Positions 1 to 64,000 of a stretch of DNA of 64,000 nt are shown piece after piece. The notes under the pieces were generated by a model. The model searched no databases. It had not been told where the DNA came from and saw only the letters and a program-made list of their open reading frames with translations. Origin of the DNA: Bacteroidales bacterium (GTDB lineage: Bacteria > Bacteroidota > Bacteroidia > Bacteroidales > UBA932); assembly GCA_017477245.1 (NCBI GenBank), contig JAFUWY010000036.1:1-64000 (forward strand), given 5' to 3'. Both the position numbers and the translations under genes were made by a program. Position 1 is the stretch's first letter. Each line of letters opens with the position of its first letter.

Positions 1-819
1 AGCAGCCCCGACGGCCAGCGCGGAGGCGGCCGGCAGGCAGCGCGCCGGATCGAGGCCGAGGTCGGTGACCAGCAGCGAGCACAGCAGATGGTGCCAGCGG
101 AGCAAGCCGCAGCGGCGCAGGGCGGCGCGCAGGGCGGCCTTGTCGTAGCGGCCATCCGCGCCGTCGAGGGCGCGGGCCATGTCGCAGAGCTGCTTGCAGC
201 CGACGCCTTCGCCGATGGCGTGCTTGAGGATGTGCGCGGAGAGCATCACCAGTTCCGCGACGACCGAGGGGACCTCCGGCAGGCGGTCCTCCCCCACGTG
301 CAGGTCGAAGTAGCGCGGATGGAGCTCGACGGTCACGTCGCGGTAGCGGCAGACCACGCTGCCGTCGGAAGCGGCGTGCACGGAAGCGGCGCCGGCGGCC
401 GTCACCGTTTCCCGCGCCAGCGGAATTTCCCCGGCAGGGAAACAGAGGTCGATGTCCCCGCTCTCGCGCAGCTCCGGGTGGGCGTAGTACTTCCCCGCCT
501 CGCTCCCCTTCTGGACCGCGGGATGCAGGCCGGCGGCGCGCAGCCGTTCCAGCAGGTCGCGCTCCACGGCGCCGAGCGCCTGGACGCGCCGCGCGATCCG
601 GTCCACGTCCGAGAGCAGGCGCATGCGCAGAGGGGCCGGGGGCAGTTGCTCCGCGGGGAGATGCGCCATCCCCCGGTACACCAGCCCCAGCACCGCCTGG
701 TCGCGGGCGGTCTGCAGGACCTCCTGCCACGTGTCCGCGCCGGGCGCCGCGTCCAGCCGCAGGTCCTGCTCCCACAGGCCCGCGCGCAGCACGGCGAAGA
801 ATATGTCCTGAGTCGTCAT
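1..819 (-). CDS. Nucleotidyltransferase-family protein (NTP_transf_5-like), 3' end cut off by window
   Basis: An open frame of 273 codons starts at the ATG at 817-819 and runs off the window edge without a stop. The lysine/glycine segment KGSEAGKYY (residues 104-112), the short HPELRES stretch after it, and GDIDL (121-125) match the uncharacterised nucleotidyltransferase family (NTP_transf_5, PF14907). In that family the paired aspartates are the expected metal ligands. A helical C-terminal part rich in Leu, Ala and His follows. The true substrate is unknown. The gene diverges from a PqqD-like gene, and in Bacteroidota these two families often occur together near peptide-modification or surface-polymer genes. 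That link is known context and not proof of function. The family call rests on motif recall only. Confidence 0.72.
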   Translation of the reverse strand, partial: MTTQDIFFAVLRAGLWEQDLRLDAAPGADTWQEVLQTARDQAVLGLVYRGMAHLPAEQLPPAPLRMRLLSDVDRIARRVQALGAVERDLLERLRAAGLHPAVQKGSEAGKYYAHPELRESGDIDLCFPAGEIPLARETVTAAGAASVHAASDGSVVCRYRDVTVELHPRYFDLHVGEDRLPEVPSVVAELVMLSAHILKHAIGEGVGCKQLCDMARALDGADGRYDKAALRAALRRCGLLRWHHLLCSLLVTDLGLDPARCLPAASALAVGAA

Positions 820-871
820 CTGCATCCGGGGATTTGCGCGGATAAAGATACGCAATTCCTGCGGAAAATAT

Positions 872-879
872 TATCTTTG
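872..879 (+). promoter_or_regulatory. Bacteroidota -7 box for the PqqD-like gene
   Basis: TATCTTTG, followed by C, matches the TAnnTTTG consensus. The ATG lies only 4 nt downstream at 884, so the transcript would be leaderless or nearly so. No convincing -33 TTG is visible at the expected distance. On the other strand TATCTTTA (843-850) may serve the divergent nucleotidyltransferase gene. Confidence 0.55.
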
Positions 880-883
880 CCGC

Positions 884-1150
884 ATGCATCTGAAAGAAGG
901 ATATGTCCTGCGCGAGCTCGGCGAGGACGCCATCGTGATCGGCGAGGGCGTCACGGTCGACTTCCAGCGTATGATCTCCCTCAACGCCTCCGCCGCCTAC
1001 CTTTGGCGCAGCGTCGAGGGGCGGGAGTTCACGACCGGCACCCTCACGGACCTGCTGCTCGAGGAGTACGAGGTGGGCCGGGAGGAGGCTACGTCCGCCG
1101 CGGCGGACATCGCCGCCGCCTGGATCCGGGCCGGAATCGCCGAAGAATAG
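884..1150 (+). CDS. PqqD-like peptide chaperone / peptide-binding protein
   Basis: This is an 88-residue acidic protein with the PqqD fold pattern. An N-terminal beta-rich half carries GEGVTVDFQRMISLNASAA, the 'x-LN-x-x-A' strand typical of PqqD (PF05402). A helical C-terminal half follows (LLLEEYEVGREEA, then AAWIRAGIAEE). PqqD proteins bind precursor peptides and deliver them to radical SAM or other modifying enzymes. No such enzyme or precursor peptide is visible in the window, so the partner is unknown. The start is set by a -7 box only 4 nt upstream. The divergent nucleotidyltransferase-family gene is the only near neighbour likely to be functionally linked. Confidence 0.75.
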   Translation: MHLKEGYVLRELGEDAIVIGEGVTVDFQRMISLNASAAYLWRSVEGREFTTGTLTDLLLEEYEVGREEATSAAADIAAAWIRAGIAEE

Positions 1151-1170
1151 CGCAAAATGAGCCCCCGGGT

Positions 1171-1201
1171 ATTGTTTTTCCGACAAATACCGCTATCTTT
1201 G
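1171..1201 (+). promoter_or_regulatory. Promoter of the outer-membrane protein operon
   Basis: ATTG (1171-1174) is the -33 element and TATCTTTG (1194-1201) the -7 element, with 19 nt between them, which is the spacing expected for Bacteroidota sigma-ABfr. Transcription should start near 1206 and give a leader of about 97 nt before the ATG at 1303. Confidence 0.75.
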
Positions 1202-1256
1202 CAAGTGAAATGGTCCGTCCATTCCATACTTTCTACCACGTGCTTGACTAGCAGGC

Positions 1257-1277
1257 ACGGCGGCGAAGCCGTTTTTT
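1257..1277 (+). terminator. Hairpin plus T-run in the leader of the outer-membrane operon
   Basis: ACGGC (1257-1261) pairs with GCCGT (1268-1272) across a 6-nt loop, and the stem runs into six T residues (1272-1277). It sits about 50 nt after the predicted transcription start and 25 nt before the start codon. That is the position of an attenuator or of a stabilising 5' hairpin. The stem is short, so the function is uncertain. Confidence 0.4.
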
Positions 1278-1302
1278 CCGAACTAATAAATCTATTCAAA
1301 AT

Positions 1303-1989
1303 ATGCGCAAGATTGCAGTAATTTTGGCGGTGCTCCTCGCTGGGGTGCCCTCCCTTTTTGCCCAGTCGCCCTTTGACTACGCAGGTCGGTGGAACATCTC
1401 CATCCAGGGCGGTGCAGCGATCACGGTCAGCGACAACGTTTTCGGTTACACCGACAACGGCATGTTCAAGGACCTCATCAAGCTCCAGGGCGCAGCAGCC
1501 ATCGGCTATGATTTCACGGGCGCTTTCGGTGTCCGGCTCGCGGGCGGTTACGCCCAGCACGCCGGCAGCTCCAACATCCTGGAGACCGGGACCAAAGACG
1601 TCTGGCCCTTCACCTATCAGAGTATCTACGGATTCGCCGATGCCCTCCTGCACGTGAACGGCCTGGCTGAGAACTACGGGCCCTTCGCCCCTAGTTTCTA
1701 TGTCGGTATCGGTGCGGCCAAGACCTTCGGGTTCACCAACCCGAACCACCCGTTCCAGAACCCGCATGATCCCAACTTCGTGCCCGGTTTCCGTGCCGGT
1801 TTCATCGCAGAGGTTGACTTCCAGTCCGGCCTCGGCCTCTTCGCCGACCTCGGCCTCGAGGCCTACAGCGACTGGCACAACGGCATCCGGCCTTCGGATA
1901 ACGACCAGAGCTATTACAAAGGCTACGCCGGTTTCCCGTTCGACCTGGTCGGCAAACTCTCCTTCGGTATCATCTATCACTTCAAATAG
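1303..1989 (+). CDS. Outer membrane beta-barrel protein (porin-like, OmpA N-domain type)
   Basis: This 228-residue protein has a clear signal peptide (MRKIAVILAVLLAGVPSLFAQ). The mature part alternates hydrophobic and polar residues, is rich in Gly, Phe, Tyr and Asn, and ends in an aromatic/basic strand (FGIIYHFK) as expected for a small outer-membrane barrel. It has no OmpA peptidoglycan domain. The next gene, 24 bp downstream, encodes a protein with a similar barrel plus that domain, so the two are probably co-transcribed and related by duplication. A structural or porin role is inferred. No substrate can be read from the sequence. Confidence 0.8.
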   Translation: MRKIAVILAVLLAGVPSLFAQSPFDYAGRWNISIQGGAAITVSDNVFGYTDNGMFKDLIKLQGAAAIGYDFTGAFGVRLAGGYAQHAGSSNILETGTKDVWPFTYQSIYGFADALLHVNGLAENYGPFAPSFYVGIGAAKTFGFTNPNHPFQNPHDPNFVPGFRAGFIAEVDFQSGLGLFADLGLEAYSDWHNGIRPSDNDQSYYKGYAGFPFDLVGKLSFGIIYHFK

Positions 1990-2013
1990 TCGAAATCTAA
2001 AAGATCCAAGAAT

Positions 2014-3045
2014 ATGAAAATCAAGAGATTCGTAATCACGATGCTCGCCCTGGCGGCCGGCCTGACGGCTTTCGCCCAGGAGACAGAGTATGTCCAGTAC
2101 AACTGGTTCGCCGGCATCGGCGGCGGTGTCAACATCGGCTGGGACGGTGAGAAGTTCGTCAACCGTGAGAATTCCCACGTCGGCGCAGGTTATGCCGCTG
2201 ACGTCTATGTCGGAAAGTGGCTCAATGACGTTGCCGGTCTCCGCGTGGGTTGGCAGGGCCTTACCACCAGCGACCAGTACGTCGACTTCGCCAAGAAGAA
2301 ACTGATGTACATCCACGGCGACGTCCTCGTCCGTGTGCACCGCAGCTTCATCCCTTACGTGCACGCCGGTTATATGAAGATTGACGAGGGCACTGCCGCC
2401 GGCGGTCTCGGTGTCATGTTCCCGATCTACCTCGGCAAGGTGGTCCGCATCGTCCCTGACCTGCGCTACGCCATCTTCCCGAACGCCGCCATCGACCGCG
2501 AAGGCGCCAAGAGCGGCCGCATCGGACCGGCCTCCAACCTCAGCGCCACGGTCGGCCTCGCCTTCAACCTCGGCGGCAAACTCAAGCCGAAGACCGTCTA
2601 CGTGGACCGCGAGTCCATCAAGTACGTCGACAAGCCGTACGCCGTGCATGACACCGTCTACGTGACCCGTCCGGATGTGGACACCAAGTCTGACGAGGTC
2701 AACGAATTCCTCCGCAACACGACCCTCTTCGAGTTCGACTCCTTCGAGATCACCGAGGAAGCCAAGCTCGGTCTCGACCGCGTCGTCGAATGGATGAACA
2801 AGTACCCGAAGGTCACCGCGAAGGTCGACGGCCACACCGACAACATCGGTACCGAGGCCTACAACCAGGAACTCTCCGAGAAGCGTGCCCAGGCCATCGT
2901 CGACTACCTCGTCAAGAAGGGTATCGCCGCCAGCCGTCTCAGCTCCGAGGGCCATGGCTACAGCCAGCCGGTCGGTGACAACAAGACCTGGCTCGGTCGT
3001 CACCAGAACCGTCGTATCGAGATCACCTTCAAGAACAACGACTAA
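2014..3045 (+). CDS. OmpA family outer membrane protein with C-terminal peptidoglycan-binding domain
   Basis: This 343-residue protein has a signal peptide (MKIKRFVITMLALAAGLTAFAQ), a barrel region to about residue 190, a linker with repeated YVDRESIKYVDKPY-like segments, and an OmpA/MotB domain from about 235 to the end. The domain shows VDGHTDNIGTEAYNQELSEK, RLSSEGHGYSQP and HQNRRIEI, which carry the Asp and Arg that hold diaminopimelate. It should anchor the outer membrane to peptidoglycan. The body is very GC-rich with strongly biased codons, which suggests high expression. It is the second gene of the operon with the barrel protein. Confidence 0.93.
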   Translation: MKIKRFVITMLALAAGLTAFAQETEYVQYNWFAGIGGGVNIGWDGEKFVNRENSHVGAGYAADVYVGKWLNDVAGLRVGWQGLTTSDQYVDFAKKKLMYIHGDVLVRVHRSFIPYVHAGYMKIDEGTAAGGLGVMFPIYLGKVVRIVPDLRYAIFPNAAIDREGAKSGRIGPASNLSATVGLAFNLGGKLKPKTVYVDRESIKYVDKPYAVHDTVYVTRPDVDTKSDEVNEFLRNTTLFEFDSFEITEEAKLGLDRVVEWMNKYPKVTAKVDGHTDNIGTEAYNQELSEKRAQAIVDYLVKKGIAASRLSSEGHGYSQPVGDNKTWLGRHQNRRIEITFKNND

Positions 3046-3064
3046 GACGTAAGTCTCTCACACT

Positions 3065-3114
3065 CAAACCCCCTGGTGTTTCTCCCCTTCCCGGGGACCG
3101 CGCCGGGGGGTTTG
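3065..3114 (+). terminator. Hairpin after the OmpA-family gene
   Basis: CAAACCCCC (3065-3073) is complementary to GGGGGTTTG (3106-3114). The loop is long and itself GC-rich. There is no T-run after the stem, so termination here is plausible but not certain. It separates the high-GC OmpA operon from the AT-richer polysaccharide operon. Confidence 0.5.
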
Positions 3115-3167
3115 GGTATAAAATAACGAAGCCACCGTGATAAGGGGACTCGCCCGAAACTTAGCTG

Positions 3168-4721
3168 ATGCCTGAGTCCAGCTACAATAGCAAAAGAGTA
3201 GCGAAGAACACCTTGATATTGTATATCAGGATGTTCTTCATTATGCTCGTAAGCCTCTACACCAGCCGTGTCATCCTTCAAGTCCTGGGCATTGAGGATT
3301 ATGGGGTATACAATGTCGTCGGAGGTGTTGTCAGCATGTTCTCCATCATATCTTCTTCAATATCTACTGCTATTGGGCGTTTTATCACCATTGCATTAGG
3401 AGAGAAGAACATTGAAAAACTAAAAATCGTCTTTTCCACATCCATCATTATCCAGTTTACCCTCGCCATCATTATTGGAATCTTGATTGAAATCATCGGC
3501 GTATGGTATCTGTATAATAAAATGAATATTCCACCTGGGCGCACGGATGCAGCATTTTGGGTTTTGCAATGCAGCATCGTCACCTTCGGCCTCGGACTTA
3601 TCAGCGTCCCTTACGATGCGGAAATTGTGGCTCACGAGCGAATGGACGTATATGCTTATTTCTCGATCCTCGATGCCGCAATGGCACTTCTTATCGTATA
3701 CCTGCTTAGGATCATCCCCTTCGACAAATTGATTATCTATGCGATCCTGTGCACCTGCGCATCGTTAATCATGCGGATCATATACGGCATTTTTTGCAAA
3801 CGCGCTTTTGAAGAATGCCGATTTCAATTGGTATTTAACAAAAAGCTTTTGAAGGAACTGGGGAGCTTCACAGGATGGCACCTTTTGGGCGAAACGACTT
3901 GGATTCTGAACAACCAAGGCGTGAATCTTGTTGTCAATTCATTCTTCGGGGTGACCCTAAATGCAGCCAGGGCCGTAGCCGGACAGGTCAACAATGCCGT
4001 CGGAAAATTCTCCGGCAATTTCATGACGGCCCTCAATCCACAGATTACAAAAACTTACGCAGAAGGAGATCTGGAATCCATGCATTCGCTGATCTTCAGA
4101 GGAGCTAAGTTCTCGTATATCCTCATGTTCTTTTTGGCGCTGCCCATTCTCCTGGAAACACCCACATTGCTTGATCTCTGGCTCGACAAGGTTCCGGATT
4201 ACGCCGTCAGTTTCACACGACTGACCATCATTAGTTCCCTGATCGTTGTTTTAGGGAATACCCTGGTCAAAGCTCAGCTTGCAACCGGAAACATCAAGCG
4301 ATACCAGATTGTTATAAGTCTGTGCGGATTCTGGGTGTTTCCCTTAACATGGCTCGCATACAGACTGGGTGCATCTCCGGAATGGTCCTACTATATCTAC
4401 ATCTCCGTTTATTTCCTCATGCTCTTCGTAAGGGTCTATCTGGTCAAAGATCTTATCCAAATGCGATGGCAGGATTTTTTTCGGAATGTCTTTATGCGCG
4501 TCGCGATCGTAACGGTTGTTTCATCCGCCATCCCGGTCGCACTGCATTGTATGCAAGAAGAATCCATTTGGCGATTAGTCACTGTTTCCTTGGTTAGCAT
4601 CCTTTCCATTGCCCTCACTTCATATTACTTGGGAATAGATAATAACGAGCGCACTGCTCTTACGGATTCCGCCCGGAAAGCGATCGGCCGATTAACTGGG
4701 AAAAAGATCAAGGTATCATGA
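3168..4721 (+). CDS. wzx: Wzx-type oligosaccharide flippase (MATE-like polysaccharide biosynthesis protein)
   Basis: This 517-residue, highly hydrophobic protein has about 14 predicted membrane spans. The N-terminus (NTLILYIRMFFIMLVSLYTSR, then VLGIEDYGVYNVVGG) is characteristic of O-antigen/capsule flippases. It should move undecaprenyl-diphosphate-linked repeat units across the inner membrane. It is the first gene of the large co-directional polysaccharide operon and overlaps the next gene by 4 bp. Base composition is clearly lower in GC than the OmpA genes before it. I saw no promoter matching the Bacteroidota consensus in the 120 bp upstream. Confidence 0.9.
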   Translation: MPESSYNSKRVAKNTLILYIRMFFIMLVSLYTSRVILQVLGIEDYGVYNVVGGVVSMFSIISSSISTAIGRFITIALGEKNIEKLKIVFSTSIIIQFTLAIIIGILIEIIGVWYLYNKMNIPPGRTDAAFWVLQCSIVTFGLGLISVPYDAEIVAHERMDVYAYFSILDAAMALLIVYLLRIIPFDKLIIYAILCTCASLIMRIIYGIFCKRAFEECRFQLVFNKKLLKELGSFTGWHLLGETTWILNNQGVNLVVNSFFGVTLNAARAVAGQVNNAVGKFSGNFMTALNPQITKTYAEGDLESMHSLIFRGAKFSYILMFFLALPILLETPTLLDLWLDKVPDYAVSFTRLTIISSLIVVLGNTLVKAQLATGNIKRYQIVISLCGFWVFPLTWLAYRLGASPEWSYYIYISVYFLMLFVRVYLVKDLIQMRWQDFFRNVFMRVAIVTVVSSAIPVALHCMQEESIWRLVTVSLVSILSIALTSYYLGIDNNERTALTDSARKAIGRLTGKKIKVS

Positions 4722-5851
4722 TACAGCACGAGGAGAAAGGGCAATGCTGCGGCTGCACGGCTTGTGCAGAGGTTTGTCCCGCACATTGTATCAGTATGTC
4801 CTCGGACCAAGAAGGCTTCTTATATCCGGCCACGGACACAAGCCGCTGCCTGGATTGCGGTCTTTGTGAAAAGGTTTGTCCGATGGACAAGCCCCTTGAC
4901 TTGGGAAAAGAGCCTCTGGCTTGCTACGGAGCCCAAGCCATCGATCAGGATACTCGGAGCCACAGTTCTTCAGGGGGTATCTTTCCTCTGTTGGCAAGAG
5001 AAGTTATCAGAGACCATGGCGTTGTTTTTGGTGCCAGGTTTGACAAGGATTTCAAGGTAATCCACTCTTATGCGGAGGACGAGCATGGTCTGACCGCCTT
5101 TTACGGAAGCAAATACGCCCAAAGCGATATCGGAAACTGTTACACGGAAGCGGAGACTTTCCTAAAAAATGGAAGAGAAGTGCTTTTTTCAGGGACGCCC
5201 TGCCAAATCGCAGGGTTAAATGGATATTTACGCAAAGAGTATCCAAACCTTCATACCGTTTCTGTCGTATGCCATGGAGCCCCTAGTCCTCTAATATGGC
5301 ATGATTTCTTGTCTTACACACTAAAAAAGGGAAAAGCGACAGCTATCAACATGCGGAGCAAGGTAGGAGGATGGAGAGATTATCATCTGGAGATTACCGG
5401 TCCGAGCGGTATTCTTTATGACAAGAAAGCCGCTACTGTTTCATATATGAAAGCTTTCCTCAGCGATCTGACCCTGCGGCCAAGTTGTTATTCCTGTCCG
5501 TTCAGGGGGAACCACGGTAGCGATTTAATCCTTGGGGATTTTTGGGGTGGAGAGGCTTTTCACCCAGACTTTGTCGACGACCTTGGCACTTCGGTCGTTA
5601 TCGTATACTCGGAACAGGGCCTTCGTCTGATCAACAGTATCGACTGCTCCCTGCAACCTACCCGATACGAATATGCGATACGTGGAAATCCCTCCATGGT
5701 GCATTCAAATCCAGCACCTACAAAAAGGTCGCAAGTATTTGAAAACTATCGAAAAAGAGGATATGCTTCGCTTGAACGGTTCTTCAAGCCAACATTTAAA
5801 TCCGTGCTCCGATCCTACTTGAAGAGATTCAAGACATATTTGATTGGATAG
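4718..5851 (+). CDS. Iron-sulfur F420 hydrogenase/dehydrogenase beta-subunit family protein
   Basis: This 377-residue protein begins with two 4Fe-4S ferredoxin motifs, CCGCTACAEVCP (residues ~9-20) and CLDCGLCEKVCP (~46-57). The F420 hydrogenase/dehydrogenase beta-subunit C-terminal region (PF04432) follows, with CRP-like Cys clusters such as PSCYSCPFRG. In capsule and O-antigen clusters this family almost always sits beside a pyruvyltransferase-family gene, as it does here (3 bp gap to the next gene). Its exact reaction in polysaccharide assembly is not established, and a redox step on a sugar or its substituent is the usual guess. Its start overlaps the stop of wzx (ATGA), indicating translational coupling. 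Confidence 0.85.
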   Translation: MIQHEEKGQCCGCTACAEVCPAHCISMSSDQEGFLYPATDTSRCLDCGLCEKVCPMDKPLDLGKEPLACYGAQAIDQDTRSHSSSGGIFPLLAREVIRDHGVVFGARFDKDFKVIHSYAEDEHGLTAFYGSKYAQSDIGNCYTEAETFLKNGREVLFSGTPCQIAGLNGYLRKEYPNLHTVSVVCHGAPSPLIWHDFLSYTLKKGKATAINMRSKVGGWRDYHLEITGPSGILYDKKAATVSYMKAFLSDLTLRPSCYSCPFRGNHGSDLILGDFWGGEAFHPDFVDDLGTSVVIVYSEQGLRLINSIDCSLQPTRYEYAIRGNPSMVHSNPAPTKRSQVFENYRKRGYASLERFFKPTFKSVLRSYLKRFKTYLIG

Positions 5852-5854
5852 TCC

Positions 5855-6964
5855 ATGAAAATTTGTATCCTCACACAACCTTTTGGCTCCAATTATGGAG
5901 GGCTTTTGCAGGCGTATGCTCTGCAAAAAGTTCTCCGCGATATGGGACACGATGTGACAACATTGCGTTTTAAACCTCTGTTATACAAAGCTCCCTCTAA
6001 AAGGAATCTGTATTGGCAGACTTTTCGTCGGTTCTTATCCCGGCTACGTGGGAATAAGAATATCATTCGATGCAATCCGACAACAGAATCCGCCTATTAT
6101 TTCGAGGTGTGCCGGGAGCTGGAGCGTTTCATTGATACAAATATCCATTATCTCCGGGTTGATACTCCGGTAGATCGTAAGAAATTACCCGAATTCGATC
6201 TGTTTCTTGTCGGGAGTGACCAGGTGTGGCGCCCAGTGTATTCGCCCTTTCTACCGAACTTCTACCTGGACTTTCTGGGAGACTCGAATGCAAAGAGGGT
6301 CGCTTACGCAGCATCTTTTGGCGTAGATGTCTGGGAGGCGGACGAGGACATAACCCAAATCATCAAGCCCCTTACACAAAAATTTGACGCCATCTCTGTC
6401 CGCGAGGATTCTGGAATCAGATTGTGTAAAGATTATCTGGGCATCGATGCGTCCTTGATGCCGGACCCGACACTATTGTTAACGAAAGATGATTATCTGG
6501 ATATTGCGAATTCACAGCATGCCCCCTCACATAACAAGCCATATATAGCAACATACATATTGGACCCTTACGACGATATCCTTCAGTTGACCGAGCAGTT
6601 CTCCAATGAAAATAATCTCCCGATTGTCAAACTTGGGCAATTCAACTGGGCCACAGGAGCAGATTCTGTCGAAAGTTGGCTCAATGGCATCGCAAATGCT
6701 CAATACGTCATCACCGACTCCTTTCACGGAACTGTATTCTCATTAATCTTCCAGAAGGACTTCATTACATTTAATAATTCCAATCGAGGATCTTCAAGAT
6801 TCAGTTCCATTTTAACGGCTCTTAATCTAAACGACAGGCTGATTGAGCCCGATACCATGAAAACGCTGGTTATTGACCCGATTGATTATTCTCGCGTATC
6901 TCTTGTATTAGCCACTCTTCGGGAGAAGGGGCTTGCTTATTTGAAGAACCTGCCCCATCCTTGA
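5855..6964 (+). CDS. Polysaccharide pyruvyltransferase family protein
   Basis: This 369-residue protein starts KICILTQPFGSNYGGLLQAYALQ, the glycine-rich opening of the polysaccharide pyruvyltransferase family (PF04230). Later family features are DLFLVGSDQVWRP (about residue 115) and the C-terminal YVITDSFHGTVFSLIF (about 288). Members transfer pyruvate from phosphoenolpyruvate to sugars as a ketal, which would give the polymer a negative charge. Some members in such pairs have unknown reactions. It directly follows the iron-sulfur partner gene. AT-richer codon use than the flanking housekeeping genes fits acquisition with the operon. Confidence 0.85.
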   Translation: MKICILTQPFGSNYGGLLQAYALQKVLRDMGHDVTTLRFKPLLYKAPSKRNLYWQTFRRFLSRLRGNKNIIRCNPTTESAYYFEVCRELERFIDTNIHYLRVDTPVDRKKLPEFDLFLVGSDQVWRPVYSPFLPNFYLDFLGDSNAKRVAYAASFGVDVWEADEDITQIIKPLTQKFDAISVREDSGIRLCKDYLGIDASLMPDPTLLLTKDDYLDIANSQHAPSHNKPYIATYILDPYDDILQLTEQFSNENNLPIVKLGQFNWATGADSVESWLNGIANAQYVITDSFHGTVFSLIFQKDFITFNNSNRGSSRFSSILTALNLNDRLIEPDTMKTLVIDPIDYSRVSLVLATLREKGLAYLKNLPHP

Positions 6965-6979
6965 CAGTTTCCAGTATTT

Positions 6980-7933
6980 ATGTTATCGATTATTATCCCA
7001 GTCTATAATGCATCGGCCTTTCTCCCAAGGTGTCTTGAGAGTATAATTGCTCAATCCTTTACAGACTGGGAAGCGATTCTCATAAATGACGGGAGCACGG
7101 ATGATTCCGAAATTATTTGCAACGAATATGCTCGAAAAGACCCTAGATTTCACGTTCTCACGAAAAAGAACAGTGGTGTTTCTTCTAGCCGGAATTCCGG
7201 TCTGAAACAAATCCGGGGCGAATGGACGACTTTCGTCGATGCGGACGACTTTCTCCCGAGAGATGCGCTTGCGCTCCTCCTTGGAAAGATAACCGAAAAG
7301 AATTCCGACCTGGTAATTGCCGGATATGAGGTTTTTGACGAGCATCTTTCCATGAACTATCTCGTCAGCGAGAGAACCGAGGCCATATTGGACCGGGACG
7401 GAGCCATCGCCTTGATGTACAAGCCCCAATATTACCGCTACCTGGGATATGCATGGGGAAAACTATTCAAAAGCAGCATCATACGCAGCCACAATCTCCA
7501 GTTCAGCCCAGATATCTCCTTTAACGAGGACCGCCTGTTCGTGACAAGTTATCTTGCATATTGCACGCAGGTTCTTTTTACCACAGAACCTGTTTATTGT
7601 TATTATGAGCATTCCGCCTCGGCCATGGCATCTTTGAAAAGAGGTTTTAATCCAAAATTCCTAACCGACCTGGATGCCATGATTCGAATGAAAAGGATCG
7701 TAGCCCACTGCTCACCCGACAATATACCCAATGCAACCGAGGGTATTGCGTCATCTTTTTGGCGAATCCGGTTAATGATGCAGCAATTTCATGCGCAGAA
7801 AATGGTCCCCGGAATCATTCTACATTGTAAACTTATCTCGAGTCTCTCTTTCAAGGACTATTTTCGGTTGATTATACGCCGATATTTCTTGATCATTCAA
7901 CAAAAATTACACAGAAAGACGAATCATGGATAG
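6980..7933 (+). CDS. Family 2 glycosyltransferase
   Basis: This 317-residue GT-A enzyme opens with LSIIIPVYNASAFLPRCLES, continues with LINDGSTDDS (residues ~34-43), and carries the metal-binding FVDADDF (about 86-92). These define GT2. The C-terminal third has the hydrophobic and basic segment common in membrane-associated GT2 enzymes (YFRLIIRRYFLII). It should add one sugar to the lipid-linked repeat unit on the cytoplasmic face. The donor cannot be read from the sequence. Its stop codon overlaps the start of glf by 8 bp. Confidence 0.88.
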   Translation: MLSIIIPVYNASAFLPRCLESIIAQSFTDWEAILINDGSTDDSEIICNEYARKDPRFHVLTKKNSGVSSSRNSGLKQIRGEWTTFVDADDFLPRDALALLLGKITEKNSDLVIAGYEVFDEHLSMNYLVSERTEAILDRDGAIALMYKPQYYRYLGYAWGKLFKSSIIRSHNLQFSPDISFNEDRLFVTSYLAYCTQVLFTTEPVYCYYEHSASAMASLKRGFNPKFLTDLDAMIRMKRIVAHCSPDNIPNATEGIASSFWRIRLMMQQFHAQKMVPGIILHCKLISSLSFKDYFRLIIRRYFLIIQQKLHRKTNHG

Positions 7934-9053
7934 ACTGGATTATCTCATCGTCGGGTCCGGCCTCTATGGCGCGACCTTCGCCCACCTCGCCCACAAGGCA
8001 GGCAAACGATGCCTCGTGATCGACAAGCGCCCGCACCTGGGCGGCAACGTCTATTGCGAGGACGTAGAAGGCATCCACGTCCACAAATACGGGGCGCATA
8101 TCTTCCATACCTCCAACAAGGAAGTCTGGGACTTCGTGAACAGCATCGTACCCTTCAACCGCTACACCAACTCCCCTGTTGCCAACTACCACGGAGAGCT
8201 CTACAACCTGCCGTTCAACATGAACACCTTCCACCAGATGTGGGGTGTGAATACGCCGGAAGAAGCGCAGGCGAAGATCGAGGAGCAGCGCGCAGAGGCA
8301 AAGGAAACCATGGTTGCAGCAGGTGTCGCCGAGCCTCGCAACCTGGAGGAACAGGCCCTGCTGTTGGTCGGTCGGGACATTTACGAGAAACTCGTCAAGG
8401 GTTATACCGAGAAGCAATGGGGCCGCGCCTGCACGGACCTGCCCGCATTCATCATCAAGCGGCTTCCCGTCCGGTTCGTCTACGACAACAACTACTTCAA
8501 CGACAAATACCAAGGCATCCCGGAAGGTGGTTACAACAAGTTGATCGATGGATTGTTAGAGGGGATCGAAACCCGCACGGACACGGATTTCTTCGCGAAT
8601 CGGGAATACTGGGAGAGCATCGCCGACAAGATCGTCTTCACCGGCAAGATTGATGAGTTCTACGGCTATCGCTTCGGCAAGCTCGAATACCGGACAGTCC
8701 GCTTCGAGAACGAGATACTCCCCTGCCCCAATTACCAGGGAAACGCCGTTATCAACTACACTGCCCGCGATGTTCCTTATACCCGCGTCATCGAACACAA
8801 GCACTTCGAGTCCTTCGGGCAAGCGGTCTACGACAACCCGTGTACCGTCATCTCCCGGGAATATTCCACGGAGTGGAAGGACGGCATGGAGCCGTTCTAT
8901 CCGGTTAATGACGAGAAGAACAATTCATTGTATCTGAAGTATAAAGCCCTCGCCGACGCCGAGTCGAACGTAATCTTCGGCGGACGGTTGGCGGAGTATA
9001 AGTATTACGACATGGCCCCCATTGTAGATCGTGTACTAAACCTATGGAAATGA
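7926..9053 (+). CDS. glf: UDP-galactopyranose mutase
   Basis: This 375-residue flavoprotein interconverts UDP-galactopyranose and UDP-galactofuranose. The FAD-binding opening is YLIVGSGLYGATFAHLA with VIDKRPHLGGN (residues ~33-43). Family features include KYGAHIFHTSNKEVWDF, YTEKQWGR, RLPVRFVYDNNYFND and GGRLAEYKYYDM near the end. The length equals that of known enzymes. Its presence predicts galactofuranose (or a derived furanose) in the surface polymer. The gene is much more GC-rich than the genes on either side, so it entered the locus separately or was conserved from a resident locus. It overlaps both neighbours. Confidence 0.96.
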   Translation: MDRLDYLIVGSGLYGATFAHLAHKAGKRCLVIDKRPHLGGNVYCEDVEGIHVHKYGAHIFHTSNKEVWDFVNSIVPFNRYTNSPVANYHGELYNLPFNMNTFHQMWGVNTPEEAQAKIEEQRAEAKETMVAAGVAEPRNLEEQALLLVGRDIYEKLVKGYTEKQWGRACTDLPAFIIKRLPVRFVYDNNYFNDKYQGIPEGGYNKLIDGLLEGIETRTDTDFFANREYWESIADKIVFTGKIDEFYGYRFGKLEYRTVRFENEILPCPNYQGNAVINYTARDVPYTRVIEHKHFESFGQAVYDNPCTVISREYSTEWKDGMEPFYPVNDEKNNSLYLKYKALADAESNVIFGGRLAEYKYYDMAPIVDRVLNLWK

Positions 9054-10069
9054 GTTCAAAACTAATTACTGTCGTTGTGCCCGTCTATAAAGTCGAGCAA
9101 TATATCGACAAATGCCTAACGTCTCTGATTGTTCCAAAGGAACAGTTGCCTTTGCTGGAGGTCTTGGTCGTAAACGACGGGACTCCAGACCGATCTGCGG
9201 ACATGGCGCGGGAATATGAAAAACGATATCCTGATGTCTTTCGCGTAATCGATAAAGATAATGGCGGGCATGGATCAGCATGGAACAGAGGCCTCAAAGA
9301 GGCCAAAGGTAAATACCTGCGATTCCTGGATAGTGACGATTGGTTTACCACCTCCGAGTTTTCCCGCTTGATTTCTCGCCTCGGCTCCTTGGATGTAGAC
9401 ATTGTACTTTCCAATTACAACCGATACTACGTTCAGACCGAGGAGACTATCCTACATCTCATGTATAGCGAAAAAATCGACCAATCTTTTACTGTAGGTC
9501 AATTTGACTGGAGCAAACTGAGTTGGGAGATGTTAAATTTTTGGGGATGCACCTATAGAACCACTATGCTTCAAAAGGAGTATCCTCTGTTTATGGAAGG
9601 TGTCTATTATGATGATGCGATTCTTTTCATCGCACCAGTAATGCTAAGCAAAACCATACACGTCTTCGACGCAACTATTTACAATTACCTTATAGGTCGT
9701 CCCGGGCAAACCATGGCACCTGAGGTCCGAAAGAAACATCTGGATGCCTGGGCGAAAACCCATTTCCAAGTTTTCGACTTTGGAATAAAACACTTTCCAG
9801 ACATCTCGGAGCCAGGTGTCAAATCCTACATATATGCTATATTTCGAGATTGGTTACATGACAGCCTTGTTCGTTTCTCCGATCTTCCATTTAAGCAGAG
9901 TAAGGCGATGACCGATGAATGGAATCACCATTTCGTGCAGATCAAGCAGATTTGTCCTGACATCAGCCAAGCCACCCTTACCATTCGGATTTATCAAACA
10001 CTCCCATTCCCCTTATACTTTTTTATTCGTCGCATCATCTCACTTTTTTTCCCTCCCAATTACCACTGA
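9044..10069 (+). CDS. Family 2 glycosyltransferase
   Basis: This 341-residue GT2 has KLITVVVPVYKVEQYIDKCL, then VVNDGTPDRS and FLDSDDW as the metal-binding motif (about residues 96-102). The segment VIDKDNGGHGSAWNRGLKEA is shared in arrangement with the GT2 at 11143, so the two are paralogues. An ATG at 9050 overlapping the glf stop as ATGA is an equally good start and would shorten the protein by two residues. The acceptor and donor are unknown. A galactofuranosyltransferase role is possible because it follows glf, but that is inference from position only. Confidence 0.85.
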   Translation: MEMSSKLITVVVPVYKVEQYIDKCLTSLIVPKEQLPLLEVLVVNDGTPDRSADMAREYEKRYPDVFRVIDKDNGGHGSAWNRGLKEAKGKYLRFLDSDDWFTTSEFSRLISRLGSLDVDIVLSNYNRYYVQTEETILHLMYSEKIDQSFTVGQFDWSKLSWEMLNFWGCTYRTTMLQKEYPLFMEGVYYDDAILFIAPVMLSKTIHVFDATIYNYLIGRPGQTMAPEVRKKHLDAWAKTHFQVFDFGIKHFPDISEPGVKSYIYAIFRDWLHDSLVRFSDLPFKQSKAMTDEWNHHFVQIKQICPDISQATLTIRIYQTLPFPLYFFIRRIISLFFPPNYH

Positions 10070-11133
10070 TGTCACGGGCTCTTGCTTTCTACCTCCCACA
10101 ATACTACCCCACACCCGAAAATGATCAGTGGTGGGGGAAAGGGTTTACCGAATGGACCAATGTCGGGCGCGCGAGACCTCTGTTCAAAGGACATTATCAG
10201 CCGCGTGTACCGGCCGATCTCGGATATTACGATCTCAGACTTCCGGATGTCCGGGAGCAGCAAGCCAGCATGGCGCGGGAAGCCGGAATCGAAGGCTTCT
10301 GTTATTGGCATTACTGGTTCGCTGGCCAGCGCCTGCTCGACCGGGTATTCACAGAGGTCGTCAGTTCCGGAAAACCGGATTTCCCTTTCTGCCTTTGCTG
10401 GGCCAATCATTCCTGGAAGGCGAAAACCTGGGATCCTGCCATCCCGGATAAGATGCTGATGGAACAGACCTACCCAGGAGCTGAGGACTATAGGAATCAT
10501 TTCCTGGCCATGCTCCCCGCCTTCAAGGATCATCGCTATATCAAAGTTAATGGGAAACTGTTGTTCGGTATCTTCGAACCCGCCGGCATTCCTGATATAG
10601 AAGTAATGGCCCGCATCTGGAACACGATGGCAAAAGAGAATGGGCTTCCTGGGTTTTCTTTCTTCGGCTTTGCACAGGGGGAAGGAGCGCTTCAACCGGC
10701 CCGGAATCCCGCTTATGACCATATCGTCTATGACGCCATGTTCGATGCCGTCTACCGCAGGAATGCAGGCAGCGCAGCACACCTCAAAGCCAAGATTTGT
10801 ACGGTTCTTCATCGGCCCTGGCCGATTGCTTACGACTATTATACAGAGACGGCACTCCGGCAATTCAGCCATTTCCCCGATACCGTCCCTTGCATCGACC
10901 CCAATTTCGATCACTCTCCACGCAGCGGAGCCAAAGGGGTCATCTTCTACAAGGACTCACCTCGGGAATGGGGCCAATTCTGCAAGCAAACAGCCGAACT
11001 CGTTGACGCCAGAGACAGCAATGGTTTACTGTTCATCAAGTCGTGGAATGAATGGGGCGAAGGAAACTACCTGGAACCCGATCTTCGGTTCGGCCGGGCA
11101 TATTTAGAGGAAACATATAAAGCTTTAAAATAA
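10069..11133 (+). CDS. WbsX-type glycosyltransferase / GH99-like protein
   Basis: This 354-residue protein opens ALAFYLPQYYPTPENDQWWG with WGKGFTEWTNV just after, and ends with KSWNEWGEGNYLEPD. This is the signature of the WbsX family (Glyco_tran_WbsX, PF14307), related to family GH99. Such genes occur inside O-antigen and capsule clusters, often fused or adjacent to GT2 enzymes. They are annotated as glycosyltransferases although an endo-acting hydrolase-like fold is implied. No signal peptide is present, so it acts in the cytoplasm. The start codon overlaps the previous stop by one base. Confidence 0.87.
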   Translation: MSRALAFYLPQYYPTPENDQWWGKGFTEWTNVGRARPLFKGHYQPRVPADLGYYDLRLPDVREQQASMAREAGIEGFCYWHYWFAGQRLLDRVFTEVVSSGKPDFPFCLCWANHSWKAKTWDPAIPDKMLMEQTYPGAEDYRNHFLAMLPAFKDHRYIKVNGKLLFGIFEPAGIPDIEVMARIWNTMAKENGLPGFSFFGFAQGEGALQPARNPAYDHIVYDAMFDAVYRRNAGSAAHLKAKICTVLHRPWPIAYDYYTETALRQFSHFPDTVPCIDPNFDHSPRSGAKGVIFYKDSPREWGQFCKQTAELVDARDSNGLLFIKSWNEWGEGNYLEPDLRFGRAYLEETYKALK

Positions 11134-11142
11134 ATCAGCAGC

Positions 11143-12192
11143 ATGGATAAGGTCCTGACTATCATCATCCCATCCTATAACATGGAGAATTATCTTGAGC
11201 GGTGCCTGTCCTCTCTTGTCCTCGATGCTGAGTGGATGTGTCTGTTTGAGGCGCTGGTCATCAATGATGGGTCCAAAGACTGCACTTCCGAGATCGGACA
11301 TGCTTTCGAACAGCGTTTCCCAGACACGTTCCGTGTCATTGACAAGGAGAACGGACACTATGGATCTTGCATCAATAAAGGGATAGAGGAAGCACGAGGT
11401 TCATTTATCAAAGTGCTGGATGCGGATGATACTTTTGATCCAAAGGTCTTTGCCGCTTACTTGGATTTCCTCAAACAAGAAGATGTCAGGCTCAACGCTG
11501 ACGCGATTCTATCCGATTACGTACAAGTTGATGACAATTTGTCTTTGATTGATAAGCATCCATATGGTCTGTACGAGAATCCTTTCGCTTTAAATGCCCT
11601 TACAGATTTAGATCGGCGGCTATGGTTTATTCACGCTTTGACGTATAGAACTAAAATGTTGCGAGACATGCACTACAGGCAGACGGAAGGCGTCCCCTAT
11701 ACCGACATAGAGTGGTGCTACTATCCAACGGCTGCAGTCAAGACTCTATATCGTTTCCACGGATATCTATACCGATACACGAAACTGCGGGAAGAGCAAT
11801 CCGTCGCTCCGGCAGTCCAAGGTAGAAATATTGACAAACAGATCGGACTTGTCGAAAAAATGATTCATCAATCGCAGGGCATTACCCCTTTCCAGCAGGA
11901 CCTGCTAAAACTCAACATATCCCATATTTACCAACTTTGTCTACTGACACTCCATAAATACATCCGTTCCGATCACTCGCTTCAAGAGTTCGACAGAGCG
12001 TTAAAATCATCTACTCCTGCTCTATATCAAGAAATGAGCGATTATCAGACAGTCGTTGCCGGAATCACAGTAAAACCCGTCAAATTATGGAGAGAACACC
12101 ATATACTGAGATTGAAACTCATACAATACACCTACTCATTGGCAGATATCAAAGCGGGAATCTCTAAGCGGATCCGCATTAAGCACTCATGA
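11143..12192 (+). CDS. Family 2 glycosyltransferase
   Basis: This 349-residue GT2 has LTIIIPSYNMENYLERCLSS, VINDGSKDCT and VLDADDTFD (about residues 92-100). It shares the RFPDTFRVIDKENGHYGS layout with the GT2 at 9044, which indicates duplication within the locus or within the donor. The C-terminal region is helical and probably binds the acceptor. The stop overlaps the next start by 4 bp. The sugar donor cannot be assigned. Confidence 0.86.
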   Translation: MDKVLTIIIPSYNMENYLERCLSSLVLDAEWMCLFEALVINDGSKDCTSEIGHAFEQRFPDTFRVIDKENGHYGSCINKGIEEARGSFIKVLDADDTFDPKVFAAYLDFLKQEDVRLNADAILSDYVQVDDNLSLIDKHPYGLYENPFALNALTDLDRRLWFIHALTYRTKMLRDMHYRQTEGVPYTDIEWCYYPTAAVKTLYRFHGYLYRYTKLREEQSVAPAVQGRNIDKQIGLVEKMIHQSQGITPFQQDLLKLNISHIYQLCLLTLHKYIRSDHSLQEFDRALKSSTPALYQEMSDYQTVVAGITVKPVKLWREHHILRLKLIQYTYSLADIKAGISKRIRIKHS

Positions 12193-13172
12193 CAAACACC
12201 CGGCAATCGAACTTTGAGTTCCTTAGAATCGTCTGTATGCTGATGGTTCTTGTGTGTCATGCGGTGGGGTATGTACAGGAGCAGGATCTCGTTGGCGTCC
12301 AAGGGGTATTGAAACTCCTGCTCTCTCAGTTCTGTCTGGTTTGCGTCAATGTATTTATCATGATTTCCGGTTGGTTCGGCATCAAGGCTTCCTGGAAGGG
12401 TGCTGGGAAATTGCTGTTCCAAGTACTATACTTTACACTGCTCTGTGCCGTTGTTTTCCTGATTCTGGGGCTACCGGTCTCTTTCCGCAGGGACATCCTT
12501 CCGAACCTGCTGTTCGGATCGGGGTATTGGTTTGTCGTTGCATATCTGATCCTGTATGCGATCTCTCCTGTTCTTAATGCTTTCATTGAGCACGCCAGTC
12601 AAAAGGAGTATCGGAATGTTCTGATCGCCTGGATGATCGTAGAGTTCGTCTATGGGTTCCTGCTCGACACCGGGCATTTTGCATTCGGGTTTTCTCCGTT
12701 GTCTTTTATTGGGCTGTACCTGCTTGCACGATATGCCCGATTGTATCCCGGTAAGTTGTTTTCACTCAGCATCAGGGATGACTTTCTGGTTTATATCGGT
12801 GTCACGCTTTTGTCAATTGTCGCTTTCTGGTTCGGTTACAAATGGTTCGGGAGGGGCTTCCACCTCAACCACTACGATTCACCTCTGGCCATCATCGCCT
12901 CATTGTATTTCTTGCTGGCATTCTCCAAGATGAAGTTCCAGAGCAAGACGATCAATTGGCTGGCGTCTTCTGCATTCGCCATCTATCTTGTCCACGAGAA
13001 TCTATTGGTCTCTCCTTGGTATCATCGGTTGTTCGACAATATGACAGAATGGGGAACGCCATTAATGACTTATCCTATAGCTGCTATCCTATTGCTTCTT
13101 TTCGGGTTATTCTGCATCATTATTGACAAGCCCAGAGTTTATCTATGGGATATGATCGCAAAAAAGAAGTGA
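12189..13172 (+). CDS. Membrane O-acyltransferase (acyltransferase family 3)
   Basis: This 327-residue integral membrane protein has about ten spans. It begins NFEFLRIVCMLMVLVCHAVGY, where the Arg and His match the opening helix of acyltransferase family 3 (PF01757). Later features are MISGWFG and SAFAIYLVHENLL near the C-terminus. These enzymes put acetyl or other acyl groups on sugars of exported polysaccharides. It is one of several acyltransferases in this operon, so the polymer is probably decorated at more than one position. Confidence 0.87.
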   Translation: MTNTRQSNFEFLRIVCMLMVLVCHAVGYVQEQDLVGVQGVLKLLLSQFCLVCVNVFIMISGWFGIKASWKGAGKLLFQVLYFTLLCAVVFLILGLPVSFRRDILPNLLFGSGYWFVVAYLILYAISPVLNAFIEHASQKEYRNVLIAWMIVEFVYGFLLDTGHFAFGFSPLSFIGLYLLARYARLYPGKLFSLSIRDDFLVYIGVTLLSIVAFWFGYKWFGRGFHLNHYDSPLAIIASLYFLLAFSKMKFQSKTINWLASSAFAIYLVHENLLVSPWYHRLFDNMTEWGTPLMTYPIAAILLLLFGLFCIIIDKPRVYLWDMIAKKK

Positions 13173-14353
13173 TGTTTTCTCGAAAATATCTGGTTATCTG
13201 TTTCTTGTGCTTCTCCTTTCTTTCTCTTGCATGTGAGAAATTGGAGACTCCGGATTCAACACACACGCAAGGATACCTTGAATCACCTGACTCAGTCATC
13301 GTGAGACAGTCCAAGATCTACACGGATACGATTCATACCGGGACAGGCATCCGGATCCAGCAAATGTTCAACAACCCGGTTCAGGAGGATAACATTGCTG
13401 ATCCTTCCTTGATTCGAGGGGAGAACGGTATCTTTTATTTATTCGCAACGGAAAGCGGTAATCATCCGAACGTACCTATCTACAAATCCAAAGACTTGAT
13501 TAATTGGTATTTTATCGAGTCTGCGTTCAGCAATGAGACACGTCCGACTTCTTTTACCGGGAATCTCTGGGCCCCGGATATCAACTACATTAACAAGAAA
13601 TACGTCCTGTTTTATTCCATGTCCCGATGGGGCGGAGAACTAGATTGCGGCATTGGAGTAGCTATTGCAGACCAGCCCTATGGGCCATTCACCGATTATG
13701 CTAAATTGTTTGACAGCCAAGAAATTGGTGTTCGTAACAGCATCGACCCCTTTTACATGGAAGATGACGGGGAAAAGTATCTGTTCTGGGGCAGTCACCA
13801 CGGGATTTTCGGAATCCGCTTAAGCGACGATGGGCTTTCCGTTGCAAAGGATGCGGAGAAATTCCAAGTGGCAGGACCTGGAGGAGAAGGGACTTACATC
13901 CATAAACGAGACGGATATTATTATCTTTTCGTCTCGGTCGGCACCTGCTGCAGTGGTCTCTCCAGCACTTACCAGGTCATGATAGGAAGAGCGGAATCTC
14001 TAGTTGGGCCCTATTACGACCAACAGGGCAAAAGCTTGATGGAGAGTCTGGGCACTTCTTTCCTTCATGCAAATGGTTTTGTCATCGGTCCGGGTCACAA
14101 TTCAGAATTCATTACAGATGACAATGGGGACGATTGGGTTTTATATCATGGCTATTTAAAAGAGAAGCCCGAATTAGGCCGTATTTTGTTCCTGGATAAA
14201 GTCTATTGGGATCACGGATGGCCTCATATCCCGGACCGTTCTCCCTCAGTCAGTTCGGAAATTCCTTATTTCAAAGAAAAAGCCGCAAAAGAATCTCTTT
14301 TCCAGAGAATCCGTGGTTTTCTTTCGAATCTGAATCCACCTAAACGTCATTAA
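13172..14353 (+). CDS. GH43-like glycosidase lipoprotein
   Basis: The chosen start is the ATG at 13172, which overlaps the previous stop as TGATG and leaves a proper lipoprotein signal (KYLVICFLCFSFLSLACEK, lipobox LACE). An ATG at 13145 would add nine charged residues ahead of the signal. The mature protein is a five-bladed propeller of the GH43 type. NIADPSLIRG holds the expected catalytic base Asp, NSIDPFYMED the pKa-modulating Asp, and GGEGTYIHKRDGYYYLF the expected acid Glu. GH43 enzymes usually act on arabinofuranosides or xylosides. A surface or periplasmic lipoprotein glycosidase inside a capsule operon suggests trimming of a furanose-containing polymer, which is inference. Confidence 0.84.
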   Translation: MFSRKYLVICFLCFSFLSLACEKLETPDSTHTQGYLESPDSVIVRQSKIYTDTIHTGTGIRIQQMFNNPVQEDNIADPSLIRGENGIFYLFATESGNHPNVPIYKSKDLINWYFIESAFSNETRPTSFTGNLWAPDINYINKKYVLFYSMSRWGGELDCGIGVAIADQPYGPFTDYAKLFDSQEIGVRNSIDPFYMEDDGEKYLFWGSHHGIFGIRLSDDGLSVAKDAEKFQVAGPGGEGTYIHKRDGYYYLFVSVGTCCSGLSSTYQVMIGRAESLVGPYYDQQGKSLMESLGTSFLHANGFVIGPGHNSEFITDDNGDDWVLYHGYLKEKPELGRILFLDKVYWDHGWPHIPDRSPSVSSEIPYFKEKAAKESLFQRIRGFLSNLNPPKRH

Positions 14354-14354
14354 A

Positions 14355-15179
14355 ATGGATCGTGGAGACATTCATCACGCCTGGCTCATCATCGCGCATA
14401 ACGAATTCGGCACCCTACAGCACCTGATCTCTGCACTGGATAGTTCGGAGAGCGATATCTATGTCCACATCGACAAGAAAGTAACTGTTCTTCCAGAACT
14501 CCGCGTTGAGAAAAGTCACTTGGTCGTTCTTTGCGAACGTGTTGATGTGCGTTGGGGATCGGTCAGTCAGATTCAATGTGAACTTGCACTCTTGAAAGCA
14601 GCTGTGGTTAATGGCCCCTATGACTATTATCACATTATTTCCGGGACTACTTTGCCCCTGAAAGGGATGCCAGAGATCAACCGCTATTTCGAAGCAAAGG
14701 CTGGCAGTTCTATTTGCACGGGCCTCTGCAAGGACCTTCCCTACCAGGAAACATTGAAAGTCCGGCGATATAATCTGTTTCTAAGGAACTACGCTTCCCG
14801 TAATGGATTCTTGAAAAGCGCCAGTCAGTTCTTATGGAAATCGGCCATCGCTATACAGCGCATTCTCGGTATAGAAGCCAACCGCAGTAAGGAGTTCTAT
14901 AAGGCGAGCAACTGGCTGAGCCTGACAGAGGAAGCAACGCAGTATCTTCTCTCACGGGAGAAGGAAATCCTGAAGATCTACCGCTACAGTTTCTGCGGAG
15001 ACGAGTATTTCGCCCCTTCGGAGTTGATGGCATCGCCTTACAAAGACCGGATGATCAGCGATGACCATTACCTGCGCCACAACATCGCACGGTCCAACGC
15101 CAGTGTCTTTCATCTTGCAGAGTATAATGAACTCTGCAAGACCGATTACCTCTTCGCTCGCAAGTTCACCGAATCATGA
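14355..15179 (+). CDS. GT14-like core-2/I-branching beta-1,6-N-acetylglucosaminyltransferase family protein
   Basis: This 274-residue protein begins HHAWLIIAHNEFGTLQHLIS, followed by IYVHIDKKV and VDVRWGSVSQIQCELALLKAA, then YDYYHIISGTTLPLKG. This series is typical of bacterial core-2/I-branching enzymes (PF02485). A second family member lies at 18475 in the same operon with the same motif order. The enzyme should add a branch sugar in the cytoplasm. Whether the donor is UDP-GlcNAc or another nucleotide sugar is not visible. It overlaps the next gene by 4 bp. Confidence 0.87.
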   Translation: MDRGDIHHAWLIIAHNEFGTLQHLISALDSSESDIYVHIDKKVTVLPELRVEKSHLVVLCERVDVRWGSVSQIQCELALLKAAVVNGPYDYYHIISGTTLPLKGMPEINRYFEAKAGSSICTGLCKDLPYQETLKVRRYNLFLRNYASRNGFLKSASQFLWKSAIAIQRILGIEANRSKEFYKASNWLSLTEEATQYLLSREKEILKIYRYSFCGDEYFAPSELMASPYKDRMISDDHYLRHNIARSNASVFHLAEYNELCKTDYLFARKFTES

Positions 15180-16006
15180 ATCTATCCAAGACTTTTCTTT
15201 GGAGAAAACTCCGGGAGCGCAAAATCCTCGCTACTCATAAGCGGGTAGCCAAGATTTGCGAAAAACTCATTGCTGAATACCAGGAGCACCCGGTGCACTT
15301 TACGTTCGAGGCCAAGAAGGAATTCGACACGGACAAGATTATCTGGCAGTACTGGGCGCAAGGCTATGATGATGTGCCGGATGTGGTGCGGACTTGCTTG
15401 GAGTCTGTCGATAAATATGCTTCGGATTATACAATCGTCCGGTTAACGGATGAGAACATGTCGGAGTATTTGGATCTTCCGGACTTCGTTCAGCAGAGGA
15501 GAGCTACTTATTCCCGAGCACATTTTTCCGACCTGCTCAGACTGATCCTGCTGAAGACCTATGGCGGCATATGGATGGATGCTACTATCTTGATGACAGC
15601 ACCTTTACCCCGAGAATGGTCAGAATCTGAATTCTTTGTCTTCAGGCGGGACCCAAAAGAGCCTAATTACAAGTATTGGCGCAATACCTATGCTTACTAT
15701 TTCGGCTGGGCAAAAGGGTTCCGGGTCAATATGCTTAACAGTTTCATCATCGCCAAGAAGGGTAATGTAACCATCTGTGAGCTATGCGATTTGATGCTCC
15801 TATGGTGGCGAAACCATGATAATGTTCCGGATTATTTCTTTTTCCAGATTCTCTTCGATGTGTATGATTGTGCGGATAAATCATTGTTGGTAAGCGACAC
15901 CTTGTCTCACTATCTTCAGCAGTCCATCAACGATCCCAAGTTTATAATTATGCAGAGGGAGGACATATTAAAGCGAATTCCAATCCATAAACTCACTTAC
16001 AAATAG
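15176..16006 (+). CDS. Capsular polysaccharide synthesis glycosyltransferase (Caps_synth / DXD type)
   Basis: This 276-residue protein shows KIIWQYWAQGYDDVPDVVRT, then RAHFSDLLRLILLKTYGGIW and MDATI. The Asp in GGIWMDATI takes the position of the DXD metal-binding motif of the Caps_synth / Gly_transf_sug families (PF05704, PF04488). The N-terminus is basic and helical without a signal peptide, so it works on the cytoplasmic face. The donor sugar is unknown. Composition is AT-rich like the neighbouring genes. Confidence 0.84.
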   Translation: MNLSKTFLWRKLRERKILATHKRVAKICEKLIAEYQEHPVHFTFEAKKEFDTDKIIWQYWAQGYDDVPDVVRTCLESVDKYASDYTIVRLTDENMSEYLDLPDFVQQRRATYSRAHFSDLLRLILLKTYGGIWMDATILMTAPLPREWSESEFFVFRRDPKEPNYKYWRNTYAYYFGWAKGFRVNMLNSFIIAKKGNVTICELCDLMLLWWRNHDNVPDYFFFQILFDVYDCADKSLLVSDTLSHYLQQSINDPKFIIMQREDILKRIPIHKLTYK

Positions 16007-16011
16007 GTTTT

Positions 16012-16494
16012 ATGTCTATAAAAGATAGATTTCTCGAATGGTTGATTCGTCCCGAGCGATATTATATCCGGCGGTATTTACGATTCCTGCGAAAAGAAGA
16101 GAAATATACGTTCACGTCTTCGAACAAAGTGCTTGCATTCTGGTACAAGGGACGAAAGAACCGGCTTGGCTCCCGGCTCGGGTTCATCATCAGCGCCGGA
16201 TGCTTCGGCGAAGGGTTGCAAATAGAGCACTATGGTTCTATCATAGTTAATCCAAAAGCCCGTATTGGTAAGAACTGCAAGATTCATGGGAACTGTTGCA
16301 TAGGAAGCAATGGTGGATATCCCGACGAATCCCCCATCCTTGGAGATCATGTGGACATTGGGCAGGGCGCACAGATTCTGGGTGGCATTCGTGTCGCAGA
16401 CAACGTTCGAATAGGAGCAGGCGCTGTGGTTGTTAAAGATATATTGACCCCGGGAGTTACTGTTGTTGGTATCCCAGCCAAATCGATTCATTAA
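16012..16494 (+). CDS. Hexapeptide-repeat O-acetyltransferase (serine acetyltransferase-like)
   Basis: This 160-residue protein has a helical N-terminus and a left-handed beta-helix from about residue 60. The hexapeptide pattern is visible in LQIEHYGSIIVNPKARIGKNCKIHGNCCIG, here quoted in segments: LQIEHYGSIIV, NPKARIG, KNCKIHG. The final coil VRIGAGAVVVKDI and GIPAKSI match the LbH serine-acetyltransferase-like class. It probably acetylates a sugar intermediate using acetyl-CoA. It ends directly before the next acyltransferase gene (0 bp gap). Confidence 0.85.
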   Translation: MSIKDRFLEWLIRPERYYIRRYLRFLRKEEKYTFTSSNKVLAFWYKGRKNRLGSRLGFIISAGCFGEGLQIEHYGSIIVNPKARIGKNCKIHGNCCIGSNGGYPDESPILGDHVDIGQGAQILGGIRVADNVRIGAGAVVVKDILTPGVTVVGIPAKSIH

Positions 16495-17553
16495 ATGGAG
16501 ACAAAACGTATCGGCTACCTTGATGCGCTACGGGGATTCACCATGATCCTCGTGGTTTACAGCCACGTGATTTCATTCACGTTCCAAGGTGTATCGGGGT
16601 TTAGTTTCAATGATATCTTCGTGACTTTCAGGATGCCGTTGTTCTTCTTCCTAAGCGGTTTCCTGATGTTCAAACCGGGACGGTTCAGGAATGGCAAGGA
16701 CACGATGACTTTCCTAAAGAACAAATTCAAGGTCCAGTTGATACCGACACTCATCTTCACGGTCATCTTCTGCCTTGTTTTCCGCTACTCATTTGGAGAC
16801 TTGTGGTTTGAGAAGGCCAAATGCGGATATTGGTTCACATTGACGTTATTTTACTTCTTCACCATTTACGCCCTCGGGGATTACGTCCTGGGGCGCTTCC
16901 TGAAGGGGAAAACCAAATGGGCTGTCGGCGCCATGGTTTCCTTGCTGATCTATGCATTCTCAAAGTATTCCATCTCGCCGGCCTGCCCTTGGGCAGATTC
17001 CTTCCTCTGTGGATTCATCGGGTATGCCAATCTTCAGTTCTTCCTGTTTTTCTTCATGGGAGCGACCATAAAGGCTCACTTCGATCAGTTCCAGGCATTA
17101 CTGGACAGGAAAAACGTCATGTTTTGGCTTATTGTATGTTTCATCACACTTGAATTTATCATCCAACTGCCTCAAAGCCGGGATTGGATCATCTCGACAT
17201 TGTCTTTCTCCGCTTATTCGTTGATCAAGACCCTCGCCGGCATCTTGGGTGTAGTCGCCATCTTTGCTTATTTCAGGGAATACCACCATTTCTTCGAGAA
17301 CACGGCCGTCGGGACCAGCCTGCAATATATCGGGCAAAGGACATTGGATATCTATCTGATCCATCTCCTGCTCATCCGCACGGATATGGGATTTGCCGGG
17401 GAATTCCTTCTCCGCTACCACAATCCAATCTCAGAATTGTTCCTCGGGATGGCAGCATCCATGTTGATCATAGGCATCTGTTTAGTGCTTAGCAGTTTCC
17501 TTCGCACCAGCGACGTTCTCGCAAAATTATTGTTTGGCAAGGTTCTCAAATAG
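16495..17553 (+). CDS. Membrane acyltransferase (OafA/YrhL-like)
   Basis: This 352-residue integral membrane protein has about ten spans. The opening GYLDALRGFTMILVVYSHV holds the DxxRG and His of acyltransferase family 3, and FRMPLFFFLSGFLMFKPG is the second signature. Together with the genes at 12189, 16012 and 22689 it makes four candidate acyl-transfer steps in one operon. The substrate cannot be specified from sequence. Confidence 0.88.
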   Translation: METKRIGYLDALRGFTMILVVYSHVISFTFQGVSGFSFNDIFVTFRMPLFFFLSGFLMFKPGRFRNGKDTMTFLKNKFKVQLIPTLIFTVIFCLVFRYSFGDLWFEKAKCGYWFTLTLFYFFTIYALGDYVLGRFLKGKTKWAVGAMVSLLIYAFSKYSISPACPWADSFLCGFIGYANLQFFLFFFMGATIKAHFDQFQALLDRKNVMFWLIVCFITLEFIIQLPQSRDWIISTLSFSAYSLIKTLAGILGVVAIFAYFREYHHFFENTAVGTSLQYIGQRTLDIYLIHLLLIRTDMGFAGEFLLRYHNPISELFLGMAASMLIIGICLVLSSFLRTSDVLAKLLFGKVLK

Positions 17554-17566
17554 CACTACCGAAATC

Positions 17567-18475
17567 ATGACTACGCCCCTCGCCATTGCCTTCACCCCGA
17601 ACTACTTCGTCCCGGCCGCGACGACGCTAAAGTCCCTATTGGATGCGTCCACGGGTGACTTCCGCATCATCTGTCTGGTCACGGAGGAGATCCCGCAACG
17701 GATGCAGGAGAAACTGGTCGCCCTCGGCGGCGGGCGCCTGACCTTCGAGTATATCCCGCTGAAAGGACGGCTGGAAGGCTTGTATATCGATCCGCGCTAC
17801 ACGGAAGCAGCTTCGTTCCGGCTGTTGCTGCCCGAACTGCTGCCAGAGGTGGACAGCATCGTCTATATGGACTGCGACATCATCATCCGGCAGGACATCG
17901 GGGCGCTCTACCGTGATATCCAGCTGGGAGACAACTACATGGCCGTGGTCTATGAGGCACCGATCGAGCAGCAGGCGGAGCGCTTCCGCGCGCTGGGCTG
18001 CGACCCGAACCGGTATTTCAATTCCGGATTCCTGGTGATGAACCTTGCTCAGATGCGCAAGGAAAAGGTCTCCGCAAAACTGCTGGAGGCCTGTCGGGTC
18101 CCCTACCTCGAGTTCCCGGACCAGGATGCCCTCAACCAGGTCTGCCAGGGGCGTGTGCTACCCCTCAGCCCGGTCTATGACAGCATCCGGACCTTTTTCA
18201 TCCCGAAGTACAAGCCCGATTTCGTCCGGCAATACTCCGGAGAGCTCTGGGACGAGGTGCAGTGCAGCGGCAACATCCACTACACCGGCGGCAAGCCCTG
18301 GAACCTCTTCACCGTCCGATTTGCAGACTGGTGGCGGACCTACGACAGCCTGCCGGAAGAGGTCAAGACCGAATGGACAACGCCCGCCAAGATGTACCGG
18401 TTCTGGAAGTTCTACCGGGTTCCGCTTTTTGGCAAACTGCTGGATAGCCTGCGGAGTTTGAAACAGTCTTTCTGA
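17567..18475 (+). CDS. Family 8 glycosyltransferase
   Basis: The start is the ATG at 17567 (TTPLAIAFTPNYFVPAATTL), since the longer frame from 17534 only adds 11 residues that overlap the previous gene. The 302-residue protein has YMDCDIII (about residues 99-106), the DXD motif of GT8. It also shows FNSGFLVMNLAQMR, FPDQDALNQV and IHYTGGKPWN. GT8 enzymes use UDP-glucose or UDP-galactose with retention of configuration. GC content rises sharply at this gene relative to the preceding AT-rich block. Confidence 0.92.
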   Translation: MTTPLAIAFTPNYFVPAATTLKSLLDASTGDFRIICLVTEEIPQRMQEKLVALGGGRLTFEYIPLKGRLEGLYIDPRYTEAASFRLLLPELLPEVDSIVYMDCDIIIRQDIGALYRDIQLGDNYMAVVYEAPIEQQAERFRALGCDPNRYFNSGFLVMNLAQMRKEKVSAKLLEACRVPYLEFPDQDALNQVCQGRVLPLSPVYDSIRTFFIPKYKPDFVRQYSGELWDEVQCSGNIHYTGGKPWNLFTVRFADWWRTYDSLPEEVKTEWTTPAKMYRFWKFYRVPLFGKLLDSLRSLKQSF

Positions 18476-19356
18476 TGAAGAACGCATTCCTCATACTGGC
18501 CCATGCGGAGTTCGAGGTACTGAAGATGCTGGTCACCTGCCTGGACGACCCGCGCAATGACATCTTCATCCATTTCGACAAGAAGGTCACGGAGTTGCCG
18601 AAGATCCGGACAAAGTTCGCACGGCTGGATGTGCTCTCGAACCGGATCGACGTCCGCTGGGGCGCGCCCAGCATGATCGAGGCGGAGTACAATCTGTTCG
18701 CAGCGGCGATCGCCCGGGGGCCCTATCAGTATTACCATCTGCTCTCCGGGGTCGACCTGCCGCTCAAGAGCCAGGACGATATCCACGACTACCTGGACCG
18801 GCATGATGGAGAGGAGTTCATCGGATATACTTGGACAGAAATGCCGCCGGAGTTCCGCCGAAAGGTACAGTGCTGGCATTTGTTCCCGGAGGAGTTCAAG
18901 ACCGCGAACCTGGCCAAGAAGGCCCTGCGGGCCGGCGTCGTGCGGATTCAGGAAACACTCGGCCTCTGGCGCAACCGGGATGTCGATTTCAAAAAGGGTT
19001 CCCAGTGGGTCAGCGTGACAGACGGAATGGCGCATTATTTCATCGACCACATGGACTGGGTCCGGAATACTTTCCGCCATACCTTCTGCTGCGACGAACT
19101 GGTGATGCAGACCCTCTGCTGGATGTCACCCTATCGGGAGCACATCCACAGTTTGGAGTCGGATGGAGAAGGGTGCATGCGCATGATCAGTTGGCGGGCG
19201 AACCCGGATGGCGGAGAGATGGTCCTGAAAGACTGGTCCGCTGCCGATTATGAGCAACTGAAAGCCTCCCCAGCCCTGTTTGCCCGTAAATTCAACAGGC
19301 GGGACCGTGGTTTTCTGCAGAAAATTTGCGAACTTGCAGGCTGCGATGAAGTTTAG
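18475..19356 (+). CDS. GT14-like core-2/I-branching glycosyltransferase (second copy)
   Basis: This 293-residue protein has FLILAHAEFEVLKMLV, IFIHFDKKVTELP, RIDVRWGAPSMIEAEYNLF and YQYYHLLSGVDLPLKS, the same motif order as the gene at 14355. The two are diverged paralogues, and this copy is much richer in GC. It starts at the last base of the GT8 stop codon. It probably adds a branch residue to the repeat unit. Confidence 0.87.
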   Translation: MKNAFLILAHAEFEVLKMLVTCLDDPRNDIFIHFDKKVTELPKIRTKFARLDVLSNRIDVRWGAPSMIEAEYNLFAAAIARGPYQYYHLLSGVDLPLKSQDDIHDYLDRHDGEEFIGYTWTEMPPEFRRKVQCWHLFPEEFKTANLAKKALRAGVVRIQETLGLWRNRDVDFKKGSQWVSVTDGMAHYFIDHMDWVRNTFRHTFCCDELVMQTLCWMSPYREHIHSLESDGEGCMRMISWRANPDGGEMVLKDWSAADYEQLKASPALFARKFNRRDRGFLQKICELAGCDEV

Positions 19357-20326
19357 CATCATCATGCCCGTCTACAATGCCGAGAAGGTGCTCCCCGTGA
19401 GTCTGGAGAGCATCCGAGCACAGCGTTACCGGGATTTCGAGCTGATCTTCGTCGAGGACGGCAGCACCGACGGCACCGTAGGGGTGCTGGAAGCGTTCGC
19501 CGTCCAGGCGGATTTCCCGTGCCACATCGTCTCGCAACCGCAGAATGGTGGCGTGGCTGCCGCCCGCAACCGGGGCCTGGCGGCAGCATGCGGGGAGTAT
19601 CTGGCGTTCGTGGATGCGGACGACCGGATCGAGCCGGAGGCGCTGGAAGAGGCGGCCAAGGTAATTGATTCCGATGGCGGCGTCGTGGACATCGTCGGCT
19701 GGGACTGGACGCTCGGCTTCGAGAAGAACGGCCGTTACATGCGCCAGGCAGATTACGACACCCCACTGCAGGCCCTCAAGAACCTGATGGGCGGCACGAT
19801 GCGCTGGAATCTTTGGCTATTCGTCGTGCGCAGGGAGTTGCTCATGGAGCATGATATCCACTTCATCGACGGGGCCAATATGGGCGAAGACATGATGCTG
19901 ATGCTCAAGGCCTTCTCGCAGGCCCGAAAAGTGGTCCAGCTGCACAAAACCCTCTACCGCTACAACGCCGTGAGCGAGACCTCGCTCAGCCGGCAGTTCA
20001 GCCCCGAGCGGCGCCGGGAGATCTCCGAAAACCTGGCGGAGGCGGAGCAGTATCTGCGAGCCGGGGCTTATGCGGCGGCATTGGAGCCGTATTTCCAGTA
20101 TTTGAAATTATATCTCAAACTTCCCCTGCTGATCAGTGATGACCGGACTAATTATCAGATCTGGTCCGACTGGTTCCCGGAGGCTAACGCCTATGCAATG
20201 GGCAACAAGGCGCTGCCGCTTCGCACGCGCCTCCTGCAAGGGTTGGCCGCCCGGAAGTGCTGGTGGGGGGTTAAAATGTATTACTTGCTCGTATACAAGT
20301 TCGTGTACGGAATCCTCTATCGGTAA
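19346..20326 (+). CDS. Family 2 glycosyltransferase
   Basis: The start is set at the ATG at 19346, which gives the canonical opening KFSIIMPVYNAEKVLPVSLE. The longer frame from 19280 would add 22 residues encoded inside the previous gene. The 326-residue GT2 continues with FVEDGSTDGT and FVDADDRIE (about residues 88-96). It overlaps the GT14 gene by 11 bp, consistent with coupled translation. The C-terminal half is helical with a basic, hydrophobic end. Confidence 0.88.
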   Translation: MKFSIIMPVYNAEKVLPVSLESIRAQRYRDFELIFVEDGSTDGTVGVLEAFAVQADFPCHIVSQPQNGGVAAARNRGLAAACGEYLAFVDADDRIEPEALEEAAKVIDSDGGVVDIVGWDWTLGFEKNGRYMRQADYDTPLQALKNLMGGTMRWNLWLFVVRRELLMEHDIHFIDGANMGEDMMLMLKAFSQARKVVQLHKTLYRYNAVSETSLSRQFSPERRREISENLAEAEQYLRAGAYAAALEPYFQYLKLYLKLPLLISDDRTNYQIWSDWFPEANAYAMGNKALPLRTRLLQGLAARKCWWGVKMYYLLVYKFVYGILYR

Positions 20327-20329
20327 GTC

Positions 20330-21592
20330 ATGAAACGGAATATACTGATTACTGCCCTACTTGCTATTGTTGTTGACGCGTTTTATTTCGACGTGACACT
20401 TCGGATATTCCCCATCGCCAATACGAAAATGATGTTGGCAGTAATCGGATTATTTGCATTTGTTTATCATAGCATCCAGAACCAGAAGACCCACATTTCA
20501 CGTCGCGTACTGATATCAGCCATCTTGGCCATTACCTTTTCTGTGTGGTGCTATTTCTCCATCGTTGCTAACGGATCATACAGAGATACTTTCGTAGATT
20601 ATTATACTTCCTTTGCGACCTGGCTTGGAGGAGCTTACGGGGTTTATGCCATTTTGAAAGCCCGATACGAAAAAGTTAATCTTTCTGTTCTTACGTATTT
20701 TCTAGCCATTATTTGTGTATCCCAGTGCATTATTGCACTCTTAATTGACAACATTCCTGCTGTTCGTAATTTAGTTAATGCTGTATTCTTGCAAGCTACC
20801 GATTTCTACGAACGAGGGAACCGACTATATGGTATCGGATGCGCTTTGGATCCTGCAGGTGTCCGTTTTTCTGTTGCCTTAGTTTTGATCGCCCATCAAT
20901 TGTCCATAGATGATGTCGTCAGGCGAGATGCAAAAAAATCAACATTCTATATATTATCATTCTTTTTCGTTACGATTATCGGCTCCATGATCTCCAGGAC
21001 TACCATTGTTGGAACAGGACTTGGACTTGCCTTCATTCTTTTCAGCAATATCCGGATGAGGCGGGGTGGTATAATCTCGAAGATACAGGTTAATTCCTCA
21101 TTGCTGTTATTGTTTTTATTGACTGGCACAGTCGCCATTAGTGCCATCCTATATAACTCAAGCAGTACTTTCCACGAGGATTTGCGTTTTGGCTTCGAAG
21201 GGTTTTTCAACTGGATAGAAACCGGTGAATTCCGCACTGGTTCTACAGATCATCTTCAGACCATGTGGGTATGGCCAACCTCCCAACGTGGTTGGATTAT
21301 AGGAGAAGGGCGAGTTGGAGTGTTTCAGACCAACTCGGATATCGGATATTGCAACTATATTATTTATTGTGGGTTGATTGGCTTGGCCATCTTCTCCACC
21401 TATTTCATGTACAACCACCTTTCTCTTATTGGCAAATACAAGGATTTCACGCTTACCGCTCTTTTATTGGTTGCGATAACTTTCATTGTATGGGCGAAGG
21501 TAATGACTGATATTTTCTTCATCGATGCCTTGCTGTTCTGCATTGACGGGGACGAAGAGTCATCCGAGGTAGAATCCGTCCCGGAGACATGA
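20330..21592 (+). CDS. Wzy-like O-antigen/capsule polymerase (candidate)
   Basis: This 420-residue protein has about eleven membrane spans and one larger periplasmic segment (about residues 280-320, FHEDLRFGFEGFFNWIETGE). That layout is typical of Wzy/O-antigen ligase family proteins. It is the only candidate polymerase in the operon. Wzy proteins vary too much for a motif-based call, so the assignment rests on topology and context. Its composition is AT-rich, in sharp contrast to the GC-rich genes before and after it, which points to separate acquisition of the specificity-determining gene. Confidence 0.7.
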   Translation: MKRNILITALLAIVVDAFYFDVTLRIFPIANTKMMLAVIGLFAFVYHSIQNQKTHISRRVLISAILAITFSVWCYFSIVANGSYRDTFVDYYTSFATWLGGAYGVYAILKARYEKVNLSVLTYFLAIICVSQCIIALLIDNIPAVRNLVNAVFLQATDFYERGNRLYGIGCALDPAGVRFSVALVLIAHQLSIDDVVRRDAKKSTFYILSFFFVTIIGSMISRTTIVGTGLGLAFILFSNIRMRRGGIISKIQVNSSLLLLFLLTGTVAISAILYNSSSTFHEDLRFGFEGFFNWIETGEFRTGSTDHLQTMWVWPTSQRGWIIGEGRVGVFQTNSDIGYCNYIIYCGLIGLAIFSTYFMYNHLSLIGKYKDFTLTALLLVAITFIVWAKVMTDIFFIDALLFCIDGDEESSEVESVPET

Positions 21593-22716
21593 AGCTCATC
21601 TACTGCATCGCCTCTGTATACAATCCGGGCGGGATGGAGCGGGTCCTGCTCAATAAGGTCCGCTGGTTTGTAGCGCAGGGAGGGTATGAGATCCTGGTGG
21701 TGACGACGGACCAGCAGGGGCGCCCGCCTTTCTATGCGTTCCCTCCCGAGGTGCGGATGGAAGACCTGGGAATCAATTACTCGGTAGACAACACCCGCGC
21801 ACCGCTGGCAAAGATCCTCGCCTACTTCCGCAAGCGCCGCCTGCACAAGAAGAGGCTGACGGAGCTGCTGATGCGCGAAAAGGCAGACATCGTGGTGTCG
21901 CTCTACCCGTCCGAATCCTCCTTCATCCCGGAGATCCGGGACGGAAGCAAGAAAGTGCTGGAGTTGCACTACAACAAGTTCTTCCGCCTGCAGTATAACC
22001 GCAGCGGGCTGCTGGGACTGGCGGACCGGTTCCGCACCTGGCAGGACGAGCGGATCGTGCGGAAGTTCGACAAGTTCGTCGTGCTGACCCGGGAGGATGC
22101 GGGGTATTGGGGAACGCTTCCCAACCTGGTGGTTATCCCTAATGCAGCATTGGCCATCCCGGATGTCGTCCACGACCCCGAAAGCCGCCGCGTAATTGCC
22201 GTCGGGCGGCTGGATTACCAGAAAGGATTCGACCGGCTGCTGGATGCCTGGGCGCAGATTCCCGCTGCCGTCCGGGAGGGCTGGACGCTGGATATCTTCG
22301 GCCAGGGGGAATGGATGCAGATGCTGCAGGAACAGATCGGCCGGCTCGGCATCGGAGACTCCGCACACCTTTGCGGACCTACCCGCCAGATCTTCGAAGA
22401 GTACGGCCGAAGCGCCTTTCTTGCGATGAGTTCGCACTATGAAGGATTCCCGATGGTGATGATCGAGGCGATGGCCTGTGGCCTGCCGGTGGTCTCATTT
22501 GACTACCCTTGCGGGCCGAAGGATATCATCCGCGAAGGAGAGAACGGACTGATCGTCCCGGAAGGGGACATCCCGGCCCTGGCCGATGCGATGGGCCGGC
22601 TGATGGCTGATACCGCCCTCCGTGAGCAGATGTCCGAGGCGGCCCGGGATGTGACCCGGACCTATTCGGAAGAGAACGTCATGAACCAATGGAAGCAGTG
22701 CTTCGAGAATCTCTGA
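21589..22716 (+). CDS. Family 4 glycosyltransferase
   Basis: This 375-residue GT-B enzyme has an N-terminal VYNPGGMERVLLNK loop. The C-terminal nucleotide-binding half has VGRLDYQKGFDRLLDAW and YEGFPMVMIEAMACGLPV, whose two Glu residues form the EX7E motif of GT4 (about residues 284-292). It should use a nucleotide sugar in the cytoplasm. It overlaps wzy by 4 bp and the following acyltransferase by 28 bp. Confidence 0.9.
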   Translation: MKLIYCIASVYNPGGMERVLLNKVRWFVAQGGYEILVVTTDQQGRPPFYAFPPEVRMEDLGINYSVDNTRAPLAKILAYFRKRRLHKKRLTELLMREKADIVVSLYPSESSFIPEIRDGSKKVLELHYNKFFRLQYNRSGLLGLADRFRTWQDERIVRKFDKFVVLTREDAGYWGTLPNLVVIPNAALAIPDVVHDPESRRVIAVGRLDYQKGFDRLLDAWAQIPAAVREGWTLDIFGQGEWMQMLQEQIGRLGIGDSAHLCGPTRQIFEEYGRSAFLAMSSHYEGFPMVMIEAMACGLPVVSFDYPCGPKDIIREGENGLIVPEGDIPALADAMGRLMADTALREQMSEAARDVTRTYSEENVMNQWKQCFENL

Positions 22717-23564
22717 ACCGGCAGAATGGCAACCGTGTGGACCTGTTGCGGGTCCTGCTGACGGTCGGCATCGTATGCCGGCACGCCACGATGACGGACC
22801 TGGCAGTCAGCACGTCTGCGTTTGATGCCATCACCCAAGGCATCATCTGGCTGACGGAGGTCTGCGTGCCGCTGTTCTACGTGATCTCGGGTTACCTGTA
22901 TTTCCGCAATGCGCCGCAGGATCCCCAGCCGCGGTGGTTCCTCGACAAATACAAGTCACGGTTTTTCTCGCTGGTGATCCCCTATCTGATCGCGAACGTG
23001 ATTGCCTGGGGCTGTTATTATTTTGCCCTCAAGGCGGTACCTTCCATGGTATCCGGGTTCTTCGGAGACAACTGGAAGGACCCCGTGTTCGTATTCTGGA
23101 CCGGACCGGTCAACATGTCGCTCTGGTTCATCCGCGAACTGATCCTGGTCGTACTGGTCTCGCCCTTGATCTTCCTGCTGGTGCGCTACCTGCGCTGGTG
23201 GGGTGTGTTGGCGCTGGGAGTGCTCTGGGTATGCAAGATCGGCCCGGCGCCGCTGTTCTTCTTCTCGTTGGGGGCCTGCGAGGGGATCTGGAAGATTGCT
23301 CCGGTGGAGCGTTGGCTGATGGCTCCGAGCCGGGTGGATACGCGTTCGCGGGCTTGGACCTATTTTGTCTATCTGTATCATTATCTGCTGATTGTGGGGG
23401 TAAAGAAGGGGCTGGTCATGGTCCTGCATCCGCAGGGGACGTTGGCGTTGGTGGGGATTTACCTGCTTAGCGTTGTGTTGGTGCTGGGGGTGTTGACGGT
23501 GGTTTATGGATTGATGCGGAGTGTGACGCCGGGGGTGACTCGGGTGATTGTTGGGGGGAAATAG
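22689..23564 (+). CDS. Membrane acyltransferase family protein, short version
   Basis: This 291-residue membrane protein begins RVDLLRVLLTVGIVCRHATM, with the Arg and His of acyltransferase family 3, and has FYVISGYLYFRN. Compared with its relative at 29627 (355 residues) it matches through the LGACEGIWKI / LGACFQLSSV region. It then lacks roughly 60 residues, equal to two or more membrane spans, before the final YFVYLYHYLLI segment. Either it is a naturally short form or an internal in-frame deletion has damaged it. A GTP-like repeat element begins 3 bp after its stop codon. Function as an O-acyltransferase is likely but not secure. Confidence 0.7.
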   Translation: MEAVLRESLNRQNGNRVDLLRVLLTVGIVCRHATMTDLAVSTSAFDAITQGIIWLTEVCVPLFYVISGYLYFRNAPQDPQPRWFLDKYKSRFFSLVIPYLIANVIAWGCYYFALKAVPSMVSGFFGDNWKDPVFVFWTGPVNMSLWFIRELILVVLVSPLIFLLVRYLRWWGVLALGVLWVCKIGPAPLFFFSLGACEGIWKIAPVERWLMAPSRVDTRSRAWTYFVYLYHYLLIVGVKKGLVMVLHPQGTLALVGIYLLSVVLVLGVLTVVYGLMRSVTPGVTRVIVGGK

Positions 23565-23566
23565 GA

Positions 23567-23680
23567 GATTCGCCGGTCAAGCCGGCGAATGACGGAAACG
23601 GAAGCAGGCGAATGACAGAAATGGAAGCAGGCGAACGGCAAAGAAACCGGCGAATGACGGGAAGGTAGTAGGTGAAAGAC
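23567..23680 (+). repeat. Palindromic-head / 24-bp-tail repeat, intergenic copy
   Basis: A 29-bp head (23567-23595) holds the palindrome ATTCGCCGG / CCGGCGAAT with TCAAG in the middle and ends in GACGG. Three or four diverged tail units of about 22-24 bp follow, each ending in a GGCGAATGACGG-like core. The block fills almost all of the gap between the acyltransferase and the next glycosyltransferase. Five other loci in the window carry the same architecture. Confidence 0.85.
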
Positions 23681-23688
23681 GAGATAGT

Positions 23689-24918
23689 ATGAAAAGATTG
23701 CTGCAAATCAATCCGGTGGTGCGAGAGAATACCTCGACCGGGAAAATCATGCGCGAGCTCGGGGAGCTGGCGCAGGAGGCCGGGTGGGAGAGCTTTATCG
23801 CCTACAGCCGGGCACGGGACGGCGTGCCGCAGCACAGTTCGAAGCTGATTCCGGTCGGGAGCAAGTTCGACCTGCTGGTCCACTGGCTGGCCACGCGCCT
23901 GTTCGATGCCCATGGGCTCGCTTCGAAGCGGGCAACCCGGCAGTTGATCCGGCGCATCAAGGAGATCGATCCGGACGTCGTGCAGATCCACAACGTCCAC
24001 GGCTACTTCCTCCACTATCCCCTGCTGCTGGATTTCCTCGCGCAACGCGGCAAGCCTGTCGTCTGGACAGTCCACGATTGCTGGCTCTTCACGGGGCATT
24101 GCTACCATTATGCGGCGGCTGGCTGCGACAGGTGGCAGACGCATTGCCACGACTGCCCGCAGAAGCATGCCTTCCCGGCCAGCTGGCTGCTGGACCGCTC
24201 CGCCCGCAATTTCGAGGCGAAACGGCGGGCGCTGACGGCCCTGCCGGATTTCACGCTCGTGACTGTGTCCGACTGGATGCGGCGCGAGGTCGGGAAGTCT
24301 TTCCTGCAGGACGTTCCTTGCCGGGTTATCCACAACGGGATAGACCTGCATACCTTCCAGCCCGAACCGGATGCGGATGTCCGGCAGCGCTACGGCATCT
24401 CCACGGAGCACTACGTGCTGGCTGTCGCCAGCATCTGGCTGCCCCAGAAGGGGCTTCCGGATCTGGTCCGGCTGGCCGGCATGCTGCCTGCTGACGAAGG
24501 ATTGGTCCTGGTCGGCCGGATCAGCGAAGAACAGAAAGCAGAGTTCCCAGCCGGCGTCACCTTTATCCCCCGGACAGAAGATGCCAACACTCTCGCGGCG
24601 CTCTATTCCGGTGCCCTCGCCTTGCTGAACCCCACCTGGCAGGACAACTACCCGACCGTCAACCTGGAGGCCATCGCTTGTGGCACGCCCGTGATCACCT
24701 ACCGCACCGGCGGCAGCGTGGAGTCCATCACACCGGAGACGGGTTTTGTGGTGGAACAGGCTGACGTGGAGGGGCTGGTTTCCGCAATCCGGACGATCCG
24801 GACGAACGGGAAGGAGCATTACGGCGAGGCCTGCCGCGCCTTTGCCCTGCAACATTTTGACCGGAAAACCTGTTTCCAAGAATATATCCGTCTATATGAA
24901 AGTCTTGCAACTCGGTAA
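23689..24918 (+). CDS. Family 4 glycosyltransferase
   Basis: This 409-residue GT-B enzyme has an N-terminus RLLQINPVVRENTSTGKIM, followed by DVVQIHNVHGYFLHYP and VVWTVHDCWLFTGHCYHY. The last two are characteristic of a WcaC-like subgroup. The Cys/His-rich stretch CYHYAAAGCDRWQTHCHDCP (about residues 139-158) is also typical of it and may bind a metal. The C-terminal NYPTVNLEAIACGTPVITY is the donor-binding region. It follows a repeat block and overlaps the next gene by 23 bp. Confidence 0.9.
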   Translation: MKRLLQINPVVRENTSTGKIMRELGELAQEAGWESFIAYSRARDGVPQHSSKLIPVGSKFDLLVHWLATRLFDAHGLASKRATRQLIRRIKEIDPDVVQIHNVHGYFLHYPLLLDFLAQRGKPVVWTVHDCWLFTGHCYHYAAAGCDRWQTHCHDCPQKHAFPASWLLDRSARNFEAKRRALTALPDFTLVTVSDWMRREVGKSFLQDVPCRVIHNGIDLHTFQPEPDADVRQRYGISTEHYVLAVASIWLPQKGLPDLVRLAGMLPADEGLVLVGRISEEQKAEFPAGVTFIPRTEDANTLAALYSGALALLNPTWQDNYPTVNLEAIACGTPVITYRTGGSVESITPETGFVVEQADVEGLVSAIRTIRTNGKEHYGEACRAFALQHFDRKTCFQEYIRLYESLATR

Positions 24919-26050
24919 GTTCTACCCCATCCGCGGCGGCGTGGAGAAGGTGATGTGGGACCTGACCCGCGGTCTGTCGGCACGCGGCGTGGATTGCACC
25001 ATGCTATGCGCCACCCTCCCGGATGATCCGGTGGATGAGCCGGACCGGGATCGCTGCCGGGAGACAGCGGAAGGCCGGGAAATCCATTTCAACGACTACG
25101 GCCGGGTCGTCTGTGTACCGGCCCTCGCCAAGAAGGCTGCCACCATGCTCTCCCCCGCCATGATCCGCTGGCTGCGCCGCCATGCGGCAGCGTACGACCT
25201 CATCCACATCCACCACCCGGACCCGATGGCCGCGCTCGCCCTGCGGCTGAGCGGGTACAAGGGGCGCGTGGTCCTGCACTGGCACAGCGATATCCTCTCG
25301 CAGAAATTCCTGCTGGCGCTTTACCGTCCGCTCCAGCGATGGCTGGTCCGGCGCGCGGACCGGATCCTCGGCACGACGCCGGTCTATGTCCGGGAATCCC
25401 CGGACCTGCAGGGAGTGCAGGGGAAGGTCGGATACGTCCCGATCGGCATCGATCCGGTCATTTTCGAAGAAAATGCAGTCCGGGAACTGCGGAATCGGTA
25501 TAAAGGCCGGAAAATTGTTGTATCTTTGGGGCGATTAGTGCCTTATAAGGGCTATAGCACTTTGATAGATGCGGCTGCCCTGCTGGATGCGGACTACCAG
25601 GTCCTGATCGGCGGGATGGGGCCGCTGCGAGACAGCCTCCAGGCGCAGATTGATGCGCTCGGAATCCAGGACCGGGTACAACTGCTCGGTTACGTCCCGG
25701 ACGGGATGGTCCCGACGCTTTTCGGCGCTTGCGATGTGTTCGTGCTGAGTTCCGTGATGAAGACGGAGGCTTTCGGCATCGTGCAGATCGAGGCCATGTC
25801 CTGCGGACGGCCGGTCGTGGCGACGAAGATCCCCGGGTCCGGCACGGCCTGGGTCAACGAAGACGGCACGTCCGGACTGAATGTGAGGCCCTACGACGCC
25901 CCGGCCTTGGCGGACGCCATCCGGAAGGTTTGCTCCAACGGGGACACACATAGGAACTATGCCGAAGGTGCACAGCGGCGCTACAAAACGCTTTTTACCT
26001 TCAACAAAATGATAGACAGCGTATTAAGAGAATATGAAACACTTTGCTAA
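24896..26050 (+). CDS. Family 4 glycosyltransferase
   Basis: The ATG at 24896 gives the standard opening KVLQLGKFYPIRGGVEKVMW. A longer frame from 24746 would add 50 residues encoded inside the previous gene and is rejected. The 384-residue enzyme has IHIHHPDPMA, HWHSDILSQK, VSLGRLVPYKGYSTLIDA and EAFGIVQIEAMSCGRPVVAT (EX7E). It is the last glycosyltransferase before the export genes and overlaps wza by 17 bp. Confidence 0.92.
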   Translation: MKVLQLGKFYPIRGGVEKVMWDLTRGLSARGVDCTMLCATLPDDPVDEPDRDRCRETAEGREIHFNDYGRVVCVPALAKKAATMLSPAMIRWLRRHAAAYDLIHIHHPDPMAALALRLSGYKGRVVLHWHSDILSQKFLLALYRPLQRWLVRRADRILGTTPVYVRESPDLQGVQGKVGYVPIGIDPVIFEENAVRELRNRYKGRKIVVSLGRLVPYKGYSTLIDAAALLDADYQVLIGGMGPLRDSLQAQIDALGIQDRVQLLGYVPDGMVPTLFGACDVFVLSSVMKTEAFGIVQIEAMSCGRPVVATKIPGSGTAWVNEDGTSGLNVRPYDAPALADAIRKVCSNGDTHRNYAEGAQRRYKTLFTFNKMIDSVLREYETLC

Positions 26051-26807
26051 ATGGTTGATGCTGGCGGTCGTGATTTTGTCAGCATCCTGTTCGACTCCCG
26101 CGTATTACTCCTACCTGCGCGATATGGAGTATGAAACCCCCTATCTGGCCAAACCAGCCCCGGAACTCCGCCTGCAGGTCGAGGACAAGGTCAATATCCA
26201 AGTATTCAGCACAGTGGAAGATCTCGCCAAACCGTTTACGGCAAGTGTTGGTGCGGCAGATGGTAACGGGCAGTCCCTAGCCCCTTCCAGCAGCTATACG
26301 ATCGACAAGAACGGCAACATCGACTTCCCGGTGCTGGGTTCCCTCCATATCGAAGGCAAGACGCTCAACGAAGTCAAGGAAGAAATCGCCGGCGAGATCG
26401 TGCGCCTGGGCTATATCCGCGAGCCGCTCGTGAAGGTGGAAATGGAGAATTTCAACATCACCGTGATCGGCCAGATGGGGCAGCAGATCCTGCCGGTCGA
26501 GGGCAACAGCATCAATATACTGCAGGTACTGGCCCGCACCAGCGGTGCAAACGAATATACCAACCTCCAGGACGTGATGGTCATCCGCACCGAGGAGGGC
26601 GAGCGCGTCGCCCACTCCATCAACCTCCAGTCCAAGAGCCTCTTCGACTCGCCGGTCTACTACCTGCAGCAGAACGATGTCGTATATGTTAAACCACGCG
26701 GCTTGCGCCCATCTTCGACCATGACGGCTATCATGTCCGCGTTCACTCCGCTCATAACCGTCGGATCGACCCTATCTACCCTGATTCTCCTCTTAACCAG
26801 ACTCTAG
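26034..26807 (+). CDS. wza: Wza-type polysaccharide export lipoprotein
   Basis: This 257-residue protein has a lipoprotein signal (WLMLAVVILSASCST, Cys at about residue 19). The Poly_export region has LRLQVEDKVNIQVFSTVED and IDKNGNIDFPVLGSLHIEGK, and a SLBB-like part follows (FNITVIGQMGQQILPVEGNSINILQVLARTSG, quoted as FNITVIGQM and NILQVLARTSG). A hydrophobic C-terminal helix (LITVGSTLSTLILLLTRL) could cross the outer membrane. It should form the outer-membrane export channel and pair with the kinase encoded 3 bp downstream. Confidence 0.93.
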   Translation: MKHFAKWLMLAVVILSASCSTPAYYSYLRDMEYETPYLAKPAPELRLQVEDKVNIQVFSTVEDLAKPFTASVGAADGNGQSLAPSSSYTIDKNGNIDFPVLGSLHIEGKTLNEVKEEIAGEIVRLGYIREPLVKVEMENFNITVIGQMGQQILPVEGNSINILQVLARTSGANEYTNLQDVMVIRTEEGERVAHSINLQSKSLFDSPVYYLQQNDVVYVKPRGLRPSSTMTAIMSAFTPLITVGSTLSTLILLLTRL

Positions 26808-26810
26808 ACC

Positions 26811-29198
26811 ATGGCAGCCAAACAGAACAAAGCCCGCAACGAACAGATCAACCTGGTCGACCTGTTCTTCTTCCTGCTGAACCATTGGTATTGGTTTGTG
26901 ATTTGCATAGCACTGGCCGTCGGATACGCTTATTTCCGCTATTCGAAGAGTCCCTTGCTCTACCAGAGCAACGTAACGGTCATCATCAAGGACCCGAGCA
27001 ACAGCACCCGCTCGGTCCGCATGGATAACTACAGCAACATCATCAACACGGTCAGTATGACCAACGAGATGCTCCAATTGCGCTCCAAAACGATGATGTC
27101 CGAAGTGGTCCGTTCGCTGGATGCCGATGTCAACTATCTGGAACACATCAAACTACGCGATATCGAACTTTACCGGAATTCGCCGGTGCGCGTATTCTTC
27201 TCGCGCAACGAAGGGGAGGATCCCGGGACTTTCTCCATCAAGGTGACTCCTGTCGATGCCCGGACGATCCGGTTGGAGAGTGCCGCCGGCGTCCAGAACG
27301 TCTCCCTGGACGACACCCTCGCCCTAGGCAGTGGCAAAGTTGTCTTCCAACCTACAGCAGCCTACAATCCGTCAGCTTATGGCCGGGAGATCAAGATCCA
27401 GAAGATCCCGGTCCGCTCCGCAGCCGTAGGATTCCTGTCACGATTGAGCGTCACCCAGGATGGCAAGATTCTGACCATGAGCCAGAAGGACTATAATGTC
27501 CAGCGCGCCAGCGATATCCTCAGCACGCTCATCGAGAAATACAACGAGGATGCCGTCCGGGAGAAGAACCGCGTGGCCGTCAACACTGCTGCCTTCATCA
27601 ACGACCGCCTGGTCATCATCCAGGATGAACTCGGCGCCGTGGAGGATGACTTGGCCGAGTTCAAGAGTTCCCAGCGGCTCATGAACGTGGACGAGGCCGC
27701 TTCGCGCTACCTCAACGAAAGCCGCGGCTACAACGCCGAGATCGTCCAGCTGGAGACACGCATCTCGCTGGCAGAATACCTGCGCGACTACATCCAAGGA
27801 TCTGCCGGCTCCTACGAGATGATCCCGGTCAACACCGGCCTCAACGACAGCAACGCCGACAGGGCCATCAGCCAGTACAATGAGGCGATCCTGCGGCGCG
27901 AAAGGCTGGTCGCCGCCTCCAGTCTGTCCAGCCCGGCCGTCAAGCAGATCGAGACCAGCATCGCCTCCATGCGCCAGAATATCCTGGGCATCGTCCAGAA
28001 CCTGCTGACCAGCCTCAACGTGAAGCGGCAGGACCTCTCCGCCCAGGAGAACTCCTCCATCCAGAAATTTACCGCCATGCCAGCCAAGGCCAAGCAGATG
28101 CTCAACATCCAGCGCCAGCAGCAGATCAAGGAGTCGCTCTATATCTTCTTGCTCAACAAGCGCGAGGAGAATGCCCTCACCCAGGCCATGGTGGACAACA
28201 ATGCCCGCATGATCGATGCTCCCGAAGGTTCCTGGGCTCCGGTCTTCCCGCAGCGCAACCGCATGTTGCTGCTCGCGTTCCTGATCGGCCTGCTGGTGCC
28301 GGCCGTGATCCTGATTGCCTGGAAATTCCTCGACACCCGGGTCCGCACCCGCAAGGAACTCGAGGAGATGGTCTCCGTACCGGTCCTTGCTGAAATCCCG
28401 CTGGATCCTTCCGCCAAAAAGAATAAGAAGACCCGCAAGAAGAAAGATGCCAAGGAAGATGCAGCCTCCCCCATCGTCTACGATCCGGACTCCAAGGGCA
28501 TCTTCACCGAGTCCATGCGCATGATGTGCACCAACCTCGACTTCATGAAGCCCGAGGGCGTGGAGCATCCGGTCGTGGCCCTGACGTCCTTCGCCGTGTC
28601 CGCCGGCAAGACTTTCCTGACGGCCAACATGGCCCGCTGTCTCGCTGACGCCAAGAAGCGCGTGCTGCTGATGGATCTCGACCTGCGCAAGCGTACGATC
28701 TCCAAGTCCTTCGGCCTCAAGCACAAGACCACAGGTCTGTCCAACTACCTCTACGAAGAGCGCGTCCAGATCAAGGACATCATCCACAAGGATGTCGCCG
28801 AGGGCGTCGACTTCGTGCCGGCCGGTCACATCCCGCCCAACCCGACGGAGCTCCTGAGCCGCAAGCGCTTCGACGAACTGATCGCCGAACTCAAGAAAGA
28901 ATACGACTACATCCTGCTCGACAGCGTGCCTGTGCAGGTCGTCGCCGACCCGATGATCATCAGCCGCGTGGTGGACGTCAACCTGTTCGTGCTCCGCTCC
29001 GGCCAGCTCGACCGCCGCATCATGCCGCAGCTCGACGAACTGCAGGACGGCGGCCGCCTGAAGAACCTCGCCATCATCTTCAACGGATCCGAACTCAAGA
29101 AGGGCCTGGGCTACGGCGCCTACGGCTATGGTTACGGATATGGCTACGGTTACGGATACAGCTATGGCTACGGTTATGGCGAGAACAACGACGACTAG
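26811..29198 (+). CDS. wzc: Wzc-type polysaccharide co-polymerase and BY-kinase
   Basis: This 795-residue protein has a Wzz-type N-terminus with membrane spans at about 25-45 and 485-510, a periplasmic coiled-coil region between them, and a cytoplasmic kinase domain. Walker A is SAGKT (about 596-600), Walker A' is VLLMDLDLRKR and Walker B is YILLDSVPV. The C-terminus is a tyrosine cluster of Gly-Tyr repeats (about 765-790) for autophosphorylation. Cycling between phosphorylated and free forms is known to control capsule chain growth. It forms the export complex with Wza. No separate phosphatase of the low-molecular-weight type is next to it. Confidence 0.95.
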   Translation: MAAKQNKARNEQINLVDLFFFLLNHWYWFVICIALAVGYAYFRYSKSPLLYQSNVTVIIKDPSNSTRSVRMDNYSNIINTVSMTNEMLQLRSKTMMSEVVRSLDADVNYLEHIKLRDIELYRNSPVRVFFSRNEGEDPGTFSIKVTPVDARTIRLESAAGVQNVSLDDTLALGSGKVVFQPTAAYNPSAYGREIKIQKIPVRSAAVGFLSRLSVTQDGKILTMSQKDYNVQRASDILSTLIEKYNEDAVREKNRVAVNTAAFINDRLVIIQDELGAVEDDLAEFKSSQRLMNVDEAASRYLNESRGYNAEIVQLETRISLAEYLRDYIQGSAGSYEMIPVNTGLNDSNADRAISQYNEAILRRERLVAASSLSSPAVKQIETSIASMRQNILGIVQNLLTSLNVKRQDLSAQENSSIQKFTAMPAKAKQMLNIQRQQQIKESLYIFLLNKREENALTQAMVDNNARMIDAPEGSWAPVFPQRNRMLLLAFLIGLLVPAVILIAWKFLDTRVRTRKELEEMVSVPVLAEIPLDPSAKKNKKTRKKKDAKEDAASPIVYDPDSKGIFTESMRMMCTNLDFMKPEGVEHPVVALTSFAVSAGKTFLTANMARCLADAKKRVLLMDLDLRKRTISKSFGLKHKTTGLSNYLYEERVQIKDIIHKDVAEGVDFVPAGHIPPNPTELLSRKRFDELIAELKKEYDYILLDSVPVQVVADPMIISRVVDVNLFVLRSGQLDRRIMPQLDELQDGGRLKNLAIIFNGSELKKGLGYGAYGYGYGYGYGYGYSYGYGYGENNDD

Positions 29199-29207
29199 GA
29201 GAAAACC

Positions 29208-29612
29208 ATGACCATCGCAGTAGATTTCGACGGCACCATCGTCGAACACAAGTTCCCCGAGATCGGCAAGGAGAAACCCTTCGCCATCGAGACCCTCCTG
29301 CAGCTGCAGGAGGACGGTAACAAACTGATCCTTTGGACTTCCCGCGAGGGAGAACTGCTGGAGGCAGCCATCAGATTCTGCCACGAACGCGGCCTGGATT
29401 TCTACGCCGTCAACAGCAACCAGCCCCGCGGCGCCCTCTTCACCGGCCAGGCCGGCACCAAGGTCGTGGCGGACGTCTACATCGACGACCGCAACCTGGG
29501 AGGCCTCCCCGACTGGGGCACGATCTACGAGATCATCTGCGCCAAGCGGGCCCGCCACCACGCGAAGAACCGGAAGAAGAAATCTTTCTGGAAGCGGCTC
29601 TTCGGCAGATAG
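29208..29612 (+). CDS. Small HAD-superfamily phosphatase
   Basis: This 134-residue protein begins IAVDFDGTIVEHKFP, where Asp6 and Asp8 are the HAD nucleophile and acid. LILWTSREGELLEAA (motif II Thr) and VYIDDRNLGG (acidic motif) follow. The cap is minimal. The C-terminal KNRKKKSFWKRLFGR is very basic and could bind membrane or polymer. It is the last gene of the polysaccharide operon, 9 bp after wzc. The substrate is unknown. Removal of phosphate from a sugar intermediate is plausible. Confidence 0.82.
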   Translation: MTIAVDFDGTIVEHKFPEIGKEKPFAIETLLQLQEDGNKLILWTSREGELLEAAIRFCHERGLDFYAVNSNQPRGALFTGQAGTKVVADVYIDDRNLGGLPDWGTIYEIICAKRARHHAKNRKKKSFWKRLFGR

Positions 29613-29626
29613 CCGGAGATGCCGGA

Positions 29627-30694
29627 TCAGAAACGATTCCCTGTCAGGACGCCCAAGGTTTTGGGCGTCCATTTTTTCATCCCGGCGAAGAGCAGGAGGC
29701 ACATCGCCACGGCCAGCCCGGCCTTGACGAAAAGCGCCAGGCATTTGCCTGCTGTGCTTGTGAAGGGAAGCAGGTGCAGGGTGATGTAATGGGCGAAATC
29801 GTGCAGGATCAGGATAGCATGGGAGGCGTAGACAAAGAAACTGGACGAGGACAAGAATGCGTTGGTGTGCACCCGACCTGTATCCAACAAGCCGGCGGCC
29901 AGATTGACCACGGATATCGTCCCGCACAGGACGAACAGATACTTGATGTACCGATAGGCCAACGGATTCTCCCGGTAAGTGCATGCGATCAGCACGATGC
30001 CGGCGAGGCTCAGCAGATACGCCGGCCACTTGGCCCGGGCAAAGACCTGCAGGAAATCCACGGATGACAGCTGGAAACAGGCACCCAGCACGAAATAGAA
30101 CAATCCCTCCAAGTCCCGCGACCCGGTCAGCCCGAAGGCCACGAACAGGACGGCCGCGCCCCAGAAGCGGCACTTCCTGGCCAGAAGCCAGACCAGCGGC
30201 GAAGCGGCGACGAACAGGATCAGGTCGCGGATGAACCAGAGCGGGTAGTCGACCGGACACCCGTAGGTCGAGGCCCAGAAGATGTTGAGCCAACCGTTGT
30301 CACGCAGGGTCTCCACAAGCGTCGCCGGAACGATCCCGGGGTTGAAGCGCGACCGCAGCCAGCCATAGCCGAACCCGACCAGCAGGGCCAGGATGTTCCA
30401 AAGCAGGTAAGGGACCAGCAGGGTCCGCCCCCGCTTGCGGATCTTGTCCAGCCAGACCTGCGTATCCCAGTCCCGGAGTTTCGTAAAGAACAGGAAACCA
30501 GAGAACAGGAAGAAACACGGCACGGCGATCCGACAGATGCCTTGTGACAGAACGATACGAAGGGTCCCGGAAAAGTCCATGTCGTACGAGCCGGTCGTGC
30601 TCTCCCCTGCATGCAGCAGCACCACCGCCGCCGCCAGCGGGAAACGGAGCCAGTCGATCACCTGCGACTGCCGGGATGTAATATTCACGGACAT
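29627..30694 (-). CDS. Membrane acyltransferase family 3 protein
   Basis: This 355-residue protein has about ten spans. It begins QSQVIDWLRFPLAAAVVLLHAG, with the Arg and His of the family, and shows FFLFSGFLFFT and PLWFIRDLILFVAASPLVWLL. The same segments are recognisable in the shorter protein at 22689. It is convergent with the polysaccharide operon, and its last codons contain that operon's terminator. It may modify the same or another surface glycan. A -7 box TAACTTTG lies just upstream of its start. Confidence 0.88.
   Translation of the reverse strand: MSVNITSRQSQVIDWLRFPLAAAVVLLHAGESTTGSYDMDFSGTLRIVLSQGICRIAVPCFFLFSGFLFFTKLRDWDTQVWLDKIRKRGRTLLVPYLLWNILALLVGFGYGWLRSRFNPGIVPATLVETLRDNGWLNIFWASTYGCPVDYPLWFIRDLILFVAASPLVWLLARKCRFWGAAVLFVAFGLTGSRDLEGLFYFVLGACFQLSSVDFLQVFARAKWPAYLLSLAGIVLIACTYRENPLAYRYIKYLFVLCGTISVVNLAAGLLDTGRVHTNAFLSSSSFFVYASHAILILHDFAHYITLHLLPFTSTAGKCLALFVKAGLAVAMCLLLFAGMKKWTPKTLGVLTGNRF
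29647..29677 (+). terminator. Strong terminator of the polysaccharide operon, inside the convergent gene
   Basis: GGACGCCCAA (29647-29656) pairs perfectly with TTGGGCGTCC (29661-29670) over a 4-nt loop and is followed by ATTTTTT. It lies 35 bp after the last plus-strand gene and within the 3' coding end of the minus-strand acyltransferase. Confidence 0.85.
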
Positions 30695-30701
30695 AGGTCT
30701 A

Positions 30702-30709
30702 CAAAGTTA
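30702..30709 (-). promoter_or_regulatory. -7 box for the convergent acyltransferase gene
   Basis: On the minus strand TAACTTTG matches TAnnTTTG and ends 7 nt before the start codon at 30694, so the transcript leader would be extremely short. No clear -33 element is seen. The plus-strand FkbH gene begins about 65 nt away in the opposite direction, where GGTCTTTG (30721-30728) is a weak candidate box. Confidence 0.55.
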
Positions 30710-30773
30710 GAAAAATGCGCGGTCTTTGCAGAATTTTTCCGAAATTTGTCTGTTATTGAGTTCTGTGCCAAGC

Positions 30774-32501
30774 ATGAAATCTCTCCAGCAACTGAAACGG
30801 CTGCTCAAACAGGAGCACCCGGACTACCCGCACATCAAGCTGGCGCTCCTGGGCGACAGCGCCACGCAGTTCCTGGCCACGGCGATCCGGGGCGAGGGCG
30901 TGGCGCGCGGCCTGTCCGTGGACCTGTTTGAAGCCGAGTACAACCAGGTGGAGCGCCAGGTCCTGGACCCGACATCCGACCTGCACGGCTTCCGTGCTGA
31001 ATTCACCGTCGTGTTCCAGTCCTCGCACAAGTTGCTGGAGAAATACAGCCTTGCCCCGGCAGAAGCCCGCGCCAACCTGGCGCAGGAGCGGCTGGACTTC
31101 GTCCGCACGCTCTGCACCTCGGTGCCCGGCAAGGTCATTTACTACAATTATCCCGAGATCGGCGACGGTGTGTTCGGCAGCTACCAGAACAAGGTCGCCG
31201 GATCCTTCGTCTACCAGGTCCGCAAGCTCAACCTGGGACTCATGGAGCTCTCGCAGGAGTTCCCCAACCTGTACGTCTGCGACCTGGCCGAACTGCAGGC
31301 CAAGCTGGGCCGGGATTTCTGCTTCGACAGCAGCGTCTACGTGAGCACGGAAATGCTGCTCAGCCTGGACGCCCTCCCCTATGTGGCATCGCGCACGCTG
31401 GACATCGTCTGCGCCATCCGCGGCCAGTTCAAGAAATGCCTCATCCTCGACCTCGACAACACCCTCTGGGGCGGTGTCGTAGGCGATGACGGCTGGGAGA
31501 ACATCCAGGTCGGCCACGGCCTGGGCATCGGCAAGGCATTCTCGGAGTTCCAGCAGTGGGTCCGCAAGCTCAAGGACCGCGGCATCATCCTCTGCGTCTG
31601 CAGCAAGAACGACGCAGACAAGGCCCGCGAGCCTTTCGAGAAGAATCCCGAGATGGTGCTGCACCTGGACGACTTCGCCGTATTCATGGCCAACTGGGAC
31701 AACAAGGTCGACAACATCCGGACCATCCGGGAGATCCTCAACATCGGCTTCGACTCCATGGTCTTCCTGGATGACAATCCCTTCGAGCGCAACATGGTGC
31801 GCGAGGGCATCCCGGAGCTCTGCGTGCCCGAACTTCCCGAGGATCCGGGAGACTACCTGGAATACCTCTACGGGCTGAATCTCTTCGAGACAGCCTCCTA
31901 TTCCTCGGCCGACAAGGACCGGACGAAGCAATACCAGGTCGAGGCCCGGCGCGCCAGTTCCGCGCTCTCCTTCGCCAACGAGGCGGATTTCCTGAAATCC
32001 CTGGGGATGGTCAGCGAGGTGCGCGGGTTCGACAGTTTCAATACGCCCCGCGTCGCGCAACTGTCCCAGCGGAGCAACCAGTTCAACCTCCGGACGGTCC
32101 GCTACACGGAAGACGAAGTGCGCCGTCTCGGCGCGGATCCCGGATTCGCCTGCTTCAGCTTCACGCTGGCGGACAAGTTCGGCGACAACGGCCTCATCTG
32201 CGTGGTCATCCTCGAGAAGCGGGATGCCGGCACGCTCTTCATCAACACCTGGCTGATGAGCTGCCGTGTCCTCAAGCGCGGCATGGAGGCATTCACGCTC
32301 AACACCCTGGTCGCCTTCGCCCGGGAGCACGGTTTCCGGCGTCTGATCGGCGAATACCTCCCGACCGCCAAGAACGGGATGGTCGCGGAGCACTACCCGC
32401 GGCTCGGCTTCACCCCCCTGCCGGAGGCGCCGGAGCGCCTGTTTGCGCTGGAGGTGGAGGATTACCAACCCCTCGAATGTTATATCGAAAAGAAATCATA
32501 G
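30774..32501 (+). CDS. FkbH-like HAD-IIIC domain protein (candidate glyceryl-ACP synthase)
   Basis: The ATG at 30774 (KSLQQLKRLLKQEHPDYPH) is preferred over the upstream TTG at 30726. The 575-residue protein has an SGNH-like N-terminal part (LALLGDSATQFLATAI). A HAD domain follows with LILDLDNTLWGGVVGDDGW (nucleophile Asp at about 227), CVCSKND and VFLDDNPFERNMVREG. A GNAT-like C-terminal region has FNLRTVRYTEDEV and FINTWLMSCRVLKRGME. FkbH enzymes load a phosphoglycerate-derived three-carbon unit onto an acyl carrier protein and remove the phosphate. The next gene encodes exactly such a carrier, so the pairing supports this role. Confidence 0.88.
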   Translation: MKSLQQLKRLLKQEHPDYPHIKLALLGDSATQFLATAIRGEGVARGLSVDLFEAEYNQVERQVLDPTSDLHGFRAEFTVVFQSSHKLLEKYSLAPAEARANLAQERLDFVRTLCTSVPGKVIYYNYPEIGDGVFGSYQNKVAGSFVYQVRKLNLGLMELSQEFPNLYVCDLAELQAKLGRDFCFDSSVYVSTEMLLSLDALPYVASRTLDIVCAIRGQFKKCLILDLDNTLWGGVVGDDGWENIQVGHGLGIGKAFSEFQQWVRKLKDRGIILCVCSKNDADKAREPFEKNPEMVLHLDDFAVFMANWDNKVDNIRTIREILNIGFDSMVFLDDNPFERNMVREGIPELCVPELPEDPGDYLEYLYGLNLFETASYSSADKDRTKQYQVEARRASSALSFANEADFLKSLGMVSEVRGFDSFNTPRVAQLSQRSNQFNLRTVRYTEDEVRRLGADPGFACFSFTLADKFGDNGLICVVILEKRDAGTLFINTWLMSCRVLKRGMEAFTLNTLVAFAREHGFRRLIGEYLPTAKNGMVAEHYPRLGFTPLPEAPERLFALEVEDYQPLECYIEKKS

Positions 32502-32503
32502 CC

Positions 32504-32746
32504 ATGCAAAGAGAAGAATTGTTGCTGCAGATCCAGGAGATCTTCCGCGATGTGCTCGACGATGAGGAGATCGTGCTTGAGCCTGCTACCACCGCTGACG
32601 ACGTGGAGGGTTGGGATTCCCTGACCCACATCCAGCTTATCGTGGCCATCGAGAAGCATTTCAAGATCAAGTTCACCTCCAAGGAGATCCTGTCCTGGAA
32701 GAATGTCGGGGAACTCGTAGACTGCCTCGCTTCGAAACTCGCCTGA
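32504..32746 (+). CDS. Acyl carrier protein
   Basis: This 80-residue acidic protein has GWDSLTHIQLIVAIEKHF, in which the Ser of DSL (about residue 38) carries the phosphopantetheine. The ATG at 32504 is 2 bp after the FkbH stop. A frame from 32477 would overlap the FkbH gene and is not needed. It is a discrete carrier and is not next to fatty-acid genes. Its neighbours indicate that it delivers the FkbH-made acyl unit to the MBOAT protein encoded 4 bp downstream. Confidence 0.92.
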   Translation: MQREELLLQIQEIFRDVLDDEEIVLEPATTADDVEGWDSLTHIQLIVAIEKHFKIKFTSKEILSWKNVGELVDCLASKLA

Positions 32747-32750
32747 CGAC

Positions 32751-34202
32751 ATGGGTTTCAACTCACTGCCCTTCCTGCTGTTCTTCGTCGCCGTCTTCAC
32801 CCTTTACTGGTTTCCGCTCCGGGAGAAGACGAAGGCGCAGAACGTCCTTATCCTGCTGGCCAGCTGGTTCTTCTATGGATATGCCAGCCTCAAGATGCTG
32901 CCGCTCCTGATCGGGGCGACGGTGGCGTACTACGGTCTCGGGATCTGGATCCGGAATTGCCGTTCCGAGAAACAGGCATCCTGGATCAGCGCCCTGGGTG
33001 TTGTGCTGGGAGTCGGGCTGCTGCTGTATTTCAAATATTTCAATTTCTTCATCGAATCCTTCGCCTCGCTTTTCGGGGTCATGGGATTGCAGACGAACTG
33101 GCGGACCTTTGACATCATCCTCCCGCTCGGACTTAGTTTCGTGACCTTCAAGCTGATCAGCTACTGCGTGGAGATCCGGCGCGGCAAGATCGAGCCGGAG
33201 ACGGATTTCATCGCCTTTGCCGCTTATGTGGCTTTCTTCCCCTGCCTGCTTTCGGGGCCGATCGACCGGCCGCAGTTCCTGGGGCAGCTGCACAAGACGA
33301 GGGCCTTCGACTACGACACGGCGGCAGAGGGCATCCGGCAATTCCTCTGGGGCCTGGCGAAGAAGGTCTTGATCGCAGATCGTTGCGTGTATGTGATCGA
33401 TCCGGTCTGGGAGAACATCGGAGAGGCTTCCGGAAGTTCGCTGCTGATGGCGGCACTGCTGTATACCTTCCAGATGTATACGGATTTCTCGGGTTATTCT
33501 GACATGGCCATCGGCACGGGCAAGCTGCTGGGATTCCGGGTCACGCGCAACTTCAACTACCCGTTCTTCTCGACCAACGTCGCGGAATACTGGCGGCGCT
33601 GGCACATGTCCCTGACCTCCTGGCTGACGGACTATGTGTTCATGCCGCTGAACGTCCGGTTCCGCGACTGGGGGAAGATGGGGATGATCCTGGCCATCAT
33701 CATCAATATGGTCCTGGTGGGTCTGTGGCACGGGGCCAACTGGACCTTCGGTGTGTTCGGGCTCTACCACGGACTGCTGTTCGTGCCGCTGATCCTGAGC
33801 GGGGCCTTTGCCAAGCGGCATAAGTTGAAAGACGGTTGGATGGGGCTTCCGAAGTTGTCCGACCTCGGCGGGATGATACTGACCTTCCTGCTGGTGACCA
33901 TCGGCCTGGTGATTTTCCGGGCGGAGTCCGTCGGGCAGGCCTGGCAATTCCTGTCCGGCATGGCCCACCTCGAGACCCTGAAGGGTTTCTGGCTCTTCTT
34001 CCTGCATCCGGATTTCCGGACCAAGACCATCCTGATCGTGGCGCTGATGGCCATCGAGTGGTGGAACCGCTCCGTGGAGTTCCCGCTGGTCCCGATGAAG
34101 GATTATCACTGGACGGCACGGTACGCCATCTACCTGGGGCTGGCCTGCCTGCTGATCATGCTCTGGGGTAAGAATCTGACTTTCTTATACATCGACTTTT
34201 GA
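32751..34202 (+). CDS. MBOAT-family O-acyltransferase (AlgI/DltB-like)
   Basis: This 483-residue membrane protein has about eleven spans. It begins LPFLLFFVAVFTLYWFPLR with the AlgI-type opening. The family core is present: FFPCLLSGPIDRP, FQMYTDFSGYSDMAIG, EYWRRWHMSLTSWLTDYVF and GLWHGANWTFGVFGLYHG. The His in GLWHGANW (about residue 327) is the expected catalytic residue. In AlgI and DltB this protein passes an acyl group across the membrane to an exported polymer. The adjacent carrier protein makes the arrangement closest in logic to the Dlt system. Confidence 0.92.
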   Translation: MGFNSLPFLLFFVAVFTLYWFPLREKTKAQNVLILLASWFFYGYASLKMLPLLIGATVAYYGLGIWIRNCRSEKQASWISALGVVLGVGLLLYFKYFNFFIESFASLFGVMGLQTNWRTFDIILPLGLSFVTFKLISYCVEIRRGKIEPETDFIAFAAYVAFFPCLLSGPIDRPQFLGQLHKTRAFDYDTAAEGIRQFLWGLAKKVLIADRCVYVIDPVWENIGEASGSSLLMAALLYTFQMYTDFSGYSDMAIGTGKLLGFRVTRNFNYPFFSTNVAEYWRRWHMSLTSWLTDYVFMPLNVRFRDWGKMGMILAIIINMVLVGLWHGANWTFGVFGLYHGLLFVPLILSGAFAKRHKLKDGWMGLPKLSDLGGMILTFLLVTIGLVIFRAESVGQAWQFLSGMAHLETLKGFWLFFLHPDFRTKTILIVALMAIEWWNRSVEFPLVPMKDYHWTARYAIYLGLACLLIMLWGKNLTFLYIDF

Positions 34203-35206
34203 GACGGTTCGCTATAAAATTCTACGCCATCGTGGCGATCATCCTTCCGGTCATTGCCTATTACAACTGGAAGGTCGCCCCCAATGTGTCCGGTGACCTG
34301 GGTCTGTTGAACCTGGTCCCTTACGGACAGGAGTATGCTTCGCTGAACGTCGGAGGCATGGTCCATCCCGAGACGGATTCACTGTGCGTCACGCAGATCC
34401 ACGATGCCGCCGATATCCGGAAGTACCCCGTCGTGACGATTGGCGACTCCTTCAGCAACCAGGGGTTCGTGTCCTTCCCCCATTTCCTGGGCCGGGACCA
34501 TGGTTTCAAGGTAGGGAACGTCGAGCGGAGCATGTTCTACCAGCCCGTGCAGGATTACCTCTCGCTGCTCAATGCCGGCGCTTTCGTGCCAGGTCAGACA
34601 GCCATCGTGGAGATCGTCGAGCACTATTATGTCTGGCGCCTGGCATGGCTGGACTTCGACAGCACAGAATATTCGGAACTGGGCCCCATCGTGCCGGGCA
34701 AGTGGCAGAAGGACGTCCTCTCCGAGACCGCCCGGTGGGTGCGCCTCTCCATCGGATACAACAATCCTGTCCGGAGATTCAAGTTGGACAAGGATTGTTT
34801 CTCCCACCCTACCCGAGCCCGCGAGTTGTACGTCTACCGCGAGGAAATGAGTTTCCTGGAGATTTCGGATGAACTTGTCATCCAGGCTTTGGATAACCTG
34901 GCACGCCTCCAGGCCCTGTCCCGGGAGAAGGGCGTCGATATGTATTTCCTGATCTGCTCGGACAAGTATGACGCCTATGAGCCGTGGATTGCGGGGAAAC
35001 ATCCTGACAACCAGATCCTGCGCCGTGTACCCGAAGACGACCATATCATCGTGATGACCCCCTACATGCGCGAACTGATCGCTGACGGCGTCAAAGATGT
35101 CTACATGGTCAATGACGGGCACGCCTCCACCATCGGCGCCGCCCGCTGCGCGCAAGTGCTGGCCGAAACCCTAGGGACTCCTGATTCTCAGGCACTTACA
35201 AATTAA
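34199..35206 (+). CDS. AlgJ/AlgX-like SGNH O-acyltransferase partner
   Basis: The likely start is a TTG at 34199 overlapping the MBOAT stop, giving RRFAIKFYAIVAIILPVIAYY, one N-terminal anchor, and a periplasmic domain. No ATG is available nearby. VVTIGDSFSNQGF holds the GDS catalytic Ser (about residue 83) and MVNDGHASTIGA holds the catalytic Asp/His pair (about 305-307). This matches AlgJ/AlgX and the DltD-type partners of MBOAT proteins, which complete acyl transfer to polymer. The stop codon lies within the stem of the downstream inverted repeat. Confidence 0.82.
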   Translation: MRRFAIKFYAIVAIILPVIAYYNWKVAPNVSGDLGLLNLVPYGQEYASLNVGGMVHPETDSLCVTQIHDAADIRKYPVVTIGDSFSNQGFVSFPHFLGRDHGFKVGNVERSMFYQPVQDYLSLLNAGAFVPGQTAIVEIVEHYYVWRLAWLDFDSTEYSELGPIVPGKWQKDVLSETARWVRLSIGYNNPVRRFKLDKDCFSHPTRARELYVYREEMSFLEISDELVIQALDNLARLQALSREKGVDMYFLICSDKYDAYEPWIAGKHPDNQILRRVPEDDHIIVMTPYMRELIADGVKDVYMVNDGHASTIGAARCAQVLAETLGTPDSQALTN

Positions 35207-35254
35207 CCTTCGGAGGAATGCCCGAAGGTTAATTTGTATCTTATTGATAATCAA
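35198..35254 (+). terminator. Large inverted repeat after the FkbH-ACP-MBOAT-SGNH operon, plus second small palindrome
   Basis: Sixteen bases at 35198-35213 are perfectly complementary to 35222-35237 with an 8-nt loop, and the stop codon of the previous gene (35204-35206) is inside the stem. A second palindrome TTGATAATCAA (35244-35254) follows. The two centres are 31.5 nt apart, almost the same as the 32 nt between the two hairpins of the 109-bp elements at 41742 and 63742. It may therefore be a diverged relative that serves as a terminator. Confidence 0.6.
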
Positions 35255-35293
35255 TCAGCCGTCCTCGCCCTTCATAAATCGCAGGCGCGCTGA

Positions 35294-35327
35294 AAAGTGT
35301 CCGGAAGCAGATTCCGGCCACTTTTTT
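35294..35327 (+). terminator. Intrinsic terminator
   Basis: AAAAGTG and CCGGAA (35294-35306, one mismatched base between them) pair with TTCCGG and CACTTTT (35312-35325), followed by a T-rich tract. It stands between the acylation operon and the PspC operon, and is a standard rho-independent layout. Confidence 0.75.
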
Positions 35328-35347
35328 AATATTTTTGGTACTATGTA

Positions 35348-35379
35348 TTGCAAGGTATTAAAATTTATTTATATCTTTG
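35348..35379 (+). promoter_or_regulatory. Promoter of the PspC-PadR-PspC operon
   Basis: TTG (35348-35350) and TATCTTTG (35372-35379) are separated by 21 nt. Transcription should begin near 35385, giving a leader of less than 20 nt before the ATG at 35402. The region is AT-rich compared with its surroundings. Confidence 0.78.
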
Positions 35380-35401
35380 CAGTGTCAAAGTTCTATAAGA
35401 A

Positions 35402-35998
35402 ATGAAAAAGGTACTGAACATCAGTCTCGGAAACAGGAGTTTCGCCATCGAGGAGGACGCATACAAGCGTCTGAGCACTTATCTGGAGCACTTCCGCACG
35501 CGCCTGGCGCAGCAGTCGGGAGTCCCCTACACGCAGAACGCGGAGGTGATGGAGGATCTCGAGTCCCGCATCGCCGAGCTCTTCCTGCAGGAAGTCGGCA
35601 CGGACGGCCGCGTGGTCGGGATCGACCTCGTGGAGCGCGTGGCGGGCCGGCTCGGGATGCCGGACGGGGCGCCTGAGCGCCCGGCATCCGCCGCCGGCAC
35701 GTACAGCGCGGCATCGGACGAGCCGCAGGTCCGCAAGAAGATCTACCGCGACTACGACAACCGCCGTATCGCCGGCGTGTGCGCCGGCCTGGCGGCCTAT
35801 CTCGACATCGACGTGGTGCTCACGCGCATCCTGATGCTCGTGGCGCTGATCGCCGGCACGGCCGGGTTCTGGATCTACGTGATCTGCTGGATCGCGATCC
35901 CCAAGGCCGTCACGCCCACGCAGAAGTGCGAGATGAACGGCCTGCCCGTCACGGCGGAGAATCTCTCGAAGTTTGCAAACAGCACCCAAAAGAGATAG
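35402..35998 (+). CDS. PspC domain protein
   Basis: This 198-residue protein has an N-terminal cytoplasmic part (about 1-105, KKVLNISLGNRSFAIEEDAY). A PspC domain follows with KKIYRDYDNRRIAGVCAGLAAYLDID (quoted in two parts: KKIYRDYDNRRIAG and VCAGLAAYLDID) and the membrane pair GTAGFWIYVICWIAIP. PspC proteins sense envelope stress. The same N-terminal module, ending in a conserved IEERMAELL-like helix, is found in the gene at 36331, so the two are paralogues around the PadR regulator. Partner and signal are unknown. Confidence 0.85.
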   Translation: MKKVLNISLGNRSFAIEEDAYKRLSTYLEHFRTRLAQQSGVPYTQNAEVMEDLESRIAELFLQEVGTDGRVVGIDLVERVAGRLGMPDGAPERPASAAGTYSAASDEPQVRKKIYRDYDNRRIAGVCAGLAAYLDIDVVLTRILMLVALIAGTAGFWIYVICWIAIPKAVTPTQKCEMNGLPVTAENLSKFANSTQKR

Positions 35999-36001
35999 CG
36001 T

Positions 36002-36334
36002 ATGGAGAACACGGCTGAAAACGTGCGCGCACAGATGCGCAAGGGGATGCTCGAATACTGCATCCTGTCGCTGCTCAACAAGCGCGAGGCCTACGCTTCC
36101 TCGATCATCGAGGAGCTGAAGGCGGCGGGCATGATCGTCGTCGAAGGCACGCTCTACCCCCTGCTGATCCGTCAGAAGAACCAGGGGCTGCTGTCCTACC
36201 GCTGGGAAGAGTCCACGCAGGGCCCGCCCCGCAAGTATTACGTCATCACCGACAAGGGCCGCGAGCAGCTCGCCGAGATGGACGCGGCCTGGAGAGAACT
36301 CGTAGAGACCATCGAAACACTCAAGCGCGTATGA
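36002..36334 (+). CDS. PadR family transcriptional regulator
   Basis: This 110-residue protein has a winged-helix domain: MLEYCILSLLNKREAYASSI, the helix VEGTLYPLLIRQKNQGLL, then the wing PPRKYYVITDKGREQLAEM. This is standard for PadR. It is between two PspC genes and overlaps the second by 4 bp, so it probably controls this envelope-stress operon. PadR proteins often repress their own operon. No clear operator palindrome was found near the promoter at 35348-35379. Confidence 0.92.
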   Translation: MENTAENVRAQMRKGMLEYCILSLLNKREAYASSIIEELKAAGMIVVEGTLYPLLIRQKNQGLLSYRWEESTQGPPRKYYVITDKGREQLAEMDAAWRELVETIETLKRV

Positions 36335-37503
36335 AAGAAGTAGAAAGGGTCAGTCTGGGCGGCTACGCGTTCACGCTGGACGCCGACGCCGCGGCGCTCG
36401 CCGGAGAGTACCTCGGCGAGCTGGAGCGCCACTACGGCGGCCGCGAGGGCGGCGCCGAGATCCTCGAAGGGATCGAGGAGCGGATGGCCGAGCTGCTGCA
36501 CGAGAAGTGCGGCCGCGACGGCGTGGTGTCCCGCGCCGCCATCGAGGGGATCATCGCGATCCTGGGGCGGCCGGAGGAGATTGCGGAGGAGGGAGATTCG
36601 CCGGTCGAGCCGGCGAATGACGGAAGTGGCAACCCGGCAAACGACGGAACAGGACAGACAGCAAATGACGGGACAGGCAAGGCAAGAAGCCATTCCGGAA
36701 TTGACCCGGAATCTCCCCGCCAGAAACGCAAACTCTTCCGCGACGTGTCCGACAAGGTCGTCGCGGGCGTGTGCAGCGGACTGGGGGCTTATTTCCAGAC
36801 GGACAAGGTGTTCTTCCGGCTCCTGTTCGCCATCGGCACGGCAGTCACGTTCTTCGGGATCGGCTGGCACCGGGGATTCTCCATGTCGCTCCAGCTCATC
36901 TTCCCGGTCTTGTATGTCATTCTCTGGATCTGCATGCCGCCGGCGAAGACCGTCCGCCAGCGCTGGGAGCAGCGCGGCGAGGACGGGACGATTCTCGGCA
37001 TCCAGCAGCGCGTCGAGAGCGGCGCGGGCGAGATGGGCGAAGCCATCCGTTCCGTCGGGCAGTCCAATGCCTGGGGCGAGATCGGCCGGATCCTTGAGAA
37101 GGTCATCGGCGTCTTGCTGCTGGTGGTCGGGTTCGGCGGGTTGTTCGCCGGCGGCGTCGCGCTCTTCGGATCCGGCGCGCTGAGCCATCAGGGCTGGATC
37201 GGCGGGAACCGGGGTTTCCTGGGTCTGGGCCAGCTCTATGACGAAGGCATGCGCGAACTGTACGACGAGGCGCCGGCCATCGCCGACGCCCTCATGCAGC
37301 CCTGGGTCCAGGGCGTATTGATCCTGGTGGTCCTCCTCCCCTTCCTGGGCATCCTCTATGGCGCCCTGCAGATGCTCTTCGGCTTCAAGTCGCCGAAATG
37401 GCACCCGGGGCTGGTGATCTTCATCCTCTGGCTGATGTCCATCATCGCCGCGGGAATCCTGATCTTCACCGGGGCGGCCACAAACGAGTGGCTTACAATC
37501 TGA
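36331..37503 (+). CDS. PspC domain membrane protein with an in-frame repeat-element insertion
   Basis: This 390-residue protein has an N-terminal module like that of the first PspC protein (VSLGGYAFTLDADAAALAGE, then ILEGIEERMAELL). A low-complexity stretch encoded by the repeat element follows (about residues 89-128). Then come the PspC domain (KRKLFRDVSDKVVAGVCSGL, GAYFQTD) and about five membrane spans. The stretch reads as 8-residue repeats of the NDGSGNPA / NDGTGQTA kind. It lies between the two domains, where an extra loop should do no harm. The stop overlaps the convergent epimerase gene by 11 bp. Confidence 0.85.
   Translation: MKEVERVSLGGYAFTLDADAAALAGEYLGELERHYGGREGGAEILEGIEERMAELLHEKCGRDGVVSRAAIEGIIAILGRPEEIAEEGDSPVEPANDGSGNPANDGTGQTANDGTGKARSHSGIDPESPRQKRKLFRDVSDKVVAGVCSGLGAYFQTDKVFFRLLFAIGTAVTFFGIGWHRGFSMSLQLIFPVLYVILWICMPPAKTVRQRWEQRGEDGTILGIQQRVESGAGEMGEAIRSVGQSNAWGEIGRILEKVIGVLLLVVGFGGLFAGGVALFGSGALSHQGWIGGNRGFLGLGQLYDEGMRELYDEAPAIADALMQPWVQGVLILVVLLPFLGILYGALQMLFGFKSPKWHPGLVIFILWLMSIIAAGILIFTGAATNEWLTI
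36595..36714 (+). repeat. Palindromic-head / 24-bp-tail repeat inside the PspC gene
   Basis: The 29-bp head (36595-36623) has stems ATTCGCCGG / CCGGCGAAT. Two exact 24-bp tail units follow (36624-36647, 36648-36671) and then a less regular one. The block closes with a head of the second stem type in the opposite orientation: CATTCCGG, then TTGACCCGGAATC, at 36691-36713. The whole block of about 120 bp keeps the reading frame open. Confidence 0.88.
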
Positions 37504-38638
37504 CGAGACCCAGGCCGGGCGCATCCGGCAGGGTGATCCGCCCCTGATTCACCGTCATGCCGCGGAAGCGGTCGTTGGTGATCAGCAGGTTGCCGTCCAG
37601 GTCGGCGAAGTCGGCCAGCGGCGAGAGGTGGGCTGCAGCCGTGACGGCGCAAGACGTCTCGGTCATGCAGCCCACCATCACGCGCATCCCTTCCGCCCGG
37701 GCATAACATGCCATCTTCCAGGCTTCGCGCATGCCGGTGCATTTCATCAGCTTGATGTTGATCCCGGTGTACGCGCCCTTGATGGATGGGATGTCCGCGA
37801 GGCGCTGGATGGCCTCGTCGGCGAAAATGGGCAGCGGGCTGCGTTCGGTGATCCAGGCGTTGTCGTCGAGTCGCTCCTTGGGCATGGGCTGCTCAACCAT
37901 CACGACGCCGTGCTCCTGCAGCCAGAAGATCTCGTCGAGCGCCTGCTGGCGGTCTTTCCAGCCTTGGTTGGCGTCGACGGCGATGGGCAGCTGCGTGATC
38001 TCGCGGATGGTGCGAATCATCTCGTAGTCGTTGTCCAGGCCGACCTTGACCTTGAGGATATTGAAGCGGTCCACACATTCGCGGGTCTTCTCGCGGACGA
38101 CCTCCGGCGTGTCGATGCCGATGGTGAAGGTGGTGTCGGGCGCCTTGGCGGCGTCCAGCCCCCACAGGCGCCACCAGGGCTGACCCAGGAGCTGGCCCAC
38201 GAGGTCGTGCAGGGCGATGTCGACCGCCGCCTTGGCGGCCGAGTCGCCCGGCGAGAGGCTGTCCACGTAGGCAAGGATGTCCTCCAGCTGGAAGGGGTCC
38301 GCGAACTGCGAGAGGTCGACCTTCTGCAGGAAGGCGCAGACGCTCTCGACCGTCTGGCCGAGGTACGGGGGCATCGAGGCTTCGCCGTAGCCGACGAACC
38401 CATCGTAATGGATCTCAACCTGCACGTCCGGGGTCGTGGTGCGGGAGTAGGAGGCCACGGTGAAGGTGTGGGCCAGCTGGAGCTCGTAGGGCTGCCAGCT
38501 GAGCTGCATGCGGGCCTTGCCGCCCACGCGGTAGGGTACCGGGGCGGCAGGGCGCGGGGCGCAGGCGCCTGCGGCGCCCAGCAGCGCCGCGCCCGCTCCG
38601 GCCGCCCCTGCAGCCTTGAGGAATTCTCTTCTTTTCAT
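37493..38638 (-). CDS. Exported L-Ala-D/L-Glu-type dipeptide epimerase (enolase superfamily)
   Basis: The ATG at 38636-38638 gives a twin-arginine-like signal, KRREFLKAAGAAGAGAALLG, ending in a lipobox (AAGAC). The 381-residue protein has the muconate-lactonizing-enzyme subgroup residues in order. These are ILKVKVG (paired Lys, about 196-198), AVDANQGW (Asp, about 221), VEQPMPKE (Glu, about 247), FADEAI (Asp, about 275) and INIKLMKCTG (Lys, about 297). The pattern fits dipeptide epimerases, which in E. coli work on murein peptides in the cytoplasm. Here export to the periplasm as a Tat lipoprotein is predicted. Other enolase-superfamily specificities cannot be excluded. Confidence 0.87.
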   Translation of the reverse strand: MKRREFLKAAGAAGAGAALLGAAGACAPRPAAPVPYRVGGKARMQLSWQPYELQLAHTFTVASYSRTTTPDVQVEIHYDGFVGYGEASMPPYLGQTVESVCAFLQKVDLSQFADPFQLEDILAYVDSLSPGDSAAKAAVDIALHDLVGQLLGQPWWRLWGLDAAKAPDTTFTIGIDTPEVVREKTRECVDRFNILKVKVGLDNDYEMIRTIREITQLPIAVDANQGWKDRQQALDEIFWLQEHGVVMVEQPMPKERLDDNAWITERSPLPIFADEAIQRLADIPSIKGAYTGINIKLMKCTGMREAWKMACYARAEGMRVMVGCMTETSCAVTAAAHLSPLADFADLDGNLLITNDRFRGMTVNQGRITLPDAPGLGLVRL

Positions 38639-38644
38639 ACTTAC

Positions 38645-38837
38645 CATCATTCGCCGGCTTTTCGTTTCGTCATTCGCCGACTTTTCGTTTCGTCATTCGC
38701 CGGCTTTTGTTTCCATCTTTCGACAACTTGCCGTTTCCGTCATTCGCCGGATTACCGATTCCGTCATTCGCCGGATTACCATTTCCGTCATTCGCCGGCT
38801 TACCATCTCCGTCATTCGCCGGCTTGACCGGCGAATC
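38645..38837 (-). repeat. Palindromic-head / 24-bp-tail repeat array, longest copy
   Basis: Read on the minus strand, the 29-bp head is at 38837-38809 and is followed by seven tail units of 23-24 bp. One of the seven is degenerate. The others share a CCGGCGAATGACGG-like core separated by 10 variable bases. The array occupies nearly the whole space upstream of the epimerase gene and ends 6 bp before its start codon. Confidence 0.9.
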
Positions 38838-38847
38838 TATTTCTCCC

Positions 38848-38865
38848 CAAAATTAGCTAAATTTG
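38848..38865. promoter_or_regulatory. Back-to-back -7 boxes for the epimerase and copA genes
   Basis: TAAATTTG (38858-38865, plus strand) stands 19 nt before the copA ATG. TAATTTTG (38855-38848, minus strand) would serve the epimerase gene. No good -33 element is visible for either. If the minus box is used, the epimerase mRNA would carry the whole repeat array in a leader of about 200 nt. Confidence 0.5.
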
Positions 38866-38884
38866 CAAAAAAGATCATACGATT

Positions 38885-41110
38885 ATGTCCAATACCGTCC
38901 GAAAGAATTTCCCCGTGACCGGGATGGGCTGCGCAGCCTGCGTCGCCCGTGTCCAGAAGGCGCTCCAGCAGAGCGCCGGTGTCCACGAGGCCGAGGTCAG
39001 CCTCGCCTCCAACTCCGCCCGGATCGACTACGATCCCGCCGTCACCTCCCCTGCCGCCCTGCGCCAGAGCGTGCAGGATGCCGGCTACGACCTCATCGTC
39101 CCGGAAGGGGACGACGAAGACGACTCGGACCTAAGCGAAGAAGAATCGCTGGAGGCGCGGGCCGAGGAGGCGCATGAGAGCGCCTACCGCGGCCTGCGCC
39201 GCGACGCGCTGCTCGACATCGTCCTCGCCGTCCTCGTGATGGCCGTCGGCATGGCGGCGCCGGATTTCCCGGGCAAGGGCTGGGTGCTCGCCGCGCTCGC
39301 CGCCGTCAGCGTGGGCTGGTGCGGGCGGCGCTTCTTCGGCGTCGCCTGGAAACAGGCACGCCACGGCCACGCCGGGATGGATACGCTCGTGGCCCTGTCC
39401 GTGGGCATTTCCTTCCTGTTCAGCCTGTTCAACCTCCTGTTCCCGCAGGTGTGGACCTCGCGCGGGCTGGAGGCCGGACTCTATTTTGAGTCTTCGGCGA
39501 TGATCGTCGCCTTCATCCTGCTGGGGCGCCTGCTGGAGGAGCGCGCCAAGCACCGCACCACGCAGGCGGTGCGGGCGCTGACCGGCCTGCAGCCGCAGCG
39601 CCGTGGCATCCGCCGCGGGGACCTCGTGCAGGTGCTCCCCGGCGAGCGGATCCCTGCTGACGGCACGGTCGAGGGAGGCGCTTCCTACGTGGACGAGAGC
39701 ATGCTCACGGGCGAGCCCATCGCCGTCTTCAAGGAGGCGGGCTCCGCCGTCTACACCGGCACGCTCAACGGCCAGGGCGCCCTGCAGGTGCGCGCCACGC
39801 AGGTGGGCCGCGACACGATGCTCTCCGCCATCATCCGGATGGTGCAGGACGCGCAGGGCAGCAAGGCCCGCATCCAGCACACCGTGGACAAGGTCTGCGC
39901 GTGGTTCGTGCCGGCGGTCATCGTCATCGCCTTGCTTGCCCTGCTCGGATGGACCTTCCTGACGCCCGACGGGTTCGTGCGCGGCCTGCTGGCCTGCGTC
40001 ACCGTGCTCGTCGTGGCCTGTCCCTGCTCGCTGGGCCTCGCTACGCCCACGGCGCTCACCGCCGGCATCGGCCGGGGCGCCTCGCGCGGCATCCTGATCC
40101 GTGACGCCGACAGCCTGCAGGTCGCCGCCCGCATCGACACCGTGGTGCTCGACAAGACCGGTACCGTCACGAGCGGCCACCCCGAGGTCGTCGAGCTGCG
40201 CTGGCTCTCGGACGACCCTTCCCTCCCCCCGCTGCTGCGGGAAATGGAATCCCGCTCCGGCCACCCGCTGGGCGCAGCGATCGCCTCAGCAATCGCCGCG
40301 ACCGCCTCGACCTCTCCGTCATGCGCCGGCCTGGCCCCTTCGTCATTCGCCGGCTCGACCGGCGAATCCCCCGAACCCGAATCCGTCACCGCCCTCCTCG
40401 GAGAAGGGGTCCAGGCGGTCTGGCACGGCAAGACCTACCACGTCGGCAAACACACCCCCGAACGCTTCGAGGTGGCCGAGCGCTGGCGCGAGGCCGGCCG
40501 CACCGTCGTCTACTTCCACGACGGGGAGCGGCTGCTGGCCGCCATCGCCATTGCCGACGCCGTCAAGCCGGACTCCGCCGATGCCATCCGCACGTTAGCA
40601 CAACAAGGTATCACCGTCCATCTGCTGACCGGCGACCACGCCGCTTCGGCGGCTGCCGTGGCGCGCGAAGTCGGCATCGCCGACGTGCGCGCCGACGCCC
40701 TGCCGGCCGACAAAGTCGAGTATATCAAGAAGTTGCAATCCGACGGGCACTGCGTCGCCATGGTCGGAGACGGCATCAACGACAGCGCCGCCCTCGCCCA
40801 GGCCAACCTCGGCGTGGCTATGGGCGGCGGCAGCGACATCGCCATCCACACGGCGATGGCCACGATCGTCTCGTCGAGCCTGTCGAAACTGCCGGAGCTC
40901 GTCTCGCTCTCGCGCCGCACGATCCGCATCATCCGCGAGAACCTCGGCTGGGCCTTCCTCTACAACCTCATCGCCATCCCCGTGGCGACGGGCGTGCTGT
41001 CCGGCGCCCTCGGCTTCGTGCTCAACCCGATGGTCGCTGCAGCCGCCATGGCCTGCAGCTCGGTCCTGGTCGTCTCGAACAGCCTCCGCCTCCTCCTGCC
41101 CCGCAAATAA
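38885..41110 (+). CDS. copA: Heavy-metal (Cu+) translocating P1B-type ATPase with in-frame repeat insertion
   Basis: This 741-residue protein has one N-terminal metal-binding domain (GMGCAACVARV, Cys16 and Cys19) and eight predicted spans with the CPC motif (VVACPCSLGLATPTAL, about 379-381). The phosphorylation site is DKTGT (about 422), the HP motif GHPLG, and the hinge GDGINDS (about 629). CPC plus one HMA domain indicates Cu+ or Ag+ export. Between the HP motif and the GEGV loop of the nucleotide-binding domain lies a segment (about 478-495) encoded by the dispersed repeat (SSFAGSTGESP). No copper chaperone gene is adjacent. Confidence 0.95.
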   Translation: MSNTVRKNFPVTGMGCAACVARVQKALQQSAGVHEAEVSLASNSARIDYDPAVTSPAALRQSVQDAGYDLIVPEGDDEDDSDLSEEESLEARAEEAHESAYRGLRRDALLDIVLAVLVMAVGMAAPDFPGKGWVLAALAAVSVGWCGRRFFGVAWKQARHGHAGMDTLVALSVGISFLFSLFNLLFPQVWTSRGLEAGLYFESSAMIVAFILLGRLLEERAKHRTTQAVRALTGLQPQRRGIRRGDLVQVLPGERIPADGTVEGGASYVDESMLTGEPIAVFKEAGSAVYTGTLNGQGALQVRATQVGRDTMLSAIIRMVQDAQGSKARIQHTVDKVCAWFVPAVIVIALLALLGWTFLTPDGFVRGLLACVTVLVVACPCSLGLATPTALTAGIGRGASRGILIRDADSLQVAARIDTVVLDKTGTVTSGHPEVVELRWLSDDPSLPPLLREMESRSGHPLGAAIASAIAATASTSPSCAGLAPSSFAGSTGESPEPESVTALLGEGVQAVWHGKTYHVGKHTPERFEVAERWREAGRTVVYFHDGERLLAAIAIADAVKPDSADAIRTLAQQGITVHLLTGDHAASAAAVAREVGIADVRADALPADKVEYIKKLQSDGHCVAMVGDGINDSAALAQANLGVAMGGGSDIAIHTAMATIVSSSLSKLPELVSLSRRTIRIIRENLGWAFLYNLIAIPVATGVLSGALGFVLNPMVAAAAMACSSVLVVSNSLRLLLPRK
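40316..40368 (-). repeat. Palindromic-head / 24-bp-tail repeat inside copA
   Basis: On the minus strand the head (40368-40341) has stems ATTCGCCGG / CCGGCGAAT with TCGAG in the middle, and one tail unit (40340-40316) follows. The insertion is read in frame as part of copA. Confidence 0.85.
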
Positions 41111-41158
41111 TGCTGGATGCACCCCCGCCGCGCTTGCGTGGTAGCAGCAAACTGGAAG

Positions 41159-41366
41159 AAAGCATCGGCCCGGATACAGGCCTTATCCTGTCGGACTCCT
41201 GCTGGCAACCACCCTTCGGCCCGGATTTGAGCCCTATCCTGCCCGGACCCCCTTCGCCACCTACCCTTCGGCCCGGATATAGGCCCCATCCTGCCCGAAC
41301 TCCCTCCGATATCTACCCTTCGGACCGGATTTGGGCTCTATCCTGCCCGAACCCGGGCAGGCGGAG
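41159..41366 (+). repeat. 52-bp tandem repeat, four units
   Basis: Units start at 41159 (diverged), 41211, 41263 and 41315, exactly 52 bp apart. The conserved part is CCCTTCGG, CCCGGAT, then GGCCCTATCCTGCCCG-like sequence, and the last bases of each unit vary. The array starts about 50 bp after the copA stop. Confidence 0.85.
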
Positions 41367-41434
41367 GTCCGGACGAGCCCTCAAAGCTCGTCCGGATCCT
41401 CCGGCAGCCGCCGCTCTCCGTATTGAGCGGCGGC
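41363..41434 (+). repeat. Two adjacent strong hairpins
   Basis: The first (41363-41402) pairs GGAGGTCCGGACGAGC with GCTCGTCCGG and TCCTCC, with one bulged base and a 7-nt loop. The second (41407-41434) pairs GCCGCCGCTC with GAGCGGCGGC over an 8-nt loop. Neither ends in a T-run. Confidence 0.75.
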
Positions 41435-41462
41435 GGTGCCCCAACTTTGACCAACCTCTTGT

Positions 41463-41541
41463 CTCCTGGCTCAGAAACTGGACCCGCAGTGAACCGCCGC
41501 GCCGGGTTAAGCGCGGCGGTGAGTCGCCCTCTCGCCAGGAG
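41463..41541 (+). repeat. Nested hairpin, first copy of the 28-bp GC hairpin family
   Basis: The inner stem ACCGCCGCGC (41493-41502) pairs with GCGCGGCGGT (41511-41520) over an 8-nt loop. The outer stem CTCCTGGC (41463-41470) pairs with GCCAGGAG (41534-41541). In reverse orientation the inner part and its flanks match the copy at 41890-41938 over about 50 bp. Confidence 0.8.
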
Positions 41542-41639
41542 TGTGATGGTTAAAGGATTGAATATCAGTGTTTACGCCTCATTTTTTTGCGATTTGTGGC
41601 GACATGATAGAGCATGATATGCCATGCGGGCGACTCACC
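41518..41639 (+). repeat. 122-bp segment bounded by a perfect 12-bp inverted repeat
   Basis: GGTGAGTCGCCC (41518-41529) and GGGCGACTCACC (41628-41639) are exact reverse complements. The interior is AT-rich relative to the flanks and has no reading frame of note. The left arm overlaps the last bases of the nested hairpin. Confidence 0.75.
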
Positions 41640-41741
41640 CTCTTATCATACCTCATAGACCAACCATAAACCCAACCATACACCCAAACATACATCCAAC
41701 CAACCATACACCCCTGACACCTTAAAAACCCTTACAAGGGG

Positions 41742-41850
41742 GCGTGATGAGCAAACAGTTGATACTAAATGTTTTATGAAATCCCTAGTACCTACCGGAG
41801 GGACTAGAGATTTTCGTTTTTATTGATAATCAAATGGTTCCTCATCACGC
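41742..41850 (+). repeat. 109-bp terminal-inverted-repeat element, copy 1
   Basis: The ends GCGTGATGAG (41742-41751) and CTCATCACGC (41841-41850) are perfect 10-bp inverted repeats. Inside are one hairpin centred on element base 55 (CTAGT / ACTAG with inner CCT / AGG) and one centred on base 87 (TTGAT / ATCAA). The copy at 63742 has exactly the same length and aligns without gaps. Confidence 0.85.
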
Positions 41851-41901
41851 TTTTGGGAAGAAAGCGGATGGGATTTGAAATGGGATGCCAGAGGGCGAAT
41901 C

Positions 41902-41929
41902 ACAGCCGCGCATAACCAGGCGCGGCTGT
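41902..41929 (+). repeat. 28-bp GC hairpin, second copy
   Basis: ACAGCCGCGC (41902-41911) pairs with GCGCGGCTGT (41920-41929) over an 8-nt loop. Relative to the other copies one stem pair changed from C-G to A-T on both sides. The flanks AGAGGGCGA on the left and CTGCGGG on the right are shared with the reverse-oriented first copy. Confidence 0.8.
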
Positions 41930-41987
41930 TCCCTGCGGGGAGTCACCAGGTGTTTTCTCCGAAGATGGTGTGTTCCGATGGTGCACC

Positions 41988-42015
41988 ACCGCCGCGCATA
42001 ATCCGGCGCGGCGGT
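41988..42015 (+). repeat. 28-bp GC hairpin, third copy
   Basis: ACCGCCGCGC (41988-41997) pairs with GCGCGGCGGT (42006-42015) over the loop ATAATCCG. Its stem is identical to the first copy and its loop is in the orientation of the second copy. Confidence 0.8.
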
Positions 42016-42026
42016 TAGCGTGGCTC

Positions 42027-42051
42027 GCCGGGAGCTTTGGAGGCTCCCGGC
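42027..42051 (+). repeat. Hairpin
   Basis: GCCGGGAGC (42027-42035) pairs with GCTCCCGGC (42043-42051) over a 7-nt loop. There is no T-run, and no gene ends nearby. Confidence 0.7.
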
Positions 42052-42133
42052 GGCCGCGCTTGCCCGGCAACGTTGCTCCTCCCGCCCAGAAGAAACTGAG
42101 GCCCCTCCCGGTGGACCTGGTCCGACTTTACGG

Positions 42134-42224
42134 GGTGTACCAGGTCCACCTACCCTGCCTCAAAAGCCCCTTTGGGGCATATCCGGTGGACCTGGTACAG
42201 GCCCTCAAAGTGGACCTGGTCCAC
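42134..42224 (+). repeat. Inverted-repeat module, left copy
   Basis: Arms GTGTACCAGGTCCACC (42135-42150) and GGTGGACCTGGTAC (42185-42198) flank a 34-bp centre (42151-42184). The 40 bp starting at 42185 recur at 42535 with two mismatches. The right copy of the module has the same arms but its centre resembles the reverse complement of this one. Confidence 0.8.
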
Positions 42225-42290
42225 CCGACTTTCCCTCCAGGCTTTCCTACCCGACTTTCCATCTCGGCGGTTTCGGGAAAAAGAAAAGTG

Positions 42291-42443
42291 GTTGCTGGGG
42301 GCGGAGAAGGGCGCCAGCGCCCCTGGCAGCAACGAAAATCGGTTGCCGAGGGCAGAGAAGGGCGCCAGCGCCCCTGGCAGCAGAGAAAACCGCTTGCCGG
42401 GGGCGGAGAAGGGCGCCAGCGCCCCTGGCAGCAACGAAAACCG
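42291..42443 (+). repeat. 51-bp minisatellite, three units
   Basis: Units begin at 42291, 42342 and 42393. Each contains GGGCGCCAGCGCCCCTGGCAG, of which GGGCGCCAGCGCCC is self-complementary, and a GAAAA-like spacer. A much longer array of the same 51-bp unit lies at 50651-51314. Confidence 0.88.
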
Positions 42444-42484
42444 CTTGCCTTCATTGTCAGGTGGACAAGGTGGGATTTCAGAGG

Positions 42485-42575
42485 GTGTACCAGGTACACC
42501 CATAATGGCTCTGAAGGGGTTCTGAGGCAGGGTCGGTGGACCTGGTACAGGTCTTCAAAGTGGACCTGGTCCACT
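42485..42575 (+). repeat. Inverted-repeat module, right copy
   Basis: Arms GTGTACCAGGTACACC (42485-42500) and GGTGGACCTGGTAC (42535-42548) flank a centre that is also 34 bp (42501-42534). Read as the reverse complement, this centre matches the left copy's centre at 22 of 34 positions, including 11 of the first 12. Confidence 0.8.
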
Positions 42576-42810
42576 GCTGGGGTTGAGCGAAGGGGGGGGG
42601 GTGACCATCGGAACTGACCGATGGGTTGACCGAAGGCCTGAGCGAAGGGGCGTGACTGCCGGGGTTGACCGAAGGCCTGAGCGAAGGGGTGTGACTGCCA
42701 GGGTTGAGCGAAGGGGCATGACCGCCGGGGATGAGTGTGAGGGGGAGGGCGTGACCGCCGGAGCTGGCCGAGGCCTGATCGAAGACCTGGTCGAAGGGGC
42801 AAGACTGACA
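42565..42810 (+). repeat. Degenerate 39-bp tandem repeat
   Basis: Copies of GGGTTGACCGAAGGCC followed by TGAGCGAAGGGG and GTGACTGCC are spaced by 39 bp (two full units at about 42640-42720). Degenerate partial units extend on both sides, including a run of eleven G at about 42591-42601. Confidence 0.65.
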
Positions 42811-42895
42811 CCCGTAACGAAGAGGCGTGTTCGGCTAGGGAAGAAGTGCTCTGCGGCGGAAGGGGCAGGAGGGGCGGAAGGGGCGGGAGGGGTAG

Positions 42896-42932
42896 AAAAA
42901 ACCCTCCGTAATCTTGCGATTAGGAGGGTTTT
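42896..42932 (-). terminator. Intrinsic terminator after tRNA-Val
   Basis: On the minus strand AAAACCCTCC (42932-42923) pairs with GGAGGGTTTT (42907-42898), and the stem runs into six T residues. It begins at the 3' end of the tRNA. Confidence 0.85.
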
Positions 42933-42934
42933 GG

Positions 42935-43009
42935 TAGGGACGATCGGGGTCGAACCGATGACCTCTTGAATGTGACTCAAGCGCTCTGAACCAACTGAGC
43001 TACGCCCCT
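42935..43009 (-). tRNA. tRNA-Val (CAC)
   Basis: The cloverleaf folds fully. The acceptor AGGGGCG pairs with CGTCCCT, the D-stem is GCTC / GAGC, the anticodon stem CTTGA / TCAAG and the T-stem ATCGG / CCGAT. The 7-base anticodon loop is GTCACAT, which gives anticodon CAC, and the discriminator A73 fits valine. The terminal CCA is encoded (42934-42932). G at position 32 of the loop is unusual. Confidence 0.9.
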
Positions 43010-43026
43010 GTCTCATTGCGGGATTG

Positions 43027-43057
43027 CAAAAGTAGTGGTTTTTTGTCAAACCCGCAA
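43027..43057 (-). promoter_or_regulatory. Promoter of tRNA-Val
   Basis: On the minus strand TTG (43057-43055) and TACTTTTG (43034-43027) are separated by 20 nt, which matches the Bacteroidota consensus. The tRNA 5' end is 17 nt downstream of the -7 box. Confidence 0.8.
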
Positions 43058-43072
43058 GAGTTTGCCCCAAAT

Positions 43073-45622
43073 TTATTCTCCGACCAGGTCCTTGGCGGCC
43101 AGCACCAGGAACATGTAGTGCGAAGACCCGCCGCCCATCACGTACTCGACCTGCTGCCAGAGGTACGGGAAGGTCAGCAGTTCCGGGAAGTCCGGGCGGA
43201 TCAAGGCCGTGCCCGACACCGTGCCGCCGGGGATGTAGGACCAGTCGGCGCGGTTCAGGCCGTAGCCGACCGTGGCCGACTGGGCGCCCACGCCGCCGGC
43301 GAAGGAGGCCTGGTTGGAGCCCGGATGACGGCCCAGGATGAAGTGCAGGGCATCCAGGACCTGATCCGGCTCGAAGATGTCCGGATAGGCCTTCGCCAGG
43401 AAAAAATGGCGGTAGCCGAAGGACTGGATGTCCCAGCCGGCGCCCCAGATGCTCGGGCGATAAGGCACGCCGTAGGGCGTCTCCGCGCTCTGGCGGTCGA
43501 GCTGGGCGCGGTAGCGCACGAGCGCGTCGCGGAACCGCTCGCACTGCTTGACGTATCTGCCCTGCGCTTCCATCTGCTTCTCCACGCGCGCGATGTACCA
43601 TGCGCAGCTGGGCGCGGAGGCCACGACGGCATCCCAGTTCCGCAGGATGAAGTCGAAGTACTGCGCCTCCCCCGTCGTCAGGTACAGTTCGACGGCCAGC
43701 TGCATCCGGCCCATCGGCCGGTCGCGGCCGGAGCGCGCCGCGGCGGCCTGCGCCCGCGCGAAGGTCTCCCGGGCGATCCGCACGCAGTGCGTGGCCAGGG
43801 TGTCATTGTAGCCGCGCAGCACGCGGGCGGAGGCGGCCAGGTTGACCGCGTGGCCGACGCCGTCGCCCGTGTCCGGGAAGATCCAGCGGTCGTCCTCGTT
43901 GCCCAGAACGCCGTCGGACATCGTGGAGGTGTCGCCGAGCAGGGTGTACTGCCGCAGGTTATTGGTGATGATGCCCTTGGCGAAACGACCCAGCGCCAGG
44001 TAGCAGCTGACGTCGTGCAGCATGCCGTGCTCGACCTGCTGCAGGATGTCGTTGCGCCCGTCGGGCTCATGGATCTCGACGGTGCGGCGCTCCTGGTCGA
44101 TGGCCGTGGCGTCGATCTCCGGGTGGAAGGCCTCCAGGGCCATCGTGAGGATGTAGCATTCGTTGCCGGTCGTGTGGCGGACATCGTCGTCGCCGGCGTC
44201 GTGCCAGCCGCCGCGGTTGACGCCCGGCACGGGATCGAGGGCCTTGAAACGCGTCCCGTTGTCGGCCGGCTGGACGTAACCGTCGATATGGTTGCCCGCA
44301 GGGGCCATCAGGGCGTCGTCCAGGTGGCAGGTGTCGTGCCAGACGCGGTATTTCTCCATCACCTTCATGTGGCACATCTGCACGGGCAGGAAATACTCGA
44401 CCACCGGCTGCCAGACGCCCCGGTCATAGACGTCGGGGGCGATCCGGAAGATCGGAGAGACGCTGTCGCCGTAGCGCACCTGGTAGAGCCCCTCCTCCCG
44501 GATCTCGGAGAAATCGGCCTTCAGGTACTCGTAGCGCAGGAAATGTCCCTCCCAGTGCTCGGTCGGGAAACGACGCACCAGGTGCTCGCCGTCGGCGTCG
44601 ATGCGCAGCAGCTCCACCGCCGCGCGCGGCGTGTCGCGCGGGTCGCACTCGACGATCGCGACCTTGCGCTGCGCCGGCAGATAGCCCACTTGGGAGGTCT
44701 GCACCACCGGCTTGTAGATCCACCCGGGCACGACGTTGGGCTCGATGTACCATTTGACGGCGCCCTCCGTCACCCCCGCCGGGATGTCCGAGCGGAGGAC
44801 GAACCAGCCGTTGTTGTGGTTCATCCGGCCGTCATAGAGTTTCAGCTCCGCGTCCGTCAAGGTCTTGATGGTCAGGCGGCTGTACGGGTCGTCCGGACGG
44901 ACGGTGAAGCTCCGGCCCACGGCGTAGGGCTCCGCGATCACGGCATCCGCCGTGAAAGGGCTGTAGCCCTCGCCGATCAGGTGCTTCACGTCCGTGTCCG
45001 GCGCCTTGGCCGGGCGGAAGTCGCCGACGCTCCGGGAGACGTAGCTCTCCTGGGTCAGCAGCGGCGAGTTGGGCTGCTGGGGGAAGATCCCCTGCTTGTC
45101 ATCCATGATCCAGGGCTTGCCGAAGAGGTCGCCCGGGAAGAACTCCAGGTTGAATCCGGCCCGGCCGGCCAGGGCCTCCGGCACCGGCCGGTCCAGGTCC
45201 ACGGTCACCAGGAACCCTTTGCCCGACGGCTCCAGCGACACCGTGTAGGTCAGCTGGACGTCGGGGTAGATCATCGGGTTGAATCCCGTGAAATGCCGGC
45301 TGGAGTCGGGGTAGCACAGCGTCGTGACGATGCGGCTGCCCTCCACCTTGCGGTCGAGCTGCTTGGGCACGGGCTGCCACTGGCCGGGGGTAGGCTCGAA
45401 ACGGATGTCACCGTTGCTCGCCACGCGCCGGCCGTGCATCAGGATGGAGATGCCGCCTTGGTGCCCCTCGGGATAGAAGTCGTTGAATGCCATGACGTCC
45501 ACGCCTTCGCGGTTGAAATAACCGGAAGCGTTGAGTCGGAAATCCTGGGCTTGGAGCCCGTCCGCACAGAGGAGGACGGCGGCCGCGGCCAGGAGCGCGG
45601 AAAGGAAGGAAGTTCGTTTCAT
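43073..45622 (-). CDS. Secreted GH9-family glycoside hydrolase
   Basis: This 849-residue protein has a signal peptide (SFLSALLAAAAVLLCADGLQA). It has an immunoglobulin-like CelD N-domain in the middle (VVQTSQVGYLPAQRKVAIVE, then LYQVRYGDSVSPIFRIA) and a GH9 catalytic domain. RGGWHDAGDDD (about residue 474) has the paired Asp of the family, and VEYVMGGGSSHY near the C-terminus (about 824) offers the acid Glu. An extra 230-residue N-terminal beta-rich region precedes the CelD domain. GH9 enzymes cut beta-1,4 or mixed-linkage glucans and related beta-glycans. It is the last gene of a three-gene secreted operon. Confidence 0.87.
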   Translation of the reverse strand: MKRTSFLSALLAAAAVLLCADGLQAQDFRLNASGYFNREGVDVMAFNDFYPEGHQGGISILMHGRRVASNGDIRFEPTPGQWQPVPKQLDRKVEGSRIVTTLCYPDSSRHFTGFNPMIYPDVQLTYTVSLEPSGKGFLVTVDLDRPVPEALAGRAGFNLEFFPGDLFGKPWIMDDKQGIFPQQPNSPLLTQESYVSRSVGDFRPAKAPDTDVKHLIGEGYSPFTADAVIAEPYAVGRSFTVRPDDPYSRLTIKTLTDAELKLYDGRMNHNNGWFVLRSDIPAGVTEGAVKWYIEPNVVPGWIYKPVVQTSQVGYLPAQRKVAIVECDPRDTPRAAVELLRIDADGEHLVRRFPTEHWEGHFLRYEYLKADFSEIREEGLYQVRYGDSVSPIFRIAPDVYDRGVWQPVVEYFLPVQMCHMKVMEKYRVWHDTCHLDDALMAPAGNHIDGYVQPADNGTRFKALDPVPGVNRGGWHDAGDDDVRHTTGNECYILTMALEAFHPEIDATAIDQERRTVEIHEPDGRNDILQQVEHGMLHDVSCYLALGRFAKGIITNNLRQYTLLGDTSTMSDGVLGNEDDRWIFPDTGDGVGHAVNLAASARVLRGYNDTLATHCVRIARETFARAQAAAARSGRDRPMGRMQLAVELYLTTGEAQYFDFILRNWDAVVASAPSCAWYIARVEKQMEAQGRYVKQCERFRDALVRYRAQLDRQSAETPYGVPYRPSIWGAGWDIQSFGYRHFFLAKAYPDIFEPDQVLDALHFILGRHPGSNQASFAGGVGAQSATVGYGLNRADWSYIPGGTVSGTALIRPDFPELLTFPYLWQQVEYVMGGGSSHYMFLVLAAKDLVGE

Positions 45623-45623
45623 G

Positions 45624-48600
45624 TTACCGGACGAAGATGCTGATGAAACTTTCGGCAGGCAGCTCGAGCGCGACGCGGCCGTCCCGGACGGGCAGGCACT
45701 GCGCCACGGAGTTGGTGCCGGAGTTGGTTACGTGCACGACGGCGCACGTCGCGGACGCCGGGAGCCCGGATACTTCGGCCGGGCAGGAGGCGGCGTTGTT
45801 GACGATGTGTACGGCTCCCTCGCCGCGGGCCGTGTTGACGAAGGCAGCCACATTGAGGTCCTGCTTGTTGCAGGAAGCGGGGATGGCGAAGGCGTCCGCC
45901 GGCGTCAGGGACAGCTGGCGGAGGTTCCAGAAGCGCTGGGTCGGGCGCAGCGGCCCCTCGGAGCCGTAGATGCCGTCGCCCCAGAGCGGCGAGTAATCGG
46001 AGGTCAGCTGCCACTGCAGGATGCTGAGCGGCTGGCAGATGGCACAGATGCGCGTGTAGAGGTTGATCTCGTAGAGGGCGAAGGTGGACTCGTTGAAGAT
46101 GGCCGGGTACTGGTGCGCGGCGGCGTCCGTGCTGCCCTCGGCGACGAGGAGCGGCACGCCGATGCGCTGCGCTGCGCCGGCCCAGCGACGCAGCGTCGCG
46201 TCGTCGCAACCCCGCCAGGAGTGGAAGGAGACGGCGCCCACGTAGCGCAGGGCGTCCGGATCCTCCAGCGTGGGGACGATAAAGTCGTAGGTCGTGGCGT
46301 CGGAGTTGTCACCGAGCAGCATGCGGGTCTTCAGGTCGCTGTCCATCAGGTATTTGCCGAACTGCTTGATGAAGTCGCGGTGCTGCTCCGGGGTGTGGAC
46401 GACGTCGATCCCGAGGTCGGATTCGTTGAAGGAGAAATAGTCCGCCTCCACGCCGTACTCCTGCTTCAGGAAAAGGAGGTACGAGGCGATCGAGCGGAAG
46501 ATCCGCTCCTGCAGGGCGGGCTTGAGCGCCCAGGCCCGCGAGGTGCCGTCCGAGCGGGTGGTGCGCTCGGCCGCCCACTCCGGCGGGAACCACGCGCTGA
46601 CGATCACGGGCATGCCTGCCTGTTTGAGGCGGCGGGCCATCTCCGCGCTGCGGCGGACGTGGTCCGTCGGGTTGGCGCCGGGCTGCGCGGCCTGCTGGGG
46701 ATCCCATTGCGCCCAGGGGAATTCGACGCGGCCGAAGGCCACGCGCATGTTCTCCAGGCAGTAGTCGATCACGGTCGGGTCCTTGCGGACGTTCTGGATG
46801 CGGAAATTGCCGCCGAACCCGGCGAACTCCCGCCCGGGATGCGCAAGGTCCAGCGCGATGGCCGCCGCCTCGTGGTGGTGCGTGCCGGAGACCTTCATCT
46901 CCGCGGCGAGCGAGGCCTTGGCGCCCTCTTTAAGACGCGGCAACAGGTTGACATAGAGCACCTTGTCTCCGTTCTCCTCACGCACGGCGGTCTTGACGGT
47001 CTTGTTGAAGGTCAGCGAGACGCTGCGGTCCGGCGCCGTGACGGTGACCTTGCGGCCGGTGGCCTTGACGGTCGCGCCGGCATAGTAGCGCGGCCCGAAG
47101 GCCATGCAGAAATAGACGCCGCCCTCGCCGGTCCTGTCGGCCTTGGCCTCCCAGCCGATCCGGACGGTGGACGCGTCCACGTCCTCCACGGTCTGGGTGA
47201 TGGTGGCGCCGCTGCGCATCGGGGTAATCGTGGTCTGGACGTCCCCTGTGCGGCTGTAGCGGATGCCGGACTGGCGCTCGCGGCCGCTGGCCTCGATCCG
47301 TCCACCCGGCGTGCCGACGCGCAGGGACGACTCGAAGTCGATCAGTTCGCCCTCGCTGCGCACGCCGGTGATGTTGCTCCAAGCCATCACTTCCGTGTGG
47401 ACGGCCGGGTGCTGCAGGCGCGTGCGGAGCTCGAAGCCGACGCGCGCGTTGTGGTAAGGACAGTTCCAGAGGCTGGCCTTGGGCTCGCGGGAGGGCGAGC
47501 CGTCCCGGGCGAGCCCCTTGTACCAGCCGCCGTGGGTCCGGTCGATGAAGTGTGCCTTGATATGCTCCCAGCAGCGCGCCGCGGCGTCGAAGTAGCGGCG
47601 CTCCCCCGTGATCTGCCAGGCATTGATGCACCCGATCACGGTCTCGCATTGCGGCCACCAGGAGCGGGTGCCGCTGTAGCCGGCGGCCGTGCGCTCATAG
47701 CGCATCGCGCCGTCGGCGTCCAGGCCCTCGGCGAGGGCCGTGTCCACCATCTGCACGGCCTGGCGGCGCACCCTTTCGAGCAGCGCCGGCTCCCCTACCG
47801 CCTCCGCGGCTTCGCACATCAGCCAGGAGGTCTCGATGTCGTGGCCGAAGGAATCCACCGGGTCCATGGGCTTCCAGTCGTCGTCGCAGTAGAGGATCAG
47901 GTGGTGCGTCCGCGCGTCGTAGAGCCGGGTCTGGAGGATATCCAAGAGCTCCGTCAGGGCCGCCTTCACCTCCGGGTCGGGCCAGGCGAGGTAGAGGCCC
48001 GTCAGACCTTCGAGCAGGTGGATGTGGGTGTTCATCGTCTTCGTGGCGCCGGCATGGCCGTCGACGCCCTTGATCTCCGCACGCGCGCCGTCGCGGGCGA
48101 GCACCTCGCGGTAGCCGCCGCGCGCCGCGTCATGGGCCCGGTCCTGGACGAAGCGGAAGAGCGCCTGCGCGGCCGCCAGGCTCGAGAGGTCTCCCGTGGC
48201 GCGGAAGTGCTCGGACAGGCCGTAGATGCCGAAGGCGCTGGCGTAGATCTGCTTGGTGCCGTCCTTCATGGTGCCTTCGCAGTCCACGGTCCAGTAGACG
48301 CCGCCGTAGCGCGGGTCGATGAAATGCTCCTTGAACCAGGCCGCGGCCCGGTCGGCCGCCTCCTTGTAGGATGCCAGGCCATACGTGCGGTAGGCCCGGG
48401 AGAAGGTCCAGAGGATGCGGGCGTTCAGGATCGCGCCCTTGTCGGCACCGGGTTGGGGCGTGCCGTCGTTGGCGACCGTGCCGTAGAAACCGCCGGCGGG
48501 GTCGACCGTATGGTCCAGCCAGAAGGGCAGGATGCCCTCTGTCAGGTCCTGCTCCACCTCCTGGGCGAGCGTCCGGGTCTGGGCGAGGGTCTGGGCGCTG

Positions 48601-48659
48601 GCGGCGACGGGCGCAAGCAGCGCCAGCGCGCCCAGCATCAAGGTTGCAATACGTTTCAT
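45624..48659 (-). CDS. Secreted fusion: AGE-type sugar 2-epimerase plus GH30-like glycosidase domain
   Basis: The ATG at 48657-48659 (KRIATLMLGALALLAPVAAS) gives a signal peptide. The 1011-residue protein has three parts. Residues 30-410 are an (alpha/alpha)6 barrel of the N-acylglucosamine/cellobiose 2-epimerase family (FWLDHTVDPAGGFYG, ARILWTFSRAYR, YGGVYWTVDCEG, DSFGHDIETSWLMCEA, WWPQCETVIGCIN). Residues 410-600 are a beta-rich linker. Residues 605-1011 are GH30-like in clan GH-A (FAGFGGNFRIQNV). In the GH30-like part FNESD (about 745) is the candidate acid/base and LLVAEGS (about 839) the candidate nucleophile. Epimerases of this family are normally cytoplasmic single-domain enzymes, so export and fusion are unusual. 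The gap to the GH9 gene is 1 bp. Confidence 0.84.
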   Translation of the reverse strand: MKRIATLMLGALALLAPVAASAQTLAQTRTLAQEVEQDLTEGILPFWLDHTVDPAGGFYGTVANDGTPQPGADKGAILNARILWTFSRAYRTYGLASYKEAADRAAAWFKEHFIDPRYGGVYWTVDCEGTMKDGTKQIYASAFGIYGLSEHFRATGDLSSLAAAQALFRFVQDRAHDAARGGYREVLARDGARAEIKGVDGHAGATKTMNTHIHLLEGLTGLYLAWPDPEVKAALTELLDILQTRLYDARTHHLILYCDDDWKPMDPVDSFGHDIETSWLMCEAAEAVGEPALLERVRRQAVQMVDTALAEGLDADGAMRYERTAAGYSGTRSWWPQCETVIGCINAWQITGERRYFDAAARCWEHIKAHFIDRTHGGWYKGLARDGSPSREPKASLWNCPYHNARVGFELRTRLQHPAVHTEVMAWSNITGVRSEGELIDFESSLRVGTPGGRIEASGRERQSGIRYSRTGDVQTTITPMRSGATITQTVEDVDASTVRIGWEAKADRTGEGGVYFCMAFGPRYYAGATVKATGRKVTVTAPDRSVSLTFNKTVKTAVREENGDKVLYVNLLPRLKEGAKASLAAEMKVSGTHHHEAAAIALDLAHPGREFAGFGGNFRIQNVRKDPTVIDYCLENMRVAFGRVEFPWAQWDPQQAAQPGANPTDHVRRSAEMARRLKQAGMPVIVSAWFPPEWAAERTTRSDGTSRAWALKPALQERIFRSIASYLLFLKQEYGVEADYFSFNESDLGIDVVHTPEQHRDFIKQFGKYLMDSDLKTRMLLGDNSDATTYDFIVPTLEDPDALRYVGAVSFHSWRGCDDATLRRWAGAAQRIGVPLLVAEGSTDAAAHQYPAIFNESTFALYEINLYTRICAICQPLSILQWQLTSDYSPLWGDGIYGSEGPLRPTQRFWNLRQLSLTPADAFAIPASCNKQDLNVAAFVNTARGEGAVHIVNNAASCPAEVSGLPASATCAVVHVTNSGTNSVAQCLPVRDGRVALELPAESFISIFVR

Positions 48660-48669
48660 ACGCTCTGTG

Positions 48670-50145
48670 TTACCGTGCATCTTTGGTCCATTGCATCACC
48701 GCGACGGCGCCGTCGATGTCCGTGATGATGTCGGCCGGCTTGGTGACGCCCTTGGCGTTCCAGATATTCATGTCGGCGAGCGACTCGACCACGGTGCCGC
48801 TCTCGTCGAAGCGGCCGTCGGGGCCCACCAGGCCCGTGGTGTCCAGGCCCCACTGGCGGGCGAGGAATCCATAGGCCGCGTTGCGCTTGTCGAAGTCATA
48901 ATTGTGCTGGCCCAGCGGGAAATGGACGCTCTCGATCCGGTCCCCGGCCCCGTAGAACCCGTAGATGCGCTGGACATACGGGACTTCGATTTCGGGATTC
49001 ATGGCGGTCCAGTCGCCGCCGTCGGAGACCAGCAGCATCGGGCGCGGGGCGCACATCGCCGCGATCTCGGGGTTGGAGGTACCGCCGCCGCTCAGGGGCA
49101 GCAGGGTGCCGCTCTCGCATTCGCAGCCGCCGGCGAAGTACGAAGACATCATCACCACGGGGATGGAGAGGGTGATGCGGTCGTCGATGGCAGTGACGAA
49201 CATGCACTGGCTGCCGCCGCCGGAGCATCCGGTGATGCCCACGCGGCTGGGATCGACCTCCTTGAACTGCAGCGCGTAGTCCAGCAGGCGCTCGGCGCAA
49301 AGAATGTTGTAGGGCTGCGCGAGACCGGTCTTGTGGTAGGCAGGGGCGAACTGGGGGCTGGGGCCGTTGCAGAACATGCTGAAAGACACGGCGATGCACC
49401 CCATGCTGGCCTGCATCGCGCAGCGGCGCTGCACCACTTCGGAGCCGTGGCCGGCATCGCTGTGGCCGTGCGGGTTGATCACCAGCGGATGCGCGCCCCG
49501 GGAGGTCTTCGCTGGCCAGTAGATGGCGCCGAAGCTATACAGCCCGGGAAGGATCTCGAGCGCGAAGTCCTGCACGAGGTACTTGCCGTGGTTGCGCTTC
49601 CTGGAGAGGAACACCTTGCCGTCGAAATGCGCCGGGACCTTGTCCAGGCCCACGCTGTGGCGGATGTCGGCCTTCAGGACGGCCTTGCGGGCCTCCCAGG
49701 AAGCCTGGTCGTCATACTTGGAGGATAGGTAGTCCAGGAGCGCGCGCCCCTCGTCAGGGTTGCGGCGGGAATGCCGGATCCTGGAGATGCCGTAGTAGGG
49801 GTTGCCGTTGCCGTTGTTCCATTCTGCATTGTAACCCAACGGCCAAAGCAGCGCCTCGAGGGTCTGCTCCAGGTCCCAGGGACGGATCCGGAAATCGGCG
49901 AAGTCCACCATCAGGTCCTCGGGGACGGCGCCTGCATTGATGCGGACGCCGAACTGCTCCGCCACGTCCGCGAGCACCTCGCGCAGCGGGCGGGAGAAGG
50001 TATTGACATACTTGGAGAGGTCGGGCTGCGCCGGCTGCTGCGGCTGCGGTTGCTGCGAGTGCTGCGAGTGCTGCGGCTGCTGCGCCGCGGCGCTCCCGGC
50101 GAAGAACAATGCGGCGGACAATGCCGCCAGAAGGGTCTTTCTCAT
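48670..50145 (-). CDS. Secreted alpha/beta hydrolase with N-terminal STN-like domain
   Basis: This 491-residue protein has a signal peptide (KTLLAALSAALFFAGSAAAQ) and a Gln/His/Pro-rich spacer. A domain at about 48-108 resembles the STN domain (FSRPLREVLADVAEQFGV, DLEQTLEALLWPLGYNAEW). The alpha/beta hydrolase that follows has nucleophile elbow GITGCSGGGSQ (about residue 302) and GDWTAMNPE and GQHNYDFDKRNAAY, which should hold the Asp and His. The closest fit is the acetyl-xylan-esterase-like group. It is the first gene of the operon with the epimerase fusion and GH9 enzymes, so removal of acyl groups from the glycan they attack is a reasonable inference. An STN-like domain is unusual on a hydrolase. 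Confidence 0.8.
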   Translation of the reverse strand: MRKTLLAALSAALFFAGSAAAQQPQHSQHSQQPQPQQPAQPDLSKYVNTFSRPLREVLADVAEQFGVRINAGAVPEDLMVDFADFRIRPWDLEQTLEALLWPLGYNAEWNNGNGNPYYGISRIRHSRRNPDEGRALLDYLSSKYDDQASWEARKAVLKADIRHSVGLDKVPAHFDGKVFLSRKRNHGKYLVQDFALEILPGLYSFGAIYWPAKTSRGAHPLVINPHGHSDAGHGSEVVQRRCAMQASMGCIAVSFSMFCNGPSPQFAPAYHKTGLAQPYNILCAERLLDYALQFKEVDPSRVGITGCSGGGSQCMFVTAIDDRITLSIPVVMMSSYFAGGCECESGTLLPLSGGGTSNPEIAAMCAPRPMLLVSDGGDWTAMNPEIEVPYVQRIYGFYGAGDRIESVHFPLGQHNYDFDKRNAAYGFLARQWGLDTTGLVGPDGRFDESGTVVESLADMNIWNAKGVTKPADIITDIDGAVAVMQWTKDAR

Positions 50146-50285
50146 ATGAATTACTTAACGGTTATTCCCTGTTCGTGTCCGTGTGTGGTCATGCTGCACG
50201 GAAGTAGGATTGATTTCCAGGTTCAAGATAATCATTTTTCGCCAAAATCACACACATTTGCCCCCGATTCCGTCCAGCCCGCCAC

Positions 50286-50455
50286 CGGAAGACCGTCCGC
50301 CGTCGAGAGATTGTCCGCCATCCGAAGACCGTCCGCCGCCCGAGAAATCGTCCGCCATCCGAAGACCGTCCGCCACCCGAGAAATCGTCCGCCCCACCAA
50401 AAGACCGTCCGCCACGAGAAGCCCGCCCGCCGTCCGGAAAATCGTCCCCCCAAGA
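50286..50455 (+). repeat. Degenerate tandem repeat with GTCCGCC core
   Basis: CCGAAGACCGTCCGCC and GAGAAATCGTCCGCC alternate, which gives a double unit of about 37 bp near 50310-50390 and degenerate copies on both sides. It has no sign of protein coding. Confidence 0.65.
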
Positions 50456-50487
50456 AAATCTCCCTTCGTCGGGAGACCGTCCGCAGC

Positions 50488-50616
50488 AGTGGGAAACAAA
50501 GACATGGTCCAGGCGGCCTCTGCGGCAGCCACATGTTTCCCACGGGCCGAAATTGGGCCCATGGGAAACAACGATGCCCAATAGGGATCTTCTGCGGGGT
50601 GCGATCGTTTCCCACC
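50488..50616 (+). repeat. Cluster of four GTTTCCCA / TGGGAAAC sites
   Basis: TGGGAAAC, GTTTCCCA, TGGGAAAC and GTTTCCCA occur at about 50490, 50535, 50562 and 50606 in alternating orientation. The middle pair forms a long hairpin (50534-50570) with GGGCC / GGGCCC next to the arms. Confidence 0.65.
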
Positions 50617-50650
50617 TCAACCACAACGTCCCCGACAAAAAGGAAAAGCC

Positions 50651-51314
50651 CTCGCCAGGGGCAAAAAATACCCACAGCGCCCCTGGCAGCAGGAAAAAGC
50701 AGTTGCCAAGGGCGGAGAAAGGCCTCAGCGCCCCTGACGGCAGGAAAAAACAGTTACCGAGGGCGGAAAAGGCCCTCAGCGCCCCTAGCAGCGAGAAAAA
50801 GCAGTTGCCGAGGGCGAAGAAGGTCCTCAGCGCCCCTGGCAGCAGAAAAAAAACAGTTACCGAGGGCGGAGAAGGGCCCCAGTGCCCCTGGCGGCAGGAA
50901 AAAGCAGTTGCCGAGGGCGAAGAAGGCCATCAGCGCCCCTAGCAGCGGGAAAAAGCTGTTGCCGAGGGCGGAAAAGGCCCTCAGCGCCCCTGGCGGCAGG
51001 AAAAAGCAGTTGCCGAGGGCAGAGAAGGCCCTCTGCGCCCCTGGCAGCAGAAATAAACAGTTGCCAAGGGCAGAGAAGGCCCTCAGCGCCCCTGGCAGCG
51101 GGAAAAAGCAGTTGCCGAGGGCGAAGAAGGCCATCAGCGCCCCTGGCAGCAGAAATAAACAGTTGCCGAGGGCGGAAAAGGCCCTCAGCGCCCCTGGCAG
51201 CGAGAAAAAGCTGTTGCCGAGGGCGGAAAAGGCCCTCAGCGCCCCTGACGGCAGGAAAAAGCAGTTGCCAAGGGCGGAGAAAGGCCTCAGCGCCCCTGGC
51301 GGCAGGGATAACAG
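50651..51314 (+). repeat. 51-bp minisatellite, about thirteen units
   Basis: After a degenerate first unit, starts lie at 50702, 50753, 50804, 50856, 50907, 50958, 51009, 51060, 51111, 51162, 51213 and 51264. They are 51 bp apart except for one 52-bp unit. The core is GTTGCCGAGGGCGGA, then CCTCAGCGCCCCTGGCAGC and an A-rich spacer. The same unit occurs three times at 42291-42443. Confidence 0.92.
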
Positions 51315-51452
51315 TTCGAGCGGAGCGAGGCGTCGTCAGGCGCGTGCCGAAAAGAAGGAAGGAAGGAAAAGGAGAAGGAAAGGGAGGGAGGAGCGATGCG
51401 ACGACCGGAAGGCATCCGGCGCGAAGGCATCCCGGGGCCGGAGGCCGCAGGC

Positions 51453-51571
51453 CGGCAGAAGGGGGACGACGGCAGAAGGGGGACGACGGCAGAAAGGGGA
51501 CGACGGCAGCAAGGGGACGACGGCAGAAGGGGGACGACGGCAGAAGGGGGACGACGGCAGAAGGGGGACGG
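51453..51571 (+). repeat. 17-bp tandem repeat, about seven units
   Basis: GGCAGAAGGGGGACGAC repeats with period 17 and few changes. A run of purine-rich sequence leads into it. It ends about 25 bp before the tRNA terminator hairpin. Confidence 0.85.
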
Positions 51572-51595
51572 CAAAGCCGTGCGGGGGAATCGCGA

Positions 51596-51619
51596 AACGC
51601 CAGCAAAAATGCTGGCGTT
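51596..51619 (-). terminator. Hairpin after tRNA-Ser(CGA)
   Basis: AACGCCAGC (51596-51604) and GCTGGCGTT (51611-51619) form a perfect 9-bp stem with a 6-nt loop directly downstream of the tRNA on the minus strand. A T-run is in the loop and not after the stem, so processing or termination are both possible. Confidence 0.65.
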
Positions 51620-51623
51620 GATG

Positions 51624-51708
51624 CGGTGAGTGAGGGATTCGAACCCCCGGTACGTTGCCGTACACCTGTTTTCGAGGCAGGCTCCTTCAACCACTCGGAC
51701 AACTCACC
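51624..51708 (-). tRNA. tRNA-Ser (CGA)
   Basis: The acceptor GGTGAGT pairs with ACTCACC and the discriminator is G. The anticodon loop CTCGAAA gives anticodon CGA. A long variable arm (TGTACGGCAACGTACC) is diagnostic of serine tRNA, and the T-arm is GGGGGTTCGAATCCC. CCA is not encoded. The variable and T arms are identical to the second serine tRNA at 57394. Confidence 0.96.
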
Positions 51709-51722
51709 ATCGAATCGGACTA

Positions 51723-51730
51723 CAAAGGTA
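51723..51730 (-). promoter_or_regulatory. -7 box of tRNA-Ser(CGA)
   Basis: On the minus strand TACCTTTG ends 15 nt before the tRNA 5' end. No clear -33 element is seen. Confidence 0.6.
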
Positions 51731-51769
51731 GGAAAAAATCTCATTCTTCCATAATTTCGGCAAAAAACG

Positions 51770-51777
51770 TATATTTG
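51770..51777 (+). promoter_or_regulatory. -7 box of the STAS/alarmone operon
   Basis: TATATTTG stands 34 nt before the ATG at 51812. It is back to back with the tRNA-Ser promoter, about 40 nt away on the other strand. A -33 TTG is not obvious. Confidence 0.6.
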
Positions 51778-51811
51778 TAAGTTAAGACGATAAACAACCA
51801 TACCCGAAAAC

Positions 51812-52120
51812 ATGGAAATCAATATCACAAACAACGGCGACTCGATGGTCTGCACCCTCGCGGGACGGCTGGACACACCCGCTTCCCTGCAGGTTTCCAA
51901 GGACATCCAGCCCCTGCTGGACAACGCCGACAAGGAGATCATACTAGACTGCACCGACCTGGAGTACATCAGCAGCTCGGGCCTGCGGATCCTGCTCGGC
52001 ATCCGCAAGGAGACCGCCCGCAAGGGCGGCAAGGTGATCCTCAAGCACATCCGCGAGGAGATCCGCCAGGTCTTCCTGATGACCGGCTTCTACAACCTGT
52101 TCGAGATCCAGGATTCCTGA
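51812..52120 (+). CDS. STAS-domain anti-anti-sigma factor-like protein
   Basis: This 102-residue protein fits the SpoIIAA/RsbV fold: CTLAGRLDTPASLQV, then ILDCTDLEYISSSGLRILLG. One of Ser54-56 in the SSSGL segment is the expected phosphorylation site. The C-terminal strand is VFLMTGFYNLFEI. Such proteins are phosphorylated by an HATPase-type kinase and dephosphorylated by a PP2C phosphatase. Both activities are predicted in the last protein of this operon. Its stop overlaps the next start by one base (TGATGG). Confidence 0.92.
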   Translation: MEINITNNGDSMVCTLAGRLDTPASLQVSKDIQPLLDNADKEIILDCTDLEYISSSGLRILLGIRKETARKGGKVILKHIREEIRQVFLMTGFYNLFEIQDS

Positions 52121-53208
52121 TGGCGGACTACGGACTTGACCCGCACGGGAACCTCATCCTGGACGAGTACCGCCAGATGCGCCCGGCGCTGCAGAAGATG
52201 AAGGAGGTCGCACTCTCCATCATCCGGAAGGACATTGCCGACAAGAACCTCATGGTCACGGCGACGGAAGCCCGGGTGAAGGAGGAGGGCAGCCTGGCCG
52301 GCAAGCTTGCGCTCAAAGGCCACAAGTACGCCACGGCGCGGGACATCACCGACCTGCTGGGCGTACGCGTCATCACCTTCTACAGCGACGACGTGGACAA
52401 GATCGCAGCCATGGCCGAAAACCTCTTCTGGATCGACCGGGAGAACTCCGTGGACAAGCGCAAGATGCACCAGCTCGACAGTTTCGGCTACAACTCCCTG
52501 CACTACATCTGCCGCATCCCCGAATATCTCTACAAGGACCCGGACTTCCCGGAGATCAACGAGATCCGCTTCGAGCTCCAGATCCGCACCTCCCTGCAGC
52601 ATGTCTGGGCCACCCTCTACCACGACTCCGGCTACAAATCCGGCGTGGAGGTGCCCAGCCAGTACCTCCGGCAGATGAACCGCCTGGCCGGCATGCTCGA
52701 ACTGGCGGACGAGCAGTTCTGCGTGATCCGCCGCGACATCAACGACTACCGCCGCCGCGTGCAGTCGCTCGTCTCCGACGGCCGCCTGGAGGAAGTCGCG
52801 CTCGACGGCGACACGTTCAAGAGCTACCTCGCGATGCAGCCCTTCGACACCCTCAACCGCCGGATCGCCGCCCTCAACCAGGCGGAGATCCAGGAAGTCC
52901 CCCTGCAGCGCTACCTCCCCGTCCTCAAGGACCTGGGCATGACCACCCTCGGAGACGTGGAGCAGATGATCCGGGGCGGCCAGGAGGACGCCTACCGGCT
53001 GGCCTCCTACCAGCTCGGCGTGACCGACATCGACATCATCACCTCCGCCGTGGCCATCCAGAACCTCTGCATCGTCACCATCCTGCGCAACGGCGGCGGC
53101 AAGCCCGGCCTGCAGTCCCTGTTCGACACGATCAACGGCCAGTCCGAGGCCAACGCATCCCTGGCAGAGATGATTTACCATCAGGCAGAAAACCTCAAAC
53201 TAATCTGA
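52120..53208 (+). CDS. RelA/SpoT-type nucleotidyltransferase domain protein (small alarmone synthetase-like)
   Basis: This 362-residue protein has the (p)ppGpp synthetase fold at about residues 25-205. ITDLLGVRVITFYSDDVDKI contains the metal-binding Asp, DSFGYNSLHYICRIP the GYxSxH substrate segment, and EIRFELQIRTSLQHVWATLYHD the catalytic Glu and QIRT motif. A helical region of about 150 residues follows that I do not recognise. There is no HD hydrolase domain in this protein, but one is encoded two genes later. The synthetase probably makes ppGpp-like alarmones in response to a signal relayed within the operon. Confidence 0.88.
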   Translation: MADYGLDPHGNLILDEYRQMRPALQKMKEVALSIIRKDIADKNLMVTATEARVKEEGSLAGKLALKGHKYATARDITDLLGVRVITFYSDDVDKIAAMAENLFWIDRENSVDKRKMHQLDSFGYNSLHYICRIPEYLYKDPDFPEINEIRFELQIRTSLQHVWATLYHDSGYKSGVEVPSQYLRQMNRLAGMLELADEQFCVIRRDINDYRRRVQSLVSDGRLEEVALDGDTFKSYLAMQPFDTLNRRIAALNQAEIQEVPLQRYLPVLKDLGMTTLGDVEQMIRGGQEDAYRLASYQLGVTDIDIITSAVAIQNLCIVTILRNGGGKPGLQSLFDTINGQSEANASLAEMIYHQAENLKLI

Positions 53209-53211
53209 CCC

Positions 53212-53868
53212 ATGCAAACCCAAGAGAAATTCGTCATCACCATCAGCCGCGAACTCGGCTCCGGCGGCCGGACCATCGGCCGCAAGCTCGCCGGGAAGCT
53301 CGGCGTGCGATACTGCGACAAGCTTCTGGTCCAGTCCCTGGTCGAGAAGTTCAACCTGACCACCTATGAGATCGAGAAGATCAAGGGCCAGAAGAAAAAC
53401 TGGCTGTCCGACTTCCTCGACAAGGTGGCCCCCATCCCCCGGGCCGACCTGATGATCGGCCCGCGCGCCGCGGCCACCGAGAACCCGTATCCCCACCATA
53501 CCACCTCCGACGAGCTCTTCGCTGCGGAGACCGAGATCCTCAATGCCATCGCGGACGAGGCATCCTGCGTCATCGCCGGCCGCTCCGGATTCTTCGTCCT
53601 GAAAGACCGGCCCAACAAGCTCGACATCCTGATCCGTGCGCCGCGCGAGGAGCGCATCGCGCGCGTCATGCGCAGGCAGAACGTCTCGCAGGAGGAAGCG
53701 GCGACCCTCATCGACAGCGTCGACGCAGGGCGCGACAACTTCGTCAAGCACTTCGCCGGCGTGAGCCGGTACGACGCCCGCAACTACGACCTCGTCCTGA
53801 ATGTCGGCGGGATGAGCGAAGACGATGCCGTGGAGATCATCCTGGACTACATCAAGCACAGCGCATAA
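53212..53868 (+). CDS. Cytidylate kinase-like family protein
   Basis: This 218-residue protein begins KFVITISRELGSGGRTIGRKL, a P-loop with the GSGG arrangement of the cytidylate-kinase-like family (PF13189). YCDKLLVQSLVEKFNL, CVIAGRSGFFVL and IRAPREERIARVMRRQ (lid-type basic segment) follow. It is distinct from housekeeping Cmk. The natural substrate is unknown. Position between an alarmone synthetase and an HD hydrolase suggests a nucleotide-related role in the same pathway. The last base of its stop overlaps the next ATG. Confidence 0.85.
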   Translation: MQTQEKFVITISRELGSGGRTIGRKLAGKLGVRYCDKLLVQSLVEKFNLTTYEIEKIKGQKKNWLSDFLDKVAPIPRADLMIGPRAAATENPYPHHTTSDELFAAETEILNAIADEASCVIAGRSGFFVLKDRPNKLDILIRAPREERIARVMRRQNVSQEEAATLIDSVDAGRDNFVKHFAGVSRYDARNYDLVLNVGGMSEDDAVEIILDYIKHSA

Positions 53869-55268
53869 TGGCCAACCGTCCCCTCGACACGCACCTGCTG
53901 GACAGGGCCATCGGCTTCGCCGTGCAGGCGCACGCCGGGACGGAGCGCCGCGGCAAGGGTTACCCCTATATCCTCCATCCGCTCGAGGCTGCCGCCATCG
54001 CGGCCACGATCACGCCGGACCAGGAGATCCTCGCGGCCGCCGTCCTGCACGACACCGTCGAGGACACGGACGTGACCGTCGAAGCGCTCCGCGCCGAGTT
54101 CGGCGACCGGATCGCCGAACTGGTGGCCGCGGAGAGCGACGACCCGATGGAGCATCTCCCCGCCTCGGCCAGCTGGCACACCCGCAAGCAGGCCGCGATC
54201 GACCGGCTGGCCCGGGCATCGCACGACGCCAAGATCGTGGCGATGGGAGACAAACTCTCCAACATGCGCGCGATCGCGCAGGACTATGCCGCCCGGGGCG
54301 AAGAACTGTGGAAGATCTTCCACGTCACCGACCGCCGGGAGCACGAGTGGCACTACCGCGGCCTCGCCGCCTCGCTCTCCGAGCTCTCCGGCACGGCCGC
54401 CTACCAGGAGTTCGTCCGCCTCATCGACGAGGTGTTCAGCCAGCCCGTCCGCATCGACCTCGCGGACTACGAGCCCGCCGGCGAAGGAGCCAACGGCAGC
54501 AGCTACAACCACCGCACCGACCCGGACGTTATGCTCAAGCTCTACAAGCCCGGGGTCACCCGGCAGCCGATGGACGAAGTCAACGTGGCCCGCAAGGTGT
54601 TCGAAACCGGCATCCCGACGCCCGAACCGGGCGAGCTCGTGACCGACGGGGAGCGGCTCGGCATCCGCTTCCGCCGCATCCCCGGCAAGGTGTCCTTCTC
54701 CCGCGCCATCGGCGAGGATCCTTCCCGCGTGGGCGAATTCGCCACCCTGTTCGCGCAGATGTGCCGTCAACTGCACGCTACCCGCCTCGACACCTCGCGT
54801 TTCGAGAACGTCAAGGACCGCTACCTGCGGCTGCTCGACGAGAATCCTTTCTTCACCGATTTCCAGAAACGCCGGATCGTGAAGTTCATCCGCCAGGCGC
54901 CGGACGCCGACACGGCCCTCCACGGCGACCTGCAGTTCAGCAACGTCATCTTCGCCGGGGACAAGCGCTACTTCATCGACCTCGGAGACTTCTGCTACGG
55001 GCATCCCCTGTTCGACCTCGGGATGGTCTACCTGTGCAGCAAGCTGAGCAGCGAAGACTTCATCCGCGAGACCTACCACATGGACAAGTCCACCGCCATC
55101 GCGTTCTGGGACGCCTTCGTGCCCACCTACTTCGGGCCGGACGCCGACCCGCAGGCCATTGAGCGCGAAGTCCGAATCTATGCCGGCCTCAAGACCCTGA
55201 TCATCGAACGCGACACCCGCTGCCCGATGCCCGAGTTCCGCGCTGCCCTCGAGCCCCTTTTCAAATAG
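53868..55268 (+). CDS. Fusion of RSH-type HD hydrolase and aminoglycoside-phosphotransferase-like kinase
   Basis: This 466-residue protein has an N-terminal HD domain (about 5-190) of the SpoT/MESH1 kind: RGKGYPYILHPLEAAAIAA, AAAVLHDTVEDTDVTVEAL, FGDRIAELVAAESDD and VAMGDKLSNMRAI. The last part has the metal and catalytic acids. From about 205 it has a phosphotransferase fold, with the Lys-containing LKLYKPGVTRQPMDEVNVAR, catalytic DTALHGDLQFSNVIF (HGDxxxxN, about 347) and YFIDLGDFCYGHPLFDLG as the metal-binding DxD-like segment. It should remove alarmone phosphate and phosphorylate an unknown substrate. The fusion and its place in this operon are unusual. Confidence 0.86.
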   Translation: MANRPLDTHLLDRAIGFAVQAHAGTERRGKGYPYILHPLEAAAIAATITPDQEILAAAVLHDTVEDTDVTVEALRAEFGDRIAELVAAESDDPMEHLPASASWHTRKQAAIDRLARASHDAKIVAMGDKLSNMRAIAQDYAARGEELWKIFHVTDRREHEWHYRGLAASLSELSGTAAYQEFVRLIDEVFSQPVRIDLADYEPAGEGANGSSYNHRTDPDVMLKLYKPGVTRQPMDEVNVARKVFETGIPTPEPGELVTDGERLGIRFRRIPGKVSFSRAIGEDPSRVGEFATLFAQMCRQLHATRLDTSRFENVKDRYLRLLDENPFFTDFQKRRIVKFIRQAPDADTALHGDLQFSNVIFAGDKRYFIDLGDFCYGHPLFDLGMVYLCSKLSSEDFIRETYHMDKSTAIAFWDAFVPTYFGPDADPQAIEREVRIYAGLKTLIIERDTRCPMPEFRAALEPLFK

Positions 55269-55274
55269 ACACCC

Positions 55275-57350
55275 ATGAGAGTCAAGAATACATTCCGGCG
55301 CCTGTTCGCCATCCACGGCCTCGCGTTCATCCTGGTCGTAGCCACGCTGCTGGAGGCCACATCCCTCATCCAGTACCACTTCATGAAGAAGGGCATGCTG
55401 GAAGAAGCCGACCGGCGCGCCGAGAGCGAGCTCGCCATCGCGCGGCTCCAGATCGAGAAGGTGACCAGTTCCGTGGAGTCCACCGTCCGGAACACCGCTT
55501 GGGCCCTGACCGACACGCTCTCCCATCCGGAAGTCCTCAACGTCTACATCCGCAAGATGCTGGACACCAATCCCACCATCATCGATGCCGGCATGGCCTT
55601 CGTCTCGGATTATTACCCCGCGAAGGGCCATTGGTTCGAGCCGCTCATCGCCCGCCGGACGGACGGTTCCTACGAAGAGATGGTCCTGGGGTCCGAGTCG
55701 CACGATTACTTCCAGACGGACTGGTTCCAGAAAGGCCTCCAGGCTGAGGAAGGCTATTGGAGCGAGCCCTATTTCGACGAAAGCGGCGGCCGGACGACCC
55801 TGGTCAGCTATTCCTTCCCCCTGCGTGACCCGTCGGGAGCGACGGTGGGTGTCGTCGTCGCGGACCTCTCCCTGGCCTGGCTCACCGAAATGATCGTCGG
55901 CGTGCAGCCCTACCCCGACTCCTTCGGCACGATCACCAGCCGCGAAGGCAAGCTGATGGCCGCCCCGGCGGAGACGCTCCGGGTAGCCAACCCCCTGCGC
56001 TACGAGTCCCAGATCGAGAATACCGGATGGAATTTGTCCATCGTCCTCCCCGAGAAAGAAGTCTACGGCAACGCCAACCGCATCGGCGGCCTGGTCCTGC
56101 TCCTGCAGTTGGTCGGCCTCGCACTGCTCGGCCTGATCCTCCACCGCACCGCGCGCAACCTCTACAAGCTCAAGAGCGTCTCCGAGACCAAGGAGAAGAT
56201 CGAGAACGAACTCCGCATCGCCAGCAACATCCAGATGGCGATGCTTCCGAAGATCTTCCCGCCCTACCCGGACCGCCAGGACATCGACATCTTCGCCTCC
56301 CTCGTGCCCGCCAAGGAAGTCGGCGGCGACCTGTTCGACTATTTCATCCGCGACGAGCGGCTCTATTTCTGCATCGGCGACGTCTCCGGCAAGGGCGTGC
56401 CCGCCTCGCTGGTGATGGCGGTCACGCGCAGCCTCTTCCGCACCGTGTCCGGCCACGAGATCTATCCCGCCCGGATCGTCTCGCACATGAACGACTCGAT
56501 GTCGGAGGGCAACGACAACAACATGTTCGTCACCTTCTTCGTCGGCGTGCTGGACATGACGACCGGCGTGCTGCGCTATTGCAATGCCGGGCACAACGCT
56601 CCCCTGCTGCTGCACGACGGAGCCGTGACGCCCGTCAGCGTGAAGCCCAACCTCCCGCTCGGCGTGGCCGGCGGCATGCGTTTCGTCCAGCAGGAGATGA
56701 CGGTGCCTTCCGGCAGCGCCCTGTTCCTCTACACGGACGGACTGACCGAGGCGGAGAACGCCCGCCACGAGCTGTTCAGCGAGCGGCGCCTGCTCAAGGT
56801 GGCTGCCGACGTGAGCACCCTCAGCGCCCGCGAGCAGGTGGCCGGCATCCACGAGGCGGTGCGCCGGCATGTCAAGGACGCGCCGCAGAGCGACGACCTG
56901 ACGATGCTCTGCATCCGCTACCTGGGCCAGCCCGAACAGGTGAGCGACCGCCACCTCATCCTGCACAACGACATCCAGCAGATCCCCCAGCTGGCCGATT
57001 TCGTGGAGACCATCGCCGAGGAGTCCGGCCTCAGCCAGCCCCTCGCCATGAGCCTCAACCTGGCGCTGGAAGAAGCCGTCACCAATGTGATCGTGTATGC
57101 CTACCCGGAGGGGACGGACGGGCTCGTGGACATCGAAGCCATCATCCGCAAGGACCTCATCCGCTTCATCATCAGCGACAGCGGACAGCCGTTCGACCCC
57201 ACCCAGGTCGAGGCCGTGGACATCAACCTGCCGCTGGACGAGCGCCCGATCGGCGGCCTGGGCATCCACCTCGTCCGCAGCATCATGGACGAAGTCTCCT
57301 ACGAACGCGTCGACGGCAAGAACCACCTCTACCTCATCAAGAAACTGTAG
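55275..57350 (+). CDS. Sensor / PP2C phosphatase / HATPase protein (RsbU-like with fused switch kinase)
   Basis: This 691-residue protein has a first membrane span (about 12-32), a periplasmic dCache-like sensor (about 40-260) and a second span (about 272-292). The SpoIIE-type PP2C domain (about 310-545) shows IASNIQMAMLPK, VPAKEVGGDLFDYF, CIGDVSGKGVPASLVMA and YCNAGHNAPLLL, with the metal-binding Asp and Gly residues. From about 560 there is an RsbW-type HATPase with LNLALEEAVTNVIVYAYP (N box), IISDSGQPFDP (G1) and GGLGIHLVRSIMD (G2). Phosphatase and kinase are thus on one chain. The STAS protein four genes upstream is the obvious substrate for both. Confidence 0.92.
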   Translation: MRVKNTFRRLFAIHGLAFILVVATLLEATSLIQYHFMKKGMLEEADRRAESELAIARLQIEKVTSSVESTVRNTAWALTDTLSHPEVLNVYIRKMLDTNPTIIDAGMAFVSDYYPAKGHWFEPLIARRTDGSYEEMVLGSESHDYFQTDWFQKGLQAEEGYWSEPYFDESGGRTTLVSYSFPLRDPSGATVGVVVADLSLAWLTEMIVGVQPYPDSFGTITSREGKLMAAPAETLRVANPLRYESQIENTGWNLSIVLPEKEVYGNANRIGGLVLLLQLVGLALLGLILHRTARNLYKLKSVSETKEKIENELRIASNIQMAMLPKIFPPYPDRQDIDIFASLVPAKEVGGDLFDYFIRDERLYFCIGDVSGKGVPASLVMAVTRSLFRTVSGHEIYPARIVSHMNDSMSEGNDNNMFVTFFVGVLDMTTGVLRYCNAGHNAPLLLHDGAVTPVSVKPNLPLGVAGGMRFVQQEMTVPSGSALFLYTDGLTEAENARHELFSERRLLKVAADVSTLSAREQVAGIHEAVRRHVKDAPQSDDLTMLCIRYLGQPEQVSDRHLILHNDIQQIPQLADFVETIAEESGLSQPLAMSLNLALEEAVTNVIVYAYPEGTDGLVDIEAIIRKDLIRFIISDSGQPFDPTQVEAVDINLPLDERPIGGLGIHLVRSIMDEVSYERVDGKNHLYLIKKL

Positions 57351-57362
57351 GGCCTACGCGAA

Positions 57363-57389
57363 AGAAGCAGCGCTCGATGCGCTGCTTCT
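57363..57389. terminator. Bidirectional hairpin between the phosphatase gene and tRNA-Ser(TGA)
   Basis: AGAAGCAGCGC (57363-57373) pairs perfectly with GCGCTGCTTCT (57379-57389) over a 5-nt loop. On the minus strand it is followed by TTTCG, directly after the tRNA. It can end transcripts arriving from both sides. Confidence 0.8.
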
Positions 57390-57393
57390 GAAG

Positions 57394-57478
57394 CGGAGGC
57401 GGAGGGATTCGAACCCCCGGTACGTTGCCGTACAACAGTTTTCAAGACTGCCGCCATCGACCACTCGGCCACACCTCC
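57394..57478 (-). tRNA. tRNA-Ser (TGA)
   Basis: The acceptor GGAGGTG pairs with CGCCTCC (one G-T pair) and the discriminator is G. The loop CTTGAAA gives anticodon TGA. The long variable arm TGTACGGCAACGTACC and the T-arm are the same as in the serine tRNA at 51624. CCA is not encoded. Confidence 0.96.
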
Positions 57479-57490
57479 GGAAAGGGGCTG

Positions 57491-57521
57491 CAAAGATAGC
57501 AATAATTCGATTCCGGGTCAA
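57491..57521 (-). promoter_or_regulatory. Promoter of tRNA-Ser(TGA), -33 element inside a dispersed repeat
   Basis: On the minus strand TATCTTTG (57498-57491) is the -7 box and TTG (57521-57519) lies 20 nt upstream. That TTG is the loop of the palindromic repeat head at 57509-57535, so the repeat contributes part of the promoter. Confidence 0.75.
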
Positions 57522-57535
57522 GCCCGGAATGACGG
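57509..57535 (+). repeat. Palindromic repeat head of the second stem type
   Basis: GATTCCGGG, TCAAG, CCCGGAAT and GACGG form one head without tail units. The stem differs from the common form (ATTCGCCGG / CCGGCGAAT) by changes that keep every base pair. It ends one base before the stop codon of lspA. Confidence 0.85.
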
Positions 57536-58087
57536 CTATGCCTTCTTCTCGTCCTTGGCGAAGAACCTCCACTGGAACAGGACCAGGTAGAACGCGCCGA
57601 CCGTCACGCAGGAGTCGGCGAAGTTGAATACTGGACTGAAGAAGATCACACGTGCGCCGTCCCGGATGATCGGGAAGAAGAACATGTCGACCACCTTGCC
57701 GAACATGAACGGGGCATAGTCCCAGATCAAGCCATAGAAGAGGCAGTCGATGATGTTGCCCACGGCGCCGGCCGTGATCAGCGTCAGGCCGACCAGCACA
57801 CCCGTCGGGGTCGTTCCTTTCTTATTCAAGGAACGGATCCACCAGATCAGGAAGCCGCTGAGGATGATGCGGAAGAGCGAGAGGAGGAACTTGCCGACCT
57901 GTCCGCCGAAGGACATGCCGAAAGCCATCCCCTCGTTCTCCACGAAGCACAGACGGAACCACTCCCCGATCACGTAGATCTGCTCGCCGAGCTCCATGTT
58001 GGTCTTGACCAGGTATTTGATGACCTGGTCGATGACGACGAGCACGACGCCCAGTATGAGGAGGAGGGTCCCCCGTTTGGTTTTCAT
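57536..58087 (-). CDS. lspA: Lipoprotein signal peptidase (signal peptidase II)
   Basis: The start is the ATG at 58085-58087 (KTKRGTLLLILGVVLVVIDQ). An upstream in-frame ATG lies inside the dksA-like gene. The 183-residue protein has four membrane spans and both catalytic aspartates, in GAVGNIIDCLF (about 113) and NFADSCVTVGAFYL (about 156). FVENEGMAFGMSF is the other conserved block. It removes signal peptides from lipoproteins, of which this window encodes several. The gap to the previous gene is 1 bp, and the three-gene order ileS, dksA-like, lspA is usual in Bacteroidota. Confidence 0.96.
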   Translation of the reverse strand: MKTKRGTLLLILGVVLVVIDQVIKYLVKTNMELGEQIYVIGEWFRLCFVENEGMAFGMSFGGQVGKFLLSLFRIILSGFLIWWIRSLNKKGTTPTGVLVGLTLITAGAVGNIIDCLFYGLIWDYAPFMFGKVVDMFFFPIIRDGARVIFFSPVFNFADSCVTVGAFYLVLFQWRFFAKDEKKA

Positions 58088-58088
58088 A

Positions 58089-58487
58089 TCAATTCTTACC
58101 TTGCTTGGCAAGCATCTCCTTGGCCTCGACGGTCAGGGTGGCGTGCGGGACCAGGCGGAGGCGCTCCTTGGGGATGAGCTTGCCGGTCACGCGGCAGATG
58201 CCGTAGCTCTTGTTTTCGATGCGGACCAGGGCGGCCTCGAGGTTCTGGATGAACTTGTACTGGCGCTGCGCCATCTGGCTGGCTTCCTCCTTGGAGAGCT
58301 GGAACGCTCCGTCGTCCTCGACGGTCCGGAAGGAAGGCGTTGTGTCCTCGATATCGTTGGTGCCGTTGTGCATCACGATGTGACGGAGGGTGTTGTACTC
58401 TGCTTTCGCCTTGGCGAGCTTCTCTTCGATGATGGCCTTGAACTCGGCGAGTTCGGCATCAGAATAGCGTGTCTTAGTTTCTGCCAT
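58089..58487 (-). CDS. TraR/DksA family regulator
   Basis: This 132-residue protein has the coiled-coil N-terminal part (FKAIIEEKLAKAKAEYNTLR) and DDGAFQLSKEEASQMAQRQ. The degenerate zinc-finger region SYGICRVTGKLIPKERLRLV ends in PHATLTVEAKE. Only one of the four zinc cysteines remains, which is usual for the Bacteroidota version. It should bind RNA polymerase through the secondary channel and act with ppGpp. That link is of interest because a complete alarmone operon lies next door. It is co-transcribed with ileS (12 bp gap). Confidence 0.92.
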   Translation of the reverse strand: MAETKTRYSDAELAEFKAIIEEKLAKAKAEYNTLRHIVMHNGTNDIEDTTPSFRTVEDDGAFQLSKEEASQMAQRQYKFIQNLEAALVRIENKSYGICRVTGKLIPKERLRLVPHATLTVEAKEMLAKQGKN

Positions 58488-58499
58488 GACTATGAAAGG

Positions 58500-61400
58500 T
58501 TAGTTATTATTTTTAGTGACTTTGATCCGGATATAGGTATCTTCCCATTCGACCTGCGCGGCCTCCTGCGGGGCTTCGGAGAGGGGCCGCTGCTCCAGCG
58601 AGACGGACAGGGTCTGGGCGGAGACGTAGGCGGCGTGCTCAGAGAGCGCCTCGGCGATGGCCTCGCCGGCGGCGCCTTCGGCGTAGATGACGGTGCTGAT
58701 CCGGTCGGTGACCTCGAACCCGCTCTCCTTGCGGAGGTTCTGGATCGGGTGGATCAGCTCGCGCGCAACGCCTTCACGGAGCAGCTCGGGGGTCTGGATG
58801 ATGTCCAGCGCCACGGTCAGGGCGCCGTCGGAAGCCACGAGCCAGCCCGGCATGTCCTCGGAGTGGATCTCGTAGTCCTCCTTGCGGAGCGTGACGTCGC
58901 CGGACGGGAGCGCGAGGACGTAGTCACCCTCCGCGCGCTCGATGGCGGCGATCTCCTCCTGGGAGAGCTGCCCGAAGGCGGCGGCGATCTCCTTCATCTG
59001 CTTGCCGTAGATCTTGCCCAGGGTCTTGAAGTTGGGCTTGATCTTCTTGGTGATGATGCCGGTGGTGTCGTGCAGGAACTCGATCTGCTTGACGTTGACC
59101 TCCGTGAGGAAGATGTCGCTCACGCGCTGGATGTGCTCCCTGACCGTGTCGTCAAGCACGGGCACGAGCACCTTGGCGAGGGGCTTGCGGACGTTGATGC
59201 CGACCTTCTTGCGCAGGGCGAGCACCATCGAGGAAGCCTTCTGGGCGAAGCTCATGCTCTCCTCGAGGCCCTTGTCCACGAGCGTGGGCTCGAACTGCGG
59301 CATCGGGCAGTAGTGCACGGAGTCCGCCCCGGGGACGAGGTCCAGCCACAGGCGGTCCATGAAGAACGGGGCGATCGGAGCGCCCAGCAGGGCGATCCCC
59401 TTGAGCACCTCGTAGAGGGTCTGGTAGGCGGAGAGCTTGTCCTCGGTCATGCCCGCGCCCCAGAGGCGCTTCTTGTTGAGGCGGATGTACCAGTTGGACA
59501 GGTCGTCGCAGACGAAATCCTGCACCAGGCGGCCCGCCAGCGTGATGTCGTAGTCCTCGTAGGCGGCCACGACCCCCTGCACCAGGGTATTGAGCCGGCT
59601 GATGATCCAGCGGTCGAACATCGGACGGTGCTCGTAGGGCACGGCCTCGGCCGCCGGGTCGAACTTGTCGATGTTGGCGTAGAGCGCGAAGACGGAGTAG
59701 GAGTTGTAGAGCGTGCCGAAGAACTTGCGGCGCACTTCCTCCACGCCGGCCTCGTCGAACTTGAGGTTGTCCCAGGGCTGGGCGTTGGTCATCATGTACC
59801 AGCGCAGGGCGTCGGGACCGTATTTGTCCATGGCCTGGAAGGGATCGACGGCGTTGCCGAGGCGCTTGCTCATCTTCTCCCCCTTCTTGTCGAGCACCAG
59901 GCCGTTGGAGATCACGCGCCTGAAGGCGGGCGTGCCGCTCACCATCGTGTGGATGGCGTGCAGGGTGTAGAACCACCCGCGCGTCTGGTCCACGCCTTCG
60001 GCGATGAAGTCGGCCGTGGCGCCGAAGTCCGGGGTGTCGATGCCACGCAGGCCCGTCTGGGCATAGGGCATCGCGCCGGAGTCGAACCACACGTCGATGA
60101 GGTCGGTCTCGCGGGTCATCCTGCGGCCCGTCGGGCTCACGAGGAAAATCTGGTCCACGTAGGGACGGTGGAGGTCGATCCGGTCGTAGTTGGCCTTGGA
60201 CATGTCGGCGGGGTCGAATCCGCGCTCGCGCAGCGGATTGGACGCCATCACGCCTGCGGCGACGGCCTTGTCGATCTGCTCATAAAGCTCCTTCACGCTG
60301 CCGATGCAGATCTCCTCCTTGCCGTCTTCGGTGCGCCAGACCGGGAGCGGGGTGCCCCAGTAGCGGCTGCGGCTGAGGTTCCAGTCCTGGATGTTCTCCA
60401 GCCACTTGCCGAAGCGGCCCGTGCCCGTGGACTCGGGCTTCCAGGTGATCTGCTCGTTGAGCGCCATCATCTGCTCGCGCACGGCCGTTGTCTTGATGAA
60501 CCAGCTGTCCAGCGGGTAGTAGAGGACGGGCTTGTCGGTGCGCCAGCAGTGCGGGTAGGAGTGGACGTGCTTCTCGATGCGGAAGGCCTTACCGGCCGCC
60601 TTGAGCATGACGCAGAGGTCGATGTCCAGGGTCGGGGCGTCCGCGGGAAGCGAACTGTCGTAAGCGTTCTTGACATAGCGGCCGGACCACTCCTTGTAGT
60701 CCGGGCTCACGTGCGTGGCGACGTACGCCGGGTCGAGGTCCTCGAGGCGGCAGAAGCGGCCCTGGAGGTCCACCTGCGCCTGCGGATCGCCGTTGCGGTC
60801 GATGACCTGCAGGGCGGCGATGCCCGCGGCGCGGCCCACCTTGGCGTCGTCGGCGCCGAAGGTCGGCGCGATGTGGACGATGCCCGTACCCTCCTCCGTG
60901 CTGACATAGTCGCCGGGAATCACGCGGAAGGCGTCCCCGTCGGGACGGAACCAGGGGATGAGCTGCTCGTAGCGCAGCCCCACGAGGTCGCGGCCCTTGA
61001 CGCTGCCGGGGAGCACCTCGAAGGGGACCTTGCCGCCAAAGAGGGCCGGGACCAGCGCCTCGGCCACGATGTACGTGGCGGGCGCGCCGGTGTACGGGTT
61101 CGCGGAGCGGACCTTGACGTAGTCGATGTTCGGGCCCACGCAGAGCGCCGTGTTGGACGGGAGGGTCCAGGGGGTCGTGGTCCAGGCGAGGATGTAGAGG
61201 TCTTCCTCGCCCAGGACCTTGAACTGCACGGTGCAGGTCGTGTCCTTGACGTCGCGGTAGCAGCCGGGCTGGTTGAGCTCGTGCGTGCTCAGGCCCGTGC
61301 CGGCGGCCGGGGAATACGGCTGGATGCTCTTGCCCTTGTAGAGCAGGCCCTTGCCGTAGATATCCTTGAGGAGGTACCAGAGGGTCTCGATGTAGCGGTT

Positions 61401-61856
61401 GTCGTAGGTGATGTACGGATCGTCCATGTCGACCCAGTAGCCGATGCGCTCGGTGAGGGTGCGCCATTCGGCGGTATACTTCATCACCTCCTCGCGGCAG
61501 GTCCGGTTGTAGTCCTCCACGGAGATCTTGGTGCCGATGTCTTCCTTGGTGATGCCGAGCTTCTTCTCCACGCCCAGCTCGACCGGCAGGCCGTGGGTGT
61601 CCCAGCCCGCGCGGCGGCGGACCTTGTAGCCCGACTGCGTCTTATAACGGCAGATGGCGTCCTTGATGGAGCGCGCCATCACGTGGTGGATGCCCGGCAT
61701 GCCGTTGGCGGAGGGAGGGCCCTCGAAGAAGACGAACTCGGGCGCGCCCTCACGGAGCGCCAGCGAGCGTGCGAACGCATGGTTCTTCTGCCAGCGTTCA
61801 AGTACTTCTTTCCCCACGGAGACCAGGTCCAGGCCGTTATATTCGTGAAATGTCAT
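58500..61856 (-). CDS. ileS: Isoleucyl-tRNA synthetase
   Basis: This 1118-residue class I synthetase is of the longer, eukaryote-like type. FFEGPPSANGMPGIHHVMAR is the HIGH region (about 46-64), and GYKVRRRAGWDTHGLPVELG and FYTLHAIHTMVSG are further family blocks. KMSKRLGNAVDPFQAMDKYG (about 662) is the KMSKS loop. The editing domain lies between about 190 and 400. A C-terminal anticodon-binding region and a beta-rich tail complete it. It charges tRNA-Ile. It is the first gene of the operon with the DksA-like and LspA genes. Confidence 0.98.
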   Translation of the reverse strand: MTFHEYNGLDLVSVGKEVLERWQKNHAFARSLALREGAPEFVFFEGPPSANGMPGIHHVMARSIKDAICRYKTQSGYKVRRRAGWDTHGLPVELGVEKKLGITKEDIGTKISVEDYNRTCREEVMKYTAEWRTLTERIGYWVDMDDPYITYDNRYIETLWYLLKDIYGKGLLYKGKSIQPYSPAAGTGLSTHELNQPGCYRDVKDTTCTVQFKVLGEEDLYILAWTTTPWTLPSNTALCVGPNIDYVKVRSANPYTGAPATYIVAEALVPALFGGKVPFEVLPGSVKGRDLVGLRYEQLIPWFRPDGDAFRVIPGDYVSTEEGTGIVHIAPTFGADDAKVGRAAGIAALQVIDRNGDPQAQVDLQGRFCRLEDLDPAYVATHVSPDYKEWSGRYVKNAYDSSLPADAPTLDIDLCVMLKAAGKAFRIEKHVHSYPHCWRTDKPVLYYPLDSWFIKTTAVREQMMALNEQITWKPESTGTGRFGKWLENIQDWNLSRSRYWGTPLPVWRTEDGKEEICIGSVKELYEQIDKAVAAGVMASNPLRERGFDPADMSKANYDRIDLHRPYVDQIFLVSPTGRRMTRETDLIDVWFDSGAMPYAQTGLRGIDTPDFGATADFIAEGVDQTRGWFYTLHAIHTMVSGTPAFRRVISNGLVLDKKGEKMSKRLGNAVDPFQAMDKYGPDALRWYMMTNAQPWDNLKFDEAGVEEVRRKFFGTLYNSYSVFALYANIDKFDPAAEAVPYEHRPMFDRWIISRLNTLVQGVVAAYEDYDITLAGRLVQDFVCDDLSNWYIRLNKKRLWGAGMTEDKLSAYQTLYEVLKGIALLGAPIAPFFMDRLWLDLVPGADSVHYCPMPQFEPTLVDKGLEESMSFAQKASSMVLALRKKVGINVRKPLAKVLVPVLDDTVREHIQRVSDIFLTEVNVKQIEFLHDTTGIITKKIKPNFKTLGKIYGKQMKEIAAAFGQLSQEEIAAIERAEGDYVLALPSGDVTLRKEDYEIHSEDMPGWLVASDGALTVALDIIQTPELLREGVARELIHPIQNLRKESGFEVTDRISTVIYAEGAAGEAIAEALSEHAAYVSAQTLSVSLEQRPLSEAPQEAAQVEWEDTYIRIKVTKNNN

Positions 61857-61891
61857 ATTTTTTGCCTAATTTTGCAATTGTTTTTAGCCTA

Positions 61892-61922
61892 CAAATTTAG
61901 CGATTTCTAAACATTTAACCAA
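61892..61922 (-). promoter_or_regulatory. Promoter of the ileS operon
   Basis: On the minus strand TTG (61922-61920) and TAAATTTG (61899-61892) are spaced by 20 nt. The predicted start of transcription is about 30 nt before the ileS ATG. On the plus strand TAATTTTG (61867-61874) may serve cvpA. Confidence 0.78.
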
Positions 61923-61928
61923 AAGGAT

Positions 61929-62441
61929 ATGGCGATTCTGGATATCATTCTCCTCCTTTGCTTCGTGCCCGCGATCGTCAGCGGCATCTCCAAGGGCTTC
62001 GTCAAGCAGGTGGTCGATCTGGCCGCGATCCTGGTGGCCGCCTGGGCCGCCTTCCATTTCTCGACCGTCCTGGGCGGCTGGCTGGGCCGGTACATCACCC
62101 TCGAGCCGTCCATCCTGAACGTCATCAGCTTCGTGCTGATCATCATCGTGGCCGCCGTGCTGCTCAACCTGGTCGGCACCCTGGTCACCAAGGCCCTCCA
62201 GGCCGTGTCGCTGGGCTTCGTCAACCGCCTGCTCGGCCTGGTGTTCGCCGTGCTCAAGGTGGCGGTCGTCCTGGGCTTGCTGATCCTGCTGTTCGAGACG
62301 CTCAACAGCACCCTGCATATCCTCAAACCCGAGTCCACGGCCGACGCCGTGGTCTACAATGCGCTGAAGGAAGCCGCGGAGAAGGTCTTCCCCATCCTCA
62401 AAACCTTTGTCACGGGCGAACCCGCCGCTGCCAATGCCTAG
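61929..62441 (+). CDS. CvpA family membrane protein
   Basis: This 170-residue protein has four spans. It begins ILDIILLLCFVPAIVSGISKGFVKQ, quoted here as ILDIILLLCF and GISKGFVKQV, and shows VLGGWLGRYI and LGFVNRLLGLVFAVLKVAVV. This is the usual CvpA layout. The role of CvpA is still debated, with links to envelope integrity. It diverges from ileS and overlaps tsaB by 8 bp. Confidence 0.88.
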   Translation: MAILDIILLLCFVPAIVSGISKGFVKQVVDLAAILVAAWAAFHFSTVLGGWLGRYITLEPSILNVISFVLIIIVAAVLLNLVGTLVTKALQAVSLGFVNRLLGLVFAVLKVAVVLGLLILLFETLNSTLHILKPESTADAVVYNALKEAAEKVFPILKTFVTGEPAAANA

Positions 62442-63129
62442 AAGAATCCTCCTGATCGAAACCTCGACCTCGCTCTGCTCGGTGGCCCTCGCCGAGGACG
62501 GAGCCGTCACCGCGCAGCGGGAGAGCACGGAGCCCCGTGCCCACGCTGCCCTTACCGCCCCCTTTGTCAAGGAAGTCCTGGACGGGCGCGGCCTGCGCGC
62601 CACCGACCTCGACGCCGTCTGCGTGAGCGCCGGGCCGGGGTCCTACACCGGCCTGCGCGTGGGCGTGTCCACGGCCAAGGGCATCTGCTTCGCCGCCGGG
62701 ATCCCCCTGCTGTCGGTCGGCACGCTCGACGTGCTGGTGAGCCAGGCCCGCGCCGAGGGGCTGGTCCCCGAGGGCTGCCGGGCCGTCATCCCGATGATCG
62801 ACGCCCGGCGGATGGAAGTCTACACGGCCGTCTACTCCCCGGCGGGAGAGCGCCTGACGGAGGTGGAGCCGCGCGTGATCGACGGCGACAGCTTCCGCGA
62901 GGAGCGGGCCGCCGGCCCGGTGCTCTTCATCGGAGACGGCGCGGAGAAGTGCCGCGCGGCGCTGGACGCCCCCGGCATGCGCTTCGTGCAGACGTGCCCC
63001 CGCGCCGCGGCGATGCTCGCCCCGGCCCTGCGGGAGTTCGAAGCCGGCCATTTCCGCGACACGGCGTATTTCGAGCCGTTCTACCTCAAGGATTTCGTCG
63101 CCACGGTCAGCCGGAAGAAACTCTTCTAG
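62434..63129 (+). CDS. tsaB: tRNA threonylcarbamoyladenosine biosynthesis protein TsaB
   Basis: The ATG at 62434 gives PRRILLIETSTSLCSVALAE, and the upstream frame from 62407 overlaps cvpA more than needed. The 231-residue protein has VCVSAGPGSYTGLRVGVSTA (about 60-80), FAAGIPLLSVGTLD and IPMIDARRMEVYTAVYSP, the standard TsaB blocks. It acts with TsaD and TsaE in making t6A37 of ANN-decoding tRNAs. Neither partner is in the window. Confidence 0.95.
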   Translation: MPRRILLIETSTSLCSVALAEDGAVTAQRESTEPRAHAALTAPFVKEVLDGRGLRATDLDAVCVSAGPGSYTGLRVGVSTAKGICFAAGIPLLSVGTLDVLVSQARAEGLVPEGCRAVIPMIDARRMEVYTAVYSPAGERLTEVEPRVIDGDSFREERAAGPVLFIGDGAEKCRAALDAPGMRFVQTCPRAAAMLAPALREFEAGHFRDTAYFEPFYLKDFVATVSRKKLF

Positions 63130-63137
63130 GCCCGGAC

Positions 63138-63186
63138 CGTCATCCCCGGCTTCGGCCATTTCCCCATTCCGGGCCTGACCCAGACC
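63138..63186 (-). repeat. Diverged palindromic-head repeat, second stem type with one tail unit
   Basis: CATTCCGGGCCTGACCC (63164-63180) followed by AGACC matches the reverse-oriented second-type head with a few changes. The 24 bp before it (CCGTCATCCCCGGC and on) match a tail unit. It lies between tsaB and the next gene. Confidence 0.6.
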
Positions 63187-63192
63187 CTCCTA

Positions 63193-63224
63193 TTTGGATT
63201 TGTCTGTCCGAAATACTATATTTG
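63193..63224 (+). promoter_or_regulatory. Promoter of the hypothetical membrane protein gene
   Basis: TTTG (63193-63196) and TATATTTG (63217-63224) are separated by 20 nt. The ATG is only 4 nt after the -7 box, so the mRNA would be leaderless. Confidence 0.75.
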
Positions 63225-63228
63225 GAGT

Positions 63229-63747
63229 ATGGACTGGGATGTATTGATCCCCATACTGATGTTTCTGTTCCCGCTCGTCGTCTCGATCCTCGACAAGCGG
63301 GCGAAGAAGCGTAAGGGCGTCCCGCCGGTCAAGGCGGAGCCGCTCTTCCCTCCTGCGGAGGATATTGACCAGGAGGAGCGTGCGGAGGCGCCGGGTCGCG
63401 CCAGCGACTACCCGACCATCCCCCTTGAGGGGGCGCAGGGGGTGAATGTTTTCCGGCGCTCCGTAGAGAGCGCCGAGGGTGGCACGGTTCGCCCGGGGCG
63501 ACCCTCAGAACCGCTTTCCCAGGCGCAGCAGGACGTCTTCCGGGGGGAACTCCCGATCCGCTCTCCGCAGGAGGGAAAGCCCGATACCTTCGTAATGGAA
63601 GCCACGCAAACGGTCACCGAAGGACAGCGGGCCATAGACCGGCACATCGAGACACCCGCCGGGAGCGAAGAGAAGCCGAAGCTGGAGATCGACAAGAAGA
63701 AGCTGATCCTCTACTCCGAGATCCTCAAACCCAAGTTCGACGCGTGA
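63229..63747 (+). CDS. Hypothetical single-span membrane protein
   Basis: This 172-residue protein has an N-terminal span (DVLIPILMFLFPLVVSILD) followed by basic residues (KRAKKRKG) that fix the rest in the cytoplasm. The remainder is low in hydrophobic residues and rich in Pro, Glu and Gly. It ends with a conserved-looking basic helix (EIDKKKLILYSEILKPKFDA). I do not recognise a family. Similar proteins with one span and a final YSEILKPKF-like end are common near envelope genes in Bacteroidales as far as I recall, but no function is known. Its stop codon lies in the left terminal repeat of the 109-bp element. Confidence 0.75.
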   Translation: MDWDVLIPILMFLFPLVVSILDKRAKKRKGVPPVKAEPLFPPAEDIDQEERAEAPGRASDYPTIPLEGAQGVNVFRRSVESAEGGTVRPGRPSEPLSQAQQDVFRGELPIRSPQEGKPDTFVMEATQTVTEGQRAIDRHIETPAGSEEKPKLEIDKKKLILYSEILKPKFDA

Positions 63748-63850
63748 TCAGCAAATCACTGAACGACAATTCATTACAAAAACACTAGTACCCAAATCGG
63801 ATACTAGTGTTTTCAGTTTTCGCTGACTATCAGCGACTTGCTCATCACGC
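63742..63850 (+). repeat. 109-bp terminal-inverted-repeat element, copy 2
   Basis: GCGTGATCAG (63742-63751) and CTCATCACGC (63841-63850) are inverted repeats with one mismatch, and the match extends three further bases inward. Hairpin I (AACACTAGTA / TACTAGTGTT, 63780-63789 / 63801-63810, then TTTTC) is centred on element base 55. Hairpin II (TCGCTGA / TCAGCGA) is centred on base 87. The element joins the 3' ends of two convergent genes and probably works as a bidirectional terminator here. Confidence 0.87.
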
Positions 63851-63854
63851 TTTC

Positions 63855-64000
63855 CTATTTCAGCAGGCGCGCAAGCTCGCGGCGCAGGCCGTCCGAGCCG
63901 GTGAGCGGCTGCGTGCTGAGCTCGCCGTTCACGATCAGGAAGGAGTTCGGCAGCGAGGTCACATGGTACATGTTGATCGCGGAAGAAGCGGCGCCCAGTC
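63855..64000 (-). CDS. Thioredoxin-like protein, C-terminal fragment (5' end outside window)
   Basis: The last 48 codons of a minus-strand gene are present and end in TAG at 63857-63855. The sequence INMYHVTSLPNSFLIVNGEL followed by RRELARLLK fits the C-terminal strand, cis-Pro loop and final helix of TlpA/AhpC-TSA-type thioredoxin-fold proteins. The cis-proline is the P in SLPNSF. The catalytic cysteines would lie outside the window, so redox activity cannot be judged. Confidence 0.6.
   Translation of the reverse strand, partial: LGAASSAINMYHVTSLPNSFLIVNGELSTQPLTGSDGLRRELARLLK

Follow-up and report, generated by a model that had tools for sequence, protein, structure and literature searches.

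The dispersed palindromic repeats of this Bacteroidales genome represent a real family, in which a head is frequently followed by a tail of tandem copies of its tag-side half. The heads are CGTC-tagged REPs (Di Nocera 2013), i.e. short palindromes scattered through the genome, genes included. The tails arise by local tandem copying, with a polarity that belongs to the element and not to its surroundings. Their best reading, which we consider probable, is that CGTC-REPs grow by tag-dependent local copying.

Heads and tails in the analysed window

The window (the whole analysed stretch of 64,000 nucleotides) was shown to contain the following features:

23567..23595, + strand: CGTC-REP head, version 1 (palindrome 23568-23590, tag GACGG 23591-23595)
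23596..23682, + strand: four degenerate tail units of head 23567 (spacings 23, 23, 19 and 22; non-coding array)
36595..36623, + strand: CGTC-REP head, version 1, within the PspC-domain gene 36331-37503 (in-frame reading DSPVEPANDG)
36624..36671, + strand: two 24-bp tail units of head 36595, in frame (SGNPANDGTGQTANDG)
36692..36712, - strand: decayed palindrome of version 2 with 1 mismatch, GGC in the place of the lost tag, facing the 36595 array
38809..38837, - strand: CGTC-REP head, version 1 (palindrome 38814-38836, tag CCGTC 38809-38813)
38644..38808, - strand: seven tail units of head 38837 (spacings 24, 24, 24, 24, 23, 23 and 23), between divergent gene starts
40340..40368, - strand: CGTC-REP head, version 1, tag GACGA, antisense within the heavy-metal P-type ATPase gene 38885-41110
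40316..40339, - strand: one 24-bp tail unit of head 40368, in frame with the ATPase gene 38885-41110
57509..57535, + strand: CGTC-REP head, version 2 (stem ATTCCGGG/CCCGGAAT; no tail)

Among the six loci to which a sequence-only reading had ascribed one architecture, five carry a perfect palindrome tagged on one side with GACG/CGTC, while a palindromic head was looked for at 63138-63186 and none was found, and this locus is not a member. GACG adjoins GAAT in all five heads and is absent at 36692. The version-1 stem ATTCGCCGG/CCGGCGAAT is present in heads 23567(+), 36595(+), 38837(-) and 40368(-). The second stem version, previously placed at three positions, was confirmed at 57509 only, as 36691 corresponds to the decayed copy with one mismatch and 63138-63186 is devoid of a head. 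Such palindromes are expected by chance at 0.4 per window, with a maximum of 3 (Markov-1 simulation, 30 windows), and the core CCGGCGAATGACGG (at most 2 mismatches) occurs 15 times compared with 1.2 expected, a number reached in none of 100 shuffles.

All window tails are located on the GACG side and run away from their heads, with 4 (23567), 2 (36595), 7 (38837), 1 (40368) and, by direct reading, 0 (57509) units, and the arrays run both with and against their genes. The array at 23596..23682 stops six bases short of the ATG (23689) of a glycosyltransferase gene. Three window arrays were compared with three relatives and found to be absent from all of them; the whole element 38644..38837 is missing in this manner.

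Structure, class and copy number of the heads

Heads consist of a 9- or 8-bp stem starting with AT, a 5-nt loop and the tag, with compensated stem variation; the window stems ATTCGCCGG and ATTCCGGG enclose loops TCAAG or TCGAG, while 6-nt loops such as TCGGAG occur elsewhere. Across 56 distinct GATTC-N13-GAATGACG strings, 84.8% of the inner stem cells are paired, whereas 1000 arm shuffles average 62.2% and never exceed 68.8%, which bears out the suggestion that the fold is kept despite sequence change. GAC adjoins 293 of 298 perfect palindromes when all loci, some of them selected on the tag, are counted; tagless palindromes (5/298) were too few to serve as a natural control.

The family extends well beyond the loci from which it had been proposed. 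Approximately 65 heads were listed for the host genome, where a pattern search allowing at most 1 mismatch returned 81 places against 3 for the backward control; a second search returned 41 places (control, 5). Six sister genomes yielded 30-68 head-pattern counts each, with 234 matches in total.

The heads had been taken for an unfamiliar class of element; they are in fact published CGTC-REPs, already recorded in Bacteroidetes in the part of PMC3733652 covered here. According to that part, CGTC-REPs are defined by an unpaired CGTC (or TGTC/CCTC) end tag, an 8-9 bp stem with AT first and a 4-5 nt loop, and our heads agree with them in tag, stem and loop size, compensated stem variation and dispersal in many copies. 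They depart from the published organisation, given as mostly singletons or HH dimers with HT negligible, in that 23 of 63 heads carry right-only head-to-tail half-units. The heads were nevertheless retained in this class because PMC3733652, in the part covered, presents HT rarity as organisation and not as part of the head definition.

Tails are local tandem copies

Each tail consists of tandem copies of the tag-side half of its head, with a period that is near constant within an array and differs between arrays. The initially proposed unit of about 24 bp holds in the window (about 23-24 bp), whereas units elsewhere span 18-26 bp, the range admitted by the underlying pattern. The C44 array has a period of 18, and the tail of C7 is 31 or 24, depending on the measurement. 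A tandem of whole heads with a period of 40 bp at C4 was excluded from the tail statistics. Neighbouring units often lie about two helical turns apart, within a pattern allowing 18-26 bp.

Growth by tandem duplication, as had been suggested from the window, is supported by the 54 of 137 pattern-selected head-plus-tail arrays that are periodic over at least one full unit, the spacer in these being therefore a copy of the local flank. The remaining 83 arrays are not periodic across a full unit and may reflect decay or another route. Some array junctions fall within microhomology, e.g. GTCA common to loop and flank at L095. No clear cut-site dinucleotide emerged at the junctions, top-strand A|G being compatible with 22 of 35, but with most of the intervals wide. 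Arms of another stem version are present in some tails (e.g. G338:C45), which is not expected from simple local copying.

Tail number varies between related copies. The paralogues C26:197416 and C26:196396 carry 0 and 4 tails, respectively, and the orthologues G000 C27 and G008 C5 carry 5 and, by direct reading, 3, the extra units being head-near. The head-adjacent unit is more head-like than the last unit in 11 arrays and less so in 2, with 31 ties (44 arrays, p 0.022), a weak gradient the two tests of which have arrays in common.

Polarity of the tails

The single direction of the window tails was also observed in six sister species, where 21 of 90 heads bear a tag-side copy and none an opposite-side copy (binomial p ~1e-6), the other 69 being tail-less; these heads (30 loci plus 60 regions picked down the match list) were drawn from the 234 head-only matches. 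In the host genome, 23 of 63 heads are right-only, 3 left-only, 2 both and 35 without tails. Across 81 genomes of the genus, a right-tail pattern matched 71 times, in 16 genomes, with no match for the backward control, and a looser left-tail pattern produced 10 matches in 5 genomes, three of them in G032. When 293 tagged palindromes, a set partly chosen for right tails, were pooled, copies were found on the tag side only in 131, on the wrong side only in 9 and on both sides in 12.

Arrays of opposite orientation lie 2-8 kb apart (C27:12766-/17186+, C28:8279+/16508- and C41:36595+/38837-), and microhomology of at least 4 nt is offered at 41 right and 39 left sites of 85 unexpanded heads. Because of these two observations, the polarity is not readily explained by the supply of local homology, nor by the direction of the replication fork unless the paired arrays flank an origin or terminus.

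Origin of the tails

In the mechanism that we consider probable, the head would be in place first, and a segment that starts near the apex of the hairpin, spans the tag-side arm and the tag and ends a few bases into the flank would then be copied in tandem; later rounds, some close to the head, would extend the array. A tag-recognising protein may nick the tag strand beside the tag, thereby imposing polarity, and DNA synthesis could start from the freed 3' end and run back over tag and arm until it is halted by the hairpin, rejoining leaving one additional half-unit. By analogy, an HUH/Y1 enzyme of the TnpA-REP kind would be the most natural candidate: the part of PMC8266576 covered describes TnpA-REP as cleaving next to GTAG REPs in dependence on the tag, generating a 3'OH and leaving the inverted REP unprocessed.

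A rival explanation, in which common slippage during replication or unequal crossing-over acts on the hairpin without a dedicated enzyme and one-sidedness is a by-product of local sequence, appears rather unlikely to us. The arrays do resemble ordinary tandem duplications with flank-derived spacers, and nothing special is needed once a first tail is present; slippage would thus account for lengthening, but not for the polarity of the first tail, given that microhomology is equal on both sides and opposite arrays are only 2-8 kb apart, yet opposite-side copies are rare (0/90 in the sister species; 3 left-only of 63 in the host). A one-ended transposition mechanism would supply such polarity if the tail were born at insertion as an aberrant transposition product, with slippage expansion only later. 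Three groups (C26/C36, C27, and C32/C33 with C37) do have a common left flank up to the head with no BLAST match in the right flank, and a fourth does so in part. The C26 group nevertheless has, by direct reading, a short right-flank motif in common, so its boundary is not clean, and left flanks ending at the tag were rejected as proof of one-ended transposition. Tail-less heads are moreover common (69/90), and one paralogue pair and one orthologue pair show different numbers of tails for the same head, making birth at insertion improbable.

Selection of the tails for a function, as tandem sites or as linkers in proteins, would fit the frame kept in Pfam-supported genes and the spacing near two helical turns. 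Against this, the period differs from one array to the next, degenerate arrays are numerous, arrays occur in either orientation within unrelated genes as well as in spacers, and the three window arrays tested are absent from the three relatives compared; selection of this kind is regarded as very improbable.

Y1 genes and the heads

As proposed from the window, a RAYT/Y1 gene was sought; RAYT/Y1-like genes do occur, but without a systematic link to the heads. The host genome has 4 weak PF01797 matches in proteins of ~290-310 aa, and PF01797 matches occur in 23 of 31 genomes and in all six head-rich genomes. Among the 26 Y1_Tnp-like genes of nine head-bearing genomes, four, including two orthologues, lie within 500 nt of a head, in mixed orientation, and none of the 26 could be tied to the heads as cognate enzyme. 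In another set of 40 Y1 loci, a head was close to two, the same orthologous pair. A RAYT/Y1 transposase was thus rejected as cognate enzyme, as heads seldom adjoin Y1 genes. Two features of a REPtron were likewise not observed: Y1 genes are not systematically REP-flanked, and the tag is CGTC, not GTAG.

Arrays in genes and across phyla

Arrays within Pfam-supported genes, which include RmlD, a sigma-54 regulator, GH92, TruA and a P-type ATPase, preserve the reading frame; the C2 array, which has a period of 24 and a long open frame lacking a Pfam match, was excluded from this comparison. Frame-keeping reflects purifying selection on the genes and is not proof of tail use.

The head-plus-tail form is not particular to Bacteroidota and was found in many phyla, as judged from names in titles, with 40 of 120 stretches lacking a listed title. 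From the 80 listed genome-contig loci, 26 without a head having 7-nt arms at no more than 1 mismatch were dropped, some being bulged TTCGCTTCGCTC-type hairpins and some apparently chance satellites.

Relation to known palindromic elements

In the part of PMC3733652 covered (Di Nocera, De Gregorio and Rocco 2013), CGTC-REPs resemble the window heads in tag, stem, loop and AT stem base, as well as in dispersal, intragenic copies, presence in Bacteroidetes and lack of an associated transposase. They differ in that head-tail dimers are negligible and grouped elements rare, whereas the present family has tag-side half-unit tails; that part contains no description of such tails, and the main text has no words starting with half, duplicat, slippage or truncated. 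No dedicated transposase was reported there in 2013, and no later report of one was found. Rickettsia palindromic elements RPE-4 and RPE-6 and Neisseria dRS3 are assigned to the same head class, the Rickettsia elements likewise having intragenic copies in R. conorii; a one-sided half-unit tail is not mentioned for them in the same part of PMC3733652.

GTAG REPs with TnpA-REP/RAYT also combine a hairpin with a 4-nt tag that confers asymmetry, and their near-hairpin cutting is tag-dependent; they differ, in the parts of PMC8266576 and PMC6006769 covered, in having another tag, inverted REPs paired in BIMEs and tnpA-REP genes that are often REP-flanked, whereas the ~300-aa Y1 proteins here (G000:C27, C16, C22 and C43) show no systematic flanking by heads. 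Palindromic amphipathic repeat coding sequences of Mollicutes and other microbes, compared by description only from part of PMC2996958, are also palindromic coding tandem repeats. Literature searches, which covered few subscription papers, returned no description of the half-unit tail; within the literature searched, the head class is already known and the tail form apparently undescribed.

Significance

The strings of one-way half-copies suggest a putative one-directional copying process able to add repeats to proteins. It is possible, although we hold this only tentatively, that a putative tag-dependent, strand-specific nick-and-copy activity acts on CGTC-REPs across many bacterial phyla and adds half-units by the head, which would make minisatellites grow directionally and supply proteins with in-frame repeats such as (PSFAG)n, PANDG and QARNDG. 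Tails almost restricted to the tag side, in either orientation, would represent the genomic footprint of a tag-reading activity, making the existence of a CGTC-REP enzyme a testable question. They also illustrate a simple route from a dispersed palindrome to a tandem repeat in proteins, and such arrays would be encountered whenever linker repeats or minisatellites of rumen Bacteroidales are annotated.

Heads and tails in the window

The sequence-only reading had grouped six loci of the window (23567, 36595, 38645, 40316, 57509 and 63138) into one family of palindromic heads followed by tails, i.e. tandem copies of the right half of the head. Reading and scanning located GACG-tagged heads at all of these except the last, as no palindromic head was present at 63138-63186.

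Heads and other repeats in the window
23567 (+): GACG-tagged head, four tails
36595 (+): GACG-tagged head, two tails
36692-36712: second-version palindrome with one mismatch, tag absent (reading and scan of the window)
38837 (-): GACG-tagged head, seven tails
40368 (-): GACG-tagged head, one tail
57509 (+): GACG-tagged head, no tails (by reading)
42292-42449 and 50671-51306: tandem repeats of ~51 bp with an internal GGGCGCCAGCGCCCC-like palindrome, a separate family
51453-51570: 17-bp unit, ~7 copies, 96% matches, adjoining the 51-bp array

Such palindromes are expected 0.4 times per window by chance (maximum 3, Markov-1 simulation), and the core CCGGCGAATGACGG (≤2 mismatches) was matched 15 times in the window against 1.2 expected. 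The array (head plus tails) at 38.6 kb is missing from the orthologous spacer of three relatives (G008, G070 and G015); the window's two intragenic arrays fall in stretches that are divergent in these relatives, where the repeats are absent. For the ~51-bp family, a 21-mer (≤2 mismatches) yielded 11 genome matches (control 0), on contigs C10, C12, C38, C41 and C48.

A dispersed family of CGTC-tagged REPs

The proposed dispersal of the family was borne out in the host genome (2.38 Mb, 48 contigs; the window is positions 1-64000 of contig C41), where the version-1 stem core (≤1 mismatch) occurred 81 times (backward control 3), with 41 matches (control 5) for the core of version 2. Reading of fetched loci gave 63 heads under one rule and 65 under another. 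A lenient rule (≤5 mismatches in 13) was used to score 29 arrays, which together carry 89 tails; a whole-head tandem on contig C4 was excluded. Each host-genome array has a single head and its own near-constant period; arrays are built on both stem versions, with the tail arm mostly that of their own version. In two other genomes (L309/L413 on G338:C45; G052:C155 and C169), tail arms were unlike their own head and resembled another stem version, suggestive of conversion between elements or repeated mutation.

Di Nocera et al. (2013; PMC3733652) define CGTC-tagged REPs by a CGTC tag, a stem of 8-9 bp that has AT at the base, and a 4-5 nt loop. They record these elements in five phyla, Bacteroidetes among them, and describe no transposase associated with them. 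The heads fit this definition and are thus a new member set of a known class. Consistent with the earlier suggestion that the fold is kept while the stems vary, inner stem cells were paired in 84.8% of cases, compared with a shuffle mean of 62.2% (maximum 68.8%) and at best 64.3% when the partner was shifted by one column, among 56 distinct GATTC-N13-GAATGACG strings chosen without regard to inner pairing. GAC was found on exactly one side in 293 of 298 perfect ATTC..GAAT palindromes from pooled loci, part of which were selected on GAC. In contrast to the head-to-tail arrays described here, Di Nocera et al. regard HT dimers of CGTC-REPs as negligible and report that the elements are rarely grouped; the main text of that paper (PMC3733652) contains no words starting with 'half', 'duplicat', 'slippage' or 'truncated'; our literature search found no description of one-sided tails on CGTC-REPs.

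Tails as local tandem copies

Periodicity over at least one full unit was observed in 54 of 137 distinct head-plus-tail arrays, and not in the remaining 83, from the host genome, the genus and public contigs (search pattern requiring a right tail 18-26 bp off); in those 54 arrays the spacer is therefore a copy of the local flank. In clear cases, the unit spans from near the hairpin apex to a few bases past the tag, and in a clean example (L095) GTCA is common to loop and flank.

Tail number also differs between related heads. Two paralogous heads on contig C26 (C26:197416 and C26:196396), with left flanks 93% alike over 103 nt, carry zero tails in one case and four in the other. Orthologous heads behind a Y1_Tnp-like gene carry five tails in the host and three in G008 (the latter by reading), with the outer units in common and the extra host units placed in the head-near part, bearing the head's loop. 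The first tail resembled the head more than the last did in 11 of 20 arrays (less in three, equal in six), and in 11 against two of 44 arrays in a second, overlapping set (31 ties; p=0.022). Local tandem copying is well supported as the mechanism of the tails.

Head groups on host contigs C26, C36, C27 and C32/C33/C37 share a left flank of 73 to at least 150 nt; across these groups, right flanks gave no BLAST match, except for the identical C32/C33 pair.

Arrays inside genes

Eleven host-genome arrays lie within Pfam-supported genes (sigma-54 regulator, GH2-type, Porin_10, MFS, HU-CCDC81, GH92, RmlD, PspC, P-type ATPase, TruA and OMP_b-brl_2). With arrays sorted by hand and the C2 array excluded, the period was a multiple of three in 11 of 11 intragenic arrays compared with three or four of 15 others (Fisher p=5e-5 to 2e-4), or, with a value of 31 for the C7 tail, in 10 of 11 (p=0.001 to 0.002). 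Intragenic arrays are translated from either strand, giving PSFAG/TGESP, PANDG or QARNDG repeats. The five-tail array in the RmlD-like reductase (L030, contig C30) is in frame in the N-terminal part, soon after the start ...VTGANGQLG.

Distribution

A head-plus-tail scan of public genome contigs returned at least 120 stretches, and a clear palindromic head was present in 54 of 80 stretches among the matches listed. By record title, these 54 listed cases derive from Bacteroidota (20), gamma/beta (7), Campylobacterota (6), Spirochaetota (5), Bacillota (4), Fibrobacterota (3), alpha (2), unnamed taxa (2), and Nomurabacteria, Chloroflexota, Actinomycetota, Zixiibacteriota and Bdellovibrionota (one each); as most are metagenome assemblies, individual cases may be mis-binned. 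In a phylum sample, two of 247 genomes matched, one being the host itself, so the trait is patchy.

Polarity of the tails

Among 63 host-genome heads, a symmetric 9-mer test placed tails on the right (tag side) only in 23, on the left only in three, on both sides in two and on neither in 35; when the five left matches were read, two proved to be the C4 whole-head tandem, the rest being isolated short matches. Public loci with 75 heads outside the search pattern gave 17 right, three left (by reading, neighbouring elements or chance) and 55 none. The head-only pattern in six sister genomes gave 21 right and no left cases among 90 heads examined of 234 matches, one right case (L398) being a second whole head. 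Less clear were 23 genus-locus heads outside the pattern (four right-only, three left-only, three both, 13 none), some recruited through the left-tail pattern itself, the left cases coming from G032, where whole heads repeat in tandem. Across 81 genomes of the genus, the right-tail pattern matched 71 times in 16 genomes (host included; backward control 0), and a looser left-tail pattern 10 times in five genomes, three matches in G032 resembling real left copies. In the pool of 293 tagged palindromes, partly selected for right tails, a copy lay on the tag side only in 131, on the wrong side only in nine, on both in 12 and on neither in 141.

On C27, C28 and C41, oppositely oriented arrays are separated by 2-8 kb; unless an origin or terminus intervenes, replication fork direction therefore cannot account for this side preference. 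Microhomology fares no better, as its supply (≥4 nt) is near-equal: of 85 unexpanded heads, 41 have it to the right and 39 to the left. The tag is the clearest asymmetric feature remaining.

Candidate enzyme and proposed mechanism

A search for a RAYT/Y1 transposase gene had been proposed. Y1_Tnp-like proteins of ~300 aa are present in the genus, yet a head was close by at just two of 40 loci sampled regardless of heads (the two being orthologous) and four of 26 loci in nine head-bearing genomes, the two counts having nine loci in common; a REPtron (a REP-flanked RAYT/TnpA-REP gene) is thus not established. At the orthologous pair (L234, host C27; L268, G008:C5), an array lies 73-74 nt downstream of the Y1_Tnp-like gene with another hairpin between, and at L439 (G052:C32) heads flank such a gene at 134 and 376 nt.

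For GTAG REPs, another tagged class, PMC8266576 describes a tag-dependent cut by TnpA-REP near the hairpin that leaves a 3'OH, an inverted REP not being acted on. By analogy with TnpA-REP, we infer that both the observed unit and its polarity would result if a nick at the CGTC tag primed synthesis back as far as the hairpin apex. Tails are a widespread one-sided organisation of these elements, for whose polarity tag-dependent nicking is the best, albeit unproven, account.
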